In this document: positions 1-64,000 of the stretch, piece after piece
Position numbering within the stretch: the first letter of the stretch is position 1
Layout of the letters: every line of letters starts with the position of its first letter
Assembly: GCF_025370875.1 (NCBI RefSeq)
Contig: NZ_JAMXFD010000017.1
Span: 1 to 64,000 of the forward strand
Length of the DNA stretch: 64,000 nt
Reading direction: 5' to 3'
Source: Laspinema palackyanum D2c
GTDB taxonomy: Bacteria > Cyanobacteriota > Cyanobacteriia > Cyanobacteriales > Laspinemataceae
Program-made: the position numbers and the translations under genes
Notes under the pieces: model-generated
What the model was told of the DNA's origin: nothing
What the model saw: only the letters and a program-made list of their open reading frames with translations
Databases searched by the model: none

Positions 1-156
1 ACTATGATGTCAGATGCTATGTCTGTCATGGTTTTAAAATATTCCTCAACTCTCCTATTTTACCTGCGGAATGTGGGTTGAATCCAAATTTCATCGTAAT
101 AAATTCCCCTGAATCAAGAAGAAATGGCTAGAATATATCAAAATAAACCTGCCTCA

Positions 157-2007
157 TTACGAAGCAACATCTAAACATTCACAAGTTTGCAAGTCTTGCA
201 GGAAATCGAAATATCCTGAGCCAAACAGGTGCAAAACGTCTTGTGGGCGGGTCATCGCCACATAAAGTTCCCGTCTGGCTTCAACCGCATCTCCCACACC
301 AAACTGTTGCACCCACAACACAATCACCGCCTTGAACTCTAGCCCTAACGCGGACTTGACCGTAACGATTCGCACTCCCCGTTGAGCAGCACTGTAATGT
401 CGTTTTTCGTCATCGCCTTTCGTAATCCAGCAACATCCCAGTTCCAAGGTTTGCAGTTGTTCGCTCAGGTAAGTGAACGAGTTTTGCTCATGGTGACCGA
501 GATAGCGATAGATAATGGCAATATCCTCGGGCTGATAACCTTGGGCGACTAACCCCTGAATTTGTGAAAGTACCCCTTCGACTTCAGCCTGCCGGTTGTC
601 CATTAGATGCAGGATGGGGCGTTTTCCGCGTCGGAGTGCAGCTTTCGGTTCAACTATCGGAAAGGTCTCGTCATCGTCTTGTTCGCATAGTGACTGAATC
701 ATCTCCCAGGCGGCGGATAAAATCTGCTCGGTGTTACGATAGTTCTGGTTGAGCTTCCGCATCCGACCTTGGGCATTGATGCCGACAGATTTCCAGGTGA
801 ATTTTTGGCGGTTATAGAAACTTTGGGAGCGGTCGGAAACGATGAGCAAGTCGCCATCTTCTGGGTCTTTGAGTGCAAGTCGGCAAGCGGGAAACCACGA
901 AGGCGAAAACGTATGGGCTTCGTCAATCAGCACCGCATCCCATTTATTTTCTAAGGGCATTTGCTCTAAAATATTGACCAGCCGCTCACCGAGCAAGTCA
1001 TCGTAATTCTCCTTGTAAACCTGGGGGTTCGGTAGCCCACCTAGAATCGACTTAGCCCACTCGTGAAAGTGCATCACCTCGATTCGTTCTCGGTAAGCTG
1101 GGTTGTCATCTTGCTCGATAAGCGATCGCAACCAAGAAGCCAAAGTCATGTTGAAGCACAGCAACAGCACCCGTTTCTCAAACAGCCCACTGGCAACAAT
1201 TTTGGCCCGACTCAGCAAAATCAGAGTCTTGCCTGAACCGGCCACCCCACAAAATAAACGATGCCCAGATTGTAGCGAACGAGCCAGTTGTTCTTGTTTG
1301 TGGTCGAGGGTGCGGATGATAGTTGCATCGGGACGCAAGGATTGCCCTGTTGGAATGCTGGTGGGTTTGGCGGGTTCTTCCCGGATTTTGGCTTCGGGGT
1401 GGATGATGCCGCGAATGGTGCTAATTTGGTCTTCTTCTAGTTCCCAAAACTTGAAACGATGGGTGAAGAATTGCTCCAACCGCTTGATGAGTCCGCGCTC
1501 TCCCAAGTCCTCCCAGTCTAGCAACTCATCTCGGTAACAAACTTGCGGCTTTTCGAGGAGGGCATACAAATTAGACTCCCGCGCCTGGGCTTCGGTCATG
1601 TTCGTCATGATGGCCCCCACACCAATCGGAAATGCGAGTTTGCCTTGATGTTCGCCGTCATCCTGGCAGAGAATCGAATACCCTTTGAGTTGGTGCAGCA
1701 ACGCATCTAAATAGCCTTTTGCTTGGCGAAGTGGAGACTGACAACTTTCGATTTGCTCCCCTTGATTGACCTGAAAAAACTGGTTATCGGCGCTGGCTAT
1801 TTGCCTCGCACTCCAGCCTTTGACCTCTAGGACTAGCACCCCAAACGTGGGACCGACCACCACAAAATCGGGATATAGTCCATTCACGCTCGGCTCGTAG
1901 TAGACGAAAAAATCATCGGGCAACTCATCTCGGAGCAACTTAAACACTTTCTTCTCGCCCTGACTTGCCTTTGCCGGGACAGCATCGGGAACAATCGCAG
2001 CCATCAC
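157..2007 (-). CDS. NERD-domain UvrD-like helicase
   Basis: A 616-residue protein joining an N-terminal nuclease-related domain (NERD) to a superfamily 1 helicase core. NERD occupies about residues 15-130, with D47, E61 and K63 as the likely nuclease residues (PDFVV, LEVKG). The helicase part shows Walker A GVAGSGKT near 254-262, Walker B VLIDEAH, and motif VI-like ELYVAMTRPQD near the C-terminus. NERD-helicases are known as accessory DNA-processing enzymes, often carried by plasmids and defence islands. The protein starts at a double Met; either codon could be used. It stands alone, transcribed leftward. The domain call is secure; the biological role (repair, defence or plasmid processing) is inference. 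Confidence 0.88.
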   Translation of the reverse strand: MMAAIVPDAVPAKASQGEKKVFKLLRDELPDDFFVYYEPSVNGLYPDFVVVGPTFGVLVLEVKGWSARQIASADNQFFQVNQGEQIESCQSPLRQAKGYLDALLHQLKGYSILCQDDGEHQGKLAFPIGVGAIMTNMTEAQARESNLYALLEKPQVCYRDELLDWEDLGERGLIKRLEQFFTHRFKFWELEEDQISTIRGIIHPEAKIREEPAKPTSIPTGQSLRPDATIIRTLDHKQEQLARSLQSGHRLFCGVAGSGKTLILLSRAKIVASGLFEKRVLLLCFNMTLASWLRSLIEQDDNPAYRERIEVMHFHEWAKSILGGLPNPQVYKENYDDLLGERLVNILEQMPLENKWDAVLIDEAHTFSPSWFPACRLALKDPEDGDLLIVSDRSQSFYNRQKFTWKSVGINAQGRMRKLNQNYRNTEQILSAAWEMIQSLCEQDDDETFPIVEPKAALRRGKRPILHLMDNRQAEVEGVLSQIQGLVAQGYQPEDIAIIYRYLGHHEQNSFTYLSEQLQTLELGCCWITKGDDEKRHYSAAQRGVRIVTVKSALGLEFKAVIVLWVQQFGVGDAVEARRELYVAMTRPQDVLHLFGSGYFDFLQDLQTCECLDVAS

Positions 2008-2501
2008 ACCCTCCTCTATTCTTGCAGCCTTGTGGCTACAAAATGACCTGAATTTATTCGTAAGCTGATAATTGCCTCTGAATTGATGAGGCTCAAATCA
2101 CTCATTTTGTCATTATTAAACTCTATTAATTTGGAGTTGGTGTCTGTTTTGTGTATAACTTCACTAATTGTAATCTATTAATTTGTAGTAGCAAAAATTT
2201 GAACAAAACAAGCACAATTTTGTCAATTGGTGGAATTACGGAATTTTTCAGTCAGTTTCAAGCAGTCAAGGAGAATTCCTGGGTGATGCAATTTCACAGG
2301 GGACCGACCCAGGGCGACTCCCAGAAACCTAACGGGAAGGTGTCCAACGGTAGCAGTCGCATCTCAAGCCGAATCCACCACCGGCGCAGTGTAACCCAGA
2401 GTTGTCAGACCTTGATGCGATCGCTACCGGACTACCACCGACTCAGCCAGAGTATTGACCAGGAATAGTTCAGGGGATTGGGTCGGAACCAGACAAGCCC
2501 C
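2008..2501. other. Intergenic region, no gene supported
   Basis: About 490 bases between the NERD-helicase start and the broken gene. It is AT-rich close to the helicase and must hold its promoter. A plus-strand open frame at 2151-2468 has no recognisable protein features and no ribosome binding site, so I see nothing coding here. Confidence 0.5.
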
Positions 2502-2653
2502 TTAACCCGCATCATCTGAGCCATCCGGCTGCAACTCAAACTTGTTGTCACCTTGAATGGTCACATAACCATCAGAGAATCGAACATAAACCGTTTTGGT
2601 GTTTAGCGCTCGTTCTACCTGCCCAATTTGGCCGGTGTAGGGCCAGCCTTCTA

Positions 2654-3746
2654 AGCAGTCATGCAAAATTAATTGCATATTTCTTCCCCAGATTATCGAG
2701 GACATTAGTCACATAATCAACTAAATTTTGCCAACTTTTATAAGCTTCTATTTTAATCCATTCATATTTGAGAAATTTCCATAAAATTTCAATTAAATTT
2801 AGTTCAGGTGAATACGGAGGCAACCAAAATAGCTCCAGGTTCTTGGTCTTCCATTCTTCTAGTTTCCCTAGGACTGCGTTACTGGTGTGAATTGAAGCTT
2901 GGTCCATTACTACGACAGTTCTTTGGGTTAAGTTTTCACTAAATTTATCTAAAAACTTAATCAGTTTTTCGCTGTTTAGGTTTCCCGAATAGGTTTCATA
3001 TTTTAATTCATTTCGTCGATTCATTACTCCCAATACATTCAACCTTTTACTGGAAGAACTTGGAAGAATAATCCTCTGGAGTTTATCTTGCCATCCGTAA
3101 GGTAGTGAAGGCGTCAAAGACATCCCTGATTCATCTAAAAAATGCAAGTCGATTTCTCCATTTTTATCTAACTCTTTTAATTCTTTTAGTTTTTCTAGTT
3201 TGAACTCAAGCTCCCATTCAAAGGGACTTCCAGCCAATCCTCTCTTCATTCTTCTCCAGGTCATACCTAACTGCTTTAATATTCTTTTTATCGTGTCTTT
3301 GCTGACTTTAACTCCCCATGAGTCTTGAACTTGGTTTATGACCCTTTTTAGGTCTTTTGGTTCTGCTTTTACCCACTCCTTAACTTGCTGTTTTTGGGGA
3401 GGAGTTAATTTGGTTTTTCTTCCTCTTCCAGGTTGGTCATACAAGCCGGTTAATTTATTTTGCTCCCAGCGTTGAAACCAGTATTGTAAAGTTCGACGAC
3501 TTATTTTGAAAACTTCTAATAACTTTTCCATTTTAAAGCCTCTATGACTTAAAAGAATACAATGAGCTCTTTGCCTAACTTTATGATGCTGGCTATTTTG
3601 ATAAATTCTTTTTAGCATTTTTTCAGTTTCGGGACATAAATTTATAAATTTCATGGATAATTCTCCTTGTTTAGGCATATTTATTGCGTAAATTACTCAT
3701 TTTACATCAAACTTATAAAATATGCAATTAATTTTGCCTGACCGCT
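2654..3746 (-). mobile_element. IS630-family insertion sequence, complete
   Basis: A 1093-bp element bounded by TA dinucleotides at 2652-2653 and 3747-3748, the target duplication expected of IS630. Terminal inverted repeats of about 30 bp match with few differences. The core GCAAAATTAATTGCATATTT at 2663-2682 is the exact complement of 3718-3737, and the outer parts read AAGC(A/G)GTCA from each end. It carries one intact transposase gene on the minus strand and lies inside the gene whose parts flank it. Confidence 0.93.
2659..3654 (-). CDS. IS630-family transposase
   Basis: DDE transposase of about 331 residues. The N-terminal half is a helix-turn-helix region (FKISRRTLQYWFQRWEQ). The catalytic triad is visible as D in FLDESGMS, D in VVMDQASIH and E in SPELNLIEILW. 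I choose the start at 3654 because AAGGAG lies seven bases ahead of that ATG; an upstream ATG at 3678 lacks such a site. Many IS630 elements need a frameshift to make their transposase, but this frame is continuous and may be active. The final codons reach into the left inverted repeat. Confidence 0.93.
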   Translation of the reverse strand: MKFINLCPETEKMLKRIYQNSQHHKVRQRAHCILLSHRGFKMEKLLEVFKISRRTLQYWFQRWEQNKLTGLYDQPGRGRKTKLTPPQKQQVKEWVKAEPKDLKRVINQVQDSWGVKVSKDTIKRILKQLGMTWRRMKRGLAGSPFEWELEFKLEKLKELKELDKNGEIDLHFLDESGMSLTPSLPYGWQDKLQRIILPSSSSKRLNVLGVMNRRNELKYETYSGNLNSEKLIKFLDKFSENLTQRTVVVMDQASIHTSNAVLGKLEEWKTKNLELFWLPPYSPELNLIEILWKFLKYEWIKIEAYKSWQNLVDYVTNVLDNLGKKYAINFA

Positions 3747-4282
3747 TATCAAGCAAACCACGCGGTCCCCAGGCTGAAAACGAGACTCGCCGTATCGTTT
3801 TTTGCCGTGAACATCAGCGCGGATTTCTGCTAGTTCTTTCTGGCGCTCCTGCTCTTTTTTTTGTTGAATTTCTGCTTCTATCCGCTCTCGTTCTTTAAGC
3901 TCTTCTACCGTGATATCGTGATATGGAGACTACTTGCTTTACTCCTTAATCGGTAATTTTCTTGATATTCTTCGCATCGTAACAGTGGAGCTTGAGCTGA
4001 CTCATCTACTTTAGCAATTTCTGTGAGGGCGTGAATTGCATCTTTATAGCGCCAAATATCTCCACTCATCCCCTCGCGTTCCAAAATTTGAATTATCTCC
4101 GCATTTCCTGCACCAAATTCTCCTAGTCTCCATAATATTTTGCCAATTAGCTTATAATTATCTCCATACTGAACCCAGCTATGATACATAGCAATTACTT
4201 CGGATGCGGATTTTGCTTCAGGCAGTGTACGGAGCAAAACCTCATCAGTGCCATTCGTGTACTTTTCACGAAAAAGACTCAT

Positions 4283-4473
4283 ATTATAACTCCTGGTTTA
4301 GTTAAATAATTGACGGATTAAAATCGGGTCAATCAACAGCATTATTTTAATGAAATCAACCCTAGCTAAAAGAACGATGCTTCTCGAAAAATAAGCCTTT
4401 GAATGCCACCTGCCGACCATCAACCTCCAATTGGGCTAAACTGTAACGGTTTGTACTTATCTCATAATAAGCT
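4283..4473. other. Intergenic region with a degenerate palindrome copy
   Basis: No gene. At 4436-4456 there is AAACTGTAACGG followed by a weak second arm, a degenerate member of the dispersed palindrome family described elsewhere in this annotation. Confidence 0.4.
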
Positions 4474-4986
4474 TCATGCTTTCTGGATTAATGGAACTAA
4501 GTGCATCATATAATCTTGCTTTCCAATGGGTACGCCAGTCATGCGGAGGATATCGTAAGCCGTAACTAGATGGAAGTAGAAGTTGGGAATCAGAAAATCG
4601 TTGATGTATGCATGACCGAACATTTCGAGGTAACGGCCTTGGCTGAGGTCGATGCGGACCAACTCATTGAGCTTTTCATCTTCGGCATGAATGCTTGCAA
4701 GCAGTTCTTGGGTATTCGCGATATGTTCGTAGGCTGCCGCAACAGAGGTGACTTGTGGATCAAGATTATCCATCGGTTTGCCGCTACACCATAGAGCAAA
4801 GTTGCGAGGTTGATTACAGGTAAAAGCAATCTGCGTACCAAAGGGCAGCATATCAGCCGCAATCCGCTGGTCGAGAAAGGACTCACTCTCACCGAAATGC
4901 GTCTGGGCTAACTTTAGAAGGTGTTCGAGAGTCGTTAGGCGGCTTTGGAAGAGGGTTACGATTGAATCTATAGTTTGACTGGACAT
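4474..4986 (-). CDS. DUF1993 family protein
   Basis: About 170 residues from MSSQTIDSIV to the end. The family is alpha-helical and related to the DinB/YfiT four-helix bundle fold. Typical features seen are the opening segment with long helices, RIAADMLPFGTQIAFTCNQPRNFALW, and the closing NFYFHLVTAYDILRMTGVPIGK. Function is not established for the family. The frame is open further upstream to 5172, but the N-terminal extension does not look like protein, so the start at 4986 is preferred. It faces repeat-rich non-coding DNA on its upstream side. Confidence 0.82.
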   Translation of the reverse strand: MSSQTIDSIVTLFQSRLTTLEHLLKLAQTHFGESESFLDQRIAADMLPFGTQIAFTCNQPRNFALWCSGKPMDNLDPQVTSVAAAYEHIANTQELLASIHAEDEKLNELVRIDLSQGRYLEMFGHAYINDFLIPNFYFHLVTAYDILRMTGVPIGKQDYMMHLVPLIQKA

Positions 4987-5172
4987 TTTGCGCTCTTTTA
5001 ATGCAAGGGTCATCGTAGCCGACTTGACCCCCGGCTGCCACTGTATCCAGTTGCGTGGCGATCGCATTAGCCGCCGAGTTTCCAGGAGCCAAAGCGGTTT
5101 GTGCAATTGTAGCAGAGACGTATCGCCGCTGCTGATGGCAAACTGCCTCATTTTGATGGGTTGGTGACTCAT

Positions 5173-6336
5173 GCGCGTCGCTTAGATTTCAGGCTGTAAG
5201 TTCTTCTTCCTAGAACGTACTGGCAACAATGTCGGTGGTTTGACACATCTTCTCACAACTGGCAAAAATGTTATGCCGATCGCCACTGACTGAGTTAGAA
5301 GCAATCGCCACCAATCGACCCGACAAGATTCAGAACCCTTCGCCAACTAACCCGACACAATTCAGAGCCAAAGCATCAGACTCAAACTGCACCGGCGCTC
5401 ATTCCAAGCTAGATTCATTCCCAGCAATCCAGTTACCATCAAGCCGATCGCTACTGACTGACCCCAAGACAATTTGGAACCCATCGCCGCCGACTAACTT
5501 GCAGCCAAGCCACCCGCCGACCATCAACCCAGCGCTCGGCAACCATTCCAGGCAACCGCGATTCGGCCAACGATGCACAGGAACATCAACGGCTCAAAAC
5601 TAGGCAGTGAGTAATTTACCCAGGCAGTTGCCAACGAGCACGAGAAGGGCATCAACTCAACAAGGCGGCCACTCAGCAACTCCACGAAGTATCAACCTGG
5701 TGACTGGCAACTCAACCAGCAGAGCGATCGGCCTCAACTCGGTGAACCCACTCGACACAAGCAATCGCCAACTTGACCAGGGACCGTAACTGGACGAGTG
5801 CGATCGGCCTCAACCCGGTGAATCAATTCGACACCAGCGATCGCCAACTTGACCAGGGACCGTAACTGGACGAGTGCGATCGCCCTCACCGAGAATGAAT
5901 CCACTCGACTAGGCGATCACCAACTTGACCCAGTGAATTGACTCGACTAGGCGATCGGCCTCAACTCGGTGAACCCACTCGACTAGACGATAGGCTCCGG
6001 CATAGCTACGCTTACGGCAACCTGACCAGGGGTCGCAACTCAACCAGGCGATCGCATCTCATCAAAGACCACCAACTCCCCGGCAATGGCAACTCACCCA
6101 AACGAGCATCCACTCAACCCGTGCGGTCGCCACTCAACCCGGTCCAGTCAGGAATTAGCATCCATCCCCAGGCGTTTAAGATTGACTGGATTGATTGCCC
6201 ACATTCGGATTCAGCCTGCCTTGTTCCCGTAGTCGGTATCGCAGTGCCACAGTCCTGGTCACCCAACATAGCGATCGCTATCGCATCTAAGACAAACCCG
6301 CCCCAACGAGTCCCTATTCAGTTGTTCGCAAATCCA
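5173..6336. repeat. Non-coding region of degenerate HIP1-rich repeats
   Basis: More than 1.1 kb without a supported gene, built from imperfect tandem units containing GCGATCG. A block of about 43 bp starting at 5764 recurs at 5840, a 76-bp period. A 33-bp block at 5723 recurs at 5951. Phrases such as CAACTTGACC, CCACTCGAC and CAACTCGGTGAA recur between them. Several open frames cross the block, but their Ser/Thr/Pro/Asn-rich composition merely reflects the repeats. The region could be an expanded intergenic repeat; a replication or segregation role is possible but unproven. Confidence 0.6.
5988..6017 (+). repeat. Short dispersed repeat, SDR copy 1
   Basis: Member of a roughly 32-bp family with the pattern GGCGATnnC, then CTACGGNATAGC, then TGCGCTTACCG. 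This copy reads CGATAGGCTCCGGCATAGCT, then ACGCTTACGG. Confidence 0.6.
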
Positions 6337-9210
6337 TCACGCCATGAATCCCCTCAACCGGACCCGTTCGGATTCCGACAACAAGGACCATGCAGATTGG
6401 AAGAACTCCTCAAAATAGTGTTCGTAAATTTCAGAGAACAGATTGCGAATCTCATGGAAGGCATCCGGATTATCAGCGAGGGCCAACCATTCGGCACAGT
6501 CTCGGATGTCCTGTTCAGTGGGGGACGCAATTGGGTCGGCTGACGCAGTTTCTGGCTGGGCTGACGCAGTGGCTGACGCAGTGGCTGACGCTGTATCGCT
6601 TTGCTGACAAGGAACTGACGCAATGAGGTCAGATTTTTCAACTGATTTCTCAGTTACGTTCACATCAACGATGCAATTGGATGGATTATCTTTTTGTTCA
6701 ACAGTTGGCAAAATTGCGTCAGTTGCGTCAGTTGCCTTCTGGGTGTGGGTTGTAGCGTCAGGCATTGCGTCAGGACTGACGCAGTTTGCGTCAGGCGGTT
6801 CATCCGCAAAGGCCAAGTCCATCAGGTAGGTCCCGTTTTCATCACGACCCTTTCGGGCATTCGTGAAAATGCTGAGGATACGAGCCGGGACCTGGTTGAC
6901 TGCTTTGCACAGCCGGTCAAATTGGTTGGGTAGGTCGTACCACAGCAATTTTTCCTTGCCCTTGTCGGTTTTTTCCTTTTCCAGAGTCCCTGTGTCCAGG
7001 TACCACTGTGTCAACGCCTCCCAGATTTCCCCGGCATAGAGTTTCGACCCTTTGCAGAACGTCAGGCCCGTATCCTTGGCGAACTGCCAGAGGTGGCTCG
7101 ATTCGCATTGAATCGCTTCCAATGCCTCGGCACAGGCTTGATAGTCGATGCCTTCTGCCATCAGCGCCACCAACGACTCCAGAATTCGATTCAGGAACGC
7201 CGGGGCCACGTTTTCCCGGACAAATTCTGGGTCATATTTAAAGCGTGGGTCTGCGGGGAGTTCGTTTTTGGTGGGGTCTGGGTTGCTCTTGAAAGTCTTC
7301 GTGAATGCGATGACCCCATAGCGAGTCTCAATCGCGTTCAAGGAAGCAGTCAGTCGGGGTGGGTCGTTGACGTTGAACAGATGGACACATTTGGGGGAAA
7401 TTTGATACTCGTCCTGGCCCTTGCGTTCAACTGGAAACGAGTTGTCCCCGGTGATGGCAACTTTCAGCATTTGCAATCGGTCCAGTTTCACTTTGTCCGG
7501 GTTTTCTGAGGGCCAGTTGACTCGGGAGCGTTCAATCGCGGCCACCGGGAATTTCCGACCGGCATCCGCTTGGGCAAAGTCGCCAAACCCGACACTTGTC
7601 AATCCTTGACCGCCATAGAGTAACGAAACCACCTCGCGCAGCGAATCCTTGCCGTTGCTCCCATTTCCTTTCAAGAGCAGGGCTTTGACTTCCCGACCCT
7701 TATGGGAACGCACAGTCATCAAATCCAATGATGCGGCAATGGTCCGTAGGAAGACGGCGCGTTGGGCTGGGTCTAGGGCTTCGAGGAGGCGATCGCAATC
7801 GGTCGGGTCAGCGTGAGGGTCGTACTTGACTTGTGGGGCATATAGGTAAAGGTGTTTGTTCGGGTCATGCGGAACGAGTTTCCAGGATGGCTTAGGACCC
7901 TTCCAAGAAATTTCTAGGACTCCGTTGGTGCAGTTCAGACCGGGGGGATTGGTTTCCGATGAGTCAATGCCCAACGAAATTTTGACCCATTGGAGAATCT
8001 CGGCTACCTTGCGCGGGTAAGCGTAGGGGAACCGAACTGAGCCATTTTTCTGGATGACCGGATAGTTATTGCAGTATTGACGAATCCGGCTTAATTCTTT
8101 GATGTCTGTGGAATATTCGTAGTGCGTTCCATTCCAAAAATAGAGCTTGCCCTCGACACAAATCCAAGGTTTATCACCGTACAACGATTCAAGTGCTTGC
8201 TGGGTAACTTCCACCTGCGGTCCCGCCTCAACGGGTGCGGCAATCGGTCGGCTTGCAGCTTCCTTGAGTTCGGCTTTGAGTTTGGCGACTAACTCCGTTC
8301 CCATCGCTGCCACCATCTCGCGGATGTCACCTTTGTTGGGTAGGTCGCGATAAATCGCCAACGGGTCAAGCTGAAGACAAGGCACTTGCTGCCGTGCCGC
8401 TGCCGTCACTACTTTCGCCGCTTTGCTGAGTCCTGCTGCATCGTTGTCCGGCAAGATGGCAACTGCTGCATTTTCGTGGACTTCTTGCAGCCGCCGCAGG
8501 AAACTTTCCAGTTCGACTTCAGTCCAGGCGCTTCCTTGAAAGGTCACTGCCGCCAGTCCCAGACTCCGGGCAATCTCTACGCAGCCCTCACCTTCGACGA
8601 GCAACAGGACCGGGAATCCATCGCTCACTGAACTGATCGCCTGGAATGCTTCCTCTTCCCGGTAGGCTTTCCAGGATTTGTCCCCCTTGGTCCAGACTGG
8701 CAACCCATCCTCGTTCAAGTGGCACTGCCGGAATGTCTTGCGATGACCTTTTTTATTGGTATCTTCCCACTCAAACCGATACACCGCTTGGGTTGCACTG
8801 TAGCGATACACAATTTCAGTGGCATGGGTTGGCACACCCTTCGGCACAAAACTTGGTTTCTGTTGTTGGGGTGCTTCTGTCACGGAACCCACTCGCACAA
8901 GCACCGGCTCTCCTTCTGGCATCTGCACCGGCGCGGGGGCGTCATGACGACGGACGACTGGGGCCATAATCTTAGCGTGCCAGGGGGCCACTGCTTGTCG
9001 GATGTCTTGGCATTCGCAGCCGTTCCAACATTGATAAGCGCCATTTTTCGGGTCAACGGTCAGATTGTTATTTTTGCAAACCGGGCAGTAGTAACGGTTT
9101 TTGCCTTTTGCGGGTTTCAGAGTTCCGAGGAAGTTGCGGATGTCAAACGAAGAATTTTTCTCAGAGACTGGCAAAACGCTCTGAGAAATGCTACCTTGTT
9201 GGTAAAGCAT
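6337..9210 (-). CDS. Plasmid/phage-type primase with SF3-like helicase domain
   Basis: A 957-residue replication protein. The N-terminus holds a zinc-finger primase segment (C42, C45, C61, C65/C67; YCPVC and CWNGCEC). A TOPRIM-like stretch follows (LLLVEGEGCVEIA; AILPDNDAAG near 225-270). Then comes a D5/P4-type superfamily 3 helicase with Walker A KGNGSNGKDS near 510-520 and the conserved HLFNVNDPPRL region. Such proteins unwind and prime plasmid or phage DNA. The zinc segment closely resembles that of the replication protein at 40521. The C-terminal part is low-complexity (ATDATDA, TASATASATASA), caused by many TGACGCA heptamers in the DNA. An AGGAG lies about ten bases before the start. 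Confidence 0.85.
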   Translation of the reverse strand: MLYQQGSISQSVLPVSEKNSSFDIRNFLGTLKPAKGKNRYYCPVCKNNNLTVDPKNGAYQCWNGCECQDIRQAVAPWHAKIMAPVVRRHDAPAPVQMPEGEPVLVRVGSVTEAPQQQKPSFVPKGVPTHATEIVYRYSATQAVYRFEWEDTNKKGHRKTFRQCHLNEDGLPVWTKGDKSWKAYREEEAFQAISSVSDGFPVLLLVEGEGCVEIARSLGLAAVTFQGSAWTEVELESFLRRLQEVHENAAVAILPDNDAAGLSKAAKVVTAAARQQVPCLQLDPLAIYRDLPNKGDIREMVAAMGTELVAKLKAELKEAASRPIAAPVEAGPQVEVTQQALESLYGDKPWICVEGKLYFWNGTHYEYSTDIKELSRIRQYCNNYPVIQKNGSVRFPYAYPRKVAEILQWVKISLGIDSSETNPPGLNCTNGVLEISWKGPKPSWKLVPHDPNKHLYLYAPQVKYDPHADPTDCDRLLEALDPAQRAVFLRTIAASLDLMTVRSHKGREVKALLLKGNGSNGKDSLREVVSLLYGGQGLTSVGFGDFAQADAGRKFPVAAIERSRVNWPSENPDKVKLDRLQMLKVAITGDNSFPVERKGQDEYQISPKCVHLFNVNDPPRLTASLNAIETRYGVIAFTKTFKSNPDPTKNELPADPRFKYDPEFVRENVAPAFLNRILESLVALMAEGIDYQACAEALEAIQCESSHLWQFAKDTGLTFCKGSKLYAGEIWEALTQWYLDTGTLEKEKTDKGKEKLLWYDLPNQFDRLCKAVNQVPARILSIFTNARKGRDENGTYLMDLAFADEPPDANCVSPDAMPDATTHTQKATDATDAILPTVEQKDNPSNCIVDVNVTEKSVEKSDLIASVPCQQSDTASATASATASAQPETASADPIASPTEQDIRDCAEWLALADNPDAFHEIRNLFSEIYEHYFEEFFQSAWSLLSESERVRLRGFMA
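6541..6793. repeat. Cluster of TGACGCA heptamers inside the primase gene
   Basis: TGACGCA or its complement TGCGTCA occurs at 6541, 6562, 6574, 6616, 6715, 6724, 6766, 6777 and 6787, with near copies at 6586 and 6754. The spacing is partly regular (12 bp between 6562, 6574 and 6586). It underlies the Ala/Ser/Thr-rich stretch of the protein. Confidence 0.6.
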
Positions 9211-9511
9211 TAGTTATGTGCTCCTGGTCCTTTCAGGGGTTTACTAGAGTCGGGGTGGTTCCAAGCACCTCGGCTCATGCTTTTTATTATACAGATTTTT
9301 TCTTCGTTGCAACAAAAATTAAATTAAGAATTGTAAGAGGGGAATCCCTTGCACCAATTGCGTTCCAATTCCTAGTCCCTTAGTAAATGAGACCCACACT
9401 AAGGCCATTTGTAATTCATTTGTAATCTGGTTTTAATCCAGTTTAAAATCGCTTTAACACTTGCTGGGTCTAGCTTCTATGGATTCAGGCTAGATTCAGA
9501 CAAGGTGAGAT

Positions 9512-9564
9512 AACTGCAAACTTTACAGGTTGGTGTGTGAGATAACTGAAAAGGGTTACAGTTT
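9512..9564. promoter_or_regulatory. Two copies of the dispersed palindrome
   Basis: Copy A at 9512-9531 reads AACTGCAAAC then TTTACAGGTT. Copy B at 9544-9564 reads AACTGAAAAG then GGTTACAGTTT. They lie 32 bp apart centre to centre, about three helical turns, which would put bound proteins on the same face. Binding is inference. Confidence 0.5.
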
Positions 9565-9670
9565 GGTGCAAGGTCCCCACCCGCGCCGGTGGCAGTTGCC
9601 CGGTCTCCCGTTCGCCATAATCGCGGATTTGGTCCCACTTCCACTCCATTGCCATAGAGTCAGCTTGATG

Positions 9671-9702
9671 CGGTAAGCGGAGCTATCCCGTAGGGAATCG
9701 CC
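9671..9702 (-). repeat. Short dispersed repeat, SDR copy 2
   Basis: Reads CGGTAAGCGGAGCTATCCCG then TAGGGAATCGCC, the reverse orientation of the family pattern. Confidence 0.6.
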
Positions 9703-9978
9703 TGCCGTTGGGTTCCACTCTTGTCAAATCCAGCCCCTTCGGTTGAGGCGCAATTGCCCGAGTTTGGCTGGGGTGATGCTGGGGTGGCGGGAAAGTTGTG
9801 GATAGGTTGCGGATAGGGCGAGTCTGAGGAGGCGATCGCATCACTCCAATTTGCCCCGTGCGAATTATTCCAAAAACTCTGCTGCCACTTTATCCAGACT
9901 GGTTATGCAGTTGGTCGCGGTGAAGCGCTAACAAATCATCGGCTGTGTGATTGAGGAACGTTTTATCGTTTTCTTTGG

Positions 9979-12456
9979 CTACCGGATTAACCCCACGCGG
10001 TTGAACGGATAAATCCTCAAGACCATTTGAGAGCGAATATTTTCTAAAGGCACTACAGTTCCGTAGGTTTCAGGGTGGCGATAATTAGAATTATCCGCTA
10101 TCACATAATATTCATTTGATGCCAAGGTGATCGATGGCTGGCTAAAATTGGATGAAATTTTGATTCGCTCATCGATGAGCAGGTTGCCATTGATAATAAT
10201 TTTACCTTGACCGATTTCGAGGGTTTCACCGGGAAGAGCAACGATACGACGAGAGGTAAAATCAGATGGAAAGTTTGTTTTTAGACCCTCTGTGGAGAAA
10301 CTAATCACTTGGTAACGCTCTGGATTTCGCAATTTTGGATACCATATTGTATCATGCAAGGCTAAATCATTGCTTTGAAAGATTGGACTCATCGCTTGTA
10401 TGGAATCATTAGTAAATTGAACAACGCTTCCCATCAAAAATAAAAAAGCAATCAAAGCTAACGGTAGTTTCGCCCGGTTTAATTGGAACGCGATGGAATT
10501 GGTTGTTTTTCTGGGTGATAAAGGTTCTACATTTAGCGAAATGCTGGCCGCCAAATGCTTTCTAAGGCTCTGACCATAAAATCGATACCTTCCGCCGAAT
10601 TGCTTCAAAATGTTACAGTCTGCCGCTTTATTCAAAAAATTGACATAATCTTTAGGTATTTTGCCTTGTTGATACAATACATACCGCAATCCAAAATGTT
10701 GAATAAATGCATATCCTCCCCCATATATTAAGTCTGCAAAACAGGCAGCTAGAACGCTACCGCCCAGAATGTTATATACATTTATTGGGTCCTTAATTAT
10801 CACTAAAACCGAGGTAATAAACATAAAATATAAAAAAGAAGTTGACAAAAATATTACTAAAGAATTTTTGCCCGTTTGCCAAGTTCCTTGATTAGGATAA
10901 TTTTTGCTCTTAAGCTCAGTTCTTAATTGCTTTACAAGTCCTCCAACCAGCCCTCCATAAACTGCAAATACTAGCATAACAAGTAAAACCAGAAATAAAG
11001 CTACTATAGGAACTACTATAGGAATAAAAACTACGCTGGCCGTGATAACTATAGCCGGATGTGAATTAGTTTTTATCATGGTTTGTAATAAAATAAATAT
11101 CACAGCAATCGTAGATATGACTAGAGAAATATTAAAACTATTTTTAAACCACAATTTTCCTAAAATAAATAGAGCTTTTTTTAGATTTTTCCACGACCAG
11201 TCAAAGTTTTCCGTTAAAACAATCGATTCTTTTTGATATAGCGTAAAAATAATTAACCCCAGCAAAAAACTAAGGATTAAGCCTTGAAATGGAGCCATAA
11301 CAAGAACTAGAGCCAAACTAAAAATTCCATTAACAATTAGCTGATATTGCTTTAGGGATTTTCTTTTTTCTAACCAAGTCGGCTGGAGCTTTTCAACCAC
11401 AAATTCTTCTGGATCAATTTCGTTTCGCTCCATATTAGCAGCCAACCATGCTAGATAATATTTAGCTTTTTCTGGTTCGTATTCTGCTAGAGGCTGAGGA
11501 GTTCCGGTTGGAGGATAAAGAGTACGCGCCAAAAAATCATCAAATAATTGGCTTTGAAAGTCTTCATCACTTTCCGGTTGGTTATCTGGTAACCCCTGCG
11601 GATAGGTCATCGGCATCAGGGTCAATAACATAGGACGCCGTGCCAACTTCATAAACCCTGGATGAGACTGTAAATCGTTCCACAAATGCTCTACATGGTT
11701 TTGGTTTAAATAATGTTGAATTTGGTAATCGCTCAACTCGCAAAGTTTCACCGCTTGTTCAATTTGGCTAAAACGGATGAGAAAGTTATTCTCATCTTTA
11801 AGGTTTTCATAATCTTTCACTCGGCAGCAGATAACCAGCCCGGGTTGTTGAAGGGTAGGATGGTCTTGCAAGTCATCAATTGCATCAATAGCGTCCTTAG
11901 CTTTCTCTCCCAATTTATCTAGTCCATCTAGCAACGGGATGATGCGATTACTCACCAGCCACCCGCGACATAGCTTTGCACTGATATTGTATTCTGACAC
12001 TATTTCGGCTACCATCCAATCCAGAATTGGTTCTCCTTGCCATCGAGAAAACTCAAAAATTACCGGAACAGGTTGACTTGGATCCCTTTGTGCTGTTTCT
12101 CCCAAGGTGACTGCGAGCTTGAGCAATTCTGTTGTTTTGCCACTGTCGGGTTCACCTAAAATTAGAAGGCGGTGGTTTGATTCTTGATAAATTTCTAAAA
12201 TTGTTTTTTGGGAAGCCAAGTTTATTGGTTGTTCCGCATCTATACTTTCTAGGTTGACTGAATCCTCCGACTTGTCAGCCCAATTCAAAGCATAAAGGTC
12301 AATAGCAGTGCCAGAGATATAAGTTTTTAGTTGCTTTTTGTTTTTGCGATAATTTTTAGTTAAAAGCTCTTGCCATACCCGGTCTGGATTTTTTATTTTT
12401 TGCTGAAATAAATTTGCCAGAATTACAGCAATTGATGCAATAAAATGTACTCCCAT
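9979..12456 (-). CDS. NACHT NTPase, membrane region, pseudo-signal-peptidase tail
   Basis: An 825-residue three-part protein. Residues 95-300 form a NACHT/STAND NTPase: Walker A GEPDSGKTT at 101-109 and Walker B RIIPLLDGLD at 171-180. Residues 370-590 contain several hydrophobic membrane segments. After a further membrane helix (about 662-682), residues 685-825 match signal peptidase I (S26): RRIVALPGETLEIG, INGNLLIDE, EYYVIADNSNYRHPETYG. The position of the nucleophile Ser is Ala688 (AMSP) and that of the catalytic Lys is Arg736, so proteolysis is unlikely. NACHT proteins act as sensors or switches in defence. Use of a dead peptidase fold as a membrane-surface sensor is inference. An AGGGGG lies before the start. 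Confidence 0.82.
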   Translation of the reverse strand: MGVHFIASIAVILANLFQQKIKNPDRVWQELLTKNYRKNKKQLKTYISGTAIDLYALNWADKSEDSVNLESIDAEQPINLASQKTILEIYQESNHRLLILGEPDSGKTTELLKLAVTLGETAQRDPSQPVPVIFEFSRWQGEPILDWMVAEIVSEYNISAKLCRGWLVSNRIIPLLDGLDKLGEKAKDAIDAIDDLQDHPTLQQPGLVICCRVKDYENLKDENNFLIRFSQIEQAVKLCELSDYQIQHYLNQNHVEHLWNDLQSHPGFMKLARRPMLLTLMPMTYPQGLPDNQPESDEDFQSQLFDDFLARTLYPPTGTPQPLAEYEPEKAKYYLAWLAANMERNEIDPEEFVVEKLQPTWLEKRKSLKQYQLIVNGIFSLALVLVMAPFQGLILSFLLGLIIFTLYQKESIVLTENFDWSWKNLKKALFILGKLWFKNSFNISLVISTIAVIFILLQTMIKTNSHPAIVITASVVFIPIVVPIVALFLVLLVMLVFAVYGGLVGGLVKQLRTELKSKNYPNQGTWQTGKNSLVIFLSTSFLYFMFITSVLVIIKDPINVYNILGGSVLAACFADLIYGGGYAFIQHFGLRYVLYQQGKIPKDYVNFLNKAADCNILKQFGGRYRFYGQSLRKHLAASISLNVEPLSPRKTTNSIAFQLNRAKLPLALIAFLFLMGSVVQFTNDSIQAMSPIFQSNDLALHDTIWYPKLRNPERYQVISFSTEGLKTNFPSDFTSRRIVALPGETLEIGQGKIIINGNLLIDERIKISSNFSQPSITLASNEYYVIADNSNYRHPETYGTVVPLENIRSQMVLRIYPFNRVGLIR

Positions 12457-12618
12457 AGATACCCCCTAATTGATAATTTAATTAGAAACAGCTATCGGTT
12501 GTTTATACTGAAACTTCATCGGGTAGAGTCGTTACGTCACGTTCAAAGGATGCAGTTGAAAATTATGCGATTGTTGTTGAGCAAAAATTAATGAATTTGC
12601 TAGAATCTGTGCCATTGC

Positions 12619-12912
12619 CTACCGTTCGCATCCAATCCCGTCTTTGTCCCGGTCAAACTTATGCGAGTCTGAGCCAGTCACGCGAAACCCCCGCTCCGAG
12701 ATGTCGCCACAGTTCAGGTCCGGTGGATACACTGGAATGCAGACATCAGGATAGGAGGAGTCACACTTGGCACGGGGAGTTTCTTGCTTGACCCTTTCCG
12801 ACTTGCTCGGTTGTGGGGTTGCAGGCTTGCTGGTTGGTCCAGCCATGACAGGCAGAGCAAGACTGACGGCTAGGACGAAGGCGAGGAGGATGGCAATGGG
12901 TCGAAATTTCAT
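12619..12912 (-). CDS. Exported Excalibur-domain protein
   Basis: About 97 residues. The start at 12912 gives a clean signal peptide (MKFRPIAILLAFVLAVSLAL, then PVMA). The mature part is Pro/Lys-rich and then Cys-rich. It ends in the Excalibur calcium-binding motif DRDKDGIGCE, with Cys pairs typical of the tail of cyanobacterial secreted thermonucleases; here the tail stands alone without the nuclease. A copy of the dispersed palindrome lies at 12940-12960, only 28 bp ahead of the start codon, so this gene is a good candidate target of whatever binds there. Confidence 0.8.
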   Translation of the reverse strand: MKFRPIAILLAFVLAVSLALPVMAGPTSKPATPQPSKSERVKQETPRAKCDSSYPDVCIPVYPPDLNCGDISERGFRVTGSDSHKFDRDKDGIGCER

Positions 12913-12939
12913 CGCGGTGAAACCTGAAAGTTCTGGCAT

Positions 12940-12960
12940 AACTGTAACGCTTTACAGTTT
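12940..12960. promoter_or_regulatory. Dispersed palindrome copy, candidate operator
   Basis: AACTGTAACG then CTTTACAGTTT, one of the best-matching copies. It sits immediately upstream of the Excalibur gene, where a bound protein would affect initiation. Confidence 0.6.
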
Positions 12961-13127
12961 GAGGATGCAAGTTGGGTCGAGATGCGATCGCCTGCCCGCG
13001 TGAGTCCCTTGCCGGTTCAGTGGTCGCTAGACTTCATTGGGTCCAGATGCGGTACTTCTTCAAAGAGGCGATCGCTACGTTGCATCCCCTGTTATCCGAA
13101 TCCGCCCCAATCAGCCAGACTCTTTGC

Positions 13128-13514
13128 TCAGTTCTGCTCCTCTTCTGGTTCTTCTTCTACCCACCACCGAAATAAGGTAGGTTCTTCCTCGTTGTTGACG
13201 GTAACCAGAATCAAGCGCTGACCATAGCCATCACCAAACAAAGCGCGACAAAACCCGGCTCCCGTTCCGGAACAATCCTGGAATTCGGGATAGCCCAACT
13301 CATTGACCATCCGAGATAAAAGTCCAGTTAATTTATCCTTTTGGCTCAGGTCTCGATACCGAGTTAGCCATCCTTCGTGCAATAGCAGTTCTCTGGCTTC
13401 AGAGTAAGGCATATCCTGCCGTAAAGCCTCGGGGATTTCTTGAGCAGCTCCAATCCAGGGCAATAGCACAACATTCAGAGTGATAACGATTCCGGAAAAA
13501 AGTGCCTTACGCAT
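13128..13514 (-). CDS. Exported protein of unknown function
   Basis: 128 residues with a signal peptide (MRKALFSGIVITLNVVLLPW, then IGAAQ). The mature region begins IPEALRQDMPYSEARELLLHEGW and has two Cys that could pair (QDCSGTGAGFC). It ends in a Glu-rich tail. The pattern around MPYSEARELL resembles small periplasmic domains common in cyanobacteria, but I do not recognise a named function. It lies in a leftward run of exported proteins (12619, 13128, 13640), each with its own intergenic gap. Confidence 0.7.
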   Translation of the reverse strand: MRKALFSGIVITLNVVLLPWIGAAQEIPEALRQDMPYSEARELLLHEGWLTRYRDLSQKDKLTGLLSRMVNELGYPEFQDCSGTGAGFCRALFGDGYGQRLILVTVNNEEEPTLFRWWVEEEPEEEQN

Positions 13515-13566
13515 CCTGTTTTTTGGCGAGTTGTGGTCAATGGAATGGGTGGAGTTTCTTCAAGGA

Positions 13567-13600
13567 GGCGATAAGTTTACGGCCTAGCTGCGCTGTGCGG
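13567..13600 (+). repeat. Short dispersed repeat, SDR copy 3
   Basis: GGCGATAAGTTTACGGCCTA then GCTGCGCTGTGCGG, a slightly diverged member of the family. Confidence 0.5.
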
Positions 13601-13639
13601 CATTCCAATTGCCTCCTCGGAAGCTCTAGCCTAACTGAA

Positions 13640-14197
13640 CTATTGAGCTTGAGCCGTTTCCTGGATATAGCGCGACACATTCTGAATTGCTTGGAGGGCG
13701 TACTCGTTCCCCAGGTCAAAGGCTAAGGCCCGCTTGAAATTGACCAAAGCCGTTTGGTAGTCCTTCTGATTGGTTGCAGTGTAGCCCAAGTTCATGCAAT
13801 TACTATAATTTGCACAGGAGCCCGAGATTTGTCTCACATACGGTTCTAAAATGTTGACCATTGAAAAGGCTTCGACGTTACGAGGCTGCAAGGTCAGCGC
13901 TTGTTGGAAATAGTTGAGCGCCCGGTCTGCGTTAGTTTCCATGTAGGCATTACCCTGGCTCATGCAATCGTCGAAAGTCAAACAGGTCCCTCCTGAACTT
14001 CCTCCGCTTGGCGCTGGACTGGGCGAAGAACCGGAACCGGAACCGGAACCGGAATTATGGCAGTGGTAACCTCCATTTTTGCGGTCGTTATGGCAGCCGC
14101 TGGCGTCGGTACGGCCTCCATGTGACCAACCGGCATCGGCTAGAGAGACGAGAGAAAGGGCCAGCAATGCAGCGGTCAATACTTGATGAATTCGCAT
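13640..14197 (-). CDS. Exported YHYH-like and TPR protein
   Basis: 185 residues: signal peptide (MRIHQVLTAALLALSLVSLA), a His/Cys motif region (SHGGRTDASGCHNDRKNGGY, then HCH) that is common in small secreted bacterial proteins, a Gly/Ser/Pro linker, then two tetratricopeptide-like units (ADRALNYFQQALTLQPRNVE; KDYQTALVNFKRALAFDLGN). The unit probably acts as a periplasmic protein-interaction module. AGGAAAA precedes the start. A nearly perfect copy of the dispersed palindrome lies at 14278-14299, 80 bp upstream, consistent with an operator. Confidence 0.78.
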   Translation of the reverse strand: MRIHQVLTAALLALSLVSLADAGWSHGGRTDASGCHNDRKNGGYHCHNSGSGSGSGSSPSPAPSGGSSGGTCLTFDDCMSQGNAYMETNADRALNYFQQALTLQPRNVEAFSMVNILEPYVRQISGSCANYSNCMNLGYTATNQKDYQTALVNFKRALAFDLGNEYALQAIQNVSRYIQETAQAQ

Positions 14198-14277
14198 GAA
14201 TTTTCCTGTTGTCTAGTGTTTCGAGGCTCATAACCAGCAACGGTGGAGAGCTTTCGATACCCATTGACCCTGACGCT

Positions 14278-14299
14278 AAACTGAAAACCTTTTCAGTTT
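14278..14299. promoter_or_regulatory. Dispersed palindrome copy, near-perfect
   Basis: AAACTGAAAAC and CTTTTCAGTTT, almost perfectly self-complementary. It is 80 bp upstream of the exported TPR protein. Confidence 0.6.
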
Positions 14300-14494
14300 G
14301 GGTAATGTTGGTGACTACATCAAGGACGCAATGGATTCCCAGATTCTGACTGGATTGTTCCAATTTCACTCGACTGGCAATATCCAGGTTGTTGGTCCCA
14401 GTTTTAGCAATCGGATCCTAATCCCCGCTCTCATGCAGTCACCGCCATTGAAACCGGCAGATTCTTTGAGCCAATTCGCCAGGGAATTGAGAGT

Positions 14495-14525
14495 GGCGAT
14501 CGCTTACTGCATAGCTGCGCTTACT
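14495..14525 (+). repeat. Short dispersed repeat, SDR copy 4
   Basis: GGCGATCGCTTACTGCATAG then CTGCGCTTACT. Confidence 0.6.
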
Positions 14526-14558
14526 AGAACTCTCTGGCAACTCTCCCCCTAGGACCAA

Positions 14559-14578
14559 AGTGCAAACCGTTACAGTTT
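14559..14578. promoter_or_regulatory. Dispersed palindrome copy, one weak arm
   Basis: AGTGCAAACC then GTTACAGTTT. It lies between the end of the short DUF262 gene and the upstream region of the TPR gene. Confidence 0.45.
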
Positions 14579-14597
14579 GGGCGGTTCCTGGTTCCAC

Positions 14598-15125
14598 TCA
14601 ACTGGACCAAGCCGGTTGCAAACGCTCGAAAATGCTTTGTTTAATCTGGAGAAACACTTCCTCGGGCAGTTTGTCGTTGATTGTCACAAAGATGGTTGCC
14701 AGTCGATACTCATCTAGTCTTCTAGCGATGCTGATAGGAAGTGTGCGGTAAGTTAGTCCATTCAGTTCAGGTTTGAATGTAATCTCTGTCAAAGTCAAGT
14801 TATTTTCATAGAAATCTCGTATCGCAAAAAATCTTTGATGCCCGTCAATTAATTCGTGATGGTTGTCGTCTATTTCGTAAAAATAAAGCGGTGGGCTAGG
14901 AATATTTAGTAACAGAGACTCAATCCATTCAGACTGTTTTTGAGGACTCCATTGCTTTTGTCTCTTGTGAGCCGGTAATAACTGCATACACTCCGGGTTC
15001 TTTAGGTTCCAAAACAAGTTCCTAATTGTTGAGCGTTCCCTCTCCTGCAAGACGTATGTATTTTCTAATTTATTCCGCATTAATTTAGGTTGTGCATTTC
15101 TAGGTGAACTATTTAATTTAGGCAT
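14598..15125 (-). CDS. Short DUF262 (ParB/Srx-fold) protein
   Basis: 175 residues from the N-terminal half of the DUF262/GmrSD-N family. The motif ELIDGHQRFFAIRDF corresponds to the family's (I/D)DGQQR signature, which belongs to the ParB/sulfiredoxin-like NTPase fold. Full-length relatives are about twice as long and continue through an FERLN-type motif. This protein stops exactly there (IFERLQPAWSS). It is divergent from the alarmone-synthetase-like gene at 15216, with 90 bp between start codons. Standalone N-terminal DUF262 proteins are not well characterised. A role as an NTP-sensing partner in defence is inference. Confidence 0.72.
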   Translation of the reverse strand: MPKLNSSPRNAQPKLMRNKLENTYVLQERERSTIRNLFWNLKNPECMQLLPAHKRQKQWSPQKQSEWIESLLLNIPSPPLYFYEIDDNHHELIDGHQRFFAIRDFYENNLTLTEITFKPELNGLTYRTLPISIARRLDEYRLATIFVTINDKLPEEVFLQIKQSIFERLQPAWSS

Positions 15126-15215
15126 AAATAAACTTTGAATGTTTACAGTATTTTATTGTAGCATAATCTTACAATTACTCTAGGATACAATCAAGGACAA
15201 ACAACACCACAAACT

Positions 15216-16175
15216 ATGACTTTCTCCCAGAACCAACTCAATCGAGCAGGTGACCTCCTCAAAGTCGAGTCTGCCGAACCCATCGAACGCCAACAGGCAG
15301 CTAACTTGCTCACCGCCTGGAGACTCGCTCACGGGGAAACGCTGCACCAGTTTAGCCATCGGATTTACCCATTGCTAGACCAGCAACCCGAGGCAATTTT
15401 AGCTCAACGCATCAAGCGCTTGCCATCGATTGTGGACAAACTCAAACGCTATCCCAACATCAAACTATCGAAGATGCAAGACCTGGTGGGAATGCGTGTG
15501 ATTCTCCCCAATATCCAAGCCGTGCGAAATTTTGAACAATCGTTATTTGAGGAAAACTTAACCCGTAAACAAGATTATATCGCCCAACCAAAAGCAACAG
15601 GTTACCGAGGAATTCATTGCATTTATTCCGGGGAAAACCGGACTCAACTCGAACTGCAAATCCGCACTCAACACCAGCATTTATGGGCCACGGCAGTTGA
15701 GATGACTGGGGTATTTCTAGGAATCGGTGATGACCTGAAAACTCAATCCGTTTCCTCGGAATGGCTGGAGTTTTTCGCACTGGTCAGTTCCGCCTTCGCT
15801 CGGCTCGAAGGGATGCCGGTGGTGGCTCAACACGAACACCTATCCGAATTGGAACTGCATGATGCGATCGCCCGCTTGGAGGAACGGCTAGGAGTCGCGT
15901 CCCGATTGCAAGCGGTGCAGCCAGTCGAGGCTCCGGTGGTCCAGGTGGATGGCGATTGGCAGTTGCTCAACTTGATGCAGCAGCGGTTGACGGTGGATTG
16001 CTTAGACTGGGAACCAGCAGTGCAGCGTTATGAAGAGTTAGAGCGGGACCTATCCTCTCCGCAACAACTCGTGCTGGTTTCGGTGCAGTTGGACCAACTT
16101 AGACGCGCCTACCCGAATTATTTCCTAGACATTCAACCGTTTGTGCAACAATTGCAATTTATCGTGAACGGCTAG
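15216..16175 (+). CDS. RelA/SpoT synthetase-domain protein (small alarmone synthetase-like)
   Basis: 319 residues. The N-terminal 200 match the RelA/SpoT nucleotidyltransferase fold: RIKRLPSIVDKLKR, MQDLVGMRVILP, KATGYRGIHCIY and LELQIRTQHQHLWATAVE. No HD hydrolase, TGS or ACT domain is present, so it is not a full-length Rel. The C-terminal 120 residues are a helical extension of unknown role. Related short enzymes make (p)ppGpp, or, in toxSAS/CapRel systems, ppApp or pyrophosphorylated tRNA as growth-arresting toxins. The conserved residues suggest activity; the product is unknown. It shares its upstream region with the short DUF262 gene. No clear ribosome binding site is visible. Confidence 0.8.
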   Translation: MTFSQNQLNRAGDLLKVESAEPIERQQAANLLTAWRLAHGETLHQFSHRIYPLLDQQPEAILAQRIKRLPSIVDKLKRYPNIKLSKMQDLVGMRVILPNIQAVRNFEQSLFEENLTRKQDYIAQPKATGYRGIHCIYSGENRTQLELQIRTQHQHLWATAVEMTGVFLGIGDDLKTQSVSSEWLEFFALVSSAFARLEGMPVVAQHEHLSELELHDAIARLEERLGVASRLQAVQPVEAPVVQVDGDWQLLNLMQQRLTVDCLDWEPAVQRYEELERDLSSPQQLVLVSVQLDQLRRAYPNYFLDIQPFVQQLQFIVNG

Positions 16176-16202
16176 ATTGAGTCCTCGTTCCATCGCAGCA
16201 AG

Positions 16203-16991
16203 TCACAGAAAGGCCAAGACTGACTGAGCAGCCCGCCAGCAATTATCGGGATAGTTGGGATTGTTGGCTTCAATCAGGGGAATGCCTACTGCCTGCACAT
16301 ATTCGTGATATTGGGCTAGAGTCGGGGGCGGTTGTTTACGCGACTCACTCAGAAAATGAATAAAATCAAGCTCTTGACCCCAAAGTGCAACCTGTTTGGC
16401 TTGGACATTCTGGTGAATCTGTTGTCCATTCTCGCGAAGTTGTATATCCCCCAGTTTGGGCCAGATATCCACGCTTAAGAAATCGACCGGACTATCGGGT
16501 TGCCAGGTCAAGGCATCTGCCACCACAAAACTTACTTTTTCCCACCCCGGCCAGGTGTTAGGTTGAGCAATTTTATGGAGCAGCTCTATCACCCTGCTAT
16601 CTCGCTCAACCACCGTAACCCGCTCGACTTGTTTTTCGGCAATTACATTGAACAGCAGTAATCCCATGCCCAATCCCATAATGACGGTATGGCCGCAAGC
16701 ATACAGGGCATGATGCGCTTGGCTTTCCAGTTCCCGAGGACCTAGACTCATCCATAGGGTGTCACCCTGGCTCAAAATATAGTTGGGGTTAGCGGGTTGT
16801 ATTGCCGTGAAGTAACCTCCCATAATAAACGCATCCCGTCGCTTTAGGATCCACTCTCCATAGTGTCCCGTCCGATATTTAGGTATTTTGAGGGCTGGAT
16901 AAGGTGGGGTCTGTAAGCGTTGATGTTCACGATAAGTTTCCGCTAAGGCTGCGATCGCATCAAGGCTTTCTTGAGACGGTTTGTTAGACAT
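16203..16991 (-). CDS. SAM-dependent methyltransferase-like protein
   Basis: 262 residues with a Rossmann fold close to spermidine-synthase-type methyltransferases. The SAM loop is VIMGLGMGLLLFNVIA, the acidic ribose-binding residue follows in VTVVERDSRVIELL, and the third strand reads VSFVVADALTW then VDFLSVDIWPKLG. Substrate is unknown; the lack of the aminopropyltransferase substrate signature argues against spermidine synthesis. It converges with the alarmone-synthetase gene, with a 27-bp gap, and is the last gene of a leftward group. Confidence 0.7.
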   Translation of the reverse strand: MSNKPSQESLDAIAALAETYREHQRLQTPPYPALKIPKYRTGHYGEWILKRRDAFIMGGYFTAIQPANPNYILSQGDTLWMSLGPRELESQAHHALYACGHTVIMGLGMGLLLFNVIAEKQVERVTVVERDSRVIELLHKIAQPNTWPGWEKVSFVVADALTWQPDSPVDFLSVDIWPKLGDIQLRENGQQIHQNVQAKQVALWGQELDFIHFLSESRKQPPPTLAQYHEYVQAVGIPLIEANNPNYPDNCWRAAQSVLAFL

Positions 16992-17006
16992 ACTAAGTGA
17001 GAGAGA

Positions 17007-17222
17007 CTAGATTGAATTCAGATGGCCCGTGTATCGTTCGACTAACTGGGCGAAATTGGCTTCACCTTCGTCGAGGGTGTCCGCATACAGGCCGTTATAG
17101 TAGCCGCCATCCTGCAAATTGTGGAAATGTGCTACCCATTTATCTTCGAGGTGGCGCAGGACAATTTCACCGGGAGCGGTTGCCCCATCACCGGGGACTG
17201 AGTGAGTCTTGATTGGTTTCAT
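17007..17222 (-). CDS. Small protein of unknown function
   Basis: 71 residues from MKPIKTHSVPG. The start at 17222 is chosen because it falls directly after the stop of the preceding gene (stop codon 17224-17226), giving tight operon packing, while the frame extension further upstream overlaps that gene. It contains HLEDKWVAHFHNLQDGGYYNG and LDEGEANFAQLVERY, a small alpha/beta pattern. No family is recognised. Confidence 0.6.
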   Translation of the reverse strand: MKPIKTHSVPGDGATAPGEIVLRHLEDKWVAHFHNLQDGGYYNGLYADTLDEGEANFAQLVERYTGHLNSI

Positions 17223-17223
17223 G

Positions 17224-17667
17224 TTAGTTTTGTACTGCCTCCGTAAGTTCTGTTGCACCGACAAATCCGCGAAACACGCCTTGAATATAGTCTTGCTTGT
17301 GGTCTTGAATCCATTCCACCGTGTCCACATAGCTCAAAGCTGCTGCTTGCAAGATAACGATTCGCACATCTAGCATATTCGTGGTGCCTGCATAGAGGAC
17401 CGCATTGAGTCCTTCTAGCACCTTGTCTGGGACCTGCACCGGGTTCTTGCTGGGGGCCCGATTGATGCCAAATTTGCGTTTGGGTTGCGGTTGCTGGTAC
17501 GGCATCAATTCGTCTAGGGGCTTACCTGTCGGATCGAATCCCACTGGCAGCCAGAAGAACTCTGAAGCCCAATAGTCGCCCTGATAATTCAGCATCCACC
17601 AGTCATTCGCCACGCCTCCGAGACAGACTTTATCAATGTCGAAATATAGCTTAATCTGCTGGGTCAT
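17224..17667 (-). CDS. Protein of unknown function
   Basis: 147 residues starting MTQQIKLYFDIDKVCLGG. The ATG overlaps the upstream gene's stop as ATGA at 17664-17667, implying translational coupling, and this decides the start. It is rich in Trp and aromatic residues (DWWMLNYQGDYWASEFFWLP). A basic linker near the middle is followed by a helical C-terminus. The product could be an alpha/beta phage- or plasmid-type accessory protein. It lies between two other small genes of the same operon. Confidence 0.65.
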   Translation of the reverse strand: MTQQIKLYFDIDKVCLGGVANDWWMLNYQGDYWASEFFWLPVGFDPTGKPLDELMPYQQPQPKRKFGINRAPSKNPVQVPDKVLEGLNAVLYAGTTNMLDVRIVILQAAALSYVDTVEWIQDHKQDYIQGVFRGFVGATELTEAVQN

Positions 17668-17915
17668 GAGGGTTGCTCCTGTTTCGGCTTGCACCATTCC
17701 TTCCGGTCCATTGGCACCACCTCCACGCGGAAACTTTTCCAGGGATGGACCGTAAACCCAGCTTCGACTTCTTTAGGGTAAAGACTCCTCATTTGTTCGA
17801 GGGCCGCTTCCTCATCCTGGGCCATAATATAGTGGCCTTGTCGGACGCTCAAATCTGCGTTTTCTTGGTCGCCATCGTCGTACATGGCATTTCGGGTGCA
17901 ACGAAATTCGTGCAT
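17664..17915 (-). CDS. Small protein of unknown function
   Basis: 83 residues. An internal Met at 17885 is an alternative start. Sequence: QGHYIMAQDEEAALEQMRSL, a short helix-strand pattern, then VHPWKSFRVEVVPMDR. It opens a three-gene leftward operon coupled by ATGA to the next gene, and it is nearly back-to-back with the HNH gene at 17929 (14-bp gap), so promoters overlap. No known family is recognised. Confidence 0.6.
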   Translation of the reverse strand: MHEFRCTRNAMYDDGDQENADLSVRQGHYIMAQDEEAALEQMRSLYPKEVEAGFTVHPWKSFRVEVVPMDRKEWCKPKQEQPS

Positions 17916-17928
17916 AGTTGTTAGAAGA

Positions 17929-18873
17929 ATGTTAGATTACTACGCTAAAAAGTTTGCCACATTGCGAGTCGATCGCAAGCGGGGTCCTGCTCCCCACAAG
18001 CCTATTCTACTGCTGTCGGTCATCGAACTGATAGAACGGGGCCACATCCGCAAAAACCAGATTGTCCTTGATGCTGAACTGGTTGCCGCCTTCTTGAAAC
18101 TCTGGGGCCAACTCGCCACCACGGACCACCGCTCCGACATCGGTTTGCCGTTCTTCCACCTGCAAGGCGATGGCTTCTGGCACTACCAACCCAAACCCGG
18201 CTACGAGGCTCTCGTCCAGTCCAAAGCCAAAATCCGTTCCGTGGGAGCCATCCGCGAACTGGTCGAATGCGCTTTCCTCGATGATGAACTGTTCCACCTG
18301 CTGCGCCACCCCGTCACCCGCGCTCACCTGGCTCAAGTGCTGATAAATAAGTGGTTCCCCGAGAAAATATCTCAGATTGAAAACTTGCTACAACTTGATG
18401 CGTTCGAGGAGATGACGAGGCGGTTTCGGGAGAGCGGCGGGGAGATTTACCAGCCGGAAGACTTAGAGGACGAGCAGAAAACGATTGTCCGAGATGGGGC
18501 TTTTCGCAAGGTGGTCGTGCAGGTGTATCAACATCGGTGCGCGTTCTGTGGCCTGCAAATCCTCAACTCACTGGGTCAGAATATCGTTGATGGCGCTCAT
18601 ATCAAGCCATTCTCTCGCTTCTACGATGACCGCCTAGATAATGGCCTATCTTTGTGCAAGAACCACCACTGGGCTTTTGATAGGGGCTGGTTTAGCTTGG
18701 AGGACGACTACCGCATCGTCGTGGCGGATGACTTGCGGGAAGAGTCGCCCCACAGCCGACCCATGCGCGAGTTCGAGGGTGAGCGGATTTGGTTGCCCGC
18801 CCAAACAAAATATCGCCCCCGACCCGAGGCGATCGCATGGCATCGCACCCACATCTTTCAGCAGGCCAGTTAG
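17929..18873 (+). CDS. HNH endonuclease, putative restriction type
   Basis: 314 residues. The N-terminal domain begins MLDYYAKKFATLRVDRKRGP, then APHKPILLL, typical of the DNA-binding region of HNH_2-type putative restriction endonucleases (PF13391-like). The C-terminal HNH reads CAFCGLQILNS, then VDGAHIKPFSRFYDDRLDNG, then LSLCKNHHWAFDRG, with two Cys pairs and the catalytic His in GAHI. The start at 17929 has AGAAG in front. Such solitary HNH enzymes are thought to cut modified or foreign DNA. Its final codon overlaps the convergent gene at 18870. Confidence 0.83.
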   Translation: MLDYYAKKFATLRVDRKRGPAPHKPILLLSVIELIERGHIRKNQIVLDAELVAAFLKLWGQLATTDHRSDIGLPFFHLQGDGFWHYQPKPGYEALVQSKAKIRSVGAIRELVECAFLDDELFHLLRHPVTRAHLAQVLINKWFPEKISQIENLLQLDAFEEMTRRFRESGGEIYQPEDLEDEQKTIVRDGAFRKVVVQVYQHRCAFCGLQILNSLGQNIVDGAHIKPFSRFYDDRLDNGLSLCKNHHWAFDRGWFSLEDDYRIVVADDLREESPHSRPMREFEGERIWLPAQTKYRPRPEAIAWHRTHIFQQAS

Positions 18874-19559
18874 GATTGTTCCTCGTCTGCTTCATCCATC
18901 CACAGTTCCTGATAGTTATCCGCCAATTGATAGAGCGGAATCTTGGCGTGGTGGCCGCGACCGGATTTAGGATTGGGGACCGTTGTAACTACCCGAATCA
19001 CTCGTTGACTTTTGAGGCGCGTCAAGGCCGGGGAGACTGTCCGGGAGTCGAGCTTAATCATTTCGGCAATTGTAGCAAGGGTTGCCGTGCCACATTCAAG
19101 CAAAGCCTCCACAATTTGTCTTTGCAAACTCCCCAGCCTCCGACCTGGTTTGATGCTCGGTTTTTCCGAGCGTTCGTAGAGGGCAACCTTTTGTGCCCGT
19201 CGGCCACTTCCTTTGCCATAGTCTGGGTTCGGTATCATCTCCACAACACGAACCAGCCCTTGCCGTTTGAGACGGGTCATCGTACTGTTGATGGGGTTGG
19301 GTTCATGGCCGGTCACTTCAGCCAACTTCGCGGAAGTGGCTTGCCCGCATTGGGCCAACGCCTCTAAGATTTCATCTTGCAGTTCCCCTTGAGGGCGGTA
19401 ATTTTGCTGCTTAAACTGGATGATTTTCAGTTGTTTCAAGCATTGCAATATTTCTGCTTTTATCGCTTCTTTATGGGTTTTTTCTAGGGAAGTTTTCTCC
19501 AAGTCTCGCAGGGATTGGACGGCATGAGCAATCGCGGCTAATTTCTCGGCTGGCTCCAT
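18870..19559 (-). CDS. Tandem winged-helix DNA-binding protein
   Basis: 229 residues with a helical N-terminus and two similar winged-helix domains: ILEALAQCGQATSAKLAEVT (about residues 65-125) and IVEALLECGTATLATIAEMI (about 145-205). Each is followed by a TRLK(R/S)Q recognition helix and a wing (RVVEMIPNP; RVVTTVPNP). The duplication is internal. It looks like a transcription regulator, and it is a second candidate for binding the plasmid's dispersed palindromes. It overlaps the end of the HNH gene by four bases and is followed closely upstream by small genes. Confidence 0.75.
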   Translation of the reverse strand: MEPAEKLAAIAHAVQSLRDLEKTSLEKTHKEAIKAEILQCLKQLKIIQFKQQNYRPQGELQDEILEALAQCGQATSAKLAEVTGHEPNPINSTMTRLKRQGLVRVVEMIPNPDYGKGSGRRAQKVALYERSEKPSIKPGRRLGSLQRQIVEALLECGTATLATIAEMIKLDSRTVSPALTRLKSQRVIRVVTTVPNPKSGRGHHAKIPLYQLADNYQELWMDEADEEQS

Positions 19560-19561
19560 TG

Positions 19562-19981
19562 TTAGTCTTCACCCTCGAACACTAAGCTTAAAAGCACCTG
19601 GTAATCGGCGACGGCATCCGGGTCGGTGCTCATCAGTTGGATCGCAGCTTCCCACCCGACAACTCCATCAATGACTTGCATTTTCGCATTACCAGGAATC
19701 GTGACCAAGCACATCGACTTGCCCAGGGGTTCGAGGTGGATTGCATTGCGCGCAACTTGGACGGTCACCGGGGGCAGGTCTAGTTCATCGGTGGTTACTT
19801 TGACCGGGTTGTACTGGAGAAATTGCACCGCCTCGCTCAGGGGTGGCGTGATTTGTATCCGTTCTCGTCCCGCTTGCTTGACGATTAGGCCAGGATAGAC
19901 GAATTCATCGTGATAAACAGGTTGATTCGCTAATGATTTGACGCGGGTAGCAAACTGCTCAAACTCGGATAAATTAGCCAT
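19562..19981 (-). CDS. Protein of unknown function
   Basis: 139 residues from MANLSEFEQFATRVKSLANQ. The start at 19981 is chosen because it overlaps the preceding gene's stop by eight bases, while the upstream extension of the frame runs inside that gene. A mostly beta-strand pattern is suggested (VYHDEFVYPGLIVKQAGRER; VTVQVARNAIHLEPLG). It is part of a leftward operon with 19974, 20481 and 21076. No named family. Confidence 0.6.
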   Translation of the reverse strand: MANLSEFEQFATRVKSLANQPVYHDEFVYPGLIVKQAGRERIQITPPLSEAVQFLQYNPVKVTTDELDLPPVTVQVARNAIHLEPLGKSMCLVTIPGNAKMQVIDGVVGWEAAIQLMSTDPDAVADYQVLLSLVFEGED

Positions 19982-20477
19982 GATTCTTGTGAAATAACGG
20001 ATGTAATGCGCCGGGTGGAAAACCGTTTTGTTTAAGTTCATGCCCGAACCGATAGTCTTCTTCGAGAATGCCATAAATTTTCGTTTTGAGTGCCATTTCT
20101 CTTAGGAACGACCGAGTGAACACTACGCCGAAATAAGCCACCTCGCCAAGCTCTAAATCAGTCCAGGTGGGTTCAATCACGGCTCCACTTTCATCGACTA
20201 ACCACGCATGAGACACGGCTCTGTCCAAGTCCGTAGAAATCGCATACCCTTCGCAGTAGTGAAAATTTTTGTGTTGGTTTAGCAGTTGGTAGCAGTTTTG
20301 ATAGCAAGCCTTAGTTTTACCGCTGAATTTCGATTTGGTTTGCTTGGTAAATGGAATCCCATAAGCTAATATTAGCGCTTCAGTGCCTTTATATTTGCAA
20401 GGATTACGAGGATACATTCTGGTTATTTCTTCAACTTTTTCTTTGAGAAATTCGGTGAGTCTTTCTAGTTCGCTCAT
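19974..20477 (-). CDS. Cys-His-Asp-type protein, paralogue 1
   Basis: 167 residues. It shares with its two neighbours an ordered set: Cys in CYQNCYQLL, a YCEGYA block, His in SHAWLVDE, an acidic residue before TW (here EPTW), then YFGVVF and a C-terminal helix ending PLFHKN. The order Cys-His-Asp and the spacing fit a papain/transglutaminase-like fold. Here the Asp position is Glu. Related YCEGYA...HAW...D.TW proteins occur in phages and plasmids without known function. Enzymatic activity is inference. Confidence 0.65.
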   Translation of the reverse strand: MSELERLTEFLKEKVEEITRMYPRNPCKYKGTEALILAYGIPFTKQTKSKFSGKTKACYQNCYQLLNQHKNFHYCEGYAISTDLDRAVSHAWLVDESGAVIEPTWTDLELGEVAYFGVVFTRSFLREMALKTKIYGILEEDYRFGHELKQNGFPPGALHPLFHKNHG

Positions 20478-20480
20478 AAT

Positions 20481-20999
20481 TTAGCTTTGATGAAACTTGG
20501 GGTGGCGAGATACATTTGAAAATCCATGACGATGGATGAAAAAATCTTGCAAATAATCACTAGCTAGAATGCCATAACATCCGGTTTTTTCTACGTTTGC
20601 TTTAACAAAATCAGATTCGAGCGCTATGCCAAAATAGCCAGTTATTACAGGTTTCCAAGTTAGGTCATGGACTTGACCATTTTCGCCTATGAGCCAACTA
20701 TGTATCAACGGTGTAGATACTCCTTCAGCCAGGGCATAGCCTTCACAGTAAATCAGCGAGGGGTCAGCTAACAGTCTTTCGTAACAAGTTTGGAAACTAT
20801 CCTTTTTCAATGTTTGGAACCCGATGGGCACGCACTCTCCAAAGGAGCAGCCGTACTCTAGTACCAAACCTTCGCTAGAAGGAAATGTACTTTGGTCTGG
20901 GTTACGCGGTCTGCTTTGGTGAATCGCTTCGACAGCTTGAAGATAATTGACAATTTGACTAATCAAGTTGATATCACTCGGGGCAGATTTTAAAGACAT
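20481..20999 (-). CDS. Cys-His-Asp-type protein, paralogue 2
   Basis: 172 residues and the fullest of three tandem paralogues. N-terminal helix INLISQIVNYLQAVEAIHQ, then SSEGLVLEYG, FQTCYERLL (Cys), YCEGYALAEG, IHSWLI (His), HDLTW (Asp) and YFGIALESDF. Identity with the third copy is high across these blocks. Three copies in a row suggest either variable substrate specificity or dosage. Function unknown; a transglutaminase- or papain-like fold is my inference from the triad order. Confidence 0.65.
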   Translation of the reverse strand: MSLKSAPSDINLISQIVNYLQAVEAIHQSRPRNPDQSTFPSSEGLVLEYGCSFGECVPIGFQTLKKDSFQTCYERLLADPSLIYCEGYALAEGVSTPLIHSWLIGENGQVHDLTWKPVITGYFGIALESDFVKANVEKTGCYGILASDYLQDFFIHRHGFSNVSRHPKFHQS

Positions 21000-21075
21000 T
21001 TGAGTTCAATTCTCCGATATAGTTTTGACGAAATTAGTCAGTTAATTGGCTAATTTGATTCTGGATTTTTTTCAT

Positions 21076-21480
21076 TTAACTTTGATGAAACTGACGAGCT
21101 AGTGCATGGATTGGAAACCCATTCCGATGCAACGCAAAGTCTAACCTAAAATCGCTGGCGAGGATGCCATGAGATTTAGTTTGCGCTACCGTGTTCAGGA
21201 CAAACTTACGTTCTAACTCAACCCCAAAGTAAGCGTTTTTTCCGGGCTTCCAAGTTGGGTCATGCACCTGGCCTTGTTCGCAGACTAGCCAAGCATGAAG
21301 CACTGGTAAAACCAGACCGTTGCAGATGGCATATCCTTCGCAATAAGTCAAGCTATCATCTTCCAATATCCAATCATAGCAAGTTTGGAAGCATTTTCCC
21401 TTCATTCCCCGTACCTGAGTCGGAACTTGTTGACTAAAAGAGCGACCATAGCGCAATACCAAACTTTCGCTTGACATCAT
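21076..21480 (-). CDS. Cys-His-Asp-type protein, paralogue 3, start unclear
   Basis: 134 residues from the first ATG. It keeps FQTCYDWIL, YCEGYAICNG, LHAWLV, HDPTW and YFGVELER. Upstream of the ATG the same frame stays open and encodes LTQQIVGYLKAVHQVYRD, clearly homologous to the N-terminal helix of paralogue 2, yet no ATG, GTG or TTG is available there before an in-frame stop. Either a rare start codon is used, translation restarts after the upstream gene, or the original start was lost. The catalytic-looking residues are intact. Confidence 0.6.
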   Translation of the reverse strand: MMSSESLVLRYGRSFSQQVPTQVRGMKGKCFQTCYDWILEDDSLTYCEGYAICNGLVLPVLHAWLVCEQGQVHDPTWKPGKNAYFGVELERKFVLNTVAQTKSHGILASDFRLDFALHRNGFPIHALARQFHQS

Positions 21481-21559
21481 TTTAGGCTCACCTCGGTCAG
21501 CATCCCGATAAACCTGATGGACCGCTTTGAGGTAGCCAACAATTTGCTGGGTCAGGGTG

Positions 21560-21796
21560 TTACTGATTTGAGTTATACTGCGACAAAACCAGATTATCTA
21601 TCAGGTCAATGGCGTGTTGATAGGCAGACAGTTCTCCTTGATATTTAGCTTGCAATTCTGGGTTATCTTTAGCAAATTTAATCCGATTTTGACAGCGTTG
21701 AATCTGGATGTTTAGCTCAGTTTTTACATTGTCTATCAACGGCAAAACTGCCTGGTGATTTTCCTGCTCAAACCATCGCATTTCCGGTCTCATCAT
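21560..21796 (-). CDS. Small helical protein of unknown function
   Basis: 78 residues, predicted almost entirely helical (NIQIQRCQNRIKFAKDNPEL; YQGELSAYQHAIDLIDNL). It starts the leftward group that includes the three Cys-His-Asp paralogues, and its 3' end overlaps the conserved N-terminal coding remnant of paralogue 3. No family is recognised. It faces the divergent ATPase gene at 21853. Confidence 0.55.
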   Translation of the reverse strand: MMRPEMRWFEQENHQAVLPLIDNVKTELNIQIQRCQNRIKFAKDNPELQAKYQGELSAYQHAIDLIDNLVLSQYNSNQ

Positions 21797-21852
21797 CTAG
21801 CTATTATTCCCGATATCATAACCAGCGTATGCTATCATATCACAGACCCCTA

Positions 21853-22785
21853 ATGAGCACAGCAATGACCCCAATTAGTCGGCTAGGGTTGACCCATTTC
21901 AAATCATTCCAGAACCAGCAGATTGAGTTGAAGGCGCTGACGGTACTCTCTGGACTGAACAATACCGGCAAATCCTGCGTGCTGCAATCGCTGCTTTTGC
22001 TCCGTCAATCCTATCGTGCCGGGTTGCTCCCTGGGGTTGGTCTTGAACTCAATGGCGAGTTAGTCAACATTGGCACGGGTCGCGATGCGCTGTGTGAGCA
22101 AGCTTTGGAAGATAGTCTAGGGTTCGAGTTGGTTGATGAACAGGGTATTCATCGATGGGAATTCGGCTATAGTCCATCGGTGGATGTGTTGAGTTTGCTC
22201 TCGGGTCCTGATGGGTCTGGCTATGGTGCAAGTTTGTTTAGCGACGGGTTTCGTTATGTTGGTCCCGAAGGTCACGCTACTGGGCCACTCACCGGCGAAA
22301 TTGGCACCTTGCGACTGCGGCATCCATCGGTAGAATCCCTTGACTTGGAATTGCAAGCTCGGGCATGGTTGGCCGAAATCAGTCCCCACGACAGCACGAA
22401 CTCCCGCGTTTGGGCAATAGTTGTGGCAGTGCTGGCTTTGGCTCCCGGGTCGTTGCTGTTGGCCGAACATCCCGAGACTGGGCTGCATTCCAAGGCTCAA
22501 GTCAGGTTGGGTGAGTTGTTCTCGTTGGCCGCCAGTGCCGGAATCCAAGTGGTCCTAGAAACTCACAGCGACCACCTGCTGAACGGGATTCGCCTCGCCG
22601 TTCATGGCGGCAGATTGGCACCGGATGATGTGCAGATTAACTTCCTGAGTCTGAATCCGCAACAATTGACTGAAGTGGCCTCGCCTCGTATTGACCGCAA
22701 TGGACGGATTGACCAGTTCCCCGATGGATTCTTTGACACTTGGAGCAAGAGTTTGGATGGCTTGCTTGAACCAGCGGTGCGATAA
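21853..22785 (+). CDS. OLD/SMC-like AAA ATPase (DUF3696-like)
   Basis: About 310 residues. N-terminal strand LTHFKSFQNQQIEL is followed by Walker A LSGLNNTGKSCVLQSLLLL. The C-terminal half holds LLLAEHPETGLHSKAQ (Walker B with D-loop) and VVLETHSDHLLNGIRLAVHGG (H-loop), the hallmark of AAA_15/AAA_21 and DUF3696 ATPases. No TOPRIM nuclease domain follows. Family members partner with nucleases or DUF262 proteins in defence cassettes, and a DUF262 gene converges on it (24-bp gap). Starts at 21829, 21853 or 21865 are possible; none has a strong ribosome binding site. Confidence 0.78.
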   Translation: MSTAMTPISRLGLTHFKSFQNQQIELKALTVLSGLNNTGKSCVLQSLLLLRQSYRAGLLPGVGLELNGELVNIGTGRDALCEQALEDSLGFELVDEQGIHRWEFGYSPSVDVLSLLSGPDGSGYGASLFSDGFRYVGPEGHATGPLTGEIGTLRLRHPSVESLDLELQARAWLAEISPHDSTNSRVWAIVVAVLALAPGSLLLAEHPETGLHSKAQVRLGELFSLAASAGIQVVLETHSDHLLNGIRLAVHGGRLAPDDVQINFLSLNPQQLTEVASPRIDRNGRIDQFPDGFFDTWSKSLDGLLEPAVR

Positions 22786-22808
22786 GCCGTGGAGATGCTC
22801 AGACTCTG

Positions 22809-23336
22809 TTAGGAATTAAACCGCTCAAAAAAGTCTCGGCGGTCTTCTTCCGTTGTGTCTGGGTTAAATTGAACCACCCGAACGCTTCGTCTTCTAAACT
22901 TTCTCTGCAAGGCGTTTGATAGACTGGCAAACTGAACTCCATTTAACTGGGTGAGTTTGCTCAGATTACAGAGGGTCAGTTGATTGTTGACAAACCGGGC
23001 TAACGTTTGGAGTCGCTGGCTGCCATCTATCATTTCTAGCTTTCTATCATCTTGGTCATTCTCTGACCAAACTTCGCTCACATAAATGCCAGTAATGGAA
23101 AACCCTAGAAAAATAAACTCAATAAAGTTAGACTGATGCTCTTCATCCCACCTCATGCCTTTGTGCGGGTCTGGGATAAACAGTTCATTGCTATTGTCGT
23201 CAATTCCAGTTAAATATTTGTCAACCAGCACCTCAATCGGATACTCGCGAGTTGTGTAGTTAATCTGTTTTTGCTCTTGCCGAATCTGTTGTTCAGCTAA
23301 ATTCATCTTTTCTAAAGTGACCGAGGCTTCAGACAT
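22809..23336 (-). CDS. Short DUF262 (ParB/Srx-fold) protein
   Basis: 175 residues, the same length as the DUF262 protein at 14598 but only distantly similar. It contains YPIEVLVDKYLTG, then KLEMIDGSQRLQTLARFV, the family's I-D-G-x-Q-R signature. It ends at FFERFNS, again exactly at the motif where full-length DUF262 proteins continue with GG. No remainder of the family is visible downstream. Convergent with the AAA ATPase; a two-gene defence module is possible but unproven. Confidence 0.74.
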   Translation of the reverse strand: MSEASVTLEKMNLAEQQIRQEQKQINYTTREYPIEVLVDKYLTGIDDNSNELFIPDPHKGMRWDEEHQSNFIEFIFLGFSITGIYVSEVWSENDQDDRKLEMIDGSQRLQTLARFVNNQLTLCNLSKLTQLNGVQFASLSNALQRKFRRRSVRVVQFNPDTTEEDRRDFFERFNS

Positions 23337-23574
23337 ATTTACTTGATTAAACTAAAAAAACTAGAATATACCGCTAAATGCAGCAATAAGTTTGGAAACT
23401 CTCATGCTGCTGTGCGTTGAGTTCCATTTTAAACTATACCGGAATAAGCACTTTATCGCTACATAATGTACGAGGGTGTGCCGGTGTTGGAGGCGAGCGC
23501 AACATTCCCCAGTTTCCTATCGATGGGTTACACCGAGACCAACTGCTGACGAACTGGCTCGGTGGTGATTCAGC

Positions 23575-23596
23575 AAACTGCAAAGCGTTACAGTTG
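23575..23596. promoter_or_regulatory. Dispersed palindrome copy
   Basis: AAACTGCAAAG then CGTTACAGTTG. It overlaps the stop codon of the DUF6794 gene, so at this site an operator role for that gene is unlikely. Confidence 0.5.
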
Positions 23597-23938
23597 CTGC
23601 AATTTTTGCCAGAACTGGCCCAGCAAAAAACTCGACATCCCATCCGGGTGCGTGATGTTTAAACCTTGCAAAGATTGAGTCAGTGGATTCACCCGCCACA
23701 ATTCCCAGTTATTACGGAGCCAGAGTGCCAAGCCCAGATGCTGTGAGGCCAAAAACTCTGCTTGGGTCATGGCCCGAGCTTCTTCGATAAAGTCGGGGTG
23801 TAGCATCTTTTCTAGTTCGGCAATCGCCTCCTCGATGCTGGACGGAATGAATAGACCTGTGGGCGAGTAGGTCGGGTTAATCTGTTGCTTCGGGTCTGTG
23901 GGTTCGGGAGTCACTCCAATCGGTAAGTCCATGCTCAT
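23588..23938 (-). CDS. DUF6794-like protein
   Basis: About 116 residues from MSMDLPIGVTPE. The helical pattern PSSIEEAIAELEKML, then LALWLRNNWELWR and GLNITHPDGMSSFLLGQFWQ, matches the DUF6794 pattern of a pair of helices around an N-W-x-L-W and a HPDxMS motif. Function is unknown for the family. A slightly longer start at 23956 is possible. It lies alone between the DUF262 gene and a methyltransferase, reading leftward. Confidence 0.6.
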   Translation of the reverse strand: MSMDLPIGVTPEPTDPKQQINPTYSPTGLFIPSSIEEAIAELEKMLHPDFIEEARAMTQAEFLASQHLGLALWLRNNWELWRVNPLTQSLQGLNITHPDGMSSFLLGQFWQKLQQL

Positions 23939-24049
23939 GCGATGCGATCGCCTCATTCATTTTTATCCAGTTTTCCCCAACTCGTGCCACTCTTCCTCGT
24001 ATCCGGGATATCTACGGTAAACGAGGAATTCGCCCTTAGAATCCCAAGT

Positions 24050-25000
24050 TTAGTTAGGCTTCCACGCAATAAGAGTACGATGACGTGGATCGCTAGGTAC
24101 GGTTATTTTATGGGTCAATCCCACGGCTTCTATTTCAGCTTCCATATCTAGGGTATAGTATTCATCCGACCAAGGTTCGGTGCTTTTCATCAGAGTAAAC
24201 AGCACGGGTGGCAAGTTCTGGATGACCGCAGACTTCGGGTTGTTATCTACCACCGCTAAACATCCGCCTTTTCGTAACAGCCGAAACGACTCTTTCAAGA
24301 TAGCTTTAGTGGCATGATGGGGCAATTCATGGGTAACAAATTGCAGGGTTATCAAATCAAAACTCTGCGAGGGCAAGTTCGTGTTTTCGGCTCGTTCATG
24401 TATCCATTGAGAAATTTCGTGATGCTCATCAAGGGTTTGAGCTACGGCCAACATATAGGGAGACAAGTCCAATCCCACCGTTCGAGGTGCTTTGTCCTGT
24501 TTGTTTTGATAATAGCGATGTAGCGTTAAAGTAGAAAGTCCGATTGAGCAGCCAATGTCCAGGATATCTGCAACTTGTTTCGGGCCATATTCCCCTAGAA
24601 CTTGGTGGAAACTACCGCGCAGCCGGTCTTGTGCCACCTGCCAGCTAATCGGTTCTTTCGGCCATACTCTAAGCGCCATTGCATAGGTCGCGGATGCGGC
24701 TTCAAATGCAGCCTCCCAACAGAGATTACCTTGGTTATAGGCGTGGAAAGGCACTTGATAATAGCTAGGATAGGTTACGGTGGAATTCGTGATTGTAGCG
24801 AGTAAGTTCTTGGCTTCAGATGCCTCTAAATCTGAATAGTTCTTACGCCAGGGAATGCCATTTTTTTCGGCAGTCTTGATGATAACTTGGCGGGCTTGTT
24901 GCTTCATCAGCCAATAAATAGGCTTAGTCTGAATCAAAAGGTTGACAAACTGGGAGAGCAGGTCACCACCTGCCCAATCTGGTTTAAGTTTTCTGGTCAT
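24050..25000 (-). CDS. Class I SAM-dependent methyltransferase
   Basis: 316 residues. A helical N-terminal 130 residues is followed by the SAM-binding core: VADILDIGCSIGLSTLTLHR (motif I), TVGLDLSPYMLAVAQ (acidic motif II), then FDLITLQFVTHELPHHATKA and LLRKGGCLAVVDNNPKSA. Substrate cannot be inferred. The ATG at 25000 is preferred to the TTG two codons earlier. The upstream side is the 0.5-kb partition-locus control region; the gene converges on nothing close. Confidence 0.8.
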   Translation of the reverse strand: MTRKLKPDWAGGDLLSQFVNLLIQTKPIYWLMKQQARQVIIKTAEKNGIPWRKNYSDLEASEAKNLLATITNSTVTYPSYYQVPFHAYNQGNLCWEAAFEAASATYAMALRVWPKEPISWQVAQDRLRGSFHQVLGEYGPKQVADILDIGCSIGLSTLTLHRYYQNKQDKAPRTVGLDLSPYMLAVAQTLDEHHEISQWIHERAENTNLPSQSFDLITLQFVTHELPHHATKAILKESFRLLRKGGCLAVVDNNPKSAVIQNLPPVLFTLMKSTEPWSDEYYTLDMEAEIEAVGLTHKITVPSDPRHRTLIAWKPN

Positions 25001-25506
25001 TCTCAAAATAGCCAGTCAGAACATTTTTTATTTTAAGAGGCAGGGGTCTACTTGCTCCGCTTTTATCTGCGGCAATCTCCACTGTAGTTGAACAGATGCG
25101 ATCGCCTACGGAATAACTGCACTCTGGCGTTTCCCTCATCCAAGCGATGAGACTGGGGTGGGGTTGTCTGGGGGAATGGGGTACTACGACAAGGAGGAAC
25201 CGTTCAATCGGCTGCTGATTCTAACGATGGCGGATAAGAACACATGGGCGATCGCATCTAACTCGGCAGGGCTTCACTCAAATAAGCCCCCGGTCATTTC
25301 GCCCCACCGCTCCCAGAACTAGCCAATATCAGATAGCTTATCCGAAATTTCTCGTTTATAATTGGACCCGAGCAACCCAACAAACTCATTTCGGACCTGT
25401 CCCATTCCGTCTCTGAACCAATCGAAAACTGATCGGATAACGTTATCCGATCCGAGACAAATCGAGTACGATAAAGCCAAGATTAGTTTTTATTCGCTAC
25501 AGCACT
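25001..25506. promoter_or_regulatory. Control region upstream of parAB
   Basis: A 506-bp gene-free stretch. It contains a degenerate SDR copy at 25098-25123, the degenerate inverted motif GATAGCTTATCCGA near 25332-25345 and a perfect 22-bp palindrome at 25431-25452. The parA promoter and possibly the centromere-like site lie here. Confidence 0.55.
25431..25452. promoter_or_regulatory. Perfect 22-bp palindrome before parA
   Basis: GATCGGATAAC followed directly by its complement GTTATCCGATC. It ends 54 bp ahead of the parA start codon. A perfect 22-bp palindrome at this place is the expected position for a partition-operon operator or a parS site; which one cannot be told from sequence. Confidence 0.75.
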
Positions 25507-26298
25507 ATGCCATCAGTTAGACTCGCTATTCTCAGCAACGCCGGAGGCAGCGGCAAGACCACCTTGAGCATTCATCTCGCCTACGAACTAGCCCGTCGTG
25601 GCGCAACGGTAGCGCTGATTGACCTCGACCCTCAAGGTTCGTTGAGCTTGTTTTGCGGATTGTCCCCAGCGGCCCCAGAGGAGTCCACAGCAGCGGTGCT
25701 CCGAGAAGAGTTTGAGGGTGATTGGCCGTTAGTTCAGTGCTGGCCCGAACAAGTTCAAGGGGTCGAATTGTGTCCCGGAGGATTGGTGCTGACCCAGACC
25801 ACCCACGAAATTGCTCTGCATCCGAGGGGGTCGTACTTGCTGGCCGATCGCCTAGTCGATTACCCGCTACCCCATGATTGCCTGATATTCGATTGCCCTG
25901 CCACCTTGGGACCCTTGCCGATGTTGGCGTTGGCCGCTTGCACTCATATTCTCGTGCCGGTCCAACTGCAACCGAAATCGATTCAGGGTTCCTCGAAATT
26001 ACTGGAGTGGCTCTATTTGATGAAGAGGCAGTTGCGGTTACAGCCCGAGCCGCAGATACTGGGATTTGTCCCGAACCAGTCCGACCAGAAACGAGCGGCT
26101 CAAAGGCAAATTTTAGAATCCTTGCCGGAAACCCTGGGCAAAATCAATATCAAGTGTTTCCCGCCAGTGAGGGACTCAGCGGAGTTCGTGAATGCCAGTG
26201 CCGTGGGTTTGCCATTGCCCTTGCATCGACCCTCTCATCCAGCCCGCAAAGATTTCGATGAAGTTGCCAAAGCTGTCCACAAGCTGATTGGAGGTTAG
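25507..26298 (+). CDS. parA: ParA-family partition ATPase
   Basis: 263 residues. Walker A region LSNAGGSGKTTLSIHLAYEL, switch I LIDLDPQGSLSLFCG, and LIFDCPATLGPLPMLAL (Walker B region) identify the ParA/Soj family that moves plasmids by nucleoid-bound ATP cycling. The usual signature Lys at the start of the deviant Walker A (KGGxGKT) is Ala here (AGGSGKT), a difference that could affect dimer formation. No N-terminal helix-turn-helix is present, so it is the short type Ib-like or chromosomal-like form. The parB start follows two bases after its stop codon. Confidence 0.9.
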   Translation: MPSVRLAILSNAGGSGKTTLSIHLAYELARRGATVALIDLDPQGSLSLFCGLSPAAPEESTAAVLREEFEGDWPLVQCWPEQVQGVELCPGGLVLTQTTHEIALHPRGSYLLADRLVDYPLPHDCLIFDCPATLGPLPMLALAACTHILVPVQLQPKSIQGSSKLLEWLYLMKRQLRLQPEPQILGFVPNQSDQKRAAQRQILESLPETLGKINIKCFPPVRDSAEFVNASAVGLPLPLHRPSHPARKDFDEVAKAVHKLIGG

Positions 26299-26300
26299 TC

Positions 26301-27443
26301 GTGGCAAAAAAACGTCCGATTGTGGATATGGACAATTTGTTTTCTAGTGCCAACCAAGTCTACCAACTCTCGGAATCCGAGGAGAAAATCCAAGAACTCA
26401 CCGCAGAAATCGAACGCCTCCGACAAACCCCCGATGCCAGCGAACTGGAAACGGAACTTGAACGGTTGCGCGACCAACTCGTTCAAGGTGGTGGTATCCG
26501 AGAGATTCTAGTAGCACAGATTGAACCGAACCCAGACCAGCCTAGGCAAACATTCACCGCAGAAAGTATCGAAGGGATAGCGGCTTCGTTAGAACGGTTC
26601 GGTCAACTCCAGCCCGCGATTGTCATGGAAGCTGCGGATAAATTTTTGCTATTCGATGGCGAACGCCGGTGGCGTGGGGCAAGGCAGCTAGGCTGGAAGA
26701 CGTTGCAGGTGGTGGTGATTCCCAGCAAAAGCGAGTTGCATCGCGAGGCACTGTTGACCTCGTTACACCGGGAAGACCTGAATCCGCTGGATAAAGCTGA
26801 GGCGATTCTCAAAGAACTTAACGAGAACACCCAACTCGAACCCGAGCAAATCATCCGAGAATTAGGCTCGGTCATGCGGCGACTGAGCAAGCAGGGCAAA
26901 CTCGCTCAACTGACCGAACTCGTGAGTACCTCCACCCAAACTCAAGCTCAGGGACTAGACACCTTAAAGTTGTCGGAAAATGAACGGACCCTTTTGTTGG
27001 AACTCCTGAAACTGCAACTAAACCCGGCGAGTGTGAGTGCAAACATTTTTCCAATGGTTTCTTTGTGGGATGACCTCAAGCAGGCAATGCGAGATTCGGG
27101 GCTCAAGGGTTTCCAGGCAGTGGCACTCAACCAACTTTCACCCAAGAACTTGAATGTCACTTCAAAGAAAGCTGCTAACATCCGAGCCAAAGCAACCGCG
27201 CAAGTTCTAGCCGAAAATCTATCGGTTGCCAAAACTCGCCAACGAGTCAAACAGATTTTGCTAGACCACCAACCTGAAAAGCCAGCCCCCAAGAGCAACC
27301 GTGCGATCGCCACGGCTACGAAAACCCTAGACAAACTCTCTAGCGAAATCTTGTCGAGCGCTTCCCCCGAACAACTCGAACAACTGCAACAACGGCTACG
27401 AGACAAGCTGGAGGAAATTTCGCGGGCCATCAGTGAGCGTTAA
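26301..27443 (+). CDS. parB: ParB-family partition protein
   Basis: 380 residues with a GTG start two bases after parA. A coiled-coil N-terminus (residues 20-60) precedes the ParB N domain: QIEPNPDQPRQTF, SLERFGQLQPAIV and LFDGERRWRGARQLGWKTLQ, the last containing the CTP-binding GERR motif. A helical DNA-binding middle follows, then a C-terminal coiled coil (EQLEQLQQRLRDKLEEISRA) likely for dimerisation. It should load at parS and stimulate ParA. The 22-bp palindrome upstream of parA is the closest candidate site. Confidence 0.88.
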   Translation: MAKKRPIVDMDNLFSSANQVYQLSESEEKIQELTAEIERLRQTPDASELETELERLRDQLVQGGGIREILVAQIEPNPDQPRQTFTAESIEGIAASLERFGQLQPAIVMEAADKFLLFDGERRWRGARQLGWKTLQVVVIPSKSELHREALLTSLHREDLNPLDKAEAILKELNENTQLEPEQIIRELGSVMRRLSKQGKLAQLTELVSTSTQTQAQGLDTLKLSENERTLLLELLKLQLNPASVSANIFPMVSLWDDLKQAMRDSGLKGFQAVALNQLSPKNLNVTSKKAANIRAKATAQVLAENLSVAKTRQRVKQILLDHQPEKPAPKSNRAIATATKTLDKLSSEILSSASPEQLEQLQQRLRDKLEEISRAISER

Positions 27444-27449
27444 TCTGGG

Positions 27450-28436
27450 TTACTTGTAGCTGATGATGGCGCTTTCAGCGGAAGGCTCCAGGGGAATCAA
27501 CTCATTGCGCTCAAAACCGGCAGCCTGGAAAATCTGCTGATATTCGGCCCAAGTGTAGGCATCCCCCGCAGGGGTCATCATCAGCATATTCAAACTGAAG
27601 GCTGCGGTTTCCGGTGGGGTTACTCGGTCTGGATTCGGGACAAATTCAACGGTCACCGCTCGTCCCCCGGGCTTGAGTGCCTGATAGACTTTCCGCATAA
27701 ACTGTTCGCAGGTGGGCAAGTCGAAACTGTGGAAAAAGTTGGGAATCAGTACCAAGTCGTAATCACTGCCGAACTCAACCTCGAAGGCGCTACCGGGGAT
27801 GAGATGATACCGGGATGCCACGCCAGCAACTTCGGCATTTTCCAGACCCACCGTTAAAACTTCCTCCCAGTCCAACGCATAGATTTGAGCTTGAGGATTT
27901 TGTTGGGCAATGCTGATGCCATACATCCCGTGGCTGGCGGCAATGTCGAGAACTTTCCAGGGTTTTGTGTCAGTAACCTGGACCAATCTCGCCACACTTT
28001 GAGCCAACGGCTTCATCATGTTGACCATGCTTTGGGCAAAGATAATCCATTTGCCCGGGTCGTTGTTCGAGTTGGTCGCGCCTCCATTGCGGACGGCATC
28101 GGTCAAGCTAAAACTGGCTTGAATTGACTCAGGGCGGGCGTTCCAGTCCATGATTCCACCGAGATATGCCGGGGAACGTCGGTCTAGGAAGGCGGCGCTA
28201 TCTTCGGTTAAGGAATAGAGTGAGTCCCGTTTTTCCAGCAGTCCCAGAATTACCAGATAGTCACAGAGAATGCGGATTCCTTTTGTCGAGGCTTGGGTGC
28301 GATCGGCAATGGCTTCGACGGTCTGCGCTCCGGTGGCGATGGTCGTGAAAATGTCGAGTTCGACTGCTGCGCTCAGTGCCGCTGTCTTCTGATAGGCACG
28401 GGCAGTATCCATAATCAAGCTGGGATTGGGCATCAT
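27450..28436 (-). CDS. O-methyltransferase-type SAM methyltransferase
   Basis: 328 residues in the two-domain plan of caffeate/hydroxyneurosporene-type O-methyltransferases. An N-terminal winged-helix dimerisation domain (AALSAAVELDIFTTIATGAQ; IRILCDYLVILGLLEK) precedes a catalytic domain with WKVLDIAASHGMYGISIAQQ, IYALDWEEVL and LVLIPNFFHSFDLPTCEQFM. Similar enzymes act on small aromatic molecules. Substrate is unknown. It converges tail-to-tail with parB with only six bases between. Confidence 0.82.
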   Translation of the reverse strand: MMPNPSLIMDTARAYQKTAALSAAVELDIFTTIATGAQTVEAIADRTQASTKGIRILCDYLVILGLLEKRDSLYSLTEDSAAFLDRRSPAYLGGIMDWNARPESIQASFSLTDAVRNGGATNSNNDPGKWIIFAQSMVNMMKPLAQSVARLVQVTDTKPWKVLDIAASHGMYGISIAQQNPQAQIYALDWEEVLTVGLENAEVAGVASRYHLIPGSAFEVEFGSDYDLVLIPNFFHSFDLPTCEQFMRKVYQALKPGGRAVTVEFVPNPDRVTPPETAAFSLNMLMMTPAGDAYTWAEYQQIFQAAGFERNELIPLEPSAESAIISYK

Positions 28437-28722
28437 CTGGACCTCAAAACGACTTTATCTATGATGGCAAGTTTTCGTGAGGAGGCCAAACCCATGCAAA
28501 TGCAACAATCCCGCCAGAAGGAGACCTGACGGGATTGCCTATTATCGGAGGTTTTTTAAAGAGACTCTCGTGAGTCCATGCTATTCACATTTGCTATGGT
28601 TCTAATTTAGCTGAACTGGTTTAGCACCAGCATCAGCCCCGGGACAGAATCTGCAACAGCCTTGCCTACTCCTCAGAGCGGAACTCTGCTAAAATTTTTT
28701 CGGTTGAATCAGCAGAGGTGCG
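28437..28722. other. Intergenic region with one hairpin
   Basis: No gene. An inverted repeat CAATCCCGCCAG (28505-28516) and CTGACGGGATTG (28526-28537) forms a stem of about eleven pairs with one mismatch, in the 5' region of the methyltransferase. There is no T-run directly after it. Confidence 0.45.
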
Positions 28723-29205
28723 ATGAACCAGAAACTAGCCATAATTCTGTTGCCCTTGGTGGCGATCGCAATAGTCGGTTTTTTCATATTTCGCCCGAAC
28801 GATGGCAGCATTATCCAAGCTCCGGCAGAGATGGACTGGAACACAGAGGAATGGTTGCTCAAGGATATCGCCAGTGCTGATACCCTTGTGGTCGAACGGG
28901 GTCAGGAGCAGCGGCGGGTGAAGCTGTGCGGCATCCAACCTGCAACCGAATCCACCGAGGCAATGGAGCGACTGATTGCCAATAGCAGCAACCGCGTCGA
29001 AATCGCTTTCTTAGGCCAACAATCTGAAACCTGGATTGGCGAAATTTGGGTGAACGCGGCCACCGAACAAGAAGACTTGCTCAATGGGCTGCTGATTGTG
29101 GAAGGCGCAGCAGTGCCGGATGAGAACGAGTGGATGAGTTGCCCGAACCAACGAGCTTTGGCAGATGCTCAGTACATTTTCCAGCAAAACAATGGTGCAA
29201 ACTGA
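28723..29205 (+). CDS. Membrane-anchored SNase-like protein, probably inactive
   Basis: 160 residues. One N-terminal membrane helix (LAIILLPLVAIAIVGFFIF) is followed by an OB-fold domain resembling staphylococcal nuclease: SADTLVVERG, then RRVKLCGIQPATESTEAMER. The usual nuclease pattern is VRLxGIDxPE. Here the catalytic Arg is Lys and the metal-binding Asp is Gln, so nuclease activity is doubtful. Two Cys (LCGI and MSCPNQ) could pair in the periplasm. Two palindrome copies lie at and just beyond its 3' end. Confidence 0.68.
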   Translation: MNQKLAIILLPLVAIAIVGFFIFRPNDGSIIQAPAEMDWNTEEWLLKDIASADTLVVERGQEQRRVKLCGIQPATESTEAMERLIANSSNRVEIAFLGQQSETWIGEIWVNAATEQEDLLNGLLIVEGAAVPDENEWMSCPNQRALADAQYIFQQNNGAN

Positions 29206-29220
29206 AACGGTTTACAGTTT
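29199..29220. promoter_or_regulatory. Dispersed palindrome copy upstream of regulator
   Basis: AAACTGAAACG then GTTTACAGTTT. With the copy at 29245-29265 it forms a pair 45 bp apart, upstream of the gene at 29348. Confidence 0.6.
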
Positions 29221-29244
29221 AGTTTGCACTGCATCAATCTTGGC

Positions 29245-29265
29245 AAACTGTAAAGTTTACAGTTT
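29245..29265. promoter_or_regulatory. Dispersed palindrome copy upstream of regulator
   Basis: AAACTGTAAAG then TTTACAGTTT; almost perfectly symmetrical. It defines the family consensus best: half-sites AAACTGTAA and TTACAGTTT. Confidence 0.65.
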
Positions 29266-29347
29266 CGTTAGAATGCTGACAGGACAAGGTTTGCGAGTTT
29301 CGCGGACAAGTTCTAAACTGGTGGGAATTGTTGATAAAATTATTCCA

Positions 29348-29887
29348 ATGACTCCAGCATCAGAACTCATAGAAATCTACAAAAAAGCCACGTTTTACCA
29401 ACGGCGCGACCTTCTAACCGAACTAGGCTACGACGTGCAACCCACGAAAGATGGCAGGAACGCCTACTACTCCGAAGAACAAGTCGAACTGTTCCGACTT
29501 TTGGACGAACACATCAAAACAACTAAAAGCACCGAAGGATTTCCGCCCAAAGCTGGAGAGTTGACCCTAGCTGAGGAAGAACCAGAAATGAACTCTGAAG
29601 TCAGCGGAGAGTTTACCTCGAATCCAGGGCTGCAACTGACTGAGGAAGAATTTGCCCAAGCCCAGGAAGGGGCCATGAAACTTTACTACGAAGCATCCGC
29701 CAAAAGGGTGGCGATCGCCACGACTGCCTTAGCGACCTACTACGCTGAAAACGGACTGCCCGCCAACGAACAACAGCAAGCCCGCACCCTCGAACTGCAA
29801 TGCCAACAAGCTTTTACGAAACGGTTCGGGTCCCCTTACGAGGTGGCTGAGGCTGCGGTGAAAATGGGAAAAAAGAGGCTGCGCTAG
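29348..29887 (+). CDS. Putative DNA-binding regulator, MerR-like N-terminus
   Basis: 179 residues from MTPASELIEIYKKA; the frame is open further upstream with an alternative Met at 29273. Residues 10-55 (RRDLLTELGYDVQPTKDGRN, then AYYSEEQVELFRLLDEHIK) resemble a MerR-type or plasmid-accessory winged helix in which a Tyr-rich wing precedes the second helix. The C-terminal 80 residues are helical. Two dispersed palindromes lie upstream, so autoregulation is plausible. The gene ends with the slippery heptamer A AAA AAG just before its stop; a -1 shift would append the hydrophobic frame that follows. Confidence 0.6.
   Translation: MTPASELIEIYKKATFYQRRDLLTELGYDVQPTKDGRNAYYSEEQVELFRLLDEHIKTTKSTEGFPPKAGELTLAEEEPEMNSEVSGEFTSNPGLQLTEEEFAQAQEGAMKLYYEASAKRVAIATTALATYYAENGLPANEQQQARTLELQCQQAFTKRFGSPYEVAEAAVKMGKKRLR
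29869..29875 (+). promoter_or_regulatory. Candidate -1 ribosomal frameshift site
   Basis: A AAA AAG in the reading register of the regulator gene, the same heptamer that drives frameshifting in E. coli dnaX. A shift here leads without a stop into the frame ending at 30147. A stimulatory stem downstream is only weak (CTGC/GCAG). Confidence 0.5.
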
Positions 29888-29925
29888 TCGATGCAGATGC
29901 GGCGGTTGAATCGTTTAATTGGGTC

Positions 29926-30147
29926 TTGTCCGTGGAACGGTGCAGCATAGCCCGGGCCTGGATGTTTTGCTGCTCTATCGGTCTAATGGCGGGGGCGCTG
30001 GTAGGTGCGGGTTTGGGCAATCCTCGCAATGGAGCGTTGGTGGGCGGCTCGGTCGGGTTCTGCAACGCACTGGCGGTCTCGGTCTTGCTCCGTACTAAGC
30101 CGGTCCGGTTCCAACTGGGTGAGGACAACTCGCTCAAGAATCCCTAA
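29926..30147 (+). CDS. Glycine-zipper membrane segment, possibly a frameshift extension
   Basis: Up to 73 residues if translation begins at TTG 29926; the frame is open from upstream and in -1 register with the regulator gene. It encodes ARAWMFCCSIGLMAGALVGA, then GLGNPRNGALVGGSVGFCNA, then LAVSVLLRTKP: a glycine-zipper pair of membrane helices. No ribosome binding site or good ATG precedes it, which favours production by frameshifting as a C-terminal membrane anchor of the regulator. The alternative is a small separate gene. A terminator follows directly. Confidence 0.5.
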   Translation: MSVERCSIARAWMFCCSIGLMAGALVGAGLGNPRNGALVGGSVGFCNALAVSVLLRTKPVRFQLGEDNSLKNP

Positions 30148-30153
30148 CCTCAA

Positions 30154-30182
30154 GCTCCCCGGGATTGGGGAGCCTTTATTTT
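30154..30182 (+). terminator. Rho-independent terminator
   Basis: GCTCCCC (30154-30160) pairs with GGGGAGC (30167-30173) around a six-base loop, followed by CTTTATTTT. It sits right after the rightward gene end and between convergent genes. Confidence 0.8.
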
Positions 30183-30186
30183 GGCA

Positions 30187-31698
30187 TCAGTCGGCGTAGT
30201 TGGGGTCGCTATTGCTCCAGTAGAGCGCCGTGTTAATTTCGGCTCCGTCGCCCTCGGTGAAGAAGCTCAAGCCGTAGTTGCCTGGTTCGAGCCAGGTTTG
30301 CAAGCGGGGACCATATTCGACCGTGGCGATCGCATTGATAGTCCCATCTGGATGAAACTCGACCAGTTCGGTGATGGCGTTGGGGTCAGTGTAGGCATTG
30401 AGGTAACTGCCTTCGTCTAGGAAAAAGGTCCGCCGGTCCACGCTATCCCAGTCACCCCCAACAGTCTCGCCACCTAGGTTTTCGGTGATGTAGCTGGCTC
30501 CTAAGTGATAACTCGGGTAAACGTAGCCGTGGGTCCAGGTCGTGCCGGTGTTCATTCCTATGTCACTTTCCCAGGGTCGTTGCAGTCCCAGGTCCCAGGC
30601 AGTTTGCCAGTCGTTGCCCATGTCCACTTCAGGATATTCGGGATAGGGCCAGGGAGGTTCGCCGAGGATGGGGTCGTGGGTGGTCGGGGCGGTGGAGGGT
30701 GAGGTTTCCGGGAACGACCACTCTAGCAACGGCAACTCAATCAGTTCCGAAACTTGCTCAATCGACCGAATCCGCAACTGAGAAAAATCAGCCCCATCCA
30801 CGGTGTCCAAGGTGACAAATGTCAAGTTGCCATCAAGTACCTCCACGGTCGAGGTGAACCAGTCACTCTGCCAGCGGGTTGCGGAAACTTGCTCCGTCGC
30901 CACACTACGTTCGGCAAATAGTTCCATTGCATCGCCATTCCAGAAGTAGGCTGCATCCCGGTCCCAGTCATCTTCTGCGGTGTAAAATTGCCACTCGATT
31001 GCATATTCGCCATTTGGTACAGACCATTGAGCAATGCTGCCTTCAACGCCATAGTCTGCCAGGGCTTGATAGTCCCCGGTGAGTTCGCGGCTGATGGTGC
31101 TGATGGCGCGGTTGGCTGAGGCGGTCCCAATTCGTAACTCGTCCGGTCGGGTCGAGAGGGACGCATAGCTGACATCCCCTAGGCTCCAATTCGGTGCGAT
31201 CGCCACTTCGGTCGGAGTCACCGGGGCAAACTGCAAGTCAGCCACTCGTTCGATGGATTCGATGATGGCTTCGGAGGTTCCGCGAGAGTTGTCCGCATCC
31301 AGGATGGTCAAGCCGAGAGTGTCGTAGGGAACGTTGATATAGAACGAGGTCGGCTCAGTTTCGTGCCAGACGGTGGAGTTTTGTCGTTGTTCGAGGGGCA
31401 GTTGGCTGAATCGGACCGTCCGCAGGGAGCGTTTATCCCAGAATCCTGCGATATCGTCGTTTTCGTTGTCCCGGGTGGCGAGTTGGCCGTTCAGTCGATA
31501 GAGTCCCGGTTCGAGGTCGGTCCAGAGTGCAGCGGAGCCACCAACTACACCGAATGGGTCGAGTAGTTGGTAGTCGTCATCGAGGAAGCGGCCAATGGAA
31601 GAAGCAGCGCGCGACCCGGTGCCGGTGGAAAGGGTGAGCGCTTCGTCGTTCAGGGTGGTTCTGCCGAGGGTTTCTGCGAGAGTTATTAGCATTAACAA
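30187..31698 (-). CDS. Large beta-repeat protein of unknown function
   Basis: 503 residues, mostly beta, with two related domains: about residues 30-150 (RFLDDDYQLLDPFGVVGGSA, ... IIESIERVADL) and about 190-320 (ISRELTGDYQALADYGVEGS, ... LRIRSIEQVSELI). A Pro-rich linker and a third region beginning near GNDWQTAWDLGLQRPWE follow. The D-W-x-x-A-x-x-L start of the third region resembles bacterial pre-peptidase or carbohydrate-binding beta-sandwiches. No signal peptide is visible, although cyanobacterial proteins of this type can be exported by type I secretion. Acidic composition fits an extracellular protein. Confidence 0.6.
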   Translation of the reverse strand: MLMLITLAETLGRTTLNDEALTLSTGTGSRAASSIGRFLDDDYQLLDPFGVVGGSAALWTDLEPGLYRLNGQLATRDNENDDIAGFWDKRSLRTVRFSQLPLEQRQNSTVWHETEPTSFYINVPYDTLGLTILDADNSRGTSEAIIESIERVADLQFAPVTPTEVAIAPNWSLGDVSYASLSTRPDELRIGTASANRAISTISRELTGDYQALADYGVEGSIAQWSVPNGEYAIEWQFYTAEDDWDRDAAYFWNGDAMELFAERSVATEQVSATRWQSDWFTSTVEVLDGNLTFVTLDTVDGADFSQLRIRSIEQVSELIELPLLEWSFPETSPSTAPTTHDPILGEPPWPYPEYPEVDMGNDWQTAWDLGLQRPWESDIGMNTGTTWTHGYVYPSYHLGASYITENLGGETVGGDWDSVDRRTFFLDEGSYLNAYTDPNAITELVEFHPDGTINAIATVEYGPRLQTWLEPGNYGLSFFTEGDGAEINTALYWSNSDPNYAD

Positions 31699-32086
31699 GT
31701 AGTTTTAAGTAGATTTTCAGGTACAATTTAGCCTAAAATGTTGGTATTAGTGGGGTGAATTGGCTCAATTTAAGGTCTATTTTGTGGTCGAACTAATCAC
31801 CGAACTTGTTCTGAATTAGTCTAATCAGTTGACTAGGATTATGTACTGGTTCATCAGCATAGTTTGGTACTGATAAAAACAAGTCTTGATTGAGCTGTTT
31901 TCAAACTAGATTCATTCCTGGAAAACTTTGATAGTCAAGGCTTGGACGAGTTATATCCTAGGCTGGACTCATGGTAAATTTAGCGAATACCACAAATATT
32001 AAACAAGTCTAAAGATTAATTTTAGCGTTGTCAATACGAGGATTGAATGTCAGAATGAACGAAAATAATACCTACTAAATTCAAGA
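31699..32086. other. Divergent intergenic region
   Basis: 388 AT-rich bases between the divergent genes at 30187 and 32087. It must hold promoters for both. I see no repeat of the dispersed families here. Confidence 0.45.
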
Positions 32087-32947
32087 ATGCAGACAACTTT
32101 AGAATTAGAATTTCAGGCGGAAGTTAATCAACGCGAGCTTCCCCAGAAAGTTTGCTATCGTCCTGATGAGAAAGAGCGAATCGTCGCGTCATTGTTGGCG
32201 GGTCAGTCGTTGTTCGTCCTGGGGGAAGCGGGCAGTGGCAAGAGCGCATTGCTAGATTTTGTCGCGGAGGAACTCAAAGAGCAAGGGTTTCCGGTAGTGG
32301 CGATCGCACCGAGTACCGCCAAGCAAATGATGATGGAGTTGGCGCAAGGGTTTGGGCTAGAAACCGAATCACTCGAAGGCAAAGCACTAACAACCCTGCA
32401 ACTTCAAAAAGCAGTGGATGAGTTTCTCAGTGCCAATATCGGCTTTATTATCGTGGACAACTTCCCGCGAGTTTCGTTATCCGTTAGGTTTTGGCTCGAA
32501 AAGCTGTACGACCGAGGTCAGCCGATTCTAGCAGCGGGCAAAACTAAACCAGAGAAAGATTTGATTTTCAAGTTGGTGGCGCTTGAACTTGGACCAATGC
32601 CGCCCTTGTTTATCCGGCAAATCATGATGGAAACGGCCAACAAACTCGAACTCGAAATCAGTCCCCATGAGTATGCGAGGCTTCAGCAAAGAACCGGGGG
32701 AAACCCAGCGATTGCCCAAAAAGTGATGCGCGAGTTTTTTCTCGGACTGCCGCAAGCTCGACCCGCTGGACACCAGCATTATCGCGGTTGGGGCAAGTGG
32801 ATTATCCTACCTTTTCTGTTGTTGAGTTTGCTGCGCTATGCCGGACGCGAACCGATGCAGATAGTGGGTGCGGCGAGTATGAGTACCCTCGTGATTACGC
32901 GGATTCTCTTCACCCCCAGCAAGCGCCGATTGGGAGGGCATTACTGA
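32087..32947 (+). CDS. AAA ATPase with C-terminal membrane segments
   Basis: 286 residues. An ExeA/TniB-like ATPase core has Walker A VLGEAGSGKSALLDFVAEEL near residue 45 and Walker B FIIVDNFPRVS near 125. The sensor-like region reads LQQRTGGNPAIAQKVMREFF. Two hydrophobic C-terminal segments (IILPFLLLSLLRY; MQIVGAASMSTLVITRILF) suggest membrane anchoring. It begins a tightly packed five-gene operon (32087-36832). Such ATPases power assembly or act as DNA-associated switches. Role here unknown. The stop codon overlaps the next start (TGATG). Confidence 0.72.
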   Translation: MQTTLELEFQAEVNQRELPQKVCYRPDEKERIVASLLAGQSLFVLGEAGSGKSALLDFVAEELKEQGFPVVAIAPSTAKQMMMELAQGFGLETESLEGKALTTLQLQKAVDEFLSANIGFIIVDNFPRVSLSVRFWLEKLYDRGQPILAAGKTKPEKDLIFKLVALELGPMPPLFIRQIMMETANKLELEISPHEYARLQQRTGGNPAIAQKVMREFFLGLPQARPAGHQHYRGWGKWIILPFLLLSLLRYAGREPMQIVGAASMSTLVITRILFTPSKRRLGGHY

Positions 32948-33972
32948 TGATGGGTTCTTCTCATGCGGTCCTGGGAATTGCGATCGCATCAGCAGCGCTG
33001 CAAACGCTCAATCCAGTTTTGCTTGGCATCGCCGCCGCCGCTTCCTTGTTGCCTGATATCGACAGCAGCCAATCGATTGCCGGACGCATCTTCTATCCGA
33101 TTTCGGCTGAGTTGCAACGGCGGGGGGTGGTCCATCGCACAATCACTCACAGTTGGGTGGCGATTTTATGCGTTTGCGTTCTGGCAGCTCCGATTTGGTG
33201 GTTTTGGTCTCAGGCAGCTTATGCCTTGGTGTTGGGCTTCTGTGCGGGAATTCTCGGGGATATGCTCACGAGCAACGGCGTCGAATTTTTTTGGCCCAGC
33301 ACTGCCCGGGATGTTTTGATTGACCATCCCCGGCTCCGGTTCGCCACGGGTAGCCTGAACGAATTTTTTGTAACGGTGGTGATTGCTGCCGCTGCGGTGG
33401 GCTTGTTCAATCTCGTGAGTGCGGGGGGTCTGATGCGGGCGATTGGGCAGTGGTCCGGTTCTCCTAGTGCGGCGATCGACTTCTACAACCGCAACTATGC
33501 CGAGTTTGTCATACAAGCTCACGTCACAGGCTGGACAAGTGCAGCAAGGGTTCCGGTGAATCAGGAGTTTCGAGTATTGCGATTGGAAGGAGCCACGTTC
33601 ATTTTGCAAGACCCCCAAGGATTTCTGCATCGCGCTTCTCAATCGGACGCCGGTGAAATCTTGATTGACAAAATCCGCACCCATCGCGGCAAACCTGTGG
33701 TCACCGAAATCCGCACCCTGCAACTCAATGACCAGCCGGTTCTATCCACTCTAGCCAAACTGCCGTTGAGCGAGGAAGTTTACGTCAGTGGCACGTTAAC
33801 AACCGATGACCCGACAGACTTGCAGTTTCCCAAGTCAACCGAGTGGTTCTGGCCGGTGGTTGCTACTGGTACGGGAGTCAGCCTTCATGCGGCACGGCTG
33901 GAGCAACTCGCACCTCTGGGCAACCGCTACGGAACCGGCACACTCACAGTCATGATAGTCCAGGAAAGATAG
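32947..33972 (+). CDS. YdjM/DUF457-like membrane metal-dependent hydrolase
   Basis: About 341 residues starting MMGSSHAVLGIAIASAAL. Metal ligands of the DUF457/YdjM family are visible: H in SSHAVLG, D-x-D in LLPDIDSSQS and H in VVHRTITHSWVA. Three to four membrane segments follow to about residue 165. The C-terminal 170 residues are soluble beta-rich and unlike other YdjM proteins (GWTSAARVPVNQEFRVLRLE; ITDKIRT-like strands). The start at 32947 overlaps the preceding stop, which decides it. Substrate is unknown; family members are phospholipase-C-like hydrolases. Confidence 0.75.
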   Translation: MMGSSHAVLGIAIASAALQTLNPVLLGIAAAASLLPDIDSSQSIAGRIFYPISAELQRRGVVHRTITHSWVAILCVCVLAAPIWWFWSQAAYALVLGFCAGILGDMLTSNGVEFFWPSTARDVLIDHPRLRFATGSLNEFFVTVVIAAAAVGLFNLVSAGGLMRAIGQWSGSPSAAIDFYNRNYAEFVIQAHVTGWTSAARVPVNQEFRVLRLEGATFILQDPQGFLHRASQSDAGEILIDKIRTHRGKPVVTEIRTLQLNDQPVLSTLAKLPLSEEVYVSGTLTTDDPTDLQFPKSTEWFWPVVATGTGVSLHAARLEQLAPLGNRYGTGTLTVMIVQER

Positions 33973-33976
33973 CACA

Positions 33977-35116
33977 ATGTTCTCAACAAACAAAGCACCG
34001 TTACCCCAGGCCAAACTCAAGCCACCGGCGCAACTGCCAACCCTTGCAAAAACTCCGCAAAAATTGGGCGTGTTGGTGGGACATGACCCGCATAACAAAC
34101 CGATTCACTGGAGCCCGTTCTCGTTACCCAACGGTCATATCACAGGCATTGGTGCATCAGGCATGGGCAAAACCCAGACCCTCAAGGGGTTGGTCTACAG
34201 TTTGCTCGAAATTTACCCAGCCTTGCGAATTGTGATGACTGACCTGCATGGTGACCTAGCGATTCCTGGGGAGACCTGCTATCAACTCAGCCGTACCAGT
34301 CCCGATGGCATCAACCTGTTGGCGATTGACCTGGACCCGGCAGGGGGTGGGCCAAAGATTCAGATGCAGGCGATCGCAACATTGCTCGAAAAGCAGTACA
34401 AGCTCGGGACCAGCCAGAAATCAGCACTCAAAGATATCATCCGCCACTGCTACGCCCAACGAGGAATTTTCGACAAACACGCGCAAACCTGGCAGAACGA
34501 ACCGCCCACATTCGCCCAAGTGGAAGCCGAACTCAACCAACGCATCGAGGAAGCCGAATCCGCCAAAGAACGCAACACGCTGAATGCCCTGCATGACAAG
34601 CTCTCCGACGTTTTTACCTACGGCATTTTCAGCAAGCCACAGCCGGATATGTTCTCACCGCGATTGGTGCGGATTGACCTGTCGCCGTTGGCAAAAGTCG
34701 ATGGATTACAGGCGATCGCAACTAACTCCATTGCCAAACAACTGCTCGACCGCCATCGGTTGCTAGGCGAGGGAAACTCGGAAAAACGTTATCTAATGGT
34801 AGACGAATCGCGCACGTTGGCTGGCTCCCGGCAAGCTGATGACATCCTGCGCGACGGAAGGAAGTTCGGATTATCCCTTGGACTCTTCTCACAAATGATT
34901 GAAGACCTCAGCCCCGCCGCCATCAGCAACGCCAGCAGTCTTTTGGTGTTGGGCGTGACCCCTGCGGATTTATCGAAAGTCAGCCGTAAGTTTCGGTTTG
35001 CCGAGGCTAAAGTTGCCGCACTGAAACCACTGGAAGCCCTCTGTCGGTTTGGAAACCAATCTCATCACGTTGCGGTAGTTCCCTATTTTCAACGAGTCGA
35101 AATTCAAGCGGAGTAA
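33977..35116 (+). CDS. HerA/TraD-like DNA-translocase ATPase
   Basis: 379 residues. Walker A ITGIGASGMGKTQTLKGLVY near residue 55, an acidic Walker B-like strand IVMTDLHGDLA, and a second acidic strand RYLMVDESRTLAGSRQADDI place it in the HerA/VirB4/TraD superfamily of hexameric DNA pumps. LGLFSQMIEDLSPAAISNAS resembles the sensor region of HerA (SQxxxDL). Five bases separate it from the preceding gene. In plasmids such pumps serve conjugation, DNA uptake or defence. With a lipoprotein and a nuclease downstream, envelope DNA handling is an inference. Confidence 0.8.
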   Translation: MFSTNKAPLPQAKLKPPAQLPTLAKTPQKLGVLVGHDPHNKPIHWSPFSLPNGHITGIGASGMGKTQTLKGLVYSLLEIYPALRIVMTDLHGDLAIPGETCYQLSRTSPDGINLLAIDLDPAGGGPKIQMQAIATLLEKQYKLGTSQKSALKDIIRHCYAQRGIFDKHAQTWQNEPPTFAQVEAELNQRIEEAESAKERNTLNALHDKLSDVFTYGIFSKPQPDMFSPRLVRIDLSPLAKVDGLQAIATNSIAKQLLDRHRLLGEGNSEKRYLMVDESRTLAGSRQADDILRDGRKFGLSLGLFSQMIEDLSPAAISNASSLLVLGVTPADLSKVSRKFRFAEAKVAALKPLEALCRFGNQSHHVAVVPYFQRVEIQAE

Positions 35117-35120
35117 GCCA

Positions 35121-36002
35121 ATGAAGCGATTATGTCAGTGGGCGATCGCATCCATTCTCGCCCTCAATTTCGGATGCGCCCAAAGCACTCAGCCCGAATA
35201 CAATCCCCCGCCAGTACCAGCGGTTAGCCCAGAAACTTCCACCATTCCACCGGAGCCGGACGAGCTTCCGTCAGCCACTCCGCGCAAAGTGGACGTGACT
35301 GTTGCGCTTTCGGACCCGGAGGACTTGAAGGTGAAACCGGGAGACCAACTGGAAAAGGGCGAAATCATCTCGGACATGACCCGCCGTCGTACCCAACTCG
35401 AACGCACCAAAAAACAACTTGATTTGAGCCTGGAGCAACTCAACCTGCCGATTCCTGAACCGTTGCCCGTGGTGGATGTGGAACTACCGCCAGTGGATTT
35501 GACGATGGAAACTGAAGCTATCAAACAGGCACAATTGGCACTAGAACAGGCACAGGAATCAGTCGAGTTCCAGAAAGCCAAACTGGAAGCAAACCGCCGG
35601 TTCAAGATACCGGAGATGAACGCGATTGACCAAGCCCAGGGCTACACCGAACTCTTGCAACTTGAACAAAATCGGCAGAGTGCGGCCTTGGCAATCATGC
35701 AATCGGTAGCGGCCAGACAAGCAAAACAGCGCGATTATCAGTATCTGCAATATCAGCAAGCCCTGGAACAGCAACGCAATCTGATGGCCTATCAACGGGA
35801 TGTGAGCAATTTTGTCGTGAATGTCCAGCGGGTCGGAGTTAGTCGCAATCAACTGTTGACCCGGTTAGACGAGGTGGAGACCGAACTGGAAAGCGCTTCG
35901 GTGTTCTCACCCTATGCCGGAGTGGTGCGGCGGGTGGATATCGAACGGCAGAGTAACGACACCCTCCTAGCTCGGTTGGTGCTAGATGTCGAGCAACCAT
36001 GA
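35121..36002 (+). CDS. Lipoprotein with membrane-fusion-protein-like architecture
   Basis: 293 residues. Signal peptide with lipobox (ALNFGCAQ, Cys19) followed by a Pro-rich stretch. A half lipoyl-like motif VKPGDQLEKGEIIS is followed by a long coiled coil of about 150 residues (QLERTKKQLDLSLEQL ... EQQRNLMAYQRDVSNFV). The closing strand SVFSPYAGVVRRVDIERQSN is the second half of the lipoyl domain. This is the layout of HlyD-type periplasmic adaptors, shortened. It would sit at the membrane and could partner an outer-membrane channel. It overlaps the next start by four bases (ATGA). Confidence 0.7.
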   Translation: MKRLCQWAIASILALNFGCAQSTQPEYNPPPVPAVSPETSTIPPEPDELPSATPRKVDVTVALSDPEDLKVKPGDQLEKGEIISDMTRRRTQLERTKKQLDLSLEQLNLPIPEPLPVVDVELPPVDLTMETEAIKQAQLALEQAQESVEFQKAKLEANRRFKIPEMNAIDQAQGYTELLQLEQNRQSAALAIMQSVAARQAKQRDYQYLQYQQALEQQRNLMAYQRDVSNFVVNVQRVGVSRNQLLTRLDEVETELESASVFSPYAGVVRRVDIERQSNDTLLARLVLDVEQP

Positions 36003-36832
36003 AGATTCGACTCTGGCGATTGAACTGGATTATCCCCCTGGCGTTGCTAGGCTTGGCGGGCTACCTCAACTCGACCCATCAAGTTCCGGTGCGATCGCCT
36101 GGTTTGCCCGGTCTAGCTCCTTCTAGCCCCATCCCGTCCCAGCTTGGCAATTCGCAACATTTGCCCTATGGGAAGCCGTTGGGGACACCGGAGGATAACG
36201 ATGTGGTCTGCCGTCCGATTTACTGCCTGAGCAACAACGGAACGACCAAGATGGCAGACTGGGTGGCGTATCGGTTGACTGTAGATGCCATCACCGGCGA
36301 TGAGGAGCAATCTCGCGAATGGATGCCGGACCCAGATTTGCCCCCGCATAAAACGTTGCGTCCGAGTGACTATCGCGGCGTGGGCGCTCTCGGCTACGAC
36401 CGGGGCCACCAGATGCCACTGGCTTCGGCGCGGGGGGGAGACTGGCAACTGACAAATCTGCTCTCGAATATCACACCACAACGAGCGGACCTCAATCGGG
36501 GGGCTTGGCTGCAACTGGAACGGGCCGAACGAGAGATGGCCCAACAGGTCGAGACAGTTTACGTTATCACCGGCACACTCTACGAACGACCGATGCCCCC
36601 TTTGCCCCATAGTAGCCAGCCTCACCGGGTTCCTTCGGGTTACTGGAAGGTGCTGTGGGATGGGTCCCGGATGTACGCTTTCATCTTGGACCAGGACGTT
36701 CCGCGTGACTACGACTACCGCAACGGACTGACAAGTGTGGCTGAAATCGAACGGCGCACGGGACTGGATTTGTTTCCACTGATGGAACAGAACCAGCAGC
36801 AACAACTAGAGCAAGAGCAGAATTTGCCTTGA
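35999..36832 (+). CDS. nucA: DNA/RNA non-specific endonuclease (NucA family)
   Basis: 277 residues with an N-terminal signal/anchor helix (LNWIIPLALLGLAGYLN). The betabetaalpha-metal active site is visible as YDRGHQMPLAS (His137 general base) and SNITPQRADLNRGAW (metal-binding Asn166). The family includes Anabaena NucA, a secreted sugar-non-specific nuclease. Being last in an operon with a HerA-like pump and a periplasmic adaptor suggests it degrades one DNA strand during uptake or destroys incoming DNA. Its start lies in the four-base overlap with the lipoprotein gene. Confidence 0.87.
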   Translation: MKIRLWRLNWIIPLALLGLAGYLNSTHQVPVRSPGLPGLAPSSPIPSQLGNSQHLPYGKPLGTPEDNDVVCRPIYCLSNNGTTKMADWVAYRLTVDAITGDEEQSREWMPDPDLPPHKTLRPSDYRGVGALGYDRGHQMPLASARGGDWQLTNLLSNITPQRADLNRGAWLQLERAEREMAQQVETVYVITGTLYERPMPPLPHSSQPHRVPSGYWKVLWDGSRMYAFILDQDVPRDYDYRNGLTSVAEIERRTGLDLFPLMEQNQQQQLEQEQNLP

Positions 36833-36979
36833 TGGGGTTCCGACATAAACCAGGGAAGAAGGGCGTATCCGGTTTTGCAGAATAAGAATGGCTCGTTTCA
36901 AGGCGGGGCTAACTGAGGGGTGGCCCTTTAGAAATAGTCGGATGCGATCGCACCTGGGGATTGGCGACGGAAATGACGG

Positions 36980-37267
36980 TTAAAACTGGAACGAAAGCTG
37001 ACCGGGCGGGATGTTCGACTGTTGGCGGGTGTGGCAGCTCAAATGGCAGGTGCTGCACAGCGCAATCAAGTTTTCGGGCCGGTTGTCCTCGGGCATCCGG
37101 TTGTGGTGATGCACGTTCAGGGTCAACCTACCCCGTTCCGATTTGGTCAGGTGTTTAGTCTCGTCACCGGGGCGCAAGCATTGGCGACCACATTTGGAGC
37201 AACACCAGTTTGCTTGTTGTTTGACGGTTAGAGCGATTTGCTGCCAGTCTTTGGAATATCTCGACAT
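36980..37267 (-). CDS. Small HNH endonuclease
   Basis: 95 residues from MSRYSKDWQQIALTVKQQAN. Zinc Cys pairs CCSKCGRQC and LCSTCHLSCH flank the catalytic region LNVHHHNRMPEDNRPENLIA, in which VHH supplies the catalytic His and NRPENL the conserved Asn. It resembles small HNH proteins common in cyanobacteria, found alone or near introns and phage genes. The start at 37267 is chosen because upstream sequence does not continue the domain. A degenerate palindrome (AAAGTGAAAAC then GATTTCAGGTT) lies about 60 bp upstream near 37330. Confidence 0.75.
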   Translation of the reverse strand: MSRYSKDWQQIALTVKQQANWCCSKCGRQCLRPGDETKHLTKSERGRLTLNVHHHNRMPEDNRPENLIALCSTCHLSCHTRQQSNIPPGQLSFQF

Positions 37268-37491
37268 TTTCGACTGTGGGGCCAATCCAGTTTTTTCTAT
37301 TTTATCCGAATAGCATCCCGTTGGCCGCCAAAGTGAAAACGATTTCAGGTTGGGGGGACGGGCGCTTAGGGTTCGAGTTAAAGCGATCGCCATCCCAGAC
37401 CTGAACCTAATTGGTACAATAGAATCCATTTGCAGTGCGATCGCATCTCCAGAACAAGAGCTAATCAGGACCATCGAATCAACCTGCAACC

Positions 37492-37524
37492 CGGTAAGCG
37501 CAGCTATGCCGTTAGGCTATCGCC
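37492..37524 (-). repeat. Short dispersed repeat, SDR copy 5
   Basis: CGGTAAGCGCAGCTATGCCG then TTAGGCTATCGCC. It forms the 3' end of the adjoining gene remnant. Confidence 0.6.
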
Positions 37525-37593
37525 TCCCAAGACATCCCACTCGACCGCGTTCAAAACTTTGGGAGCCATCCCGTTCAAATCTCTCAACACGGC
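37504..37593 (-). pseudogene. 3' remnant of a GIY-YIG-like gene
   Basis: About 90 bp closely matching the 3' end of the gene at 38669. Read in frame it gives VLRDLNGMAPKVLNAVEWDV then LGGDSLTA and a stop, against VLRDLNGMAPKVLSAVEWKV and LGGDSLTA in the intact gene. Nothing further upstream matches. It is a leftover of a duplicated or recombined second copy 1.1 kb away. Confidence 0.85.
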
Positions 37594-37674
37594 ATACAGC
37601 CGAGGTAATAGCAAAATAGGACAAGACGTAAAGTTTTGTGACGAAATTGTTCCATCTGCACCGGCGGGAATCGG

Positions 37675-37698
37675 ATAACTGTCGGTAGTGACAGTTAT
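37675..37698. terminator. Hairpin after the 2OG oxygenase gene
   Basis: ATAACTGTC and GACAGTTAT form a perfect nine-pair stem with a six-base loop, 18 bp beyond the oxygenase stop. Without a T-run it may be a terminator or a protein-binding site. Confidence 0.5.
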
Positions 37699-37706
37699 TG
37701 GCCCGA

Positions 37707-37738
37707 GGCGATTCCCTACGGGATAGCTGCGCTTACCG
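37707..37738 (+). repeat. Short dispersed repeat, SDR copy 6
   Basis: GGCGATTCCCTACGGGATAG then CTGCGCTTACCG. It overlaps the 3' end of the oxygenase gene. Confidence 0.65.
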
Positions 37739-38369
37739 CAACCAACACCCCAAGACCGAACTTAATTTTTGCTTTCACGGCCCTAGATTCCACTGTGAAT
37801 CCTGGAATATCTTGCAGTTCTGTTTCGCTCAAACTGTACTGTTCGCAAACCAAACTCAAACGAGTTCCGGTACTTTTAACAGCGTTGACAGAGTGAGTCA
37901 AATCTCCTTGAAAATAGATCAGCGAGTTGGCTTGCGGCTTAATCTGTCCGACTTGCTGTTTGTTGCGCCGCAGTATCAACTCTCCCCCTTGCAAGTTCGG
38001 CGGTACTTGCACGTATAAAACGCTGACGGCTGCGGGAGGTTCAACTGTTTTGCAGTACGATCGCAAAGATCGATCGATATGCGGATCGACGCGGGAACCT
38101 TCACCCAGCAACAAAGGGTTGAGGTAAAAAGCATTGCATTCAGGCTGTAATGCTTGGTCTAGATAGGGTTTGAACAAGGGGAACCGCCGTTCTACTTCGG
38201 AAATTTCCGAACGTTGAAACACCACGGAAAACCCTTTTGTGCCAATGAAATCGCGATTGAGGTTGTTGATTGCTAGATAAGGGGAGGCTAGAATTGCTCC
38301 TCGCAAGTCGTTGAGGTAGTCGATCGAGAAAGCGTTAGGATGTTGGCTATAGTATTTCAAGGCACTCAA
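37716..38369 (-). CDS. 2-oxoglutarate/Fe(II) dioxygenase-like protein
   Basis: 217 residues. The iron triad of prolyl-hydroxylase-like dioxygenases is visible as H97-x-D99 in VDPHIDRS and H159 in GDLTHSVNAV, with Arg170 in TGTRLSLV for 2-oxoglutarate. A jelly-roll core (LYVQVPPNLQGGELILRRNK) lies between. The C-terminal 30 residues end in a hydrophobic segment (IKFGLGVLVAVSAAIP), partly encoded by the overlapping SDR. Substrate is unknown; such enzymes hydroxylate peptides or small molecules. It is a single leftward gene. Confidence 0.78.
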   Translation of the reverse strand: MSALKYYSQHPNAFSIDYLNDLRGAILASPYLAINNLNRDFIGTKGFSVVFQRSEISEVERRFPLFKPYLDQALQPECNAFYLNPLLLGEGSRVDPHIDRSLRSYCKTVEPPAAVSVLYVQVPPNLQGGELILRRNKQQVGQIKPQANSLIYFQGDLTHSVNAVKSTGTRLSLVCEQYSLSETELQDIPGFTVESRAVKAKIKFGLGVLVAVSAAIP

Positions 38370-38668
38370 AAATCATCAAAGTTTAAGGAAACAGCAGATA
38401 GAAATGCAGCAATCGCTCAGACTTGGGATTGCTTCGTTTTTCGTTCCCAATTATAAAACCTTATAGCCCACCTTCCTGCTATTGAATCAAGTAAGGAAAT
38501 AATATTTCTGGCAGGAAACTCCTAGAAACTAGCTGACAGTTTCTCTTTTTTAAGGATGCTTATATTTTTGCCATAAAAAATAATCACAAAACGCAAGGAG
38601 CCACACGGTTTTTCCTATTTTATCCAAAGGCTCCAAACCATTCTCAATCTACAACGTGGTAACCGCAA
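38370..38668. other. Intergenic region, nothing distinct
   Basis: About 300 AT-rich bases upstream of the oxygenase. An SDR copy begins at 38658 and runs into the 3' end of the GIY-YIG-like gene. No other element is seen. Confidence 0.4.
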
Positions 38669-38689
38669 CTATGCTGTTAGGCTATCGCC
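38658..38689 (-). repeat. Short dispersed repeat, SDR copy 7
   Basis: GGTAACCGCAACTATGCTGT then TAGGCTATCGCC. It covers the stop codon and last residues (LGGDSLTA) of the GIY-YIG-like gene. Confidence 0.6.
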
Positions 38690-39610
38690 TCCCAAGACTT
38701 TCCACTCAACCGCACTCAAAACCTTGGGAGCCATCCCATTCAAGTCTCGCAACACTGGCTCAACCTTGGGAAATCGGAAATACTCGGTCAGAGTGCCAAT
38801 GGGGAAGTTAAATCGCTGGTATCTGTGTTTGAAATAAAGCTCAACATTTCCCCGGTGTTGCCAGAGTCCGAGTAGCTCAACGGTTGCCTCTGAGAAATGC
38901 GATCGCATATCCCGTTCAACCTCCTTAATCCGCTGCTCAATCGGTCGGGTCGTGATGCCGATTTTATGGAACAGTTGCCCATCGGCTGTGACCTCCAAGA
39001 AATAGAGCGAGTTTAAGAGAATCCTCCTAAGTTGGGCCCGGTAGATTTCCAGGTCAGCCCGTCGTTCCGAAGCGCAATCCAGTCCAGCAGCGAGCGCAAC
39101 ACCGGCAGAGCGCTCCAGCTTTTCCAGTTCCTCCAACAACATCGGCTCCTGGACTTGGTTGAATTTTCCCAACGGCAACGAACCCACGGGAATCCGGCCC
39201 TGGTTGGTGAACTGGCAAAAATTGCGGTAAGCGGAGCCATGCCCGGAGGGCTTTTCGCCCGCCATCAGCCCTTTCAAAATCCAGCGGAATTCGGTCAGGT
39301 CTTTCGGAATCGGTCGCCGTTCCCTCCCGTACTCGCGCCACAGCACTTTCAACCGCTCCAGTTCTTCCCCCTTGAGTTGGATTAGGAAATTATCGTAGAG
39401 CGGCAGGGACGGGAACGCTTTGGTTTTGACCCGATGAATCACCGGGTTACAAGTCTCGCCAGTGTGCGCGAGGTGGTGTTGCTTCTGATTACCCTTCCTC
39501 GCCATCAACCCGCCACCACAATACAGGCAGGTTAATTTCGTCTTCCCGCGACCTACTTGGTCCACTCCGACCAACTCACCGGCGGGGGAAACTCCAAACT
39601 TTAACCACAT
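38669..39610 (-). CDS. Zinc-ribbon plus GIY-YIG/T5orf172-like protein
   Basis: 313 residues. The N-terminus has a CoiA-like zinc ribbon (LTCLYCGGGLMARKGNQKQH, then HLAH). The middle is helical. The C-terminal third matches the T5orf172/Mug113 branch of the GIY-YIG nuclease superfamily: LYFLEVTADGQLFHKIGITT, RPIEQRIKEVERDM and a closing NVELYFKHRYQRFNFPIGTL, then TEYFRFP, where the F-P-x-G-T-x-E-Y/F is typical. These nucleases occur in phages and plasmids; the role is unknown. A 90-bp remnant of a second copy lies at 37504. Confidence 0.75.
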   Translation of the reverse strand: MWLKFGVSPAGELVGVDQVGRGKTKLTCLYCGGGLMARKGNQKQHHLAHTGETCNPVIHRVKTKAFPSLPLYDNFLIQLKGEELERLKVLWREYGRERRPIPKDLTEFRWILKGLMAGEKPSGHGSAYRNFCQFTNQGRIPVGSLPLGKFNQVQEPMLLEELEKLERSAGVALAAGLDCASERRADLEIYRAQLRRILLNSLYFLEVTADGQLFHKIGITTRPIEQRIKEVERDMRSHFSEATVELLGLWQHRGNVELYFKHRYQRFNFPIGTLTEYFRFPKVEPVLRDLNGMAPKVLSAVEWKVLGGDSLTA

Positions 39611-39723
39611 GATTCAGGCCCTCTAAAACGTCAAGATTTCTTAACCTTTGCTAAGACAGGCTACCCCGTCCGGATGAGTTCCGGTGGGAGTCAGTTCACC
39701 TGGCGGCTGGCAGTTATGGATGA

Positions 39724-39757
39724 GGCGATCGCAAGTAGGCATAGTCGCGCTTACCGG
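39724..39757 (+). repeat. Short dispersed repeat, SDR copy 8
   Basis: GGCGATCGCAAGTAGGCATA then GTCGCGCTTACCGG. Confidence 0.6.
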
Positions 39758-39785
39758 CTCAGGCTAGTCAGGCCCCATCAAGCCC

Positions 39786-39842
39786 CAGTCTCCATCCCCA
39801 CTAGGGGACCCTAAGATAGTGGGGCCTAGTGGGTAGAGACTG
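39786..39842. other. Long imperfect inverted repeat
   Basis: CAGTCTCCATCCCCACTAGG on the left pairs with CCTAGTGGGTAGAGACTG on the right. The intervening segment contains a second GGGGACC/GTGGGGCC pairing. A GGTTTTGG follows. It lies between the divergent GIY-YIG-like and rep genes and could be a terminator or a cruciform of the replication region. Confidence 0.6.
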
Positions 39843-40254
39843 CCTGGTTTTGGTGATTAAGTTGGCGCTCAAAACTGAGTTAATACTTAAACAGCAGACG
39901 TTAAACTCCCTTTTTCACGTCACATTTCGCCGAAGTTGACTATTAATTTAGAACTTAAATAGTTGAACTAAAATTTTATTTTGCACTAGAGTCAATCAGT
40001 TTTATCTTAGGAATAAGATAAGGAAGTAATTCGCCTAAATCCTTGCAGGACAAGATTATCAGGGTTTTACCCTCGGTAAATCTTTAGGCTAAATTGGCTA
40101 TATTTTTGCATAACAAATACCAAAATCCTGCTGAAATATCTTGAAACGGGTAGCCCAGCAGGATAAATGTGCTATCATGTTTTCAGAAAAAAAAAAAAGT
40201 GGCTGCCCCGGAAAGCTCGACGCCAATCGAGCGGATCCAGAACCCCCACACACA

Positions 40255-40356
40255 GAAGATTAAACACAGAACACAAGTTCTGTAATCTTGAAAAACTTAC
40301 TTGCAGTCTAACAAATTTAGGTTCGCTAAACAAGTTAGCCGCTCAGTTTAATCTTC
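40255..40356 (+). ncRNA. Structured leader RNA with alternative pairings
   Basis: First hairpin: AAGATT (40256-40261) with AATCTT (40284-40289) enclosing ACAGAAC/GTTCTGT. Second hairpin: CTAAC (40308) with GTTAG (40338) enclosing TTTAG/CTAAA. In addition GAAGATTAAAC (40255-40265) is fully complementary to GTTTAATCTTC (40346-40356), so the first hairpin and a long-range helix exclude each other. This layout is typical of leaders switched by an antisense RNA or a ribosome. Its use here is inference. Confidence 0.55.
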
Positions 40357-40404
40357 TCAGGGGAACTAGATCCATGAAGGGACGGCTCAGAATAAGGAGC
40401 GTCT

Positions 40405-40521
40405 ATGGATACTATCCTGCAATCCCGGCTGACTGCCCGGGCATTGTCGAGCTATCAATTTAGCTGGCCCTGCCCCTTCGCTCAAGATTCGACCATCGTT
40501 GAGTTGGGGGGGCAGAACTAA
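40405..40521 (+). CDS. Leader peptide ORF of the replication gene
   Basis: 38 residues beginning MDTILQSRLTARALSSYQFS. AAGGAG lies seven bases ahead of its ATG. Its stop overlaps the next start as TAATG at 40519-40523, so the replication protein is probably translated by coupling. Small coupled ORFs ahead of rep genes are a known copy-number device, and pSYSA of Synechocystis has a similarly placed short gene (ssr7036) ahead of its CyRepA1 gene. The peptide itself need not have a function. Confidence 0.72.
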   Translation: MDTILQSRLTARALSSYQFSWPCPFAQDSTIVELGGQN

Positions 40522-43500
40522 TGGCCTTCTCAATCTTCGATTATCTCGAAAAACTCGAACCCGCCAAGCGCAAAAATGCCTACATCTGCCCCGTCTGCGG
40601 TGGCGATCGCCTGACGGTGGACCCCAAGGATGGCAAATATAGTTGCTGGCACGGCTGCGAATGCTACGAGATTCGGGAGAAAGTCGCTCCCTGGAATGGG
40701 TTGAACTCGAACTATCTCGATCGCCTACAAGAGCAAGCCCAAAAACGTCGGGCAGAAAACCGGCGCATCCAGGAAGAGAAAGAGCGCCAGACCTCGGACC
40801 TGGACGACTTTCTAAATGTCCGGGATGCCGAACTGAAACGCTGGCTGAACACAATGGGTTTATCCTCGCAGCACCGAAATGACTTGCACCGGCGCGGACT
40901 TTCCGATGAGGTGATTGAGCTAGGTGGATTCCGGTCGTTGCCGTTTGGTCTGGTGTGTCCCGCTTGGATTGGCGGGAAAATTGCGGGCTACCAGATTCGC
41001 ATGGACCAGGCGAAAAATGGGGACAAATATCGATGGGGCAAGCAGCAACGGCTCAACAATGGCGAAATGCCCATCACCGTGACTGGCTCACCCGTTGGAG
41101 CCACTGCCAACCTGAGCGAGGGCATCCTCAAACCGCTCATCTCTCAGCAACGGCATGGTGGGCTGTGGATTGGTGCGGCGGGGGGTCACTTCAAAGCGTC
41201 GGAACTGACTTTGATGCGATCGCTCTACCAACTGGGCATCAAGAAGATTGTCTATTGGCCCGACTCTGATGGGGTCAAGTTCAACATTCACCAGAAAAAA
41301 GCTGAGTTGTTGCAGTGGCTGGAGTCGAAAGGTTTTGAGGTGGCAGTGGCATATTGGGGACAACTCGAAGGCTCCGAGTTCGACTGCGATGAGTTGCCAG
41401 CCGTTATGCAAATCAAGGAAATCTCTCTCTCACAATATCGCACTAAAATTGGACTGGCGAAGCGGGTGCGGTCGCTGACTCGCCAACCCGATATTATCCT
41501 GAACAGCAAGCGGTTATCGCCGGACACAGTGAAGCAGATGCCTCGGTTTGGATTAGTCGGGACCAGGAGCGGGAAAAAGACTGGGAAAACTCGCTCGTTC
41601 ATTCAGGAATATATTGCATTTTGCAAGGCCAATAATCTCTCGATTTTGTCGCTATTCCCTCGGATTTCTCTGGGATTACAAAGCTGTGCTGAATGGGGGA
41701 TTCCCTGGAAAAGTGACCTGGATTTAGTCACGGAAGACGGGCAAGATTTGACGAGATTGCAGCGCGCCCATACCAACGAAATCGGTCTGTGTTTTGATTC
41801 GTTGCTCACCGTATCTTGGCGCGAGTGGGACGTGCTGATTTTGGATGAAATTCATACGTTACTGGAACATCTGCTGACTGCAAACACCGCCATTGCTAAC
41901 AACCGACCGCAGATTATCGCGGCCTTCGAGAAACTCTGCCGCAATGCCAAACTAATTCTGTGCTTGGACGCCGATTTGGACGATGCCGATATCCAATATA
42001 TGGAAGCGATTTCCGGACGAAAAATGTTTCTGGTTCGCAACGACGGCAAGCCCGAAGAAGGTAATCCTATCTTGTTTTATGAAGGCAAACCGGGTTCGAT
42101 TCACGAGAGAATTCTATCGGCAACCAGTGCGGGAGAGCGGGTGATTTTCTTCTCTGATTCGCGCACTGAAATCGAAGCCATCGAGTCCATTCTGGTAGCG
42201 AATGATATCAATTGTCAGTCTTGGACACAAGACACCGCAAAACTTTCGGAAGTCAAAGAACAAATGAAAAACCCGAATCGCTGGCTTTCGGCTGAAGCGC
42301 CCCAGGTGTTGCTCATTTCACCCACTGCTATCGTGGGATTGTCCATTGAAATTGACTCGTTCAACTTACGAATTGGCTACTCGGCAGGTGTGTGCCAACC
42401 CTATGCGTTCCGGCAGCTTATCGCTCGATATCGTCCGAACATTCCCACTGAAATCTATGCCAGAAAATGCGGGATGCCAACCGGGGAATTGAGCCATTAC
42501 ACCGACCCCAAGAAAGTTATCAAAGCGCTCACCCTCAATGCCAAAGATGGCTTCGATGTGGCGGCATTGGCTCAAGCAATTGCCATCAAAGAAGACGGCT
42601 TCGACCCGGAGGATTGGGCGGAGATTTTGCAGGAATGGCAAGCTGAGGACTGGGCCAACTGTCCGAGTTTGCAACTTTACGCCGAAATTATTGCTCGTCG
42701 TAACTTTGCCTGGAAACATCACGCGGAGTTGTTGAAAGCGGAATTAGTCGCAGAAGGGTTTGAGATTATCGAAGTGATGGGCGAGGATTCTTATGCCTCC
42801 GAATTGGTCAAAGAAGCCAAACTCGAAATTAAGCAGAAGGAAGCTACCCAACGTTTCCAAGGCTGGAGTGGCCCGTTAACCCTTGAGGATGCTCGAATCA
42901 TCCTGGACGACCCTGCCGCATCGGAAGCCGACCGCAATGAAGCCAAGGGCGTTCTGTTGCGTGAGGATTTGCCCGGTTTTGCGATGACACCCGAATGGAT
43001 TTATACGAATATCATCCAGAACCCACTATACTTGTCCCGGCTGCGTTTGGGATACTGGCTGGAACGTCCCGAACTGGCGATGATTCTGGATGGGATGAAG
43101 TTGCGATCGCATCTCAAGCAGTGGTGCTCCAGTGTCATTTTTGTCCCCGACCTGACCACCGTGGGAGCTAAGTTGCGATTGTTGCAGGCCATCGGCATCC
43201 AGGAAATTATCAACTCGCCTGGATTTAGCACAACTTTGGAGGACCCGTTGATTGCGGCGTTCTGGGAAAAGTGCTGGTTCCGGCGTTATCAGATGAGTCG
43301 CATCCTGGGAGTACCCATCTCGGAAAACTCGAAGCCCGGGAAAATCCTTGCGTCCATTTTGCAAAAGATTGGTTTCAAACTCAAAAGCCGCATCGTCGGC
43401 AAAGACCGTAAACGCATCTATCAAGTTGTGGCCCCTCTCGACCGAGATGCTATCTTCTGCGCGTGGGACCTGAAGTATGCCGATTTAGTTGCGGCGGGTG

Positions 43501-43991
43501 AGTTGTCTCGGGGTCGTGTTCCAGAAATTGCCGCTGCCTTGACCCGGGACCGGCAAGCACCTAAAATCGCCCAAACCCAGTCCCAGCAAGCCTCCGTTGG
43601 GGTGATCACAAGTCCCGATAAAAACGCTGCTCTTATAAATAAGCCGACTTGTGATCACCTTGGCTCAATGGAACAATCTGACCTTAACCTCGCACCCAAG
43701 GTCCCACTCACCGGCAGTCTGGAGCGCAACTATCCCGTAGGCGATCGGCCTAACTCCGACCCTACCGATTTCGCCACCAACGGCACCGACATCGATGGCT
43801 GGACGGAACTGCTCAAGTTGGTGGCTGCCGAACCCGATGCCGATGCTCAGTTGCTGGCCGATGCCACCGTGGGTCTACCCCAGCAATGGCGGCGCACGAT
43901 ATGGCAGCGGCTGTCTCGGGAAGTGCGCGATCGCCTCCAGCAGATTCGCAACCTCGTCCAGCCCGTGAGTGATTGGATGACTAGCACATAA
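40521..43991 (+). CDS. CyRepA1-type plasmid replication protein
   Basis: 1156 residues. An N-terminal zinc-finger primase segment (C23, C26, C42, C46/C48; YICPVC, CWHGCEC) is followed by a TOPRIM/DUF3854-like region (LSEGILKPLI near 195; IVYWPDSDGV near 245). A helicase follows with Walker A-like GTRSGKKTGKT (residues 347-357) and DEIHTLLEHL near 440. SARYRP-like LIARYRPNIPTEIYARKCG belongs to the helicase C-terminal half. This is the architecture of cyanobacterial CyRepA1, the replication initiator of pSYSA-type plasmids. The C-terminal 200 residues are variable; an SDR copy lies inside at 43722-43750. No ribosome binding site of its own, consistent with coupling to the leader ORF. Confidence 0.83.
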   Translation: MAFSIFDYLEKLEPAKRKNAYICPVCGGDRLTVDPKDGKYSCWHGCECYEIREKVAPWNGLNSNYLDRLQEQAQKRRAENRRIQEEKERQTSDLDDFLNVRDAELKRWLNTMGLSSQHRNDLHRRGLSDEVIELGGFRSLPFGLVCPAWIGGKIAGYQIRMDQAKNGDKYRWGKQQRLNNGEMPITVTGSPVGATANLSEGILKPLISQQRHGGLWIGAAGGHFKASELTLMRSLYQLGIKKIVYWPDSDGVKFNIHQKKAELLQWLESKGFEVAVAYWGQLEGSEFDCDELPAVMQIKEISLSQYRTKIGLAKRVRSLTRQPDIILNSKRLSPDTVKQMPRFGLVGTRSGKKTGKTRSFIQEYIAFCKANNLSILSLFPRISLGLQSCAEWGIPWKSDLDLVTEDGQDLTRLQRAHTNEIGLCFDSLLTVSWREWDVLILDEIHTLLEHLLTANTAIANNRPQIIAAFEKLCRNAKLILCLDADLDDADIQYMEAISGRKMFLVRNDGKPEEGNPILFYEGKPGSIHERILSATSAGERVIFFSDSRTEIEAIESILVANDINCQSWTQDTAKLSEVKEQMKNPNRWLSAEAPQVLLISPTAIVGLSIEIDSFNLRIGYSAGVCQPYAFRQLIARYRPNIPTEIYARKCGMPTGELSHYTDPKKVIKALTLNAKDGFDVAALAQAIAIKEDGFDPEDWAEILQEWQAEDWANCPSLQLYAEIIARRNFAWKHHAELLKAELVAEGFEIIEVMGEDSYASELVKEAKLEIKQKEATQRFQGWSGPLTLEDARIILDDPAASEADRNEAKGVLLREDLPGFAMTPEWIYTNIIQNPLYLSRLRLGYWLERPELAMILDGMKLRSHLKQWCSSVIFVPDLTTVGAKLRLLQAIGIQEIINSPGFSTTLEDPLIAAFWEKCWFRRYQMSRILGVPISENSKPGKILASILQKIGFKLKSRIVGKDRKRIYQVVAPLDRDAIFCAWDLKYADLVAAGELSRGRVPEIAAALTRDRQAPKIAQTQSQQASVGVITSPDKNAALINKPTCDHLGSMEQSDLNLAPKVPLTGSLERNYPVGDRPNSDPTDFATNGTDIDGWTELLKLVAAEPDADAQLLADATVGLPQQWRRTIWQRLSREVRDRLQQIRNLVQPVSDWMTST
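43722..43750 (-). repeat. Short dispersed repeat inside rep, SDR copy 9
   Basis: GAGCGCAACTATCCCGTAGG then CGATCGGCC, translated in frame within the variable C-terminal part of the replication protein. Confidence 0.55.
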
Positions 43992-44081
43992 GTCACAAAA
44001 TGTTGCCAATATTTTGGAGGTGCTTGAGTCAAACTATCACAAGTGCTATAATTGGTTTATTCTATTCAGTCTTTGCCAGCT

Positions 44082-45068
44082 ATGAATTACACCTTGAAAG
44101 AAGCCAAGATTTTCTATCGCAAAGCCTTGAAACTTGCGAAAGAATCACATTGGTTTGCCAAAATCGACCGTCCCTATCCCAAGCTGGCGGGGTACGAACC
44201 GTTCTCCAGTGCGGCTAAGAATCTGGCTCACAATCTGCTAACAGTAGAAATGGGCGTATCCAGTGGGCAGTTAGATATCCGTAATGTGCTGGGTGACCTA
44301 GCCTGGAATGGAATTTTGTCCGCCGCCTGGACTTTGGCTCACAACGAGTTCCCAGTCTGGTGGCTGGGTAAAAATTTGTTCGCCGCGTTTGACGAGTCCG
44401 ACGTACCTCGGGCAATTGGCGATTTGAAGGTCTTGGTTCCCTGCGGTATTATCATGCTACCCCGAGACAAAATCCTGAACCCTGAAAACAACGCTTGTGA
44501 TTGGGTGTTCTTCCAGCATCTCCCGAAAGGCTTGGAACTGCCTCCGTTGAAGCTGGGAGGCCACACCATCGAACACGCTCCCCTAGAATGCGATAAGTTC
44601 CGGTGGGCTACCGTCCTGCGCGAAGGCACGGGTTATGCCAGCACGATTGAACTGGCAGGGGACGAACTGATTCACGGTGACTTCGAGATGGTCAATGTCG
44701 GATTTGTGGATTCCAACCAAGACCTCAACCTCGAACAGCAGTTCCAGCAGCGCATCGAACGCATCGTTCTCCAAACGCTCCTCTATTTGCAAATTCGACC
44801 CGATGACTTGACCCCTCCGGCTCCAGCGGCAATTTCCACCAAAGGTCAAGGATTTTCTAGCGGCAAGTCTAAATCGGAACGCTTTAGCCCCTTGATGATT
44901 GGTCAGCAGTTTCAGCCCAAAACTGAACGGGCTACGGGTACAGCCCACTCCACCCATGCCACTCCCCGGACTCATTGGCGTAAGGGTCATTGGCGCAGGG
45001 TGGCGATTGGGGAAGGACGGCAGCAGCGAGAGTGGCGCTGGATTCAGCCGGTGTTGGTGAATGGGTGA
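44082..45068 (+). CDS. Protein of unknown function downstream of rep
   Basis: 328 residues from MNYTLKEAKIFYRKALKLAK. The ordered N-terminal 250 residues contain LAGYEPFSSAAKNLAHNLLT, NGILSAAWTLAHNEFPVWWL and VLVPCGIIMLPRDKILNPEN. The C-terminal 80 are basic and unstructured, ending in THWRKGHWRRVAIGEGRQQR, which could bind nucleic acid. It follows the replication gene after 90 bp and probably shares its transcript. No family recognised; a plasmid-maintenance accessory role is inference. Confidence 0.65.
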   Translation: MNYTLKEAKIFYRKALKLAKESHWFAKIDRPYPKLAGYEPFSSAAKNLAHNLLTVEMGVSSGQLDIRNVLGDLAWNGILSAAWTLAHNEFPVWWLGKNLFAAFDESDVPRAIGDLKVLVPCGIIMLPRDKILNPENNACDWVFFQHLPKGLELPPLKLGGHTIEHAPLECDKFRWATVLREGTGYASTIELAGDELIHGDFEMVNVGFVDSNQDLNLEQQFQQRIERIVLQTLLYLQIRPDDLTPPAPAAISTKGQGFSSGKSKSERFSPLMIGQQFQPKTERATGTAHSTHATPRTHWRKGHWRRVAIGEGRQQREWRWIQPVLVNG

Positions 45069-45470
45069 GGTTTGGAATGTGCAATTAGGTGTAGGTGTTT
45101 GAAGTGGATATCAATGCGGCGATCAACACGCGCTATCATGACCAACCCGAGCAAAACTGGTTCGGTGGTTGGCAGTTGCGGCGGGTTGAATAAGCGATCG
45201 CTCTCAACTTAGACTACTTCCTCGGGTCATTCGACGCAATCCACACCTAGAGGCTGTTTCCAGATTGGAATTGGACCGTGACCGTGACCGTGACACTAGC
45301 TAAAAACTGAAAAGGGTTACAGGTTGTCTGTGGCGATCGCATCCTTGCACTTCTAAGAATCAATGGAATTTGCTCATGGTGACGACATTCTGCATAATTT
45401 TCCCAAGCGGTGTTCGCCAAGGGATCGCCTAGAAATAAGAAATACCTCCCACCGGACCCCATCTCGAACT
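45069..45470. other. Intergenic region with palindrome and a short open frame
   Basis: 400 bases. A GTG-started frame at 45095-45193 encodes FEVDINAAINTRYHDQPEQN and WFGGWQLRRVE, protein-like but short, with no ribosome binding site; it may be a remnant. A triple GACCGT repeat lies near 45275. A palindrome copy is at 45304-45325. Confidence 0.4.
45304..45325. promoter_or_regulatory. Dispersed palindrome copy
   Basis: AAACTGAAAAG then GGTTACAGGTT; practically the same sequence as copy B at 9544. Confidence 0.55.
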
Positions 45471-46637
45471 TTACTCCCAACGGGTGACTAAATCCTGGGC
45501 AGCTTGCCGGTGTTGTTGGACTAATTCAGGAGGAGACAGGACCATCGCGTTGTTCATGTAGCGATAGACCCACAGCAGAAACTCTTTGAAAGAGCGCCGG
45601 GGTAGTGGCACGATGTAATCGATATATTCAATTTGGCCCGTCTCATTTTTGGGACCGAGTTTAATTTTTTGTTGCCGATGGCGGCAGTCCCCTTCCCGGA
45701 TAAACTCCATCACCGGACTGAAAAATCGGACCTTGACGGGTTCCAACGTTAAAGTCCCGGCTAATTCTGCTGCTTGTTCCTCCGGGTCACCCAAGTATAA
45801 TCCCCAACCATTTTGCAAGAGTTGATGGGCATTTTTCAGGCTTTGGGATTGATGTTCGAGGGTACGGTGCTGAGTGAGCAACTGGCAGTAGTCGCCAAAG
45901 CGGTCGAATCGACCGATCGCCAGATGGCCGGTCTCACAATATTCGTAAATCAAATACCAAGCGATATCATGGTACACCAGTTGCAGAGGCCAGAGTCGCA
46001 AAAGACCGACCAACCCGCGACCATACGGGTCACGTTTGCGGGAAAGTTCGAGCGCCTGAGCGGAGGCGATTGCTTCCTCCACCGTTGCTTGCTGATGAAA
46101 TAAGGTGTTTTGATTGTTCCCCCGTTTCATCATCTCCAGTGGGTCTGTTTCCATGATGGCTCGATTCAGATGTTGGCGTACTGGGTAAGAAAATTGCCCC
46201 CCGCTCGCCAATTCCATCCCGCGCAACCGCCGAGATAACAGGTCGTGAAGCTGACGCGCTTGGGGATTACCTTGGTATTTACCTTGCGATTCCAAGGCAC
46301 ACATCATCACCTGCAACTGTTCTTGGCTCATCACGCCAGTTCCCAGGTAGTATCCCCAACGATAAATCCGGCGCTCAAGGATGCCGTAGTCTCGCAAGCA
46401 TTGTAAATCTTTGCGAAGGGTGGCAGTTGCCGGATAGCCTGGAGCCAATTCCATTCCCAAACTCGCCGCCAACTCGCGAAATTTTTTTTGGACACCTTGC
46501 AGCGCATCGCCGGAGTGACTTTCCCGTTCCTCTTTATGTCCGACGCCGGGATAGTGAACCAGGGCCGCAATCAGCAACATCAACCGCTCAAAACTGCTGC
46601 GGTCGGAATAAGGGTGGGGGGTCGGTTTCTTGGCCAT
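45471..46637 (-). CDS. WYL-domain transcription regulator of the CRISPR locus
   Basis: 388 residues. An N-terminal winged helix (TLRKDLQCLRDYGILERRIY, then RWGYYLG) leads to a WYL domain (LWPLQLVYHDIAWYLIYEYC, then HLAIGRFDRFGDYCQLL) and a WCX-like C-terminus (LEPVKVRFFSPVMEFIREGD). WYL proteins sense nucleic-acid ligands and often regulate CRISPR-Cas. In Synechocystis, WYL repressors sit next to the pSYSA CRISPR systems. This one is divergent from cmr2, with 449 bp between, so regulation of the cmr operon is expected. Confidence 0.83.
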   Translation of the reverse strand: MAKKPTPHPYSDRSSFERLMLLIAALVHYPGVGHKEERESHSGDALQGVQKKFRELAASLGMELAPGYPATATLRKDLQCLRDYGILERRIYRWGYYLGTGVMSQEQLQVMMCALESQGKYQGNPQARQLHDLLSRRLRGMELASGGQFSYPVRQHLNRAIMETDPLEMMKRGNNQNTLFHQQATVEEAIASAQALELSRKRDPYGRGLVGLLRLWPLQLVYHDIAWYLIYEYCETGHLAIGRFDRFGDYCQLLTQHRTLEHQSQSLKNAHQLLQNGWGLYLGDPEEQAAELAGTLTLEPVKVRFFSPVMEFIREGDCRHRQQKIKLGPKNETGQIEYIDYIVPLPRRSFKEFLLWVYRYMNNAMVLSPPELVQQHRQAAQDLVTRWE

Positions 46638-47086
46638 GCGGGTTACCTTTTTTTTTGGGGAATGTCAAGGTAATGGCAATATTGACACAGTTTGTTAACA
46701 ATGGCGAAATCTGTTCACTTGTAAAGGTTTGTATCGTTTTGCAATAATTTGGATACATATCTTCAAATTTCAGACAACCCTAGAAAAAACTGATAAATTT
46801 AGGGTTAATCGGGTTTTTGTGCGCGCCATTGGGTTCGTACATCGCGAGAGTCCTACTCTCATTAAATAATGTCACGGGCAAACCTTGCATATTGGAGCAA
46901 TTGCTTCCCTAGAGAAGAAGCAGAATCCTTATGGCATTCCCAGGTGGAGGCTGGGAACGGCAAGAAATTCTAAGAATGCCCAGAAAATTGCGTAATTTTT
47001 CCCAAATATTCCGATAGGTAAACAGAAGGCGACGGCTTGCGTTAATTCCCCGCCGGTCCATTCATCTCAAGAAAAATCAACAAACC
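46638..47086. promoter_or_regulatory. Divergent promoter region of WYL regulator and cmr operon
   Basis: 449 gene-free bases. A perfect ten-bp palindrome TTGTTAACAA at 46692-46701 lies just after TTGACA (46682) and is a candidate WYL operator. The long 5' leader before cmr2 could itself be transcribed. Nothing else is distinct. Confidence 0.5.
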
Positions 47087-50000
47087 ATGACAAATACACC
47101 CTATTGGCAAGCGAAAATCTGGGGATTGCTCCATGATCCAGCGCTCAAAGCATTGCAGACGAATGTAGGACGCGGTAGCGAGGGAGCATGGTCATCTTTG
47201 GCTTGCATGGAGGGCTGGATATCTCCGAAAGCCAAATCTCATAAGGAGTCTGTCTATAGTAGCAACTGGTTGAAAGAAATTAGCTTGTGCGATTTGATTG
47301 CTTCAGCCAGCGATCGCGCTGCCCTGGGTCGTCTGCCCGGTCATAAAGCAGTAGATTATGACGAGAACGGCTTAGAAATCAAGCATCTACTTTCGGGAGC
47401 CAAACAAACCCTTAAATTAGCCGAATGGCACGATTTCTTGCTCAATGACAAGACTAATCGAAGCAAATGGTTAGCGGAAGTGGAAACGATTTTGATTCCC
47501 GAAAGTATCCGCACCTGTACGGATGCGCGGCAAGTCTACTGGTGGTTATGGCGCTGCTATCCTGTGGCCCTCTCCCGCGCCTTGGACCAGACGGCTAATC
47601 TCTCAGAAGAATCCACGTTGCCCTTACTCCCGGCAGATACTCGCATTCCCGATGCATCGGTATGGAGCCATACCACCATGACTTCTGCTTTGGCTGGTGC
47701 GTTAGCAGGTTACCATTGTGACCCAGATAATTATCCCCGGAAGCGGGCCATCCAAGGCAAAAATTATCACCAATCCCGTCCTTATGTGGGCATTTTTAGC
47801 TTTACGCCGGTGCAGGAACTCATCAAAGCCAGCCGTAAGATGCGTGACTTTTGGGCGGGGTCTTGGTTACTCCATTATTTATCTGCGAAGGTCGCTTGGT
47901 CGCTTGCTTGGAAATATGGCCCGGACACCCTGGTGTATCCCTGTCTCTATGCCCAACCGCTGATTGATTCCTGGCTATTGTCAAAATATCCTGACTTTTC
48001 CGAGTGGATTGAATCCCCTAGCGAACGGCAACTGCTCACCGCTGGATTTCCCAATGTGCTGGTGATGATTCTGCCAGATAACGGCGCGGGCAGCACCGGC
48101 AAGGGGCAGGTGAAAAATCCAGTTTGTGCCGCGATGCAACAGGCTGAACAAACCCTCAAAGACGAATGGCTAAGTTTGGGAAACCAGGTGTTGACGGATT
48201 TGCAGGGTACTCAAAAATGGATGCCCAAGCTCAATCCCCATACTTGGTCCGACTGGCTCAAAGCGCAGTGGCAAACTTATTGGACCGCTTTACCCCTAGG
48301 CGATCGCCTTTTGGAACTGCACCAGTCCCCACGTCAACCCCAAAGTTATCAAACTTGGCAAAAGGCCCAAAATCAGTTTGCTCGTCCTGCGGAGAATCTA
48401 CTGGTGGAGGCCGAAGCGCAATTTGTGGCCGAAACTTATCAGATTAGCGTTGCCGAAGATTGGCGCGATCGCCGCCAACGGTCGCAATCTTATAAAGCCA
48501 GACAGCCAAATTTGAACGTGGGTTCTTGGTGGGCCAGCATTTTCGACCAAACCCGGTTTGCGTTGACGGCGGTTAAAAATTCGCGAACTTGGAATATTCC
48601 GTCTGCCTTTGGACCCCGGTCTACGGTTTCTGGTATCGGTCCTGTGGTCCATAATGGTCCCGATTGGGTGACCGAAGGAGAAACGGCAAAAGACTGGCAG
48701 CGGTCGGTGGGATTGTTTGATGGGATTGAAGAACTCAATGCGACCGAAGTGCTTAAACGGGGATTGCACCGGATTCTGCCCGATTTATTGCAGCAACCCC
48801 AAACCCGGTTGCAGCTTTATTATCCTGACTTGACTTCGGGGGTGGCTGGATGGTTGCGACATCATCCCCAACAACAAGAAGCTTTGGCTTACTATCAGAA
48901 GGCTTGCGAAAGTTTAAGCGATCTTCCTTGGATTAAAAACAATTCTAAGGGGGAACCCCAATCTTGGGGAATTCCTTGGATTGCGGACCAACATCCCGAA
49001 TGGCCTCATCCCCGGGTCTTGAATGCCGGATGGTACATTGAAGAGTTTGAACCACAAGCGCAGACAGCCGGGGCGGTCCTGACTAAAACCGAGCAAAAAC
49101 AGCAGAAACAAGAAGAACTTCGGAAACTGCGTGAGGCCATCAGCCAATGGTTCCCCCCCGGCGCTAATCCGACGGATTGGTATGTGCTCGCCGCTGGAGA
49201 TGGGGATGGGATGAGCAACTGGCTCAAAGGTGAACCGTTGCAAGCCTATAAGGAGTATATTCCCAAAGCCTTGCAAGACCAAATCCCGGAGTTAGCAGTT
49301 CGCGAGTCCTTAGAGAAGTTCTTAGAGTGCCAAAAACGCATGGGTCCGGCGAGTCATAACGCCCTGAGCCGCGCCTTGTTGGATTTTTCCAATCAGTTAG
49401 TCCCGTACCTGACCGAAGTGCGCTATGCAGGACGGTTGATTTATGGCGGTGGCGATGACGTTTTGGCCTATACCAACTTGTGGGAATGGGATAGCTGGCT
49501 GTGGGATATTCGCCAATGTTTCAAGGGCGGCAGCGACCCGAAAGGGGAATTTTCCTGTGATGGAGATTATTGGCGCTTCCAAGGAGAGAAATTACCTAAA
49601 AATCTTTCCAGCAGACCCTTGTTTACGATGGGTTCGAGAGCCAGTATTAGCTTTGGCATGGTCCTGGCGCATCATTCCGTTCCTTTGGCGATCGCTTTAG
49701 AAAACCTCTGGGAAGCGGAAGACGGAGCCAAGGATTATTCTACTCCAGCCGGAGAGGTCAAAAATGCAGTGCAGGTGCGAGTGCTGTATGGCAATGGGAA
49801 TATCCTCAAGGCAACGGCCAAGTTTGAGGTGTTTGATAAGTGGCGATCGCTGCTGAATTTCCCTAAGTTAAATGACGTTAACTTAGATTTCCCTGCCCTA
49901 GATTGTGCCTTATTTGAGCAAGCAGCAGAGGTCTGGAGTCAACATCCCGTTCCCTGTGCCGACGCCATTTTCCACTGGACTACAGCCTTCTGTAGCCGTC

Positions 50001-50182
50001 GCGAGGTTTTCAAAGGCGATGACGCCTTGAAAGTTAAATTTCAGGAAGCCTTAAGCGAGTTCCTCAAGAATTTGTATATAACGACCCAAAGCAAAGACCA
50101 AGAAACCGACGTCAAAAACTGGCTGAAACTGGCGGCCTTCGTGCTGCGGAGTCGCCAAATTAAAGTAGGAGGTGAACATTAG
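47087..50182 (+). CDS. cmr2: Type III-B Cas10 (Cmr2)
   Basis: 1031 residues, the large signalling subunit of the Cmr effector. The HD nuclease motif is at H16-D17 (LLHDPALK) for single-stranded DNA cleavage. The palm active site GGDD is at 788-791 (YGGGDDVLAY) for cyclic oligoadenylate synthesis on target-RNA binding. A zinc-ribbon insertion common in other Cmr2 proteins is not obvious. Both activities look intact. It opens the operon cmr2-cmr3-cmr4-cmr5-cmr6/1 transcribed away from the WYL gene, and cmr3 begins directly after its stop. Confidence 0.95.
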   Translation: MTNTPYWQAKIWGLLHDPALKALQTNVGRGSEGAWSSLACMEGWISPKAKSHKESVYSSNWLKEISLCDLIASASDRAALGRLPGHKAVDYDENGLEIKHLLSGAKQTLKLAEWHDFLLNDKTNRSKWLAEVETILIPESIRTCTDARQVYWWLWRCYPVALSRALDQTANLSEESTLPLLPADTRIPDASVWSHTTMTSALAGALAGYHCDPDNYPRKRAIQGKNYHQSRPYVGIFSFTPVQELIKASRKMRDFWAGSWLLHYLSAKVAWSLAWKYGPDTLVYPCLYAQPLIDSWLLSKYPDFSEWIESPSERQLLTAGFPNVLVMILPDNGAGSTGKGQVKNPVCAAMQQAEQTLKDEWLSLGNQVLTDLQGTQKWMPKLNPHTWSDWLKAQWQTYWTALPLGDRLLELHQSPRQPQSYQTWQKAQNQFARPAENLLVEAEAQFVAETYQISVAEDWRDRRQRSQSYKARQPNLNVGSWWASIFDQTRFALTAVKNSRTWNIPSAFGPRSTVSGIGPVVHNGPDWVTEGETAKDWQRSVGLFDGIEELNATEVLKRGLHRILPDLLQQPQTRLQLYYPDLTSGVAGWLRHHPQQQEALAYYQKACESLSDLPWIKNNSKGEPQSWGIPWIADQHPEWPHPRVLNAGWYIEEFEPQAQTAGAVLTKTEQKQQKQEELRKLREAISQWFPPGANPTDWYVLAAGDGDGMSNWLKGEPLQAYKEYIPKALQDQIPELAVRESLEKFLECQKRMGPASHNALSRALLDFSNQLVPYLTEVRYAGRLIYGGGDDVLAYTNLWEWDSWLWDIRQCFKGGSDPKGEFSCDGDYWRFQGEKLPKNLSSRPLFTMGSRASISFGMVLAHHSVPLAIALENLWEAEDGAKDYSTPAGEVKNAVQVRVLYGNGNILKATAKFEVFDKWRSLLNFPKLNDVNLDFPALDCALFEQAAEVWSQHPVPCADAIFHWTTAFCSRREVFKGDDALKVKFQEALSEFLKNLYITTQSKDQETDVKNWLKLAAFVLRSRQIKVGGEH

Positions 50183-51300
<1,118 letters not shown>

Positions 51301-51301
<1 letters not shown>

Positions 51302-52140
51302 TGACCGAGTTAGTTTATCTATATCTGTTAGCCCCGTTACATACTGGCGGCACAACTCAAGAAGGAAACCTATTAGGAATTGCGCGAGAATCTCATACGG
51401 ATTTGCCTTATATTCCATCGAGTACCATTCGAGGACGCCAACGCGCGAGTGTGGACAATCGCGTAGTCCGCACTCAACTGTTTGGGCCGGATTTGAAAGA
51501 CTTGAATAATCAAGAGTTCCTAGCCGAATACCAATCCCAAACGGGTAAGACCATCACCCAGTTAGAACAGGGGGATATTTGGATTGGAGATGGTTCTTTG
51601 CTGTGGATACCTGTGCCTTCCCTAAGTCATGGGGTGGTTTGGATTAGCTGCCCAATGCTGCTTAATCGTTGGAAACGGTTTAATACCGAGTTGCATGAGA
51701 TTCCGAAAGAATCCTATTTGACCAATGTCAAAAAAAATCAGTCGGGGATGTATCTGAAGGATGCGATTATCAATTCCAATGAGTTGCAAGACTGGAAAGA
51801 CTGGCAGGCGTTTATCCCGCAGCATCCGGCAAGTCAAAGCATTGACCGGGTTTTGGTTTTGCCTGACCATCATTGTGTGACGTTAATCCAAATGAGTCTC
51901 TGGCGGCAGGTGAAGGTCAAGTTGGACGAGCATAAATCGGTCGATGGCGGATTTCGCTATGAGGAAGCGATTCCACCGGACACCGTGATGTATTTTCCTT
52001 GGGGCATTACGTCTCAGGCGAATGGTACTCGCCAAAGTTCTCAAACTGCATTTGAAAACTTGCTGAGTCGTCAAGAGATTATCCAGATTGGGGGTCAAGA
52101 AAGTTTAGGACGAGGGTTCGTTCAGCAATGGTCAACCTGA
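51301..52140 (+). CDS. cmr4: Cmr4 backbone subunit, apparently without slicer Asp
   Basis: 279 residues from MTELVYLYLLAPLHTGGTTQ. Cas7-family backbone protein of the III-B effector: LAPLHTGG, HTDLPYIPSSTIRGRQRA, and the Gly-rich tail QIGGQESLGRGFVQ. In typical Cmr4 an Asp in the loop VVDxPIQRE cleaves target RNA. Aligning the conserved RE-x-HT puts Leu24 at that position here (GNLLGIARE), so the backbone may bind without cutting. The start overlaps the cmr3 stop, which decides it. Confidence 0.9.
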
Positions 52141-52282
52141 CTTCTTTGGAACTCGTGAAAACAGTCTCTTTTTCAACACAGACTGTCCTTCGCCTAAAGA
52201 ATTTACCACTAGAAAAAGGCCCGTATAATTGGGCTATTCTTCAACTTCAGCTTTAGTTTATTAATTCACTTCAGGAGTAACC
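52141..52282. other. Gap between cmr4 and cmr5
   Basis: 142 bases, longer than any other gap among the cmr genes. It ends with AGGAGT six bases ahead of cmr5. An internal promoter is possible; no repeat is seen. Confidence 0.4.
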
Positions 52283-52681
52283 ATGATGACTTTTGACCCC
52301 CGGACTATAGCGACTCCCGTTTATGAAGCGCTGTCGGAGTTGCGATCGCAAACTCAGGACAACACTCACCTCAAAGAGCAGAAAAGTCAAGCTGTTGAAC
52401 TCTATACCTATCTTTCTACTTGGGGCATGATGCGCCTGAAAGCAGAAGAACAAGCCCTCGGGCAAGAAGGGAAAAAGCAGGTTGTTCGTAAATATTTCGA
52501 GTGTTTACAAACCCTTGCCAATTTGCAGAATGGCAACCTAGCAGGCAATCAGGGCTTAACTACCCTCAAAAACTTAGATACCGACGAATATTTGGGGTTG
52601 ACCGGATTGGGATTAGCTTTGGCCCGAGAGTTTAGTTTTTGGGCGACTGCTGTTTATCACAATGTTTCTGGAGAGGACTAA
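52283..52681 (+). CDS. cmr5: Cmr5 small subunit
   Basis: 132 residues, all helical: VYEALSELRSQTQDNTHLKE, then a helix ending TWGMMRLKAEEQALGQ and LTGLGLALAREFSFWATAVY. Size, composition and operon position match the Cmr5/Cas11 small subunit that lines the minor filament and contacts target RNA. AGGAGT lies six bases before the ATG. Sequence conservation of Cmr5 is low, so position weighs heavily in this call. Confidence 0.85.
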   Translation: MMTFDPRTIATPVYEALSELRSQTQDNTHLKEQKSQAVELYTYLSTWGMMRLKAEEQALGQEGKKQVVRKYFECLQTLANLQNGNLAGNQGLTTLKNLDTDEYLGLTGLGLALAREFSFWATAVYHNVSGED

Positions 52682-52684
52682 ATC

Positions 52685-54646
52685 ATGACACCAAATGTAG
52701 TCCAACCCCCGAAAAAACCCCAACCCCCGAAAAAACTCCAGCCCCCAGCGACTCCCTTAGCTGGCCCAACTCCTGTCAAAAACACCGCTAAACCCAAACT
52801 TCCTCTGGTTATTCCTCCCGTTGGTGGTGGCAATCAAGGTGGTGGTGGCAATCAAGGTGGTGGCGGTGGCGGGAATTCAAATTCGCCGCCATCTCCCTGG
52901 TTATATGCCGATCGCCCACCACAACCTGATAGCACCGCCAGTTTTGTAGAGTATCTGCGCTGGATGCGATCGCTTGATTCTCCGCAAAAAGACGGCACAA
53001 AGGTACAGATTCTGCAAATGGCAGAAGAAAAGGCCCAGTATCAGCAACGACTCCAACAACTCTGCGATCGCACCCAAGCAATTGCTGGTAAAAACAACAC
53101 TTTCCAAGTCAAATGTCCTTGGCGGATTCGCGTTGGCGGACATCGGGGACCTGAAAGCATCCTGTTACCTGCTTTTGACGCCTTGGGGATGCCTTACATT
53201 CCTTCGGCAACCTTACGCGGGGTTGCAAGAACCCAGGCAATTCGCGAACGGATGGCAGCCGAGGGTGTGGGCTGGAAAGAAGCAGAGAAGCAGATTGCCC
53301 CTTGGTTTGGTTCTCTGGATGCCAAAGGTAGCGATCGCTATGGAAAAGTGGTCTTCCTCGATGCTTATCCCCTACCGCACAAAGCCGGATTAAAGGTGGA
53401 TATGGCTAACAATATCTGGAAATGGGACGGGGATTCCTTGCCTAATTACAGTCCTAACCCTAATCCATTTTTCTCCCTAGAAGAACCCACCTTTTTAATC
53501 GGGTTACGCTTGGTCAGCAATTGCAGCGATACTTCGATTTTAGATAAAGTTAAAGCATGGCTGGTCACTGGATTGAAAGCAGGGATTGGCTCTCAAGTCA
53601 ATAGTGGGTATGGAGAACTGATTCGTGCCGGTGCCAGTAAACCCAAGGATGAATTTTTCCGGCTAGAATTTACCTTGCAAGGTCAACTGATTCACGGACG
53701 CCAAAAGTTTACCGAATGGAAGAAGGATAAGCAGGATAAATGGCAAATGCGCGGACAACCCGATGCAGAAGTTCGTCCGATCGCCTTCAAGTCTATGTTG
53801 CGTTATTGGTTCCGCAGCTTCGCTTTAGGTGTCTTACCCCCGAGAGAAGTCCAACTATGGGAAGCGCAACTCTTTGGAGGCATCAATCCGACGAAACAAT
53901 GGGGGTGGGTCCGAGTCGAGATTTTGGAGGGGAAAGTTACTCAAAAAGAACCCCGTTCTACAGGCCAAGGACAAAATGATGAATGTGGCGAACAGGTGGG
54001 AATTCTTGTCCTGCGCTATTCTCCTGAAGCCCCCGGGAATCAGCAAAAAGCAGTTGCCTCTTTGTTCAAGACTCTCACTTGGATGATGTTTCATCTGGGG
54101 GGAGTGGGACAAGGCTCACGGCGTCCTTGTTATTCCCGTCAGAACCGCGAACGAGCGCCCTGGTATCGCGGGTCTACCTTATATCCTGAAAATGCAGATT
54201 CATTCTGGAACCTACCCGATACTCCCCTAGAATTTCAGCAGCTTTTCCAACAGCGGTTACAGGAATTTTACCAGGCTTTAAACCAGGTGACTCAGCTTGC
54301 TGTAAATCCCCGTTCACCGTTACAAGCTGGGCCTGTTACCAGCAACCGTTGGAGTGAAGCCGTGGATCGCAATTGCCGAATTGTCGTTGTTTCGGGTCAA
54401 AACCAAGATAAACCTTATGCTTTAGATATTCTTCACCGAGAATTCCATAACCTGGAAAACCAGAGGAAATTTGATGAGGCTAAAAGTTTGTGTGGTGGAG
54501 TTCAACGAGGAGCAACTCCTTCTCCGATTTGGATAGCTGATTTAGACCACTATCAAGTTGTGACTGTATTTGCTGCAACTGCTGACCCGCGTAAACATTA
54601 CCTGGATTTGTTAAAATCACCCGCTCAAATCTGGCCGATAACGTAA
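52685..54646 (+). CDS. Cmr6-Cmr1 fusion RAMP protein
   Basis: 653 residues combining two Cas7-like subunits. A Pro/Lys- and Gly/Asn-rich disordered start (residues 1-70) precedes a Cmr6-like domain: MPYIPSATLRGVARTQAIRE, then WLVTGLKAGIGSQVNSGYGE. After about residue 320 a Cmr1-like domain begins: FTLQGQLIHGRQ, VRPIAFKSMLRYWFRSFALG, WEAQLFGG and FHLGGVGQGSRRP. No separate cmr1 or cmr6 is present, so both are supplied by this chain. Three bases separate it from cmr5. Which domain carries each role is inferred from motif style. Confidence 0.82.
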   Translation: MTPNVVQPPKKPQPPKKLQPPATPLAGPTPVKNTAKPKLPLVIPPVGGGNQGGGGNQGGGGGGNSNSPPSPWLYADRPPQPDSTASFVEYLRWMRSLDSPQKDGTKVQILQMAEEKAQYQQRLQQLCDRTQAIAGKNNTFQVKCPWRIRVGGHRGPESILLPAFDALGMPYIPSATLRGVARTQAIRERMAAEGVGWKEAEKQIAPWFGSLDAKGSDRYGKVVFLDAYPLPHKAGLKVDMANNIWKWDGDSLPNYSPNPNPFFSLEEPTFLIGLRLVSNCSDTSILDKVKAWLVTGLKAGIGSQVNSGYGELIRAGASKPKDEFFRLEFTLQGQLIHGRQKFTEWKKDKQDKWQMRGQPDAEVRPIAFKSMLRYWFRSFALGVLPPREVQLWEAQLFGGINPTKQWGWVRVEILEGKVTQKEPRSTGQGQNDECGEQVGILVLRYSPEAPGNQQKAVASLFKTLTWMMFHLGGVGQGSRRPCYSRQNRERAPWYRGSTLYPENADSFWNLPDTPLEFQQLFQQRLQEFYQALNQVTQLAVNPRSPLQAGPVTSNRWSEAVDRNCRIVVVSGQNQDKPYALDILHREFHNLENQRKFDEAKSLCGGVQRGATPSPIWIADLDHYQVVTVFAATADPRKHYLDLLKSPAQIWPIT

Positions 54647-54834
54647 GTCAAACCTTCGTGGGTGATTGGCATCATTCCTGACGCCTAGGGGGATGTTCCA
54701 ATTTTAAAAGCCAGGATGGGCAAATTTAAGTAATCCCTATTTGTCCAACTGGCCTTCTCGTTCAAGTTTTTCGCTTGGGTTAATAGCTATTTCTGAAGGG
54801 TATTCAAGGAAGGATACCCCTACACTTTGAATGG

Positions 54835-56427
54835 ATGCAAAAAATCATCATGAAAACAACTGCACAACTGGAAATCGATCGCGTTGATACACTGATTATC
54901 ACCGTGGGAACTCGTCAGGTCGGTTGGCGGAGCAAGGATGGAGTGGTCCGCTGTTTTGGGGCCGATGGCGATCGCGGTCATCCTCCCCATATCAACCAGT
55001 TGTACCAAGAATTGGGGATTGAGAGGGGTGCTTATGAACCGGACAAACCCAATATGCTGTGGAGTGTTCGGGATTTGGGGTCTCGATACTATGAACATTG
55101 CCAAGAGTGGTTGGGGGGTGATTTTAGTTCGGTTGAACTGTTACTGGACCATCAAATCATTGCCGATAGTGTGGCTAAAGGGCTGAATCACATCATCCTT
55201 TGGGCTACGAATCAGCCGGAGACGGTGCCTTGGAATTACCGGCGGGCGGATACCTGTTGGTTGGCGCAGTTGATGAAAGGCAAGATTGAAACGGCTTGGC
55301 CCGGAGTCAGGGTGGATGTTTTAGATTTGGGGGTAAATGCCAACGATCGCCACAAAATTCGGGAAGAGTTTGAGAATTTTATCTGGCCTTTTGCCTTAGA
55401 CAAGCGGTCCCAGTCTCCCTCGAATGAATTTGTATTACTGATTGAAAATAAAGGGTCCGTTCCGGCGATCGCAGAAAGTCTAGAAATCTGTGCGGCAGCT
55501 TTGGTGCGTGAGTTCCAGGTGATTAATGCTTCGCCGATTGAACCGCCCAGTCCTTATTCAGCTTGTGAGAAGGAGATGTTTTCGGCAAGTCTTTCTCAAA
55601 GCTATGAAATGGTACCCTTGAGCGAGTATTTTTGGCCGCTAGAGCGCTCTCGCGTAATTTCAGCTTGGGAACGGGGAGATTTTCAGGAGGCTCAAATTTG
55701 GTTATCGGCCCATCAAAGCCGCCATAAGCCTTTATATCAGCTTGCCGGATACCTCACGCTTTCCACCAATTGGGAAATCGTCCGGTTTGCTCAGAACAAA
55801 CAAATTGAGAATGGGTGGTTGCGATCGCGTTTGGTGGAACAACTCGCCGGGGCCGAACAGGTGCAGCAATGGCGCGATCGGCTGTTGGAGTTGCGAACCA
55901 ATCCAGGTTTGCAAACCTGGGAAACGGTGTTTTTAATTGAATTGCAGTTAAAGCGCCAAAACTATACCACCACCTTTATGCAATTTTCTCAAACTGTCGA
56001 GCGATTGCTTTATCTTCGGAGTGAGCAAGAAAATTGGTTAGGAAAAAATATTATCAGCCTCCCCCCTAATTTTGACCCTTATGGGAAACCCTATCAACCG
56101 GGTTTTTATGGCTTAATTAATGGGTGGTGCAAACTGGAAAATATCCGTGAGTCCGATAAATGGTACAAACTGCTACATGGGATTCGGTTTAAGCGTAATG
56201 ATTTGATTCATAAAGCAACTCCAGTAACCTTACAGGAGATGCAATTGCTCTGGTCAAACAATGGATTTCCGAAGGTTTCTGAGAGTCCAGAACTTTTGAT
56301 GAAGTTAATGGTTGAGAGTCTCCGAAAGGTCTGCGATCGCCATTGGCAAATTCCTCAACAACCCCTATCGCGCTCATTATATGCTTGGGCACTAGAGATT
56401 TTACGCTCTGAGGTAGGTTCCCCCTAG
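54835..56427 (+). CDS. CARF-HEPN ribonuclease of the Csm6/Csx1 type
   Basis: 530 residues (a second Met at 54850 is possible). The N-terminal segment VDTLIITVGTRQVGWRSKDG resembles the opening strand-loop of CARF domains that bind cyclic oligoadenylate. LNHIILWATNQPE and FVLLIENKGSVPAI are further Rossmann-like strands. The C-terminal domain carries the HEPN RNase motif R-x4-H as KRNDLIHKA (R454, H459). Position beside an intact Cas10 supports the role of a signal-activated RNase that degrades transcripts. It is longer than usual Csx1 and diverged, so the exact family is uncertain. It begins 188 bp after the cmr operon. Confidence 0.72.
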   Translation: MQKIIMKTTAQLEIDRVDTLIITVGTRQVGWRSKDGVVRCFGADGDRGHPPHINQLYQELGIERGAYEPDKPNMLWSVRDLGSRYYEHCQEWLGGDFSSVELLLDHQIIADSVAKGLNHIILWATNQPETVPWNYRRADTCWLAQLMKGKIETAWPGVRVDVLDLGVNANDRHKIREEFENFIWPFALDKRSQSPSNEFVLLIENKGSVPAIAESLEICAAALVREFQVINASPIEPPSPYSACEKEMFSASLSQSYEMVPLSEYFWPLERSRVISAWERGDFQEAQIWLSAHQSRHKPLYQLAGYLTLSTNWEIVRFAQNKQIENGWLRSRLVEQLAGAEQVQQWRDRLLELRTNPGLQTWETVFLIELQLKRQNYTTTFMQFSQTVERLLYLRSEQENWLGKNIISLPPNFDPYGKPYQPGFYGLINGWCKLENIRESDKWYKLLHGIRFKRNDLIHKATPVTLQEMQLLWSNNGFPKVSESPELLMKLMVESLRKVCDRHWQIPQQPLSRSLYAWALEILRSEVGSP

Positions 56428-56598
56428 GGTTTCACGAAACCTCAACTTTTCGGAGGACTCTGTTCATCTCTGCCACAAGTACGATCGCCCCCGGTTGATT
56501 CCCCTCAACGTTCACACCCCGTCCACTTAGCGCTGCCCCAAAATTCCGAAAAGGCGGCCAGGATTTATCTACCTTTCATCAATCAGGAGTCAAAACTC

Positions 56599-56883
56599 AT
56601 GTATCTATCAATGCGTGGAATTCTCATTCGTCATATTGCCGTCGCTTGTATTAATGGCATCATTACTTTAGTTATTCTGCTGATTGCGCCTTTGGGATTA
56701 ACCGCTGTTATTACTAATACTATAATGGTGGTTTTATCCACATTAGTGACTTCAGCTTTTGTCGATGGAGTGGTGCGTTTTTTAAATCCTGGTGAAACGG
56801 AAATGCTGCGAAATGCTCAAGCTCAAAAAGCCGCTTCAGTGATTCCCAATCGCAATTATGATGAACTAGACCGCCGGTCTTAA
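56599..56883 (+). CDS. Small membrane protein in the CRISPR locus
   Basis: 94 residues with two hydrophobic helices: GILIRHIAVACINGIITLVI then LLIAPLG, and ITNTIMVVLSTLVTSAFVDG. The polar tail reads FLNPGETEMLRNAQAQKAAS. AGGAGT precedes the ATG. It lies between the CARF-HEPN gene and cas1, on the same strand. Small membrane proteins recur in cyanobacterial type III loci and are suspected ancillary factors that link signalling to the membrane. Here that is inference from position. Confidence 0.7.
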   Translation: MYLSMRGILIRHIAVACINGIITLVILLIAPLGLTAVITNTIMVVLSTLVTSAFVDGVVRFLNPGETEMLRNAQAQKAASVIPNRNYDELDRRS

Positions 56884-56890
56884 TATGTTT

Positions 56891-56927
56891 ATCTGTAGGG
56901 GCGTTTAAGTAAATTGCCCCTACAGAT
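56891..56927. terminator. Strong hairpin between accessory gene and cas1
   Basis: ATCTGTAGGGGC (56891-56902) and GCCCCTACAGAT (56916-56927) pair perfectly over twelve bases with a 13-base loop. It separates the effector/ancillary unit from the adaptation genes, as a terminator or processing site. Confidence 0.7.
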
Positions 56928-57064
56928 AGAACTCGGGCGTTAAAGCTATTTCTGTAAAAACTATTAGCCACTCTTCGCGGGCTGTATCTTTGGAACCCGA
57001 CGCTTTCCAAGCGGAACCCTTATACAGGTGCAGGTCAATTGATAGATTTCTTTTGCCAACTTTT

Positions 57065-58057
57065 ATGCAGACTTTGTATGTTTCTCAACAAGGTTGCTAT
57101 GTTTGTTTAGACGGCGAACTCTTGCTCGTTAAACGGCACGACACCATTCTAAATGAGATTCAATTGCCTTTACTAGAAATGATTCTGGTGTTTGGGAAAT
57201 CTCAAATAACTACCCAAGCCATTAGAAGTTGCCTCTGGCGGAACATTCCCATTGGCTACCTATCGCGGATGGGATACTGTTATGGTCGGATTCTGCCGAT
57301 TGAACGCGGGTATCGGCAACTGTCCCGGTATCAACAAGAATTGAGCTTGATAGACCGCTTGATTGTGGCGCGGCGCATCGTCCAAGCTAAACTAAAAAAC
57401 TCCCGGGTGATTTTGATGCGCCAACAACGGCGTCAAAATTCTGACGTGGTTGCTTTTGCGATTCAGAGTTTGGATTATTTGATGACCAAAGCAGGAAAAG
57501 CGGAACGAGTTGACCAATTGATGGGGTATGAAGGGACCGGCGCGGCCCAATATTTCTCCGCCTTCGGAGACTGCCTCAACTCCCGCGATTTTGTGTTTGC
57601 CGGTCGGTCCCGCCGTCCTCCGGGGAATGCGGTCAATGCCATGTTGTCCTTTGGTTATCAAGTGCTTTGGAATCATCTGCTGACGCTGATTGAACTGCAA
57701 GGACTTGACCCATATTCCGGTTGTCTACATGAGGGCAGCTACCGTCATGCGGCCCTAGCTTCGGACTTGATTGAAGAGTTTCGCGCCCCTTTGGTGGATT
57801 CGCTGGTTTTATATCTGGTAAATCGGAATATCATGGATGTGCGGGATGATTTTGTTTACAAAAATGGCGGCTGTTACCTGAATGAGTCCGGACGACCCAA
57901 ATTTTTGAAAGCGTTTTTGCAACGTATGGAAGAGACGATTACCGATGATTTTGGGGAAACTCAACCGAAATGGGATTTGCTTCATCAACAAGTTAAGGAA
58001 TACAAGCAATTTGTTTATGAACCTGTCAACGGATATTCCCCTTATCAGATTCGCTAA
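57065..58057 (+). CDS. cas1: Cas1 integrase
   Basis: 330 residues from MQTLYVSQQGCYVCLDGELL; the frame is open 75 bases upstream but that part is not Cas1-like. Active-site residues fall in MGYEGTGAAQYFSAF (Glu), LHEGSYRHAALASDL (His) and IEEFRAPLVDS (acidic). Cas1 with Cas2 inserts new spacers. Presence of both indicates the III-B system can acquire spacers itself; no reverse transcriptase domain is fused. It is 120 bp ahead of cas2. Confidence 0.95.
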   Translation: MQTLYVSQQGCYVCLDGELLLVKRHDTILNEIQLPLLEMILVFGKSQITTQAIRSCLWRNIPIGYLSRMGYCYGRILPIERGYRQLSRYQQELSLIDRLIVARRIVQAKLKNSRVILMRQQRRQNSDVVAFAIQSLDYLMTKAGKAERVDQLMGYEGTGAAQYFSAFGDCLNSRDFVFAGRSRRPPGNAVNAMLSFGYQVLWNHLLTLIELQGLDPYSGCLHEGSYRHAALASDLIEEFRAPLVDSLVLYLVNRNIMDVRDDFVYKNGGCYLNESGRPKFLKAFLQRMEETITDDFGETQPKWDLLHQQVKEYKQFVYEPVNGYSPYQIR

Positions 58058-58176
58058 ATTTTTGCCAAAGTCATAAATTGTGTTCCCCTTTTATCATAGA
58101 ATGGGAATAGAGGTAGTCGGGAAACGAGGGGTCTTATATTTTCAATGGAAAACTCTGGATTTAAGCCAAATCGCTG

Positions 58177-58458
58177 ATGTTGTTTTATGTGGTGGTTTAC
58201 GATATTCCTGACAACAAACGCCGTAAAAAAGTCCATGATTTGCTGGAAGGCTACGGAAAATGGGTGCAGTATTCCACTTTTGAATGCGTCCTGACTCGTT
58301 CTAAATTTGATGAACTCAAGAAACGACTGGGCGAGCGGCTCAACTTACAGGAAGACAGCATCCGGTTTTATCCGCTTTCCCGGCATACCTCCGCCCGAGT
58401 TGAAACCTGGGGAGTGGGTCCAGTGATTACCGAATATCCCAGTTCCGTAATTGTTTAA
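58177..58458 (+). CDS. cas2: Cas2
   Basis: 93 residues. Ferredoxin-like fold starting MLFYVVVYDIPDNKRRKKVH (catalytic-position Asp in VYDI), with LLEGYGKWVQYSTFECVLTR and the closing strand DSIRFYPLSRHTSARVE. It forms the Cas1-Cas2 integration complex. The gene lies 244 bp ahead of the first repeat, so the CRISPR leader is directly downstream. Confidence 0.95.
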   Translation: MLFYVVVYDIPDNKRRKKVHDLLEGYGKWVQYSTFECVLTRSKFDELKKRLGERLNLQEDSIRFYPLSRHTSARVETWGVGPVITEYPSSVIV

Positions 58459-58702
58459 TGGGCGGAGTCCGTTCATTGGCTCCAGTCCTTCGACAGTTGG
58501 CTCCTTCCGTTTTGGCAATTTCTGCGAGGCTCAGTCAAAACCGCTGAAATGACCCAAACTCGTCCGGAGCCTCGCAGCCTTACTGGGCAAGACTTTCAGG
58601 TTTTAAGTGGAGGTGTTATCTTGACCCCTGTAGCAACAATTTTCCTGAGCCTCGCAAATTGCCTCTGGACTTCCCAGCCGGTGAGGGTTACAATCGGGGT
58701 AC
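58459..58702 (+). promoter_or_regulatory. CRISPR leader
   Basis: 244 bases between cas2 and the first repeat. The decamer GAGCCTCGCA occurs at 58567 and 58647, and its complement TGCGAGGCTC at 58523, so the first two form an inverted repeat. A direct repeat TTGGCTCC lies near 58478 and 58495. These are candidate sites for integration factors or for promoter proteins of the pre-crRNA transcript. Confidence 0.7.
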
Positions 58703-61700
58703 CTCCCCACTCGCTGGGGAAACTAATTGAATGGAAACTCGTAGCTCTGGTTATTGTAGAGAAATCTTTCCACTATCTCTCCCCACTCGCTGGGGAAACT
58801 AATTGAATGGAAACTAGTTTGAACATTGGTTTGAATTGAAGTTGATGAAATAAACTCCCCACTCGCTGGGGAAACTAATTGAATGGAAACCCAAAGCTGA
58901 CCGCAGTAAGCCGGAGTTTACTCCTAACTCCCCACTCGCTGGGGAAACTAATTGAATGGAAACAACAGGACGGACAGGCTTATTGACTAAAGTTGTAGTA
59001 GCTCCCCACTCGCTGGGGAAACTAATTGAATGGAAACTTTTAGTTTCTTATCTTTTAGTTAAGAACAAGTTCTCCCCACTCGCTGGGGAAACTAATTGAA
59101 TGGAAACAGGAAGTTCTTGAGAGAGGGCTTGATTTGGGCGAGTTTCCTCCCCACTCGCTGGGGAAACTAATTGAATGGAAACTTAGAAGTTTTACCTTCC
59201 AGTATTTGCTACCCTCTTTCTTCTCCCCACTCGCTGGGGAAACTAATTGAATGGAAACGGTAGTACCAAGAACCCCAACAAACGGTTGTAGAGTCTCCAC
59301 TCCCCACTCGCTGGGGAAACTAATTGAATGGAAACTAACGTAGGCTTTCCATTTGTTATTAACCAAGGACTCCCCACTCGCTGGGGAAACTAATTGAATG
59401 GAAACACTGTCCATTCACTGGGGTCATACCGAATGGCATAGACTCCCCACTCGCTGGGGAAACTAATTGAATGGAAACGTAAACCTTCCTCCTTTAGTTA
59501 ATACTTCTTGAGTACCTCCCCACTCGCTGGGGAAACTAATTGAATGGAAACTCATGGAGGATAGGAACTTGAGCTTTTTTCTCCACTAACTCCCCACTCG
59601 CTGGGGAAACTAATTGAATGGAAACTCTCAAGTATCCGGAGTGGTCCCCAGTGTCAGCAGAAAGGTCTCCCCACTCGCTGGGGAAACTAATTGAATGGAA
59701 ACGGTGAGCCTGGAGCGGGCCAATATGCCGTCCGGGGCCTCCCCACTCGCTGGGGAAACTAATTGAATGGAAACTGATAGGTTTTAGGGTAAGGAAGTGG
59801 GAGCAATTCCTCCCCACTCGCTGGGGAAACTAATTGAATGGAAACGGTTATTCGTAATGGCGAGGACATTGGTATTCCCATTACTCCCCACTCGCTGGGG
59901 AAACTAATTGAATGGAAACACCTCACGCCGGGTTAGGTCGGCAATGTGGAATGTAAACTCCCCACTCGCTGGGGAAACTAATTGAATGGAAACATGGCGT
60001 TATATGCAGTCTCCATTTTCTTGTGGATAACTGCACTACTCCCCACTCGCTGGGGAAACTAATTGAATGGAAACACCTAAAAGGTTAGGAAGTATTTCAA
60101 TTGCTTGAGTAGAAAACTCCCCACTCGCTGGGGAAACTAATTGAATGGAAACAATATGTTACATTATAAATGTAGTTCAAAATAACTAAAGAAATCTCCC
60201 CACTCGCTGGGGAAACTAATTGAATGGAAACAGGTAACGCTGCTCCAGAGAACTGAACGCTTCGTTTACTCCCCACTCGCTGGGGAAACTAATTGAATGG
60301 AAACCTAAAGAAGAAGCGAAGGCCATAGCTACTCTATTGATCCTCCCCACTCGCTGGGGAAACTAATTGAATGGAAACTAAGCATCTTGAGGTGAATAGA
60401 TATTGATAATCAATCAGGTTTGCGCTCCCCACTCGCTGGGGAAACTAATTGAATGGAAACGAGTAATGACCTCTTCCATCTCGATATATACCGAGACTCC
60501 CCACCTCCCCACTCGCTGGGGAAACTAATTGAATGGAAACGCGGTGAAACTGTCCTCGACTGCATTCCTACAAGACTCGTGAGCTCCCCACTCGCTGGGG
60601 AAACTAATTGAATGGAAACGTATTCATGACCTTGATTCTCCTAAGTATTTACACTCAGACTCCCCACTCGCTGGGGAAACTAATTGAATGGAAACAGGTA
60701 GATAAGAAAGTAAAGCTTTAACTTCTTCTCCAGACTCCCCACTCGCTGGGGAAACTAATTGAATGGAAACAAGCCTTTGCTAAGTAGTTTAGCCATGATA
60801 GTTTCCTCTCCCCACTCGCTGGGGAAACTAATTGAATGGAAACATAGTTTTGACAATCTGGAAGAGTTTTCCTATAGGTAATCTCCCCACTCGCTGGGGA
60901 AACTAATTGAATGGAAACTCTTGAGTAATCACATAGTCACTTAGAGACTGAAACCCTACTCCCCACTCGCTGGGGAAACTAATTGAATGGAAACGGGGTA
61001 GACTGTGCATTGGGATACACTACATGATAAGCCCTCCCCACTCGCTGGGGAAACTAATTGAATGGAAACCTTAAGATTGTTCCACTGGCAAACCAGAACT
61101 GATACTCCTCCCCACTCGCTGGGGAAACTAATTGAATGGAAACGTGGAGGTGGTGAGACTCGTAAGGGTATTAATACCCGTCAGGCATGGCTCCCCACTC
61201 GCTGGGGAAACTAATTGAATGGAAACACCACGTTTAGCAGGAGTTCTACAGCTAATTTCACAGCCTCCCCACTCGCTGGGGAAACTAATTGAATGGAAAC
61301 TTTCGCCGACGCCGAGGCGGACCACGCCCGCCTGCGCGCCGCCGTCTCCCCACTCGCTGGGGAAACTAATTGAATGGAAACTGAAGTGTTTGAACTGCAT
61401 CAGGACGGACGGGCTTGTTGACTAAAGTCTCCCCACTCGCTGGGGAAACTAATTGAATGGAAACGTATCTATAAATCTATTGAGATTAATAAAGAACGAC
61501 TCCCCACTCGCTGGGGAAACTAATTGAATGGAAACAATGACCTCTACCAAAGAAGCACCTGTATTCTCCAGACTCCCCACTCGCTGGGGAAACTAATTGA
61601 ATGGAAACTGGAAGTCTAGTGTGGCAGCGCCGGAGTTGGATGAGCACTTAAAGCTCCCCACTCGCTGGGGAAACTAATTGAATGGAAACGAACGCCATAG

Positions 61701-61844
61701 TTGGTGCTATTTCCGTAGTAGCGCGGGAAAGCTCCCCACTCGCTGGGGAAACTAATTGAATGGAAACGGTATTATGAAGCCGAGGCTCATTGGTATATGT
61801 TTCGATATCTCCCCACTCGCTGGGGAAACTAATTGAATGGAAAC
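58703..61844 (+). CRISPR. CRISPR array, 42 repeats and 41 spacers
   Basis: A 36-bp repeat starting CTCCCCACTCGCTGGGGAAA and ending CTAATTGAATGGAAAC occurs 42 times, identical by eye. Repeat starts are 70-83 bp apart, so spacers are 34-47 bp. TCCCC and GGGGA pair around ACTCGCT. The end ATGGAAAC is the likely 5' crRNA handle, so transcription is rightward, away from cas2 and the leader. The lack of repeat divergence, even at the far end, indicates a young or homogenised array. Notable spacers are listed as findings. Confidence 0.98.
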
Positions 61845-61885
61845 GTTAAGACAAAGTTCTGTCGAAGTCTTAGATTAATGTGAGA
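61845..61885 (+). repeat. Array trailer, copy also found at 62219-62262
   Basis: The sequence after the last repeat, ACAAAGTTCTGTCGAAGTCT then TAGATTAATG, recurs with small changes at 62219-62262. It could mark duplication of the array boundary. Confidence 0.65.
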
Positions 61886-61923
61886 CCTAACTGAGAGCAT
61901 CTCAATTTGTTCAAGAGACCTCA

Positions 61924-61955
61924 CCTCCTTCCTTCTTATCGAAGAGGGAAGGAGG
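61924..61955 (+). terminator. Terminator-like hairpin after the array
   Basis: CCTCCTTCC (61924-61932) pairs with GGAAGGAGG (61947-61955), extended inside by TCTT/AAGA and outside by CCTCA/TGAGG. It lies 80 bp after the last repeat and probably ends or protects the pre-crRNA. Confidence 0.7.
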
Positions 61956-62102
61956 GGCAAGAGGTTGAGGAAGAGAGAGAGAATAATCCAAATTTTTTAT
62001 TGCTGTACGGGAGAAAAAGAAGTCAAATCGGTATTTTAGGCAAAATGGAGATACTGCCAACGTAACTATTGACAAAAGAGGAGATTTCGAGTAATATAAC
62101 TT

Positions 62103-62226
62103 TGGGGGACACCTCTACCGCATAGACTACGGTCCCCAGCCTGATACTCTAGTAGTAAAGGCATTCCCCCCGCCGAAGGGTTACGGCAAAATCTGTTATC
62201 GTGACCTAGACTTGGGTCATTAAAAC
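62103..62226 (+). ncRNA. Candidate structured RNA downstream of the array
   Basis: Consecutive stems on the plus strand: TGGGGGAC (62103) with GGTCCCCA (62131-62138); GCC/GGC around TGATACTCTAGTAGTAAA; GCCG/CGGC around AAGGGTTA near 62172; and TGACC/GGGTCA near 62201-62219. Four hairpins in about 120 bases without an open frame look like a structured RNA. Transcription and function are unknown. Confidence 0.4.
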
Positions 62227-62409
62227 AAAGTTCTTTAGTCGAAGTCTTAGATTAATGCGGAACCGAAAAGACTTCGGCTCCCCCTCGACTTCGTAGATAA
62301 GAACTTGAAAGAATTAGGAGTTCGGTAGCGACAAAAGGTCTAAGTCTTCACCTTTTAGAAAACTCCAAAGACACTTTTTTAAAACTCAAACTTATACAAC
62401 AGGCTTACT

Positions 62410-62531
62410 TTCCCCACTCGCTGGGGATATTAATTGATTGGAAACTTTTCAATGATGGTGGTCGCCTCAAAAATTCTGGCTAAATCCAGATGACTCTCGC
62501 CACTCGCTGGAGGAATTAGTTGATTGGAAAC
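62410..62531 (+). CRISPR. Two orphan repeats of a sister lineage
   Basis: 36-bp repeats at 62410-62445 and 62496-62531 with a 50-bp spacer-like sequence between. They differ from the main repeat at several positions, and both end TTGATTGGAAAC instead of TTGAATGGAAAC. They share the change from CTAATT to TTAATT or TTAGTT. Confidence 0.8.
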
Positions 62532-62604
62532 AACAGCAGTTTTTAGAAATTTAATGCATCCTCCGGATGCATTATGATAGAAATATATGGGCAGGTATAA
62601 ACTC

Positions 62605-62742
62605 ATGACTTGGAAAACAAAGGTCTTAGCAGGAATTTTACTGCTACTACTGGCAGGGGTATTTGGCAACATTTACGAAACTGCCACCATTGGCAAAGGC
62701 AGTGATTTGGAGCGTTTAGCGGACGAGTTAAATAACAAATGA
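62605..62742 (+). CDS. Single-pass membrane microprotein between orphan repeats
   Basis: 45 residues from MTWKTKVLAGILLLLLAGVF, a clear membrane helix, then GNIYETATIGKGSDLERLAD and ELNNK. An in-frame ATG 18 bases earlier (62587) is an alternative. AGG lies about ten bases ahead. The gene sits exactly between orphan CRISPR repeats two and three, on the array strand. The helix-plus-amphipathic-tail design fits a regulatory microprotein or a toxin. Function unknown. Confidence 0.6.
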   Translation: MTWKTKVLAGILLLLLAGVFGNIYETATIGKGSDLERLADELNNK

Positions 62743-62750
62743 GTAACCCG

Positions 62751-62786
62751 TCCGTCCCTAGCTGGGGAAATTAATTGATTGGAAAC
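62751..62786 (+). CRISPR. Third orphan repeat
   Basis: A 36-bp stretch whose last 26 bases read CTAGCTGGGGAAATTAATTG then ATTGGAAAC, the same sister-lineage ending as the other two. The first ten bases are eroded. Confidence 0.75.
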
Positions 62787-62895
62787 TTCAACGATTATGT
62801 TAGTTAGTAGAACCCGCTTATTATGGCTGCTCTCTACTCGTTTCGGAAAGTAGCCAATTCCACTACTGCTTGTACTGTTAATAAGGTATCGTTCC

Positions 62896-63171
62896 GTGAA
62901 ATATAAAGCCGTCAAGTACCTATTTTCGTTAGGATTAACAATCGCCCTTCTAATAGTAGGCTTGTATCCTCTAGCTGTCGCGTGGGTTAGCTTTGAAGTT
63001 CAAATTCCCTTAATTGATTATTATCATCAAGAGGGTAAAAAAAGAGCTTACTTCGTGATGATATTAGGTTCTATACTAGCTATCCTGTGTTACATGATGG
63101 GGTGGAAATTAGCGCTAATTATATGGTGTCTTAGTGTAATTGGAACTGGAATGTTTCTTTTTTCCTTCTAA
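62896..63171 (+). CDS. Small polytopic membrane protein
   Basis: 91 residues with a GTG start. Three hydrophobic helices: YLFSLGLTIALLIVGLYPLA, FVMILGSILAILCYMMGW and LALIIWCLSVIGTGMFLFSF, linked by a polar loop (DYYHQEGKKRA). It follows the third orphan repeat by 110 bp. No family is recognised. With the genes at 56599 and 62605 it is the third small membrane protein around this CRISPR locus. Confidence 0.6.
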   Translation: MKYKAVKYLFSLGLTIALLIVGLYPLAVAWVSFEVQIPLIDYYHQEGKKRAYFVMILGSILAILCYMMGWKLALIIWCLSVIGTGMFLFSF

Positions 63172-63506
63172 AATTAGTTTTTTCTCACTTTCTTTTCTCT
63201 ATTATGTACCAGTGGCGAGAGAGGAAAAGCTGTCTGTGCGATCGCCCACGGTTGACGAAATTGGCCGCATTGCGATCGCACCTGAAGAAAGATGCGGTGC
63301 GACGGATGCTGCTGCCCTCGTTATTCGGCTTCAACCCAAGGGGGCTGATCCAGGATGGAAGCCACGGCCAACCTACGGCAAAACCAACTAGGTCTTTGCC
63401 ACCAAGCGCATCCAACATGAGCCGATCTAGTGCTTGAACCTTGCCCCTATTTCATCGGTGGAATGTAGCGATGGTAAAATTAAGCTCAAGCGATGGAGGA
63501 GATTTT
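63172..63506. other. Gap with overlapping open frames, no gene called
   Basis: 335 bases with two HIP1 sites. Open frames cross it on both strands, but none has a ribosome binding site or recognisable motifs. It may be the remains of a lost gene. GGAGGAG near 63495 belongs to the next gene. Confidence 0.4.
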
Positions 63507-64000
63507 ATGGCGAGAAAATCTAAAGGCTTTGGTAAAATTTCCCAACCACAAAGGGCAGACAAGATTCAGCAAAAAAGACTGAAGAAGTTGCACAGGAAAA
63601 TCCAGACAGGTCTTTTTAGTGACAAATTCGCAGGCATCGCAATGAATAAAGGCGAAGTCAAAATGTCCGAGGTGTTGGAGGCATTTGTTGAACCTTACCT
63701 AGACCTTGTCCCGAGTATGAGTCAGCGGCAGCAATTGTTAGACCTTGCAGTGATTGCCTGGAACTTAGCCTTTATGCCAGAGAATGAGTTGCCATCTACG
63801 CTGGACTATTTGCTCCAAGATATCTCGAAAGACGATGACCCGTTTTTTTACAAAGAGATTCGGAGTGTTATTAATGATTTAATTACGCGGAAAAAGGAAG
63901 TATTTGCCGAGCATAAACGGTATATTGTTGCTTGTGAACTGCAAGATGCAGGTAAGGAATTTCACCTTTCTGTTATATCAACCTTATTAAATCCTTTCGT
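63507..64000 (+). CDS. Partial gene, protein of unknown function
   Basis: Runs off the right edge; at least 164 residues from MARKSKGFGKISQPQRADKI. GGAGGAG lies five bases ahead of the ATG. The start is basic (QQKRLKKLHRKIQTGLFSDK), followed by helices FVEPYLDLVPSMSQRQQLLD, LAVIAWNLAFMPENE and LQDISKDDDPFFYKEIRSVI. The central part resembles a helical plant/cyanobacterial accessory domain seen next to SEC-C-type proteins, but I do not name it. No stop is seen before position 64000. Confidence 0.7.
   Translation, partial: MARKSKGFGKISQPQRADKIQQKRLKKLHRKIQTGLFSDKFAGIAMNKGEVKMSEVLEAFVEPYLDLVPSMSQRQQLLDLAVIAWNLAFMPENELPSTLDYLLQDISKDDDPFFYKEIRSVINDLITRKKEVFAEHKRYIVACELQDAGKEFHLSVISTLLNPF

Follow-up and report, generated by a model that had tools for sequence, protein, structure and literature searches.

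KorB of plasmid RK2, as described in PMC11790492, is a CTP-binding clamp like ParB, which silences genes at a distance and whose operators may be close to target promoters (4-10 bp) or distant from them (45 to >1,000 bp). For mycobacteriophage L5, PMC5712189 describes about 24 repressor sites (stoperators) over the genome, mostly intergenic, which are asymmetric 13-bp sequences oriented with transcription and whose consensus varies among related phages. KfrA of the IncU plasmid RA3 is a helical DNA-binding dimer that aids stable maintenance with segrosome proteins, and by the abstract of PMC7783346 it acts on one repetitive operator, in contrast to the sites all over the Laspinema plasmid analyzed here.

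The plasmid of Laspinema palackyanum D2c resembles the KorB system in combining a plasmid-encoded protein, the candidate binder P0001, with several palindromic sites across its own replicon (17 on contig C17). However, KorB is ParB-like with 16-bp OB sites, whereas P0001 is small, winged-helix-like and without a ParB domain, and the Laspinema plasmid additionally has a ParB, which is associated with another palindrome. KorB has a number of OB sites on RK2 and a role in partition. Like the L5 sites, the Laspinema sites are dispersed, mostly intergenic and variable in type among relatives, although they are palindromes on a plasmid and the L5 sites are asymmetric; the binding of a stoperator-type repressor blocks elongation. 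The gamma-proteobacterial LexA box is CTG-N10-CAG, which is contained exactly in the N4 form of the Laspinema site. The Laspinema sites differ from LexA boxes in that N9 forms also occur and in their clustering on one plasmid, and a Pfam scan of P0001 found no peptidase part.

The window, that is the whole stretch of DNA analyzed, comprises bases 1-64000 of the 133-kb contig C17 from a genome of 7 Mb. The dispersed palindrome family is confirmed as a dyad, AAACTGNAA-N3/4-TTNCAGTTT, with 10 sites in the window and 17 on the whole contig. The half-site AAACTGTAA occurs seven times in the window, on both strands, against an expected 0.49, and none of 100 shuffles reached seven. Sites were called by a weight-matrix scan for two half-sites with a gap of 3 or 4 bp and a threshold of at least 22 bits; 11 of the 17 contig sites served to train the matrix, so that their scores are inflated. 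The best score in 100 dinucleotide shuffles of the contig was 19.9 bits, and none held a site of at least 22 bits. The window sites, followed by one half-site, are:

9511-9531, no strand, palindrome TAACTGCAAACTTTACAGGTT (N3), 23.1 bits
9543-9564, no strand, palindrome TAACTGAAAAGGGTTACAGTTT (N4), 27.7 bits; about 330 bp upstream of a primase-helicase-like gene
12939-12960, no strand, palindrome TAACTGTAACGCTTTACAGTTT (N4), 28.3 bits
14278-14299, no strand, palindrome AAACTGAAAACCTTTTCAGTTT (N4), 30.1 bits; 81 bp upstream of 13640-14197; site also in G079
14557-14578, no strand, palindrome AAAGTGCAAACCGTTACAGTTT (N4), 25.9 bits; G079 counterpart 20.6 bits
23575-23596, no strand, palindrome AAACTGCAAAGCGTTACAGTTG (N4), 25.3 bits; G079 counterpart place without a 20-bit site
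29199-29220, no strand, palindrome AAACTGAAACGGTTTACAGTTT (N4), 30.7 bits; 128 bp upstream of P0001; identical in G079
29245-29265, no strand, perfect palindrome AAACTGTAAAGTTTACAGTTT (N3), 31.3 bits; 83 bp upstream of P0001; identical in G079
37330-37351, no strand, palindrome AAAGTGAAAACGATTTCAGGTT (N4), 24.2 bits; G079 counterpart without a 20-bit site nearby
45304-45325, no strand, palindrome AAACTGAAAAGGGTTACAGGTT (N4), 27.8 bits; between convergent genes; 21 of 22 columns identical in G079
4438-4459, no strand, half-site AAACTGTAA with a degenerate second arm, 17.5 bits; probably no full site

Beyond the window, sites lie at 104773 (gap 3), 104828, 109750, 119687, 119812, 120191 and 128574. 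Nine of the ten copies listed in the original prediction hold, whereas its copy at 4436 is only the half-site above; the copy at 37330, which it had called weaker, is a full site, and its half-copy near 15139 is at noise level (14.8 bits). Enrichment on the plasmid alone, which it had named as the supporting outcome, was seen in a mismatch search of the genome. All 11 places in the genome that match the N4 form within one mismatch are on C17 (reversed control, 0 there), and zero copies within one mismatch were found in the remaining genome outside C17. Within two mismatches, the N4 form has 20 places, 14 on C17 and 6 elsewhere (reversed control, 8), and the N3 form has nine (control, 5), of which four, including both exact ones, are on C17.

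In a sister species, G079, the sites recur at corresponding places of the orthologous plasmid, where the original prediction had proposed to look for them. By our reading of the scans, the surroundings of 15 C17 sites could be located in G079, and about 12 of these sites have a counterpart, which is only probable for 12939 and weak for 14557 and 109750 (20.6 bits). The corresponding places of 23575, 37330 and 120191 have no site, and for 9511 and 9543 no matching surroundings were located in G079. The count of 164 identical columns out of 175 overstates the constraint, because orthologous sites were picked where the matrix had found both. The genes to either side of site 128574 keep their order in both G079 C79 and G170 C52. 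Within the coding sequence of the gene at 18870, a 17-bit match is identical in G079.

Among the proteins that the original prediction had named as possible binders, the one encoded at 29348 is the best predicted candidate, because two of the strongest sites (29199 and 29245) lie just upstream of its gene and are kept letter for letter in the sister species, and because its relative of a second type co-occurs with sites of a second type. The gene and its downstream neighbours are:

29348-29887, + strand, P0001, 179 aa, proposed palindrome binder; winged-helix/MerR-like N-terminal part and helical C-terminus
32087-32947, + strand, AAA ATPase whose C-terminal part has hydrophobic segments (by eye); Pfam AAA_22, E 1.4e-9; recurrent neighbour of the P0001 family
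32788-33972, + strand, ORF (true start inside) of what we take to be a YdjM-like membrane protein; in 4 of 8 contigs tested, a homologue follows the ATPase gene
33977-35116, + strand, HerA/coupling-protein-like ATPase; Pfam DUF87 (HerA central domain), E 1e-7; same-block homologue in 3 of 8 contigs tested
35121-36002, + strand, presumably a HlyD-like gene; same-block homologue in 4 of 8 contigs tested

P0001 matched no known DNA-binding family above cut-off. Its Pfam match to MerR_1 (E 0.072, 13.6 bits) is below the cut-off of 21.6 and does not place it in the MerR family, whose dyads sit within a promoter spacer of 19-20 bp; the Pfam scan gave no ParB_N match, the domain of ParB/KorB binders, PHROG and NCBIfam gave none at E 0.1, and a PDB profile search gave two chance-level matches only. 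An AlphaFold model from two sequences is weak (mean pLDDT 54), with helix-strand-strand-helix in residues 4-59.

A search of a genome-contig collection with P0001 gave one match, in Laspinema sp. D2d. A distant relative lies on the Laspinema contig G170 C58 alongside about 73 copies of ATAACTGTCA-N4-TGACAGTTAT, a different palindrome of the same build (type B, the C17 sites being type A), which are packed into 66.6 kb and in many cases arrayed. Three type-B sites with spacings of 53 and 52 bp lie upstream of this relative's gene, and a P0001 paralogue on G079 C24 has three with the same spacing. All four P0001-family genes in the genus, which represent only two independent lineages, have 2-3 palindromes upstream, and in both lineages the type of site co-occurs with the type of protein. 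Among seven contigs with another candidate regulator but without P0001, none has a type-A site of at least 19 bits (a single one scores 18.0), and the number of type-B sites per contig is 0-5. On the other hand, G143 has nine type-A sites of at least 20 bits in the contigs fetched and no P0001-family protein at E 0.01, which argues against P0001 as the reader of the sites. G170 has eight type-A sites and only the type-B protein, type-A sites occur without any P0001-family protein in G130 (two) and G113 (one), and type-B sites occur without the type-B protein on C17 (two) and G000 C34 (four).

Before the genes of more distant P0001 relatives in other genera, dispersed palindromes are few or absent, as judged for perfect palindromes from 8 loci and for repeated palindromes from 7 places on 6 contigs, each compared with one shuffle. 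The clearest excess of repeated palindromes was on G036 C3 (19 versus 3 in the shuffle), where 21 of the 39 places with at most 6 mismatches to the motif fall in 4878-7904 around the P0001-relative gene; smaller excesses were found on G239 C4 (10 versus 2), G228 C51 (8 versus 1) and G335 C28 (6 versus 0). The relatives are linked to the plasmid block of AAA ATPase, YdjM-like, HerA-like and HlyD-like genes; the ATPase homologue overlaps the P0001-family gene in five of the seven other contigs holding both, and on G228 C51 the P0001 relative follows parAB.

We favour, with a probability of roughly 55%, the reading that the palindromes are plasmid-specific sites for a P0001 dimer, which would serve autoregulation and the marking or coating, silencing and maintenance of the replicon. 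A dimer of the winged-helix-like protein would bind with one AAACTG(T/A)AA half-site per subunit; the strong pair before its own gene would allow P0001 to regulate itself, and the remaining 15, which mostly lie at gene borders round the plasmid, may let it mark or coat its own replicon. Coating, after the dual-purpose KorB of RK2, would silence nearby genes and maintain the plasmid together with parAB and/or the AAA-HerA block. That a related plasmid has its own version of the site and its own version of P0001 suggests a plasmid-wide 'address label' read by P0001, with a presumed function in silencing, packaging or segregation.

The alternative that survives best, although we consider it unlikely, is an ordinary regulon, in which the sites are only promoter operators of the genes just downstream for a plasmid repressor or activator (P0001 or another), with no role in packaging or segregation. 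Several sites are indeed 19-360 bp upstream of starts (for example 128574, 14278 and 29199/29245), they are kept at corresponding places, and 11 of 17 lie between genes of one direction (automatic table). However, by hand reading, convergent genes flank 4 of the 16 intergenic sites and divergent genes flank 1, such gaps making up 30% and 21% of intergenic DNA by length, so that there is no bias towards promoter-type regions; the 73 sites on C58, many arrayed, also fit a regulon poorly, and, as weak evidence, no promoter-like match in a simple scan covers a window site. The original prediction of a plasmid-wide regulator or a multi-site partition or condensation system is thus retained as a class, with pure promoter regulation as its weaker half. 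Its statement that no copy lies in a gene interior is correct for the window apart from edge cases, but not for site 109750, beyond the window, which is inside a conserved gene. The edge cases are 29199, overlapping the last bases of 28723-29205; 37330, within the doubtful 5' part of ORF 36980-37489 and 62 bp before an HNH-like gene start; and 23575, overlapping the end of ORF 23588-23956, with TTTTT a few bases further on.

Repeats of the REP or MITE kind, spread by transposition and without a regulatory or maintenance role, could account for the arrays on C58 (spacing about 53 bp, some copies with shared in-between sequence) and for copies in non-corresponding places. We consider this quite improbable: on C17 only the 21-22-bp dyad is common and the flanking DNA differs, and its sites recur at corresponding places in G079. 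Agreement between the arms was not above chance, either for type A (46 sites, 6 variable columns) or for type B (73 sites, 8 variable columns), and the compensatory changes of REP/RAYT hairpin recognition are therefore not seen; independently varying arms fit DNA that is bound by a protein better than they fit a hairpin. An RNA hairpin, Rfam element or terminator was rejected on this absence of covariation, on zero Rfam matches in the window at gathering thresholds, and on the terminator scan. An intrinsic terminator is a G+C-rich stem followed by a T run, and not one of the 10 window sites is covered by the 34 terminator-like matches found in 4401-24000 and 28000-46000, in agreement with the original prediction.

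Two genes further along the contig, and the partition genes in the window, were also considered:

contig 119166-119621, ribbon-helix-helix-like protein (our reading of the fold; no Pfam match)
contig 117958-118923, tyrosine recombinase; Phage_integrase, E 5e-27
25507-26298, + strand, ParA; Pfam AAA_31, E 1.5e-25
26301-27443, + strand, ParB; ParB_N, E 4.7e-16; TIGR00180 above its cut-off
25431-25452, no strand, separate palindrome GATCGGATAACGTTATCCGATC upstream of parA; a palindrome is at the same place in 8 related plasmids read

It is very improbable that the ribbon-helix-helix-like protein, which adjoins three sites, is the binder. Sites lie 66-570 bp downstream of its gene on C17 and near its relatives on G079 C24, G079 C75 and G143 C31, and it is present in 7 of 8 Laspinema genomes, including G143 and G170, where type-A P0001 was not found; however, the idea is weakened by seven site-poor contigs, since relatives with 79-87% identity on G000 C34, G113 C2 and C3, G170 C78 and C82, G143 C73 and G212 C351 have no type-A site of at least 19 bits in the stretches read.

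Still less probable are parS-like centromeres of the plasmid's ParB, although ParA and ParB are encoded 1.8 kb from the strongest site pair and some other plasmids have centromeres in several copies. In seven of eight plasmids that encode a ParB relative (44-52% identity), a ATCATATATNGATATATGAT-like palindrome precedes parA (four found by script, three by eye), and the eighth has a variant; this plasmid has GATCGGATAACGTTATCCGATC there, which has no second copy on the contig at up to 4 mismatches in 18 and is likely the ParA/ParB operator or parS. The AAACTGTAA type was absent at 17 bits or more from all eight stretches of about 17 kb, and a search of C58 at E 1e-3 found a relative of ParA but none of ParB. 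The separate palindrome of its family makes ParB, one of the binders suggested originally, an unlikely one; another, the 18870 protein, has winged-helix matches in two stretches but no site of at least 20 bits near its operon and was dropped.

Least probable of all are core sites of the tyrosine recombinase bounding movable gene modules. Its gene is near three sites, a presumably CHAT-like gene has sites to its left and right in G143 and G170, and in G170 C89 the interval between site 23432 and the homologue of 128614 holds some 1.6 kb of additional DNA. However, an 87% identical recombinase occurs on G170 C58 with the other palindrome type (which also disfavours a CHAT-like cassette), spacers of 3-4 bp are short for such core sites, and gene order around 128574 is kept as noted above.

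Beyond the favoured reading of P0001 sites, we put forward only tentatively a new 'address' system, in which a small, fast-diverging winged-helix protein, a dispersed palindrome that changes with it and a recurrent gene block encoding a membrane AAA ATPase together with a HerA-like DNA pump might package, segregate or transfer their plasmid without relying on ParB-parS. Such a system may also prevent related plasmids that share a cell from being confused, a role suggested by the presence of separate A and B types in G079. We found no comparable system in the open-access literature, which cannot prove the absence of an earlier naming. If P0001 reads the sites, cyanobacterial genomes with multiple plasmids would possess a labelling code specific to each replicon, with the protein and its site diverging in step, and a non-ParB class would join the few plasmid-wide binding proteins known so far. 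One small protein and short oligonucleotides would then allow direct tests of the incompatibility, silencing and segregation of plasmids in filamentous cyanobacteria.

Contig C17, a putative plasmid of 133,028 bp, is one of 81 contigs in the 7.03-Mb genome (G000); the window is its first 64,000 bp, so that positions are the same in both. Its genes include ParA, ParB and one of D5-type primase-helicase-like character, and it also has a CRISPR array; a search for exact repeats of 20-399 bp at its ends reported none. The array (58677-61692) has at least 43 repeats of CTCCCCACTCGCTGGGGAAACTAATTGAATGGAAAC, and the neighbouring genes (47087-58458) are, as we take them from their translations, Cas1/Cas2-like and type III-like. 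We scanned C17 for the type-A palindrome, a dyad of two AAACTG(T/A)AA half-sites 3 or 4 bp apart (N3 or N4), with a symmetric weight matrix trained on 11 sites. The scan gave 17 sites of at least 22 bits, 10 of them within the window, with next-best scores of 17.5 and below, and the best score after 100 dinucleotide shuffles of C17 was 19.9 bits, so that the dispersed family of the original prediction is real. The expected enrichment on the plasmid only was also found, as all 11 places of the N4 form with at most one mismatch in the own genome are on C17 (reversed control, 0); with at most two mismatches there were 20 places, 14 on C17 and 6 on other contigs (reversed control, 8). The N3 form gave 9 places with at most two mismatches, 4 of them on C17 (control, 5); two places were exact, both on C17, and none had exactly one mismatch. 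In the order sample the N4 form at one mismatch was present in 114 of 291 genomes, mostly 1-3 per genome, many of the matches listed being one other sequence, AAACTGGACATTTTTTCAGTTT, and the reversed control was also scattered over the sample (28 in genome G096). Only G000 (11) and its sister species G079 (10) reached a count of ten. The family was not named in the open-access literature searched, a coverage outside which most subscription journals fall, and the accessible part of the paper on Laspinema genomes (PMC9500459) mentions a plasmid once and palindromes nowhere.

The orthologous plasmid in G079, spread over contigs C24, C60 (30,393 bp), C75 and C79, has 16 type-A sites of at least 20 bits, consistent with the predicted conservation. 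Five intergenic blocks were aligned, four as pairs and one with three sequences; by their summed counts, without site 109750, 164 of 175 columns within sites were identical versus 1069 of 1650 outside, a comparison that overstates constraint because one matrix found the sites in both genomes. In the block at 119687, where four sequences align poorly, the counts were 38 of 66 site columns versus 112 of 1236 outside, and site 109750, which is in coding DNA, has a lower score in G079 (20.6 bits). Another dispersed element, about 58 bp long (43601-43659; further copies at contig positions 64450, 119920 and 120306), has GGTGA(A/T)CACAAGT and ACTTGTG(T/A)TCACC on either side of about 33 bp that often include TTATAAATA or the complementary sequence; it is also on contigs of G079 and of three other Laspinema genomes (G143, G170 and G130), and some copies lie about 40-120 bp from a type-A palindrome.

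If the palindromes acted as hairpins, covarying arms would be expected. Agreement between the arms was not above chance at 6 variable columns of 46 distinct N4 type-A sites or at 8 variable columns of 73 sites of type B, a second dyad of the same build and different sequence; the lowest P(>=obs) over both types was 0.276, and agreement was below chance at some spacer columns and at column 7 of type A. This absence of covariation agrees with a DNA dyad that a dimeric protein recognises. The window had no Rfam matches, and in the stretches scanned (4401-24000 and 28000-46000) the excess of terminator-like or promoter-like patterns was at most about 1.4 standard deviations and no such match covered any window site, in agreement with the view that the palindromes are not terminators.

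The small winged-helix-like protein P0001 (29348-29887, forward strand) had been named as one protein to test for binding, and two of the strongest type-A sites stand 83 and 128 bp upstream of its gene. The first search of 14 genomes of the family matched only G000 and G079; a profile scan of fetched contigs showed a paralogue on G079 C24, and a profile including it added one further relative among the 14 genomes, on contig C58 (66.6 kb) of G170. This contig has no type-A site at 18 bits and 73 copies of the type-B palindrome ATAACTGTCA-N4-TGACAGTTAT at up to five mismatches (0 in three shuffles). Three type-B sites, spaced by 53 and 52 bp in both cases, precede the two genes:

G170 C58, 8707, 8760 and 8812: type-B sites with 1, 2 and 3 mismatches, upstream of the P0001-family gene
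G079 C24, 15579, 15632 and 15684: type-B sites with 1, 2 and 4 mismatches, upstream of the paralogue

Identity is 73% between P0001 and its orthologue in G079 and 81% between the two type-B proteins; BLASTP showed no similarity of A to B proteins at E 0.01, and the profile joins them. Site type thus follows protein type in all four genes of the genus, that is, in two independent lineages. With at most two mismatches, type-B sites numbered 48 (G170) and 11 (G079) in the two genomes that have a type-B protein; the counts were 5 in G000, 3 in G143 and a single site in each of G202, G212 and G130, with none in G113 or in the six genomes from other genera (control, 0 in all 14). C58 and C17 have part of the backbone in common, and on both a group of sites adjoins a 104923-type gene (30% identity, E 7e-6). 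Both contigs also have palindromes of a third type, AAACTGCCA-N4-TGGCA(G/C)TTT or near it, at 123114 and 123153 on C17 and inside the C58 arrays.

P0001 is the best candidate binder: two of the strongest sites upstream and the pairing in four of four genes favour it, and sites without the family in G143 speak against it. G143 has nine type-A sites of at least 20 bits on three fetched contigs and no P0001-family match at E 0.01. The five fetched contigs of G170 have eight such sites, in a genome that lacks a type-A protein, and G130 (two) and G113 (one) have them without any P0001-family protein; these genomes are mostly drafts, and type-A sites may travel with neighbouring genes. Type-A palindromes flank one gene, presumably CHAT-TPR-like, at both ends in two species (G143 C98, 91205-94002; G170 C52, 112305-115098). 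Two type-B palindromes, ATAACTGTCGG..GTGACAGTTAT, are on C17 (37675-37698 and contig position 121351), although no type-B protein was found in the own genome. The P0001 family occurs in 10 of 386 genomes of the phylum sample, the own genome counted and one match being of 36 residues only, and before the relatives' genes in other genera there was little or no dispersed palindrome. In G036, from another family of cyanobacteria, TGTCTAGT/ACTGGACA-like repeats cluster at C3 4878-7904 around the P0001-family gene at 7353.

Among other candidate readers, the ribbon-helix-helix-like 119166 product has matches at E 1e-6 in 30 of the order's 291 sampled genomes, including seven of eight Laspinema, one copy being broken. 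Seven further contigs that carry it, six covered in full and G212 C351 over 13,361 of 23,361 bp, had no type-A site of at least 19 bits (one at 18.0) and no P0001-family match; their type-B sites at up to four mismatches numbered 1, 1, 4, 2, 5, 1 and 0. ParB, also named as a protein to test, was assessed from the parAB surroundings of eight plasmids with ParB relatives (44-52% identical, tblastn). In seven of the eight, a ATCATATATNGATATATGAT-like palindrome precedes parA at a distance of no more than about 250 bp (four perfect by script, three by eye), and the eighth has TGTCGTATATTAAAATACGACA before parA. The corresponding feature on C17 is:

25431-25452: perfect 22-bp palindrome GATCGGATAACGTTATCCGATC, upstream of parA

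This palindrome and the ATCATATATNGATATATGAT-like ones of the other plasmids are a candidate parS/operator family. ParB is an unlikely reader of type-A sites because its family has palindromes of another kind before parA and no AAACTGTAA-type site at 17 bits was found in the eight parAB stretches of about 17 kb.

At 29348-36002, P0001 is followed by a block of AAA ATPase, YdjM-like, HerA-like and HlyD-like genes that recurs in other cyanobacterial genera; the HerA-like label rests on Pfam DUF87, and the YdjM-like and HlyD-like labels are our assumption. By profiles, the P0001-family gene overlaps the AAA ATPase (32087-type) gene on G170 C58, G079 C24, G335 C28, G239 C4 and G036 C3; the two are separate on G129 C16, G079 C60 and C17 (2.2 kb apart), and the relatives on G041 C3 and G228 C51 are without the ATPase. 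The full order from the P0001 family to the HlyD-like gene is found on G239 C4 and G036 C3. On G335 C28 a HerA-like gene was absent from the 20 kb covered, on G129 C16 the relative lies behind the block, and on G228 C51 it directly follows parA and parB.

By hand, 16 intergenic C17 sites fall into 11 same-direction, 4 convergent and 1 divergent gene gaps, where these classes make up 50%, 30% and 21% of the intergenic length. The automatic table gives 11, 2 and 1, with three sites inside ORFs, and differs at 37330, 119812 and 120191 because doubtful small ORFs were kept. The type-A sites are without clear promoter-type bias. Stoperators (PMC5712189) and KfrA (PMC7783346) were among the known systems compared, and KorB (PMC11790492) serves as the model for the proposed action of P0001. 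Because of the lack of promoter bias, the C58 arrays and the links to parAB and to the translocase-like block, we favour a dual role similar to that of KorB, in which P0001 would regulate its own gene and may also silence the plasmid as a whole or mark it for maintenance.
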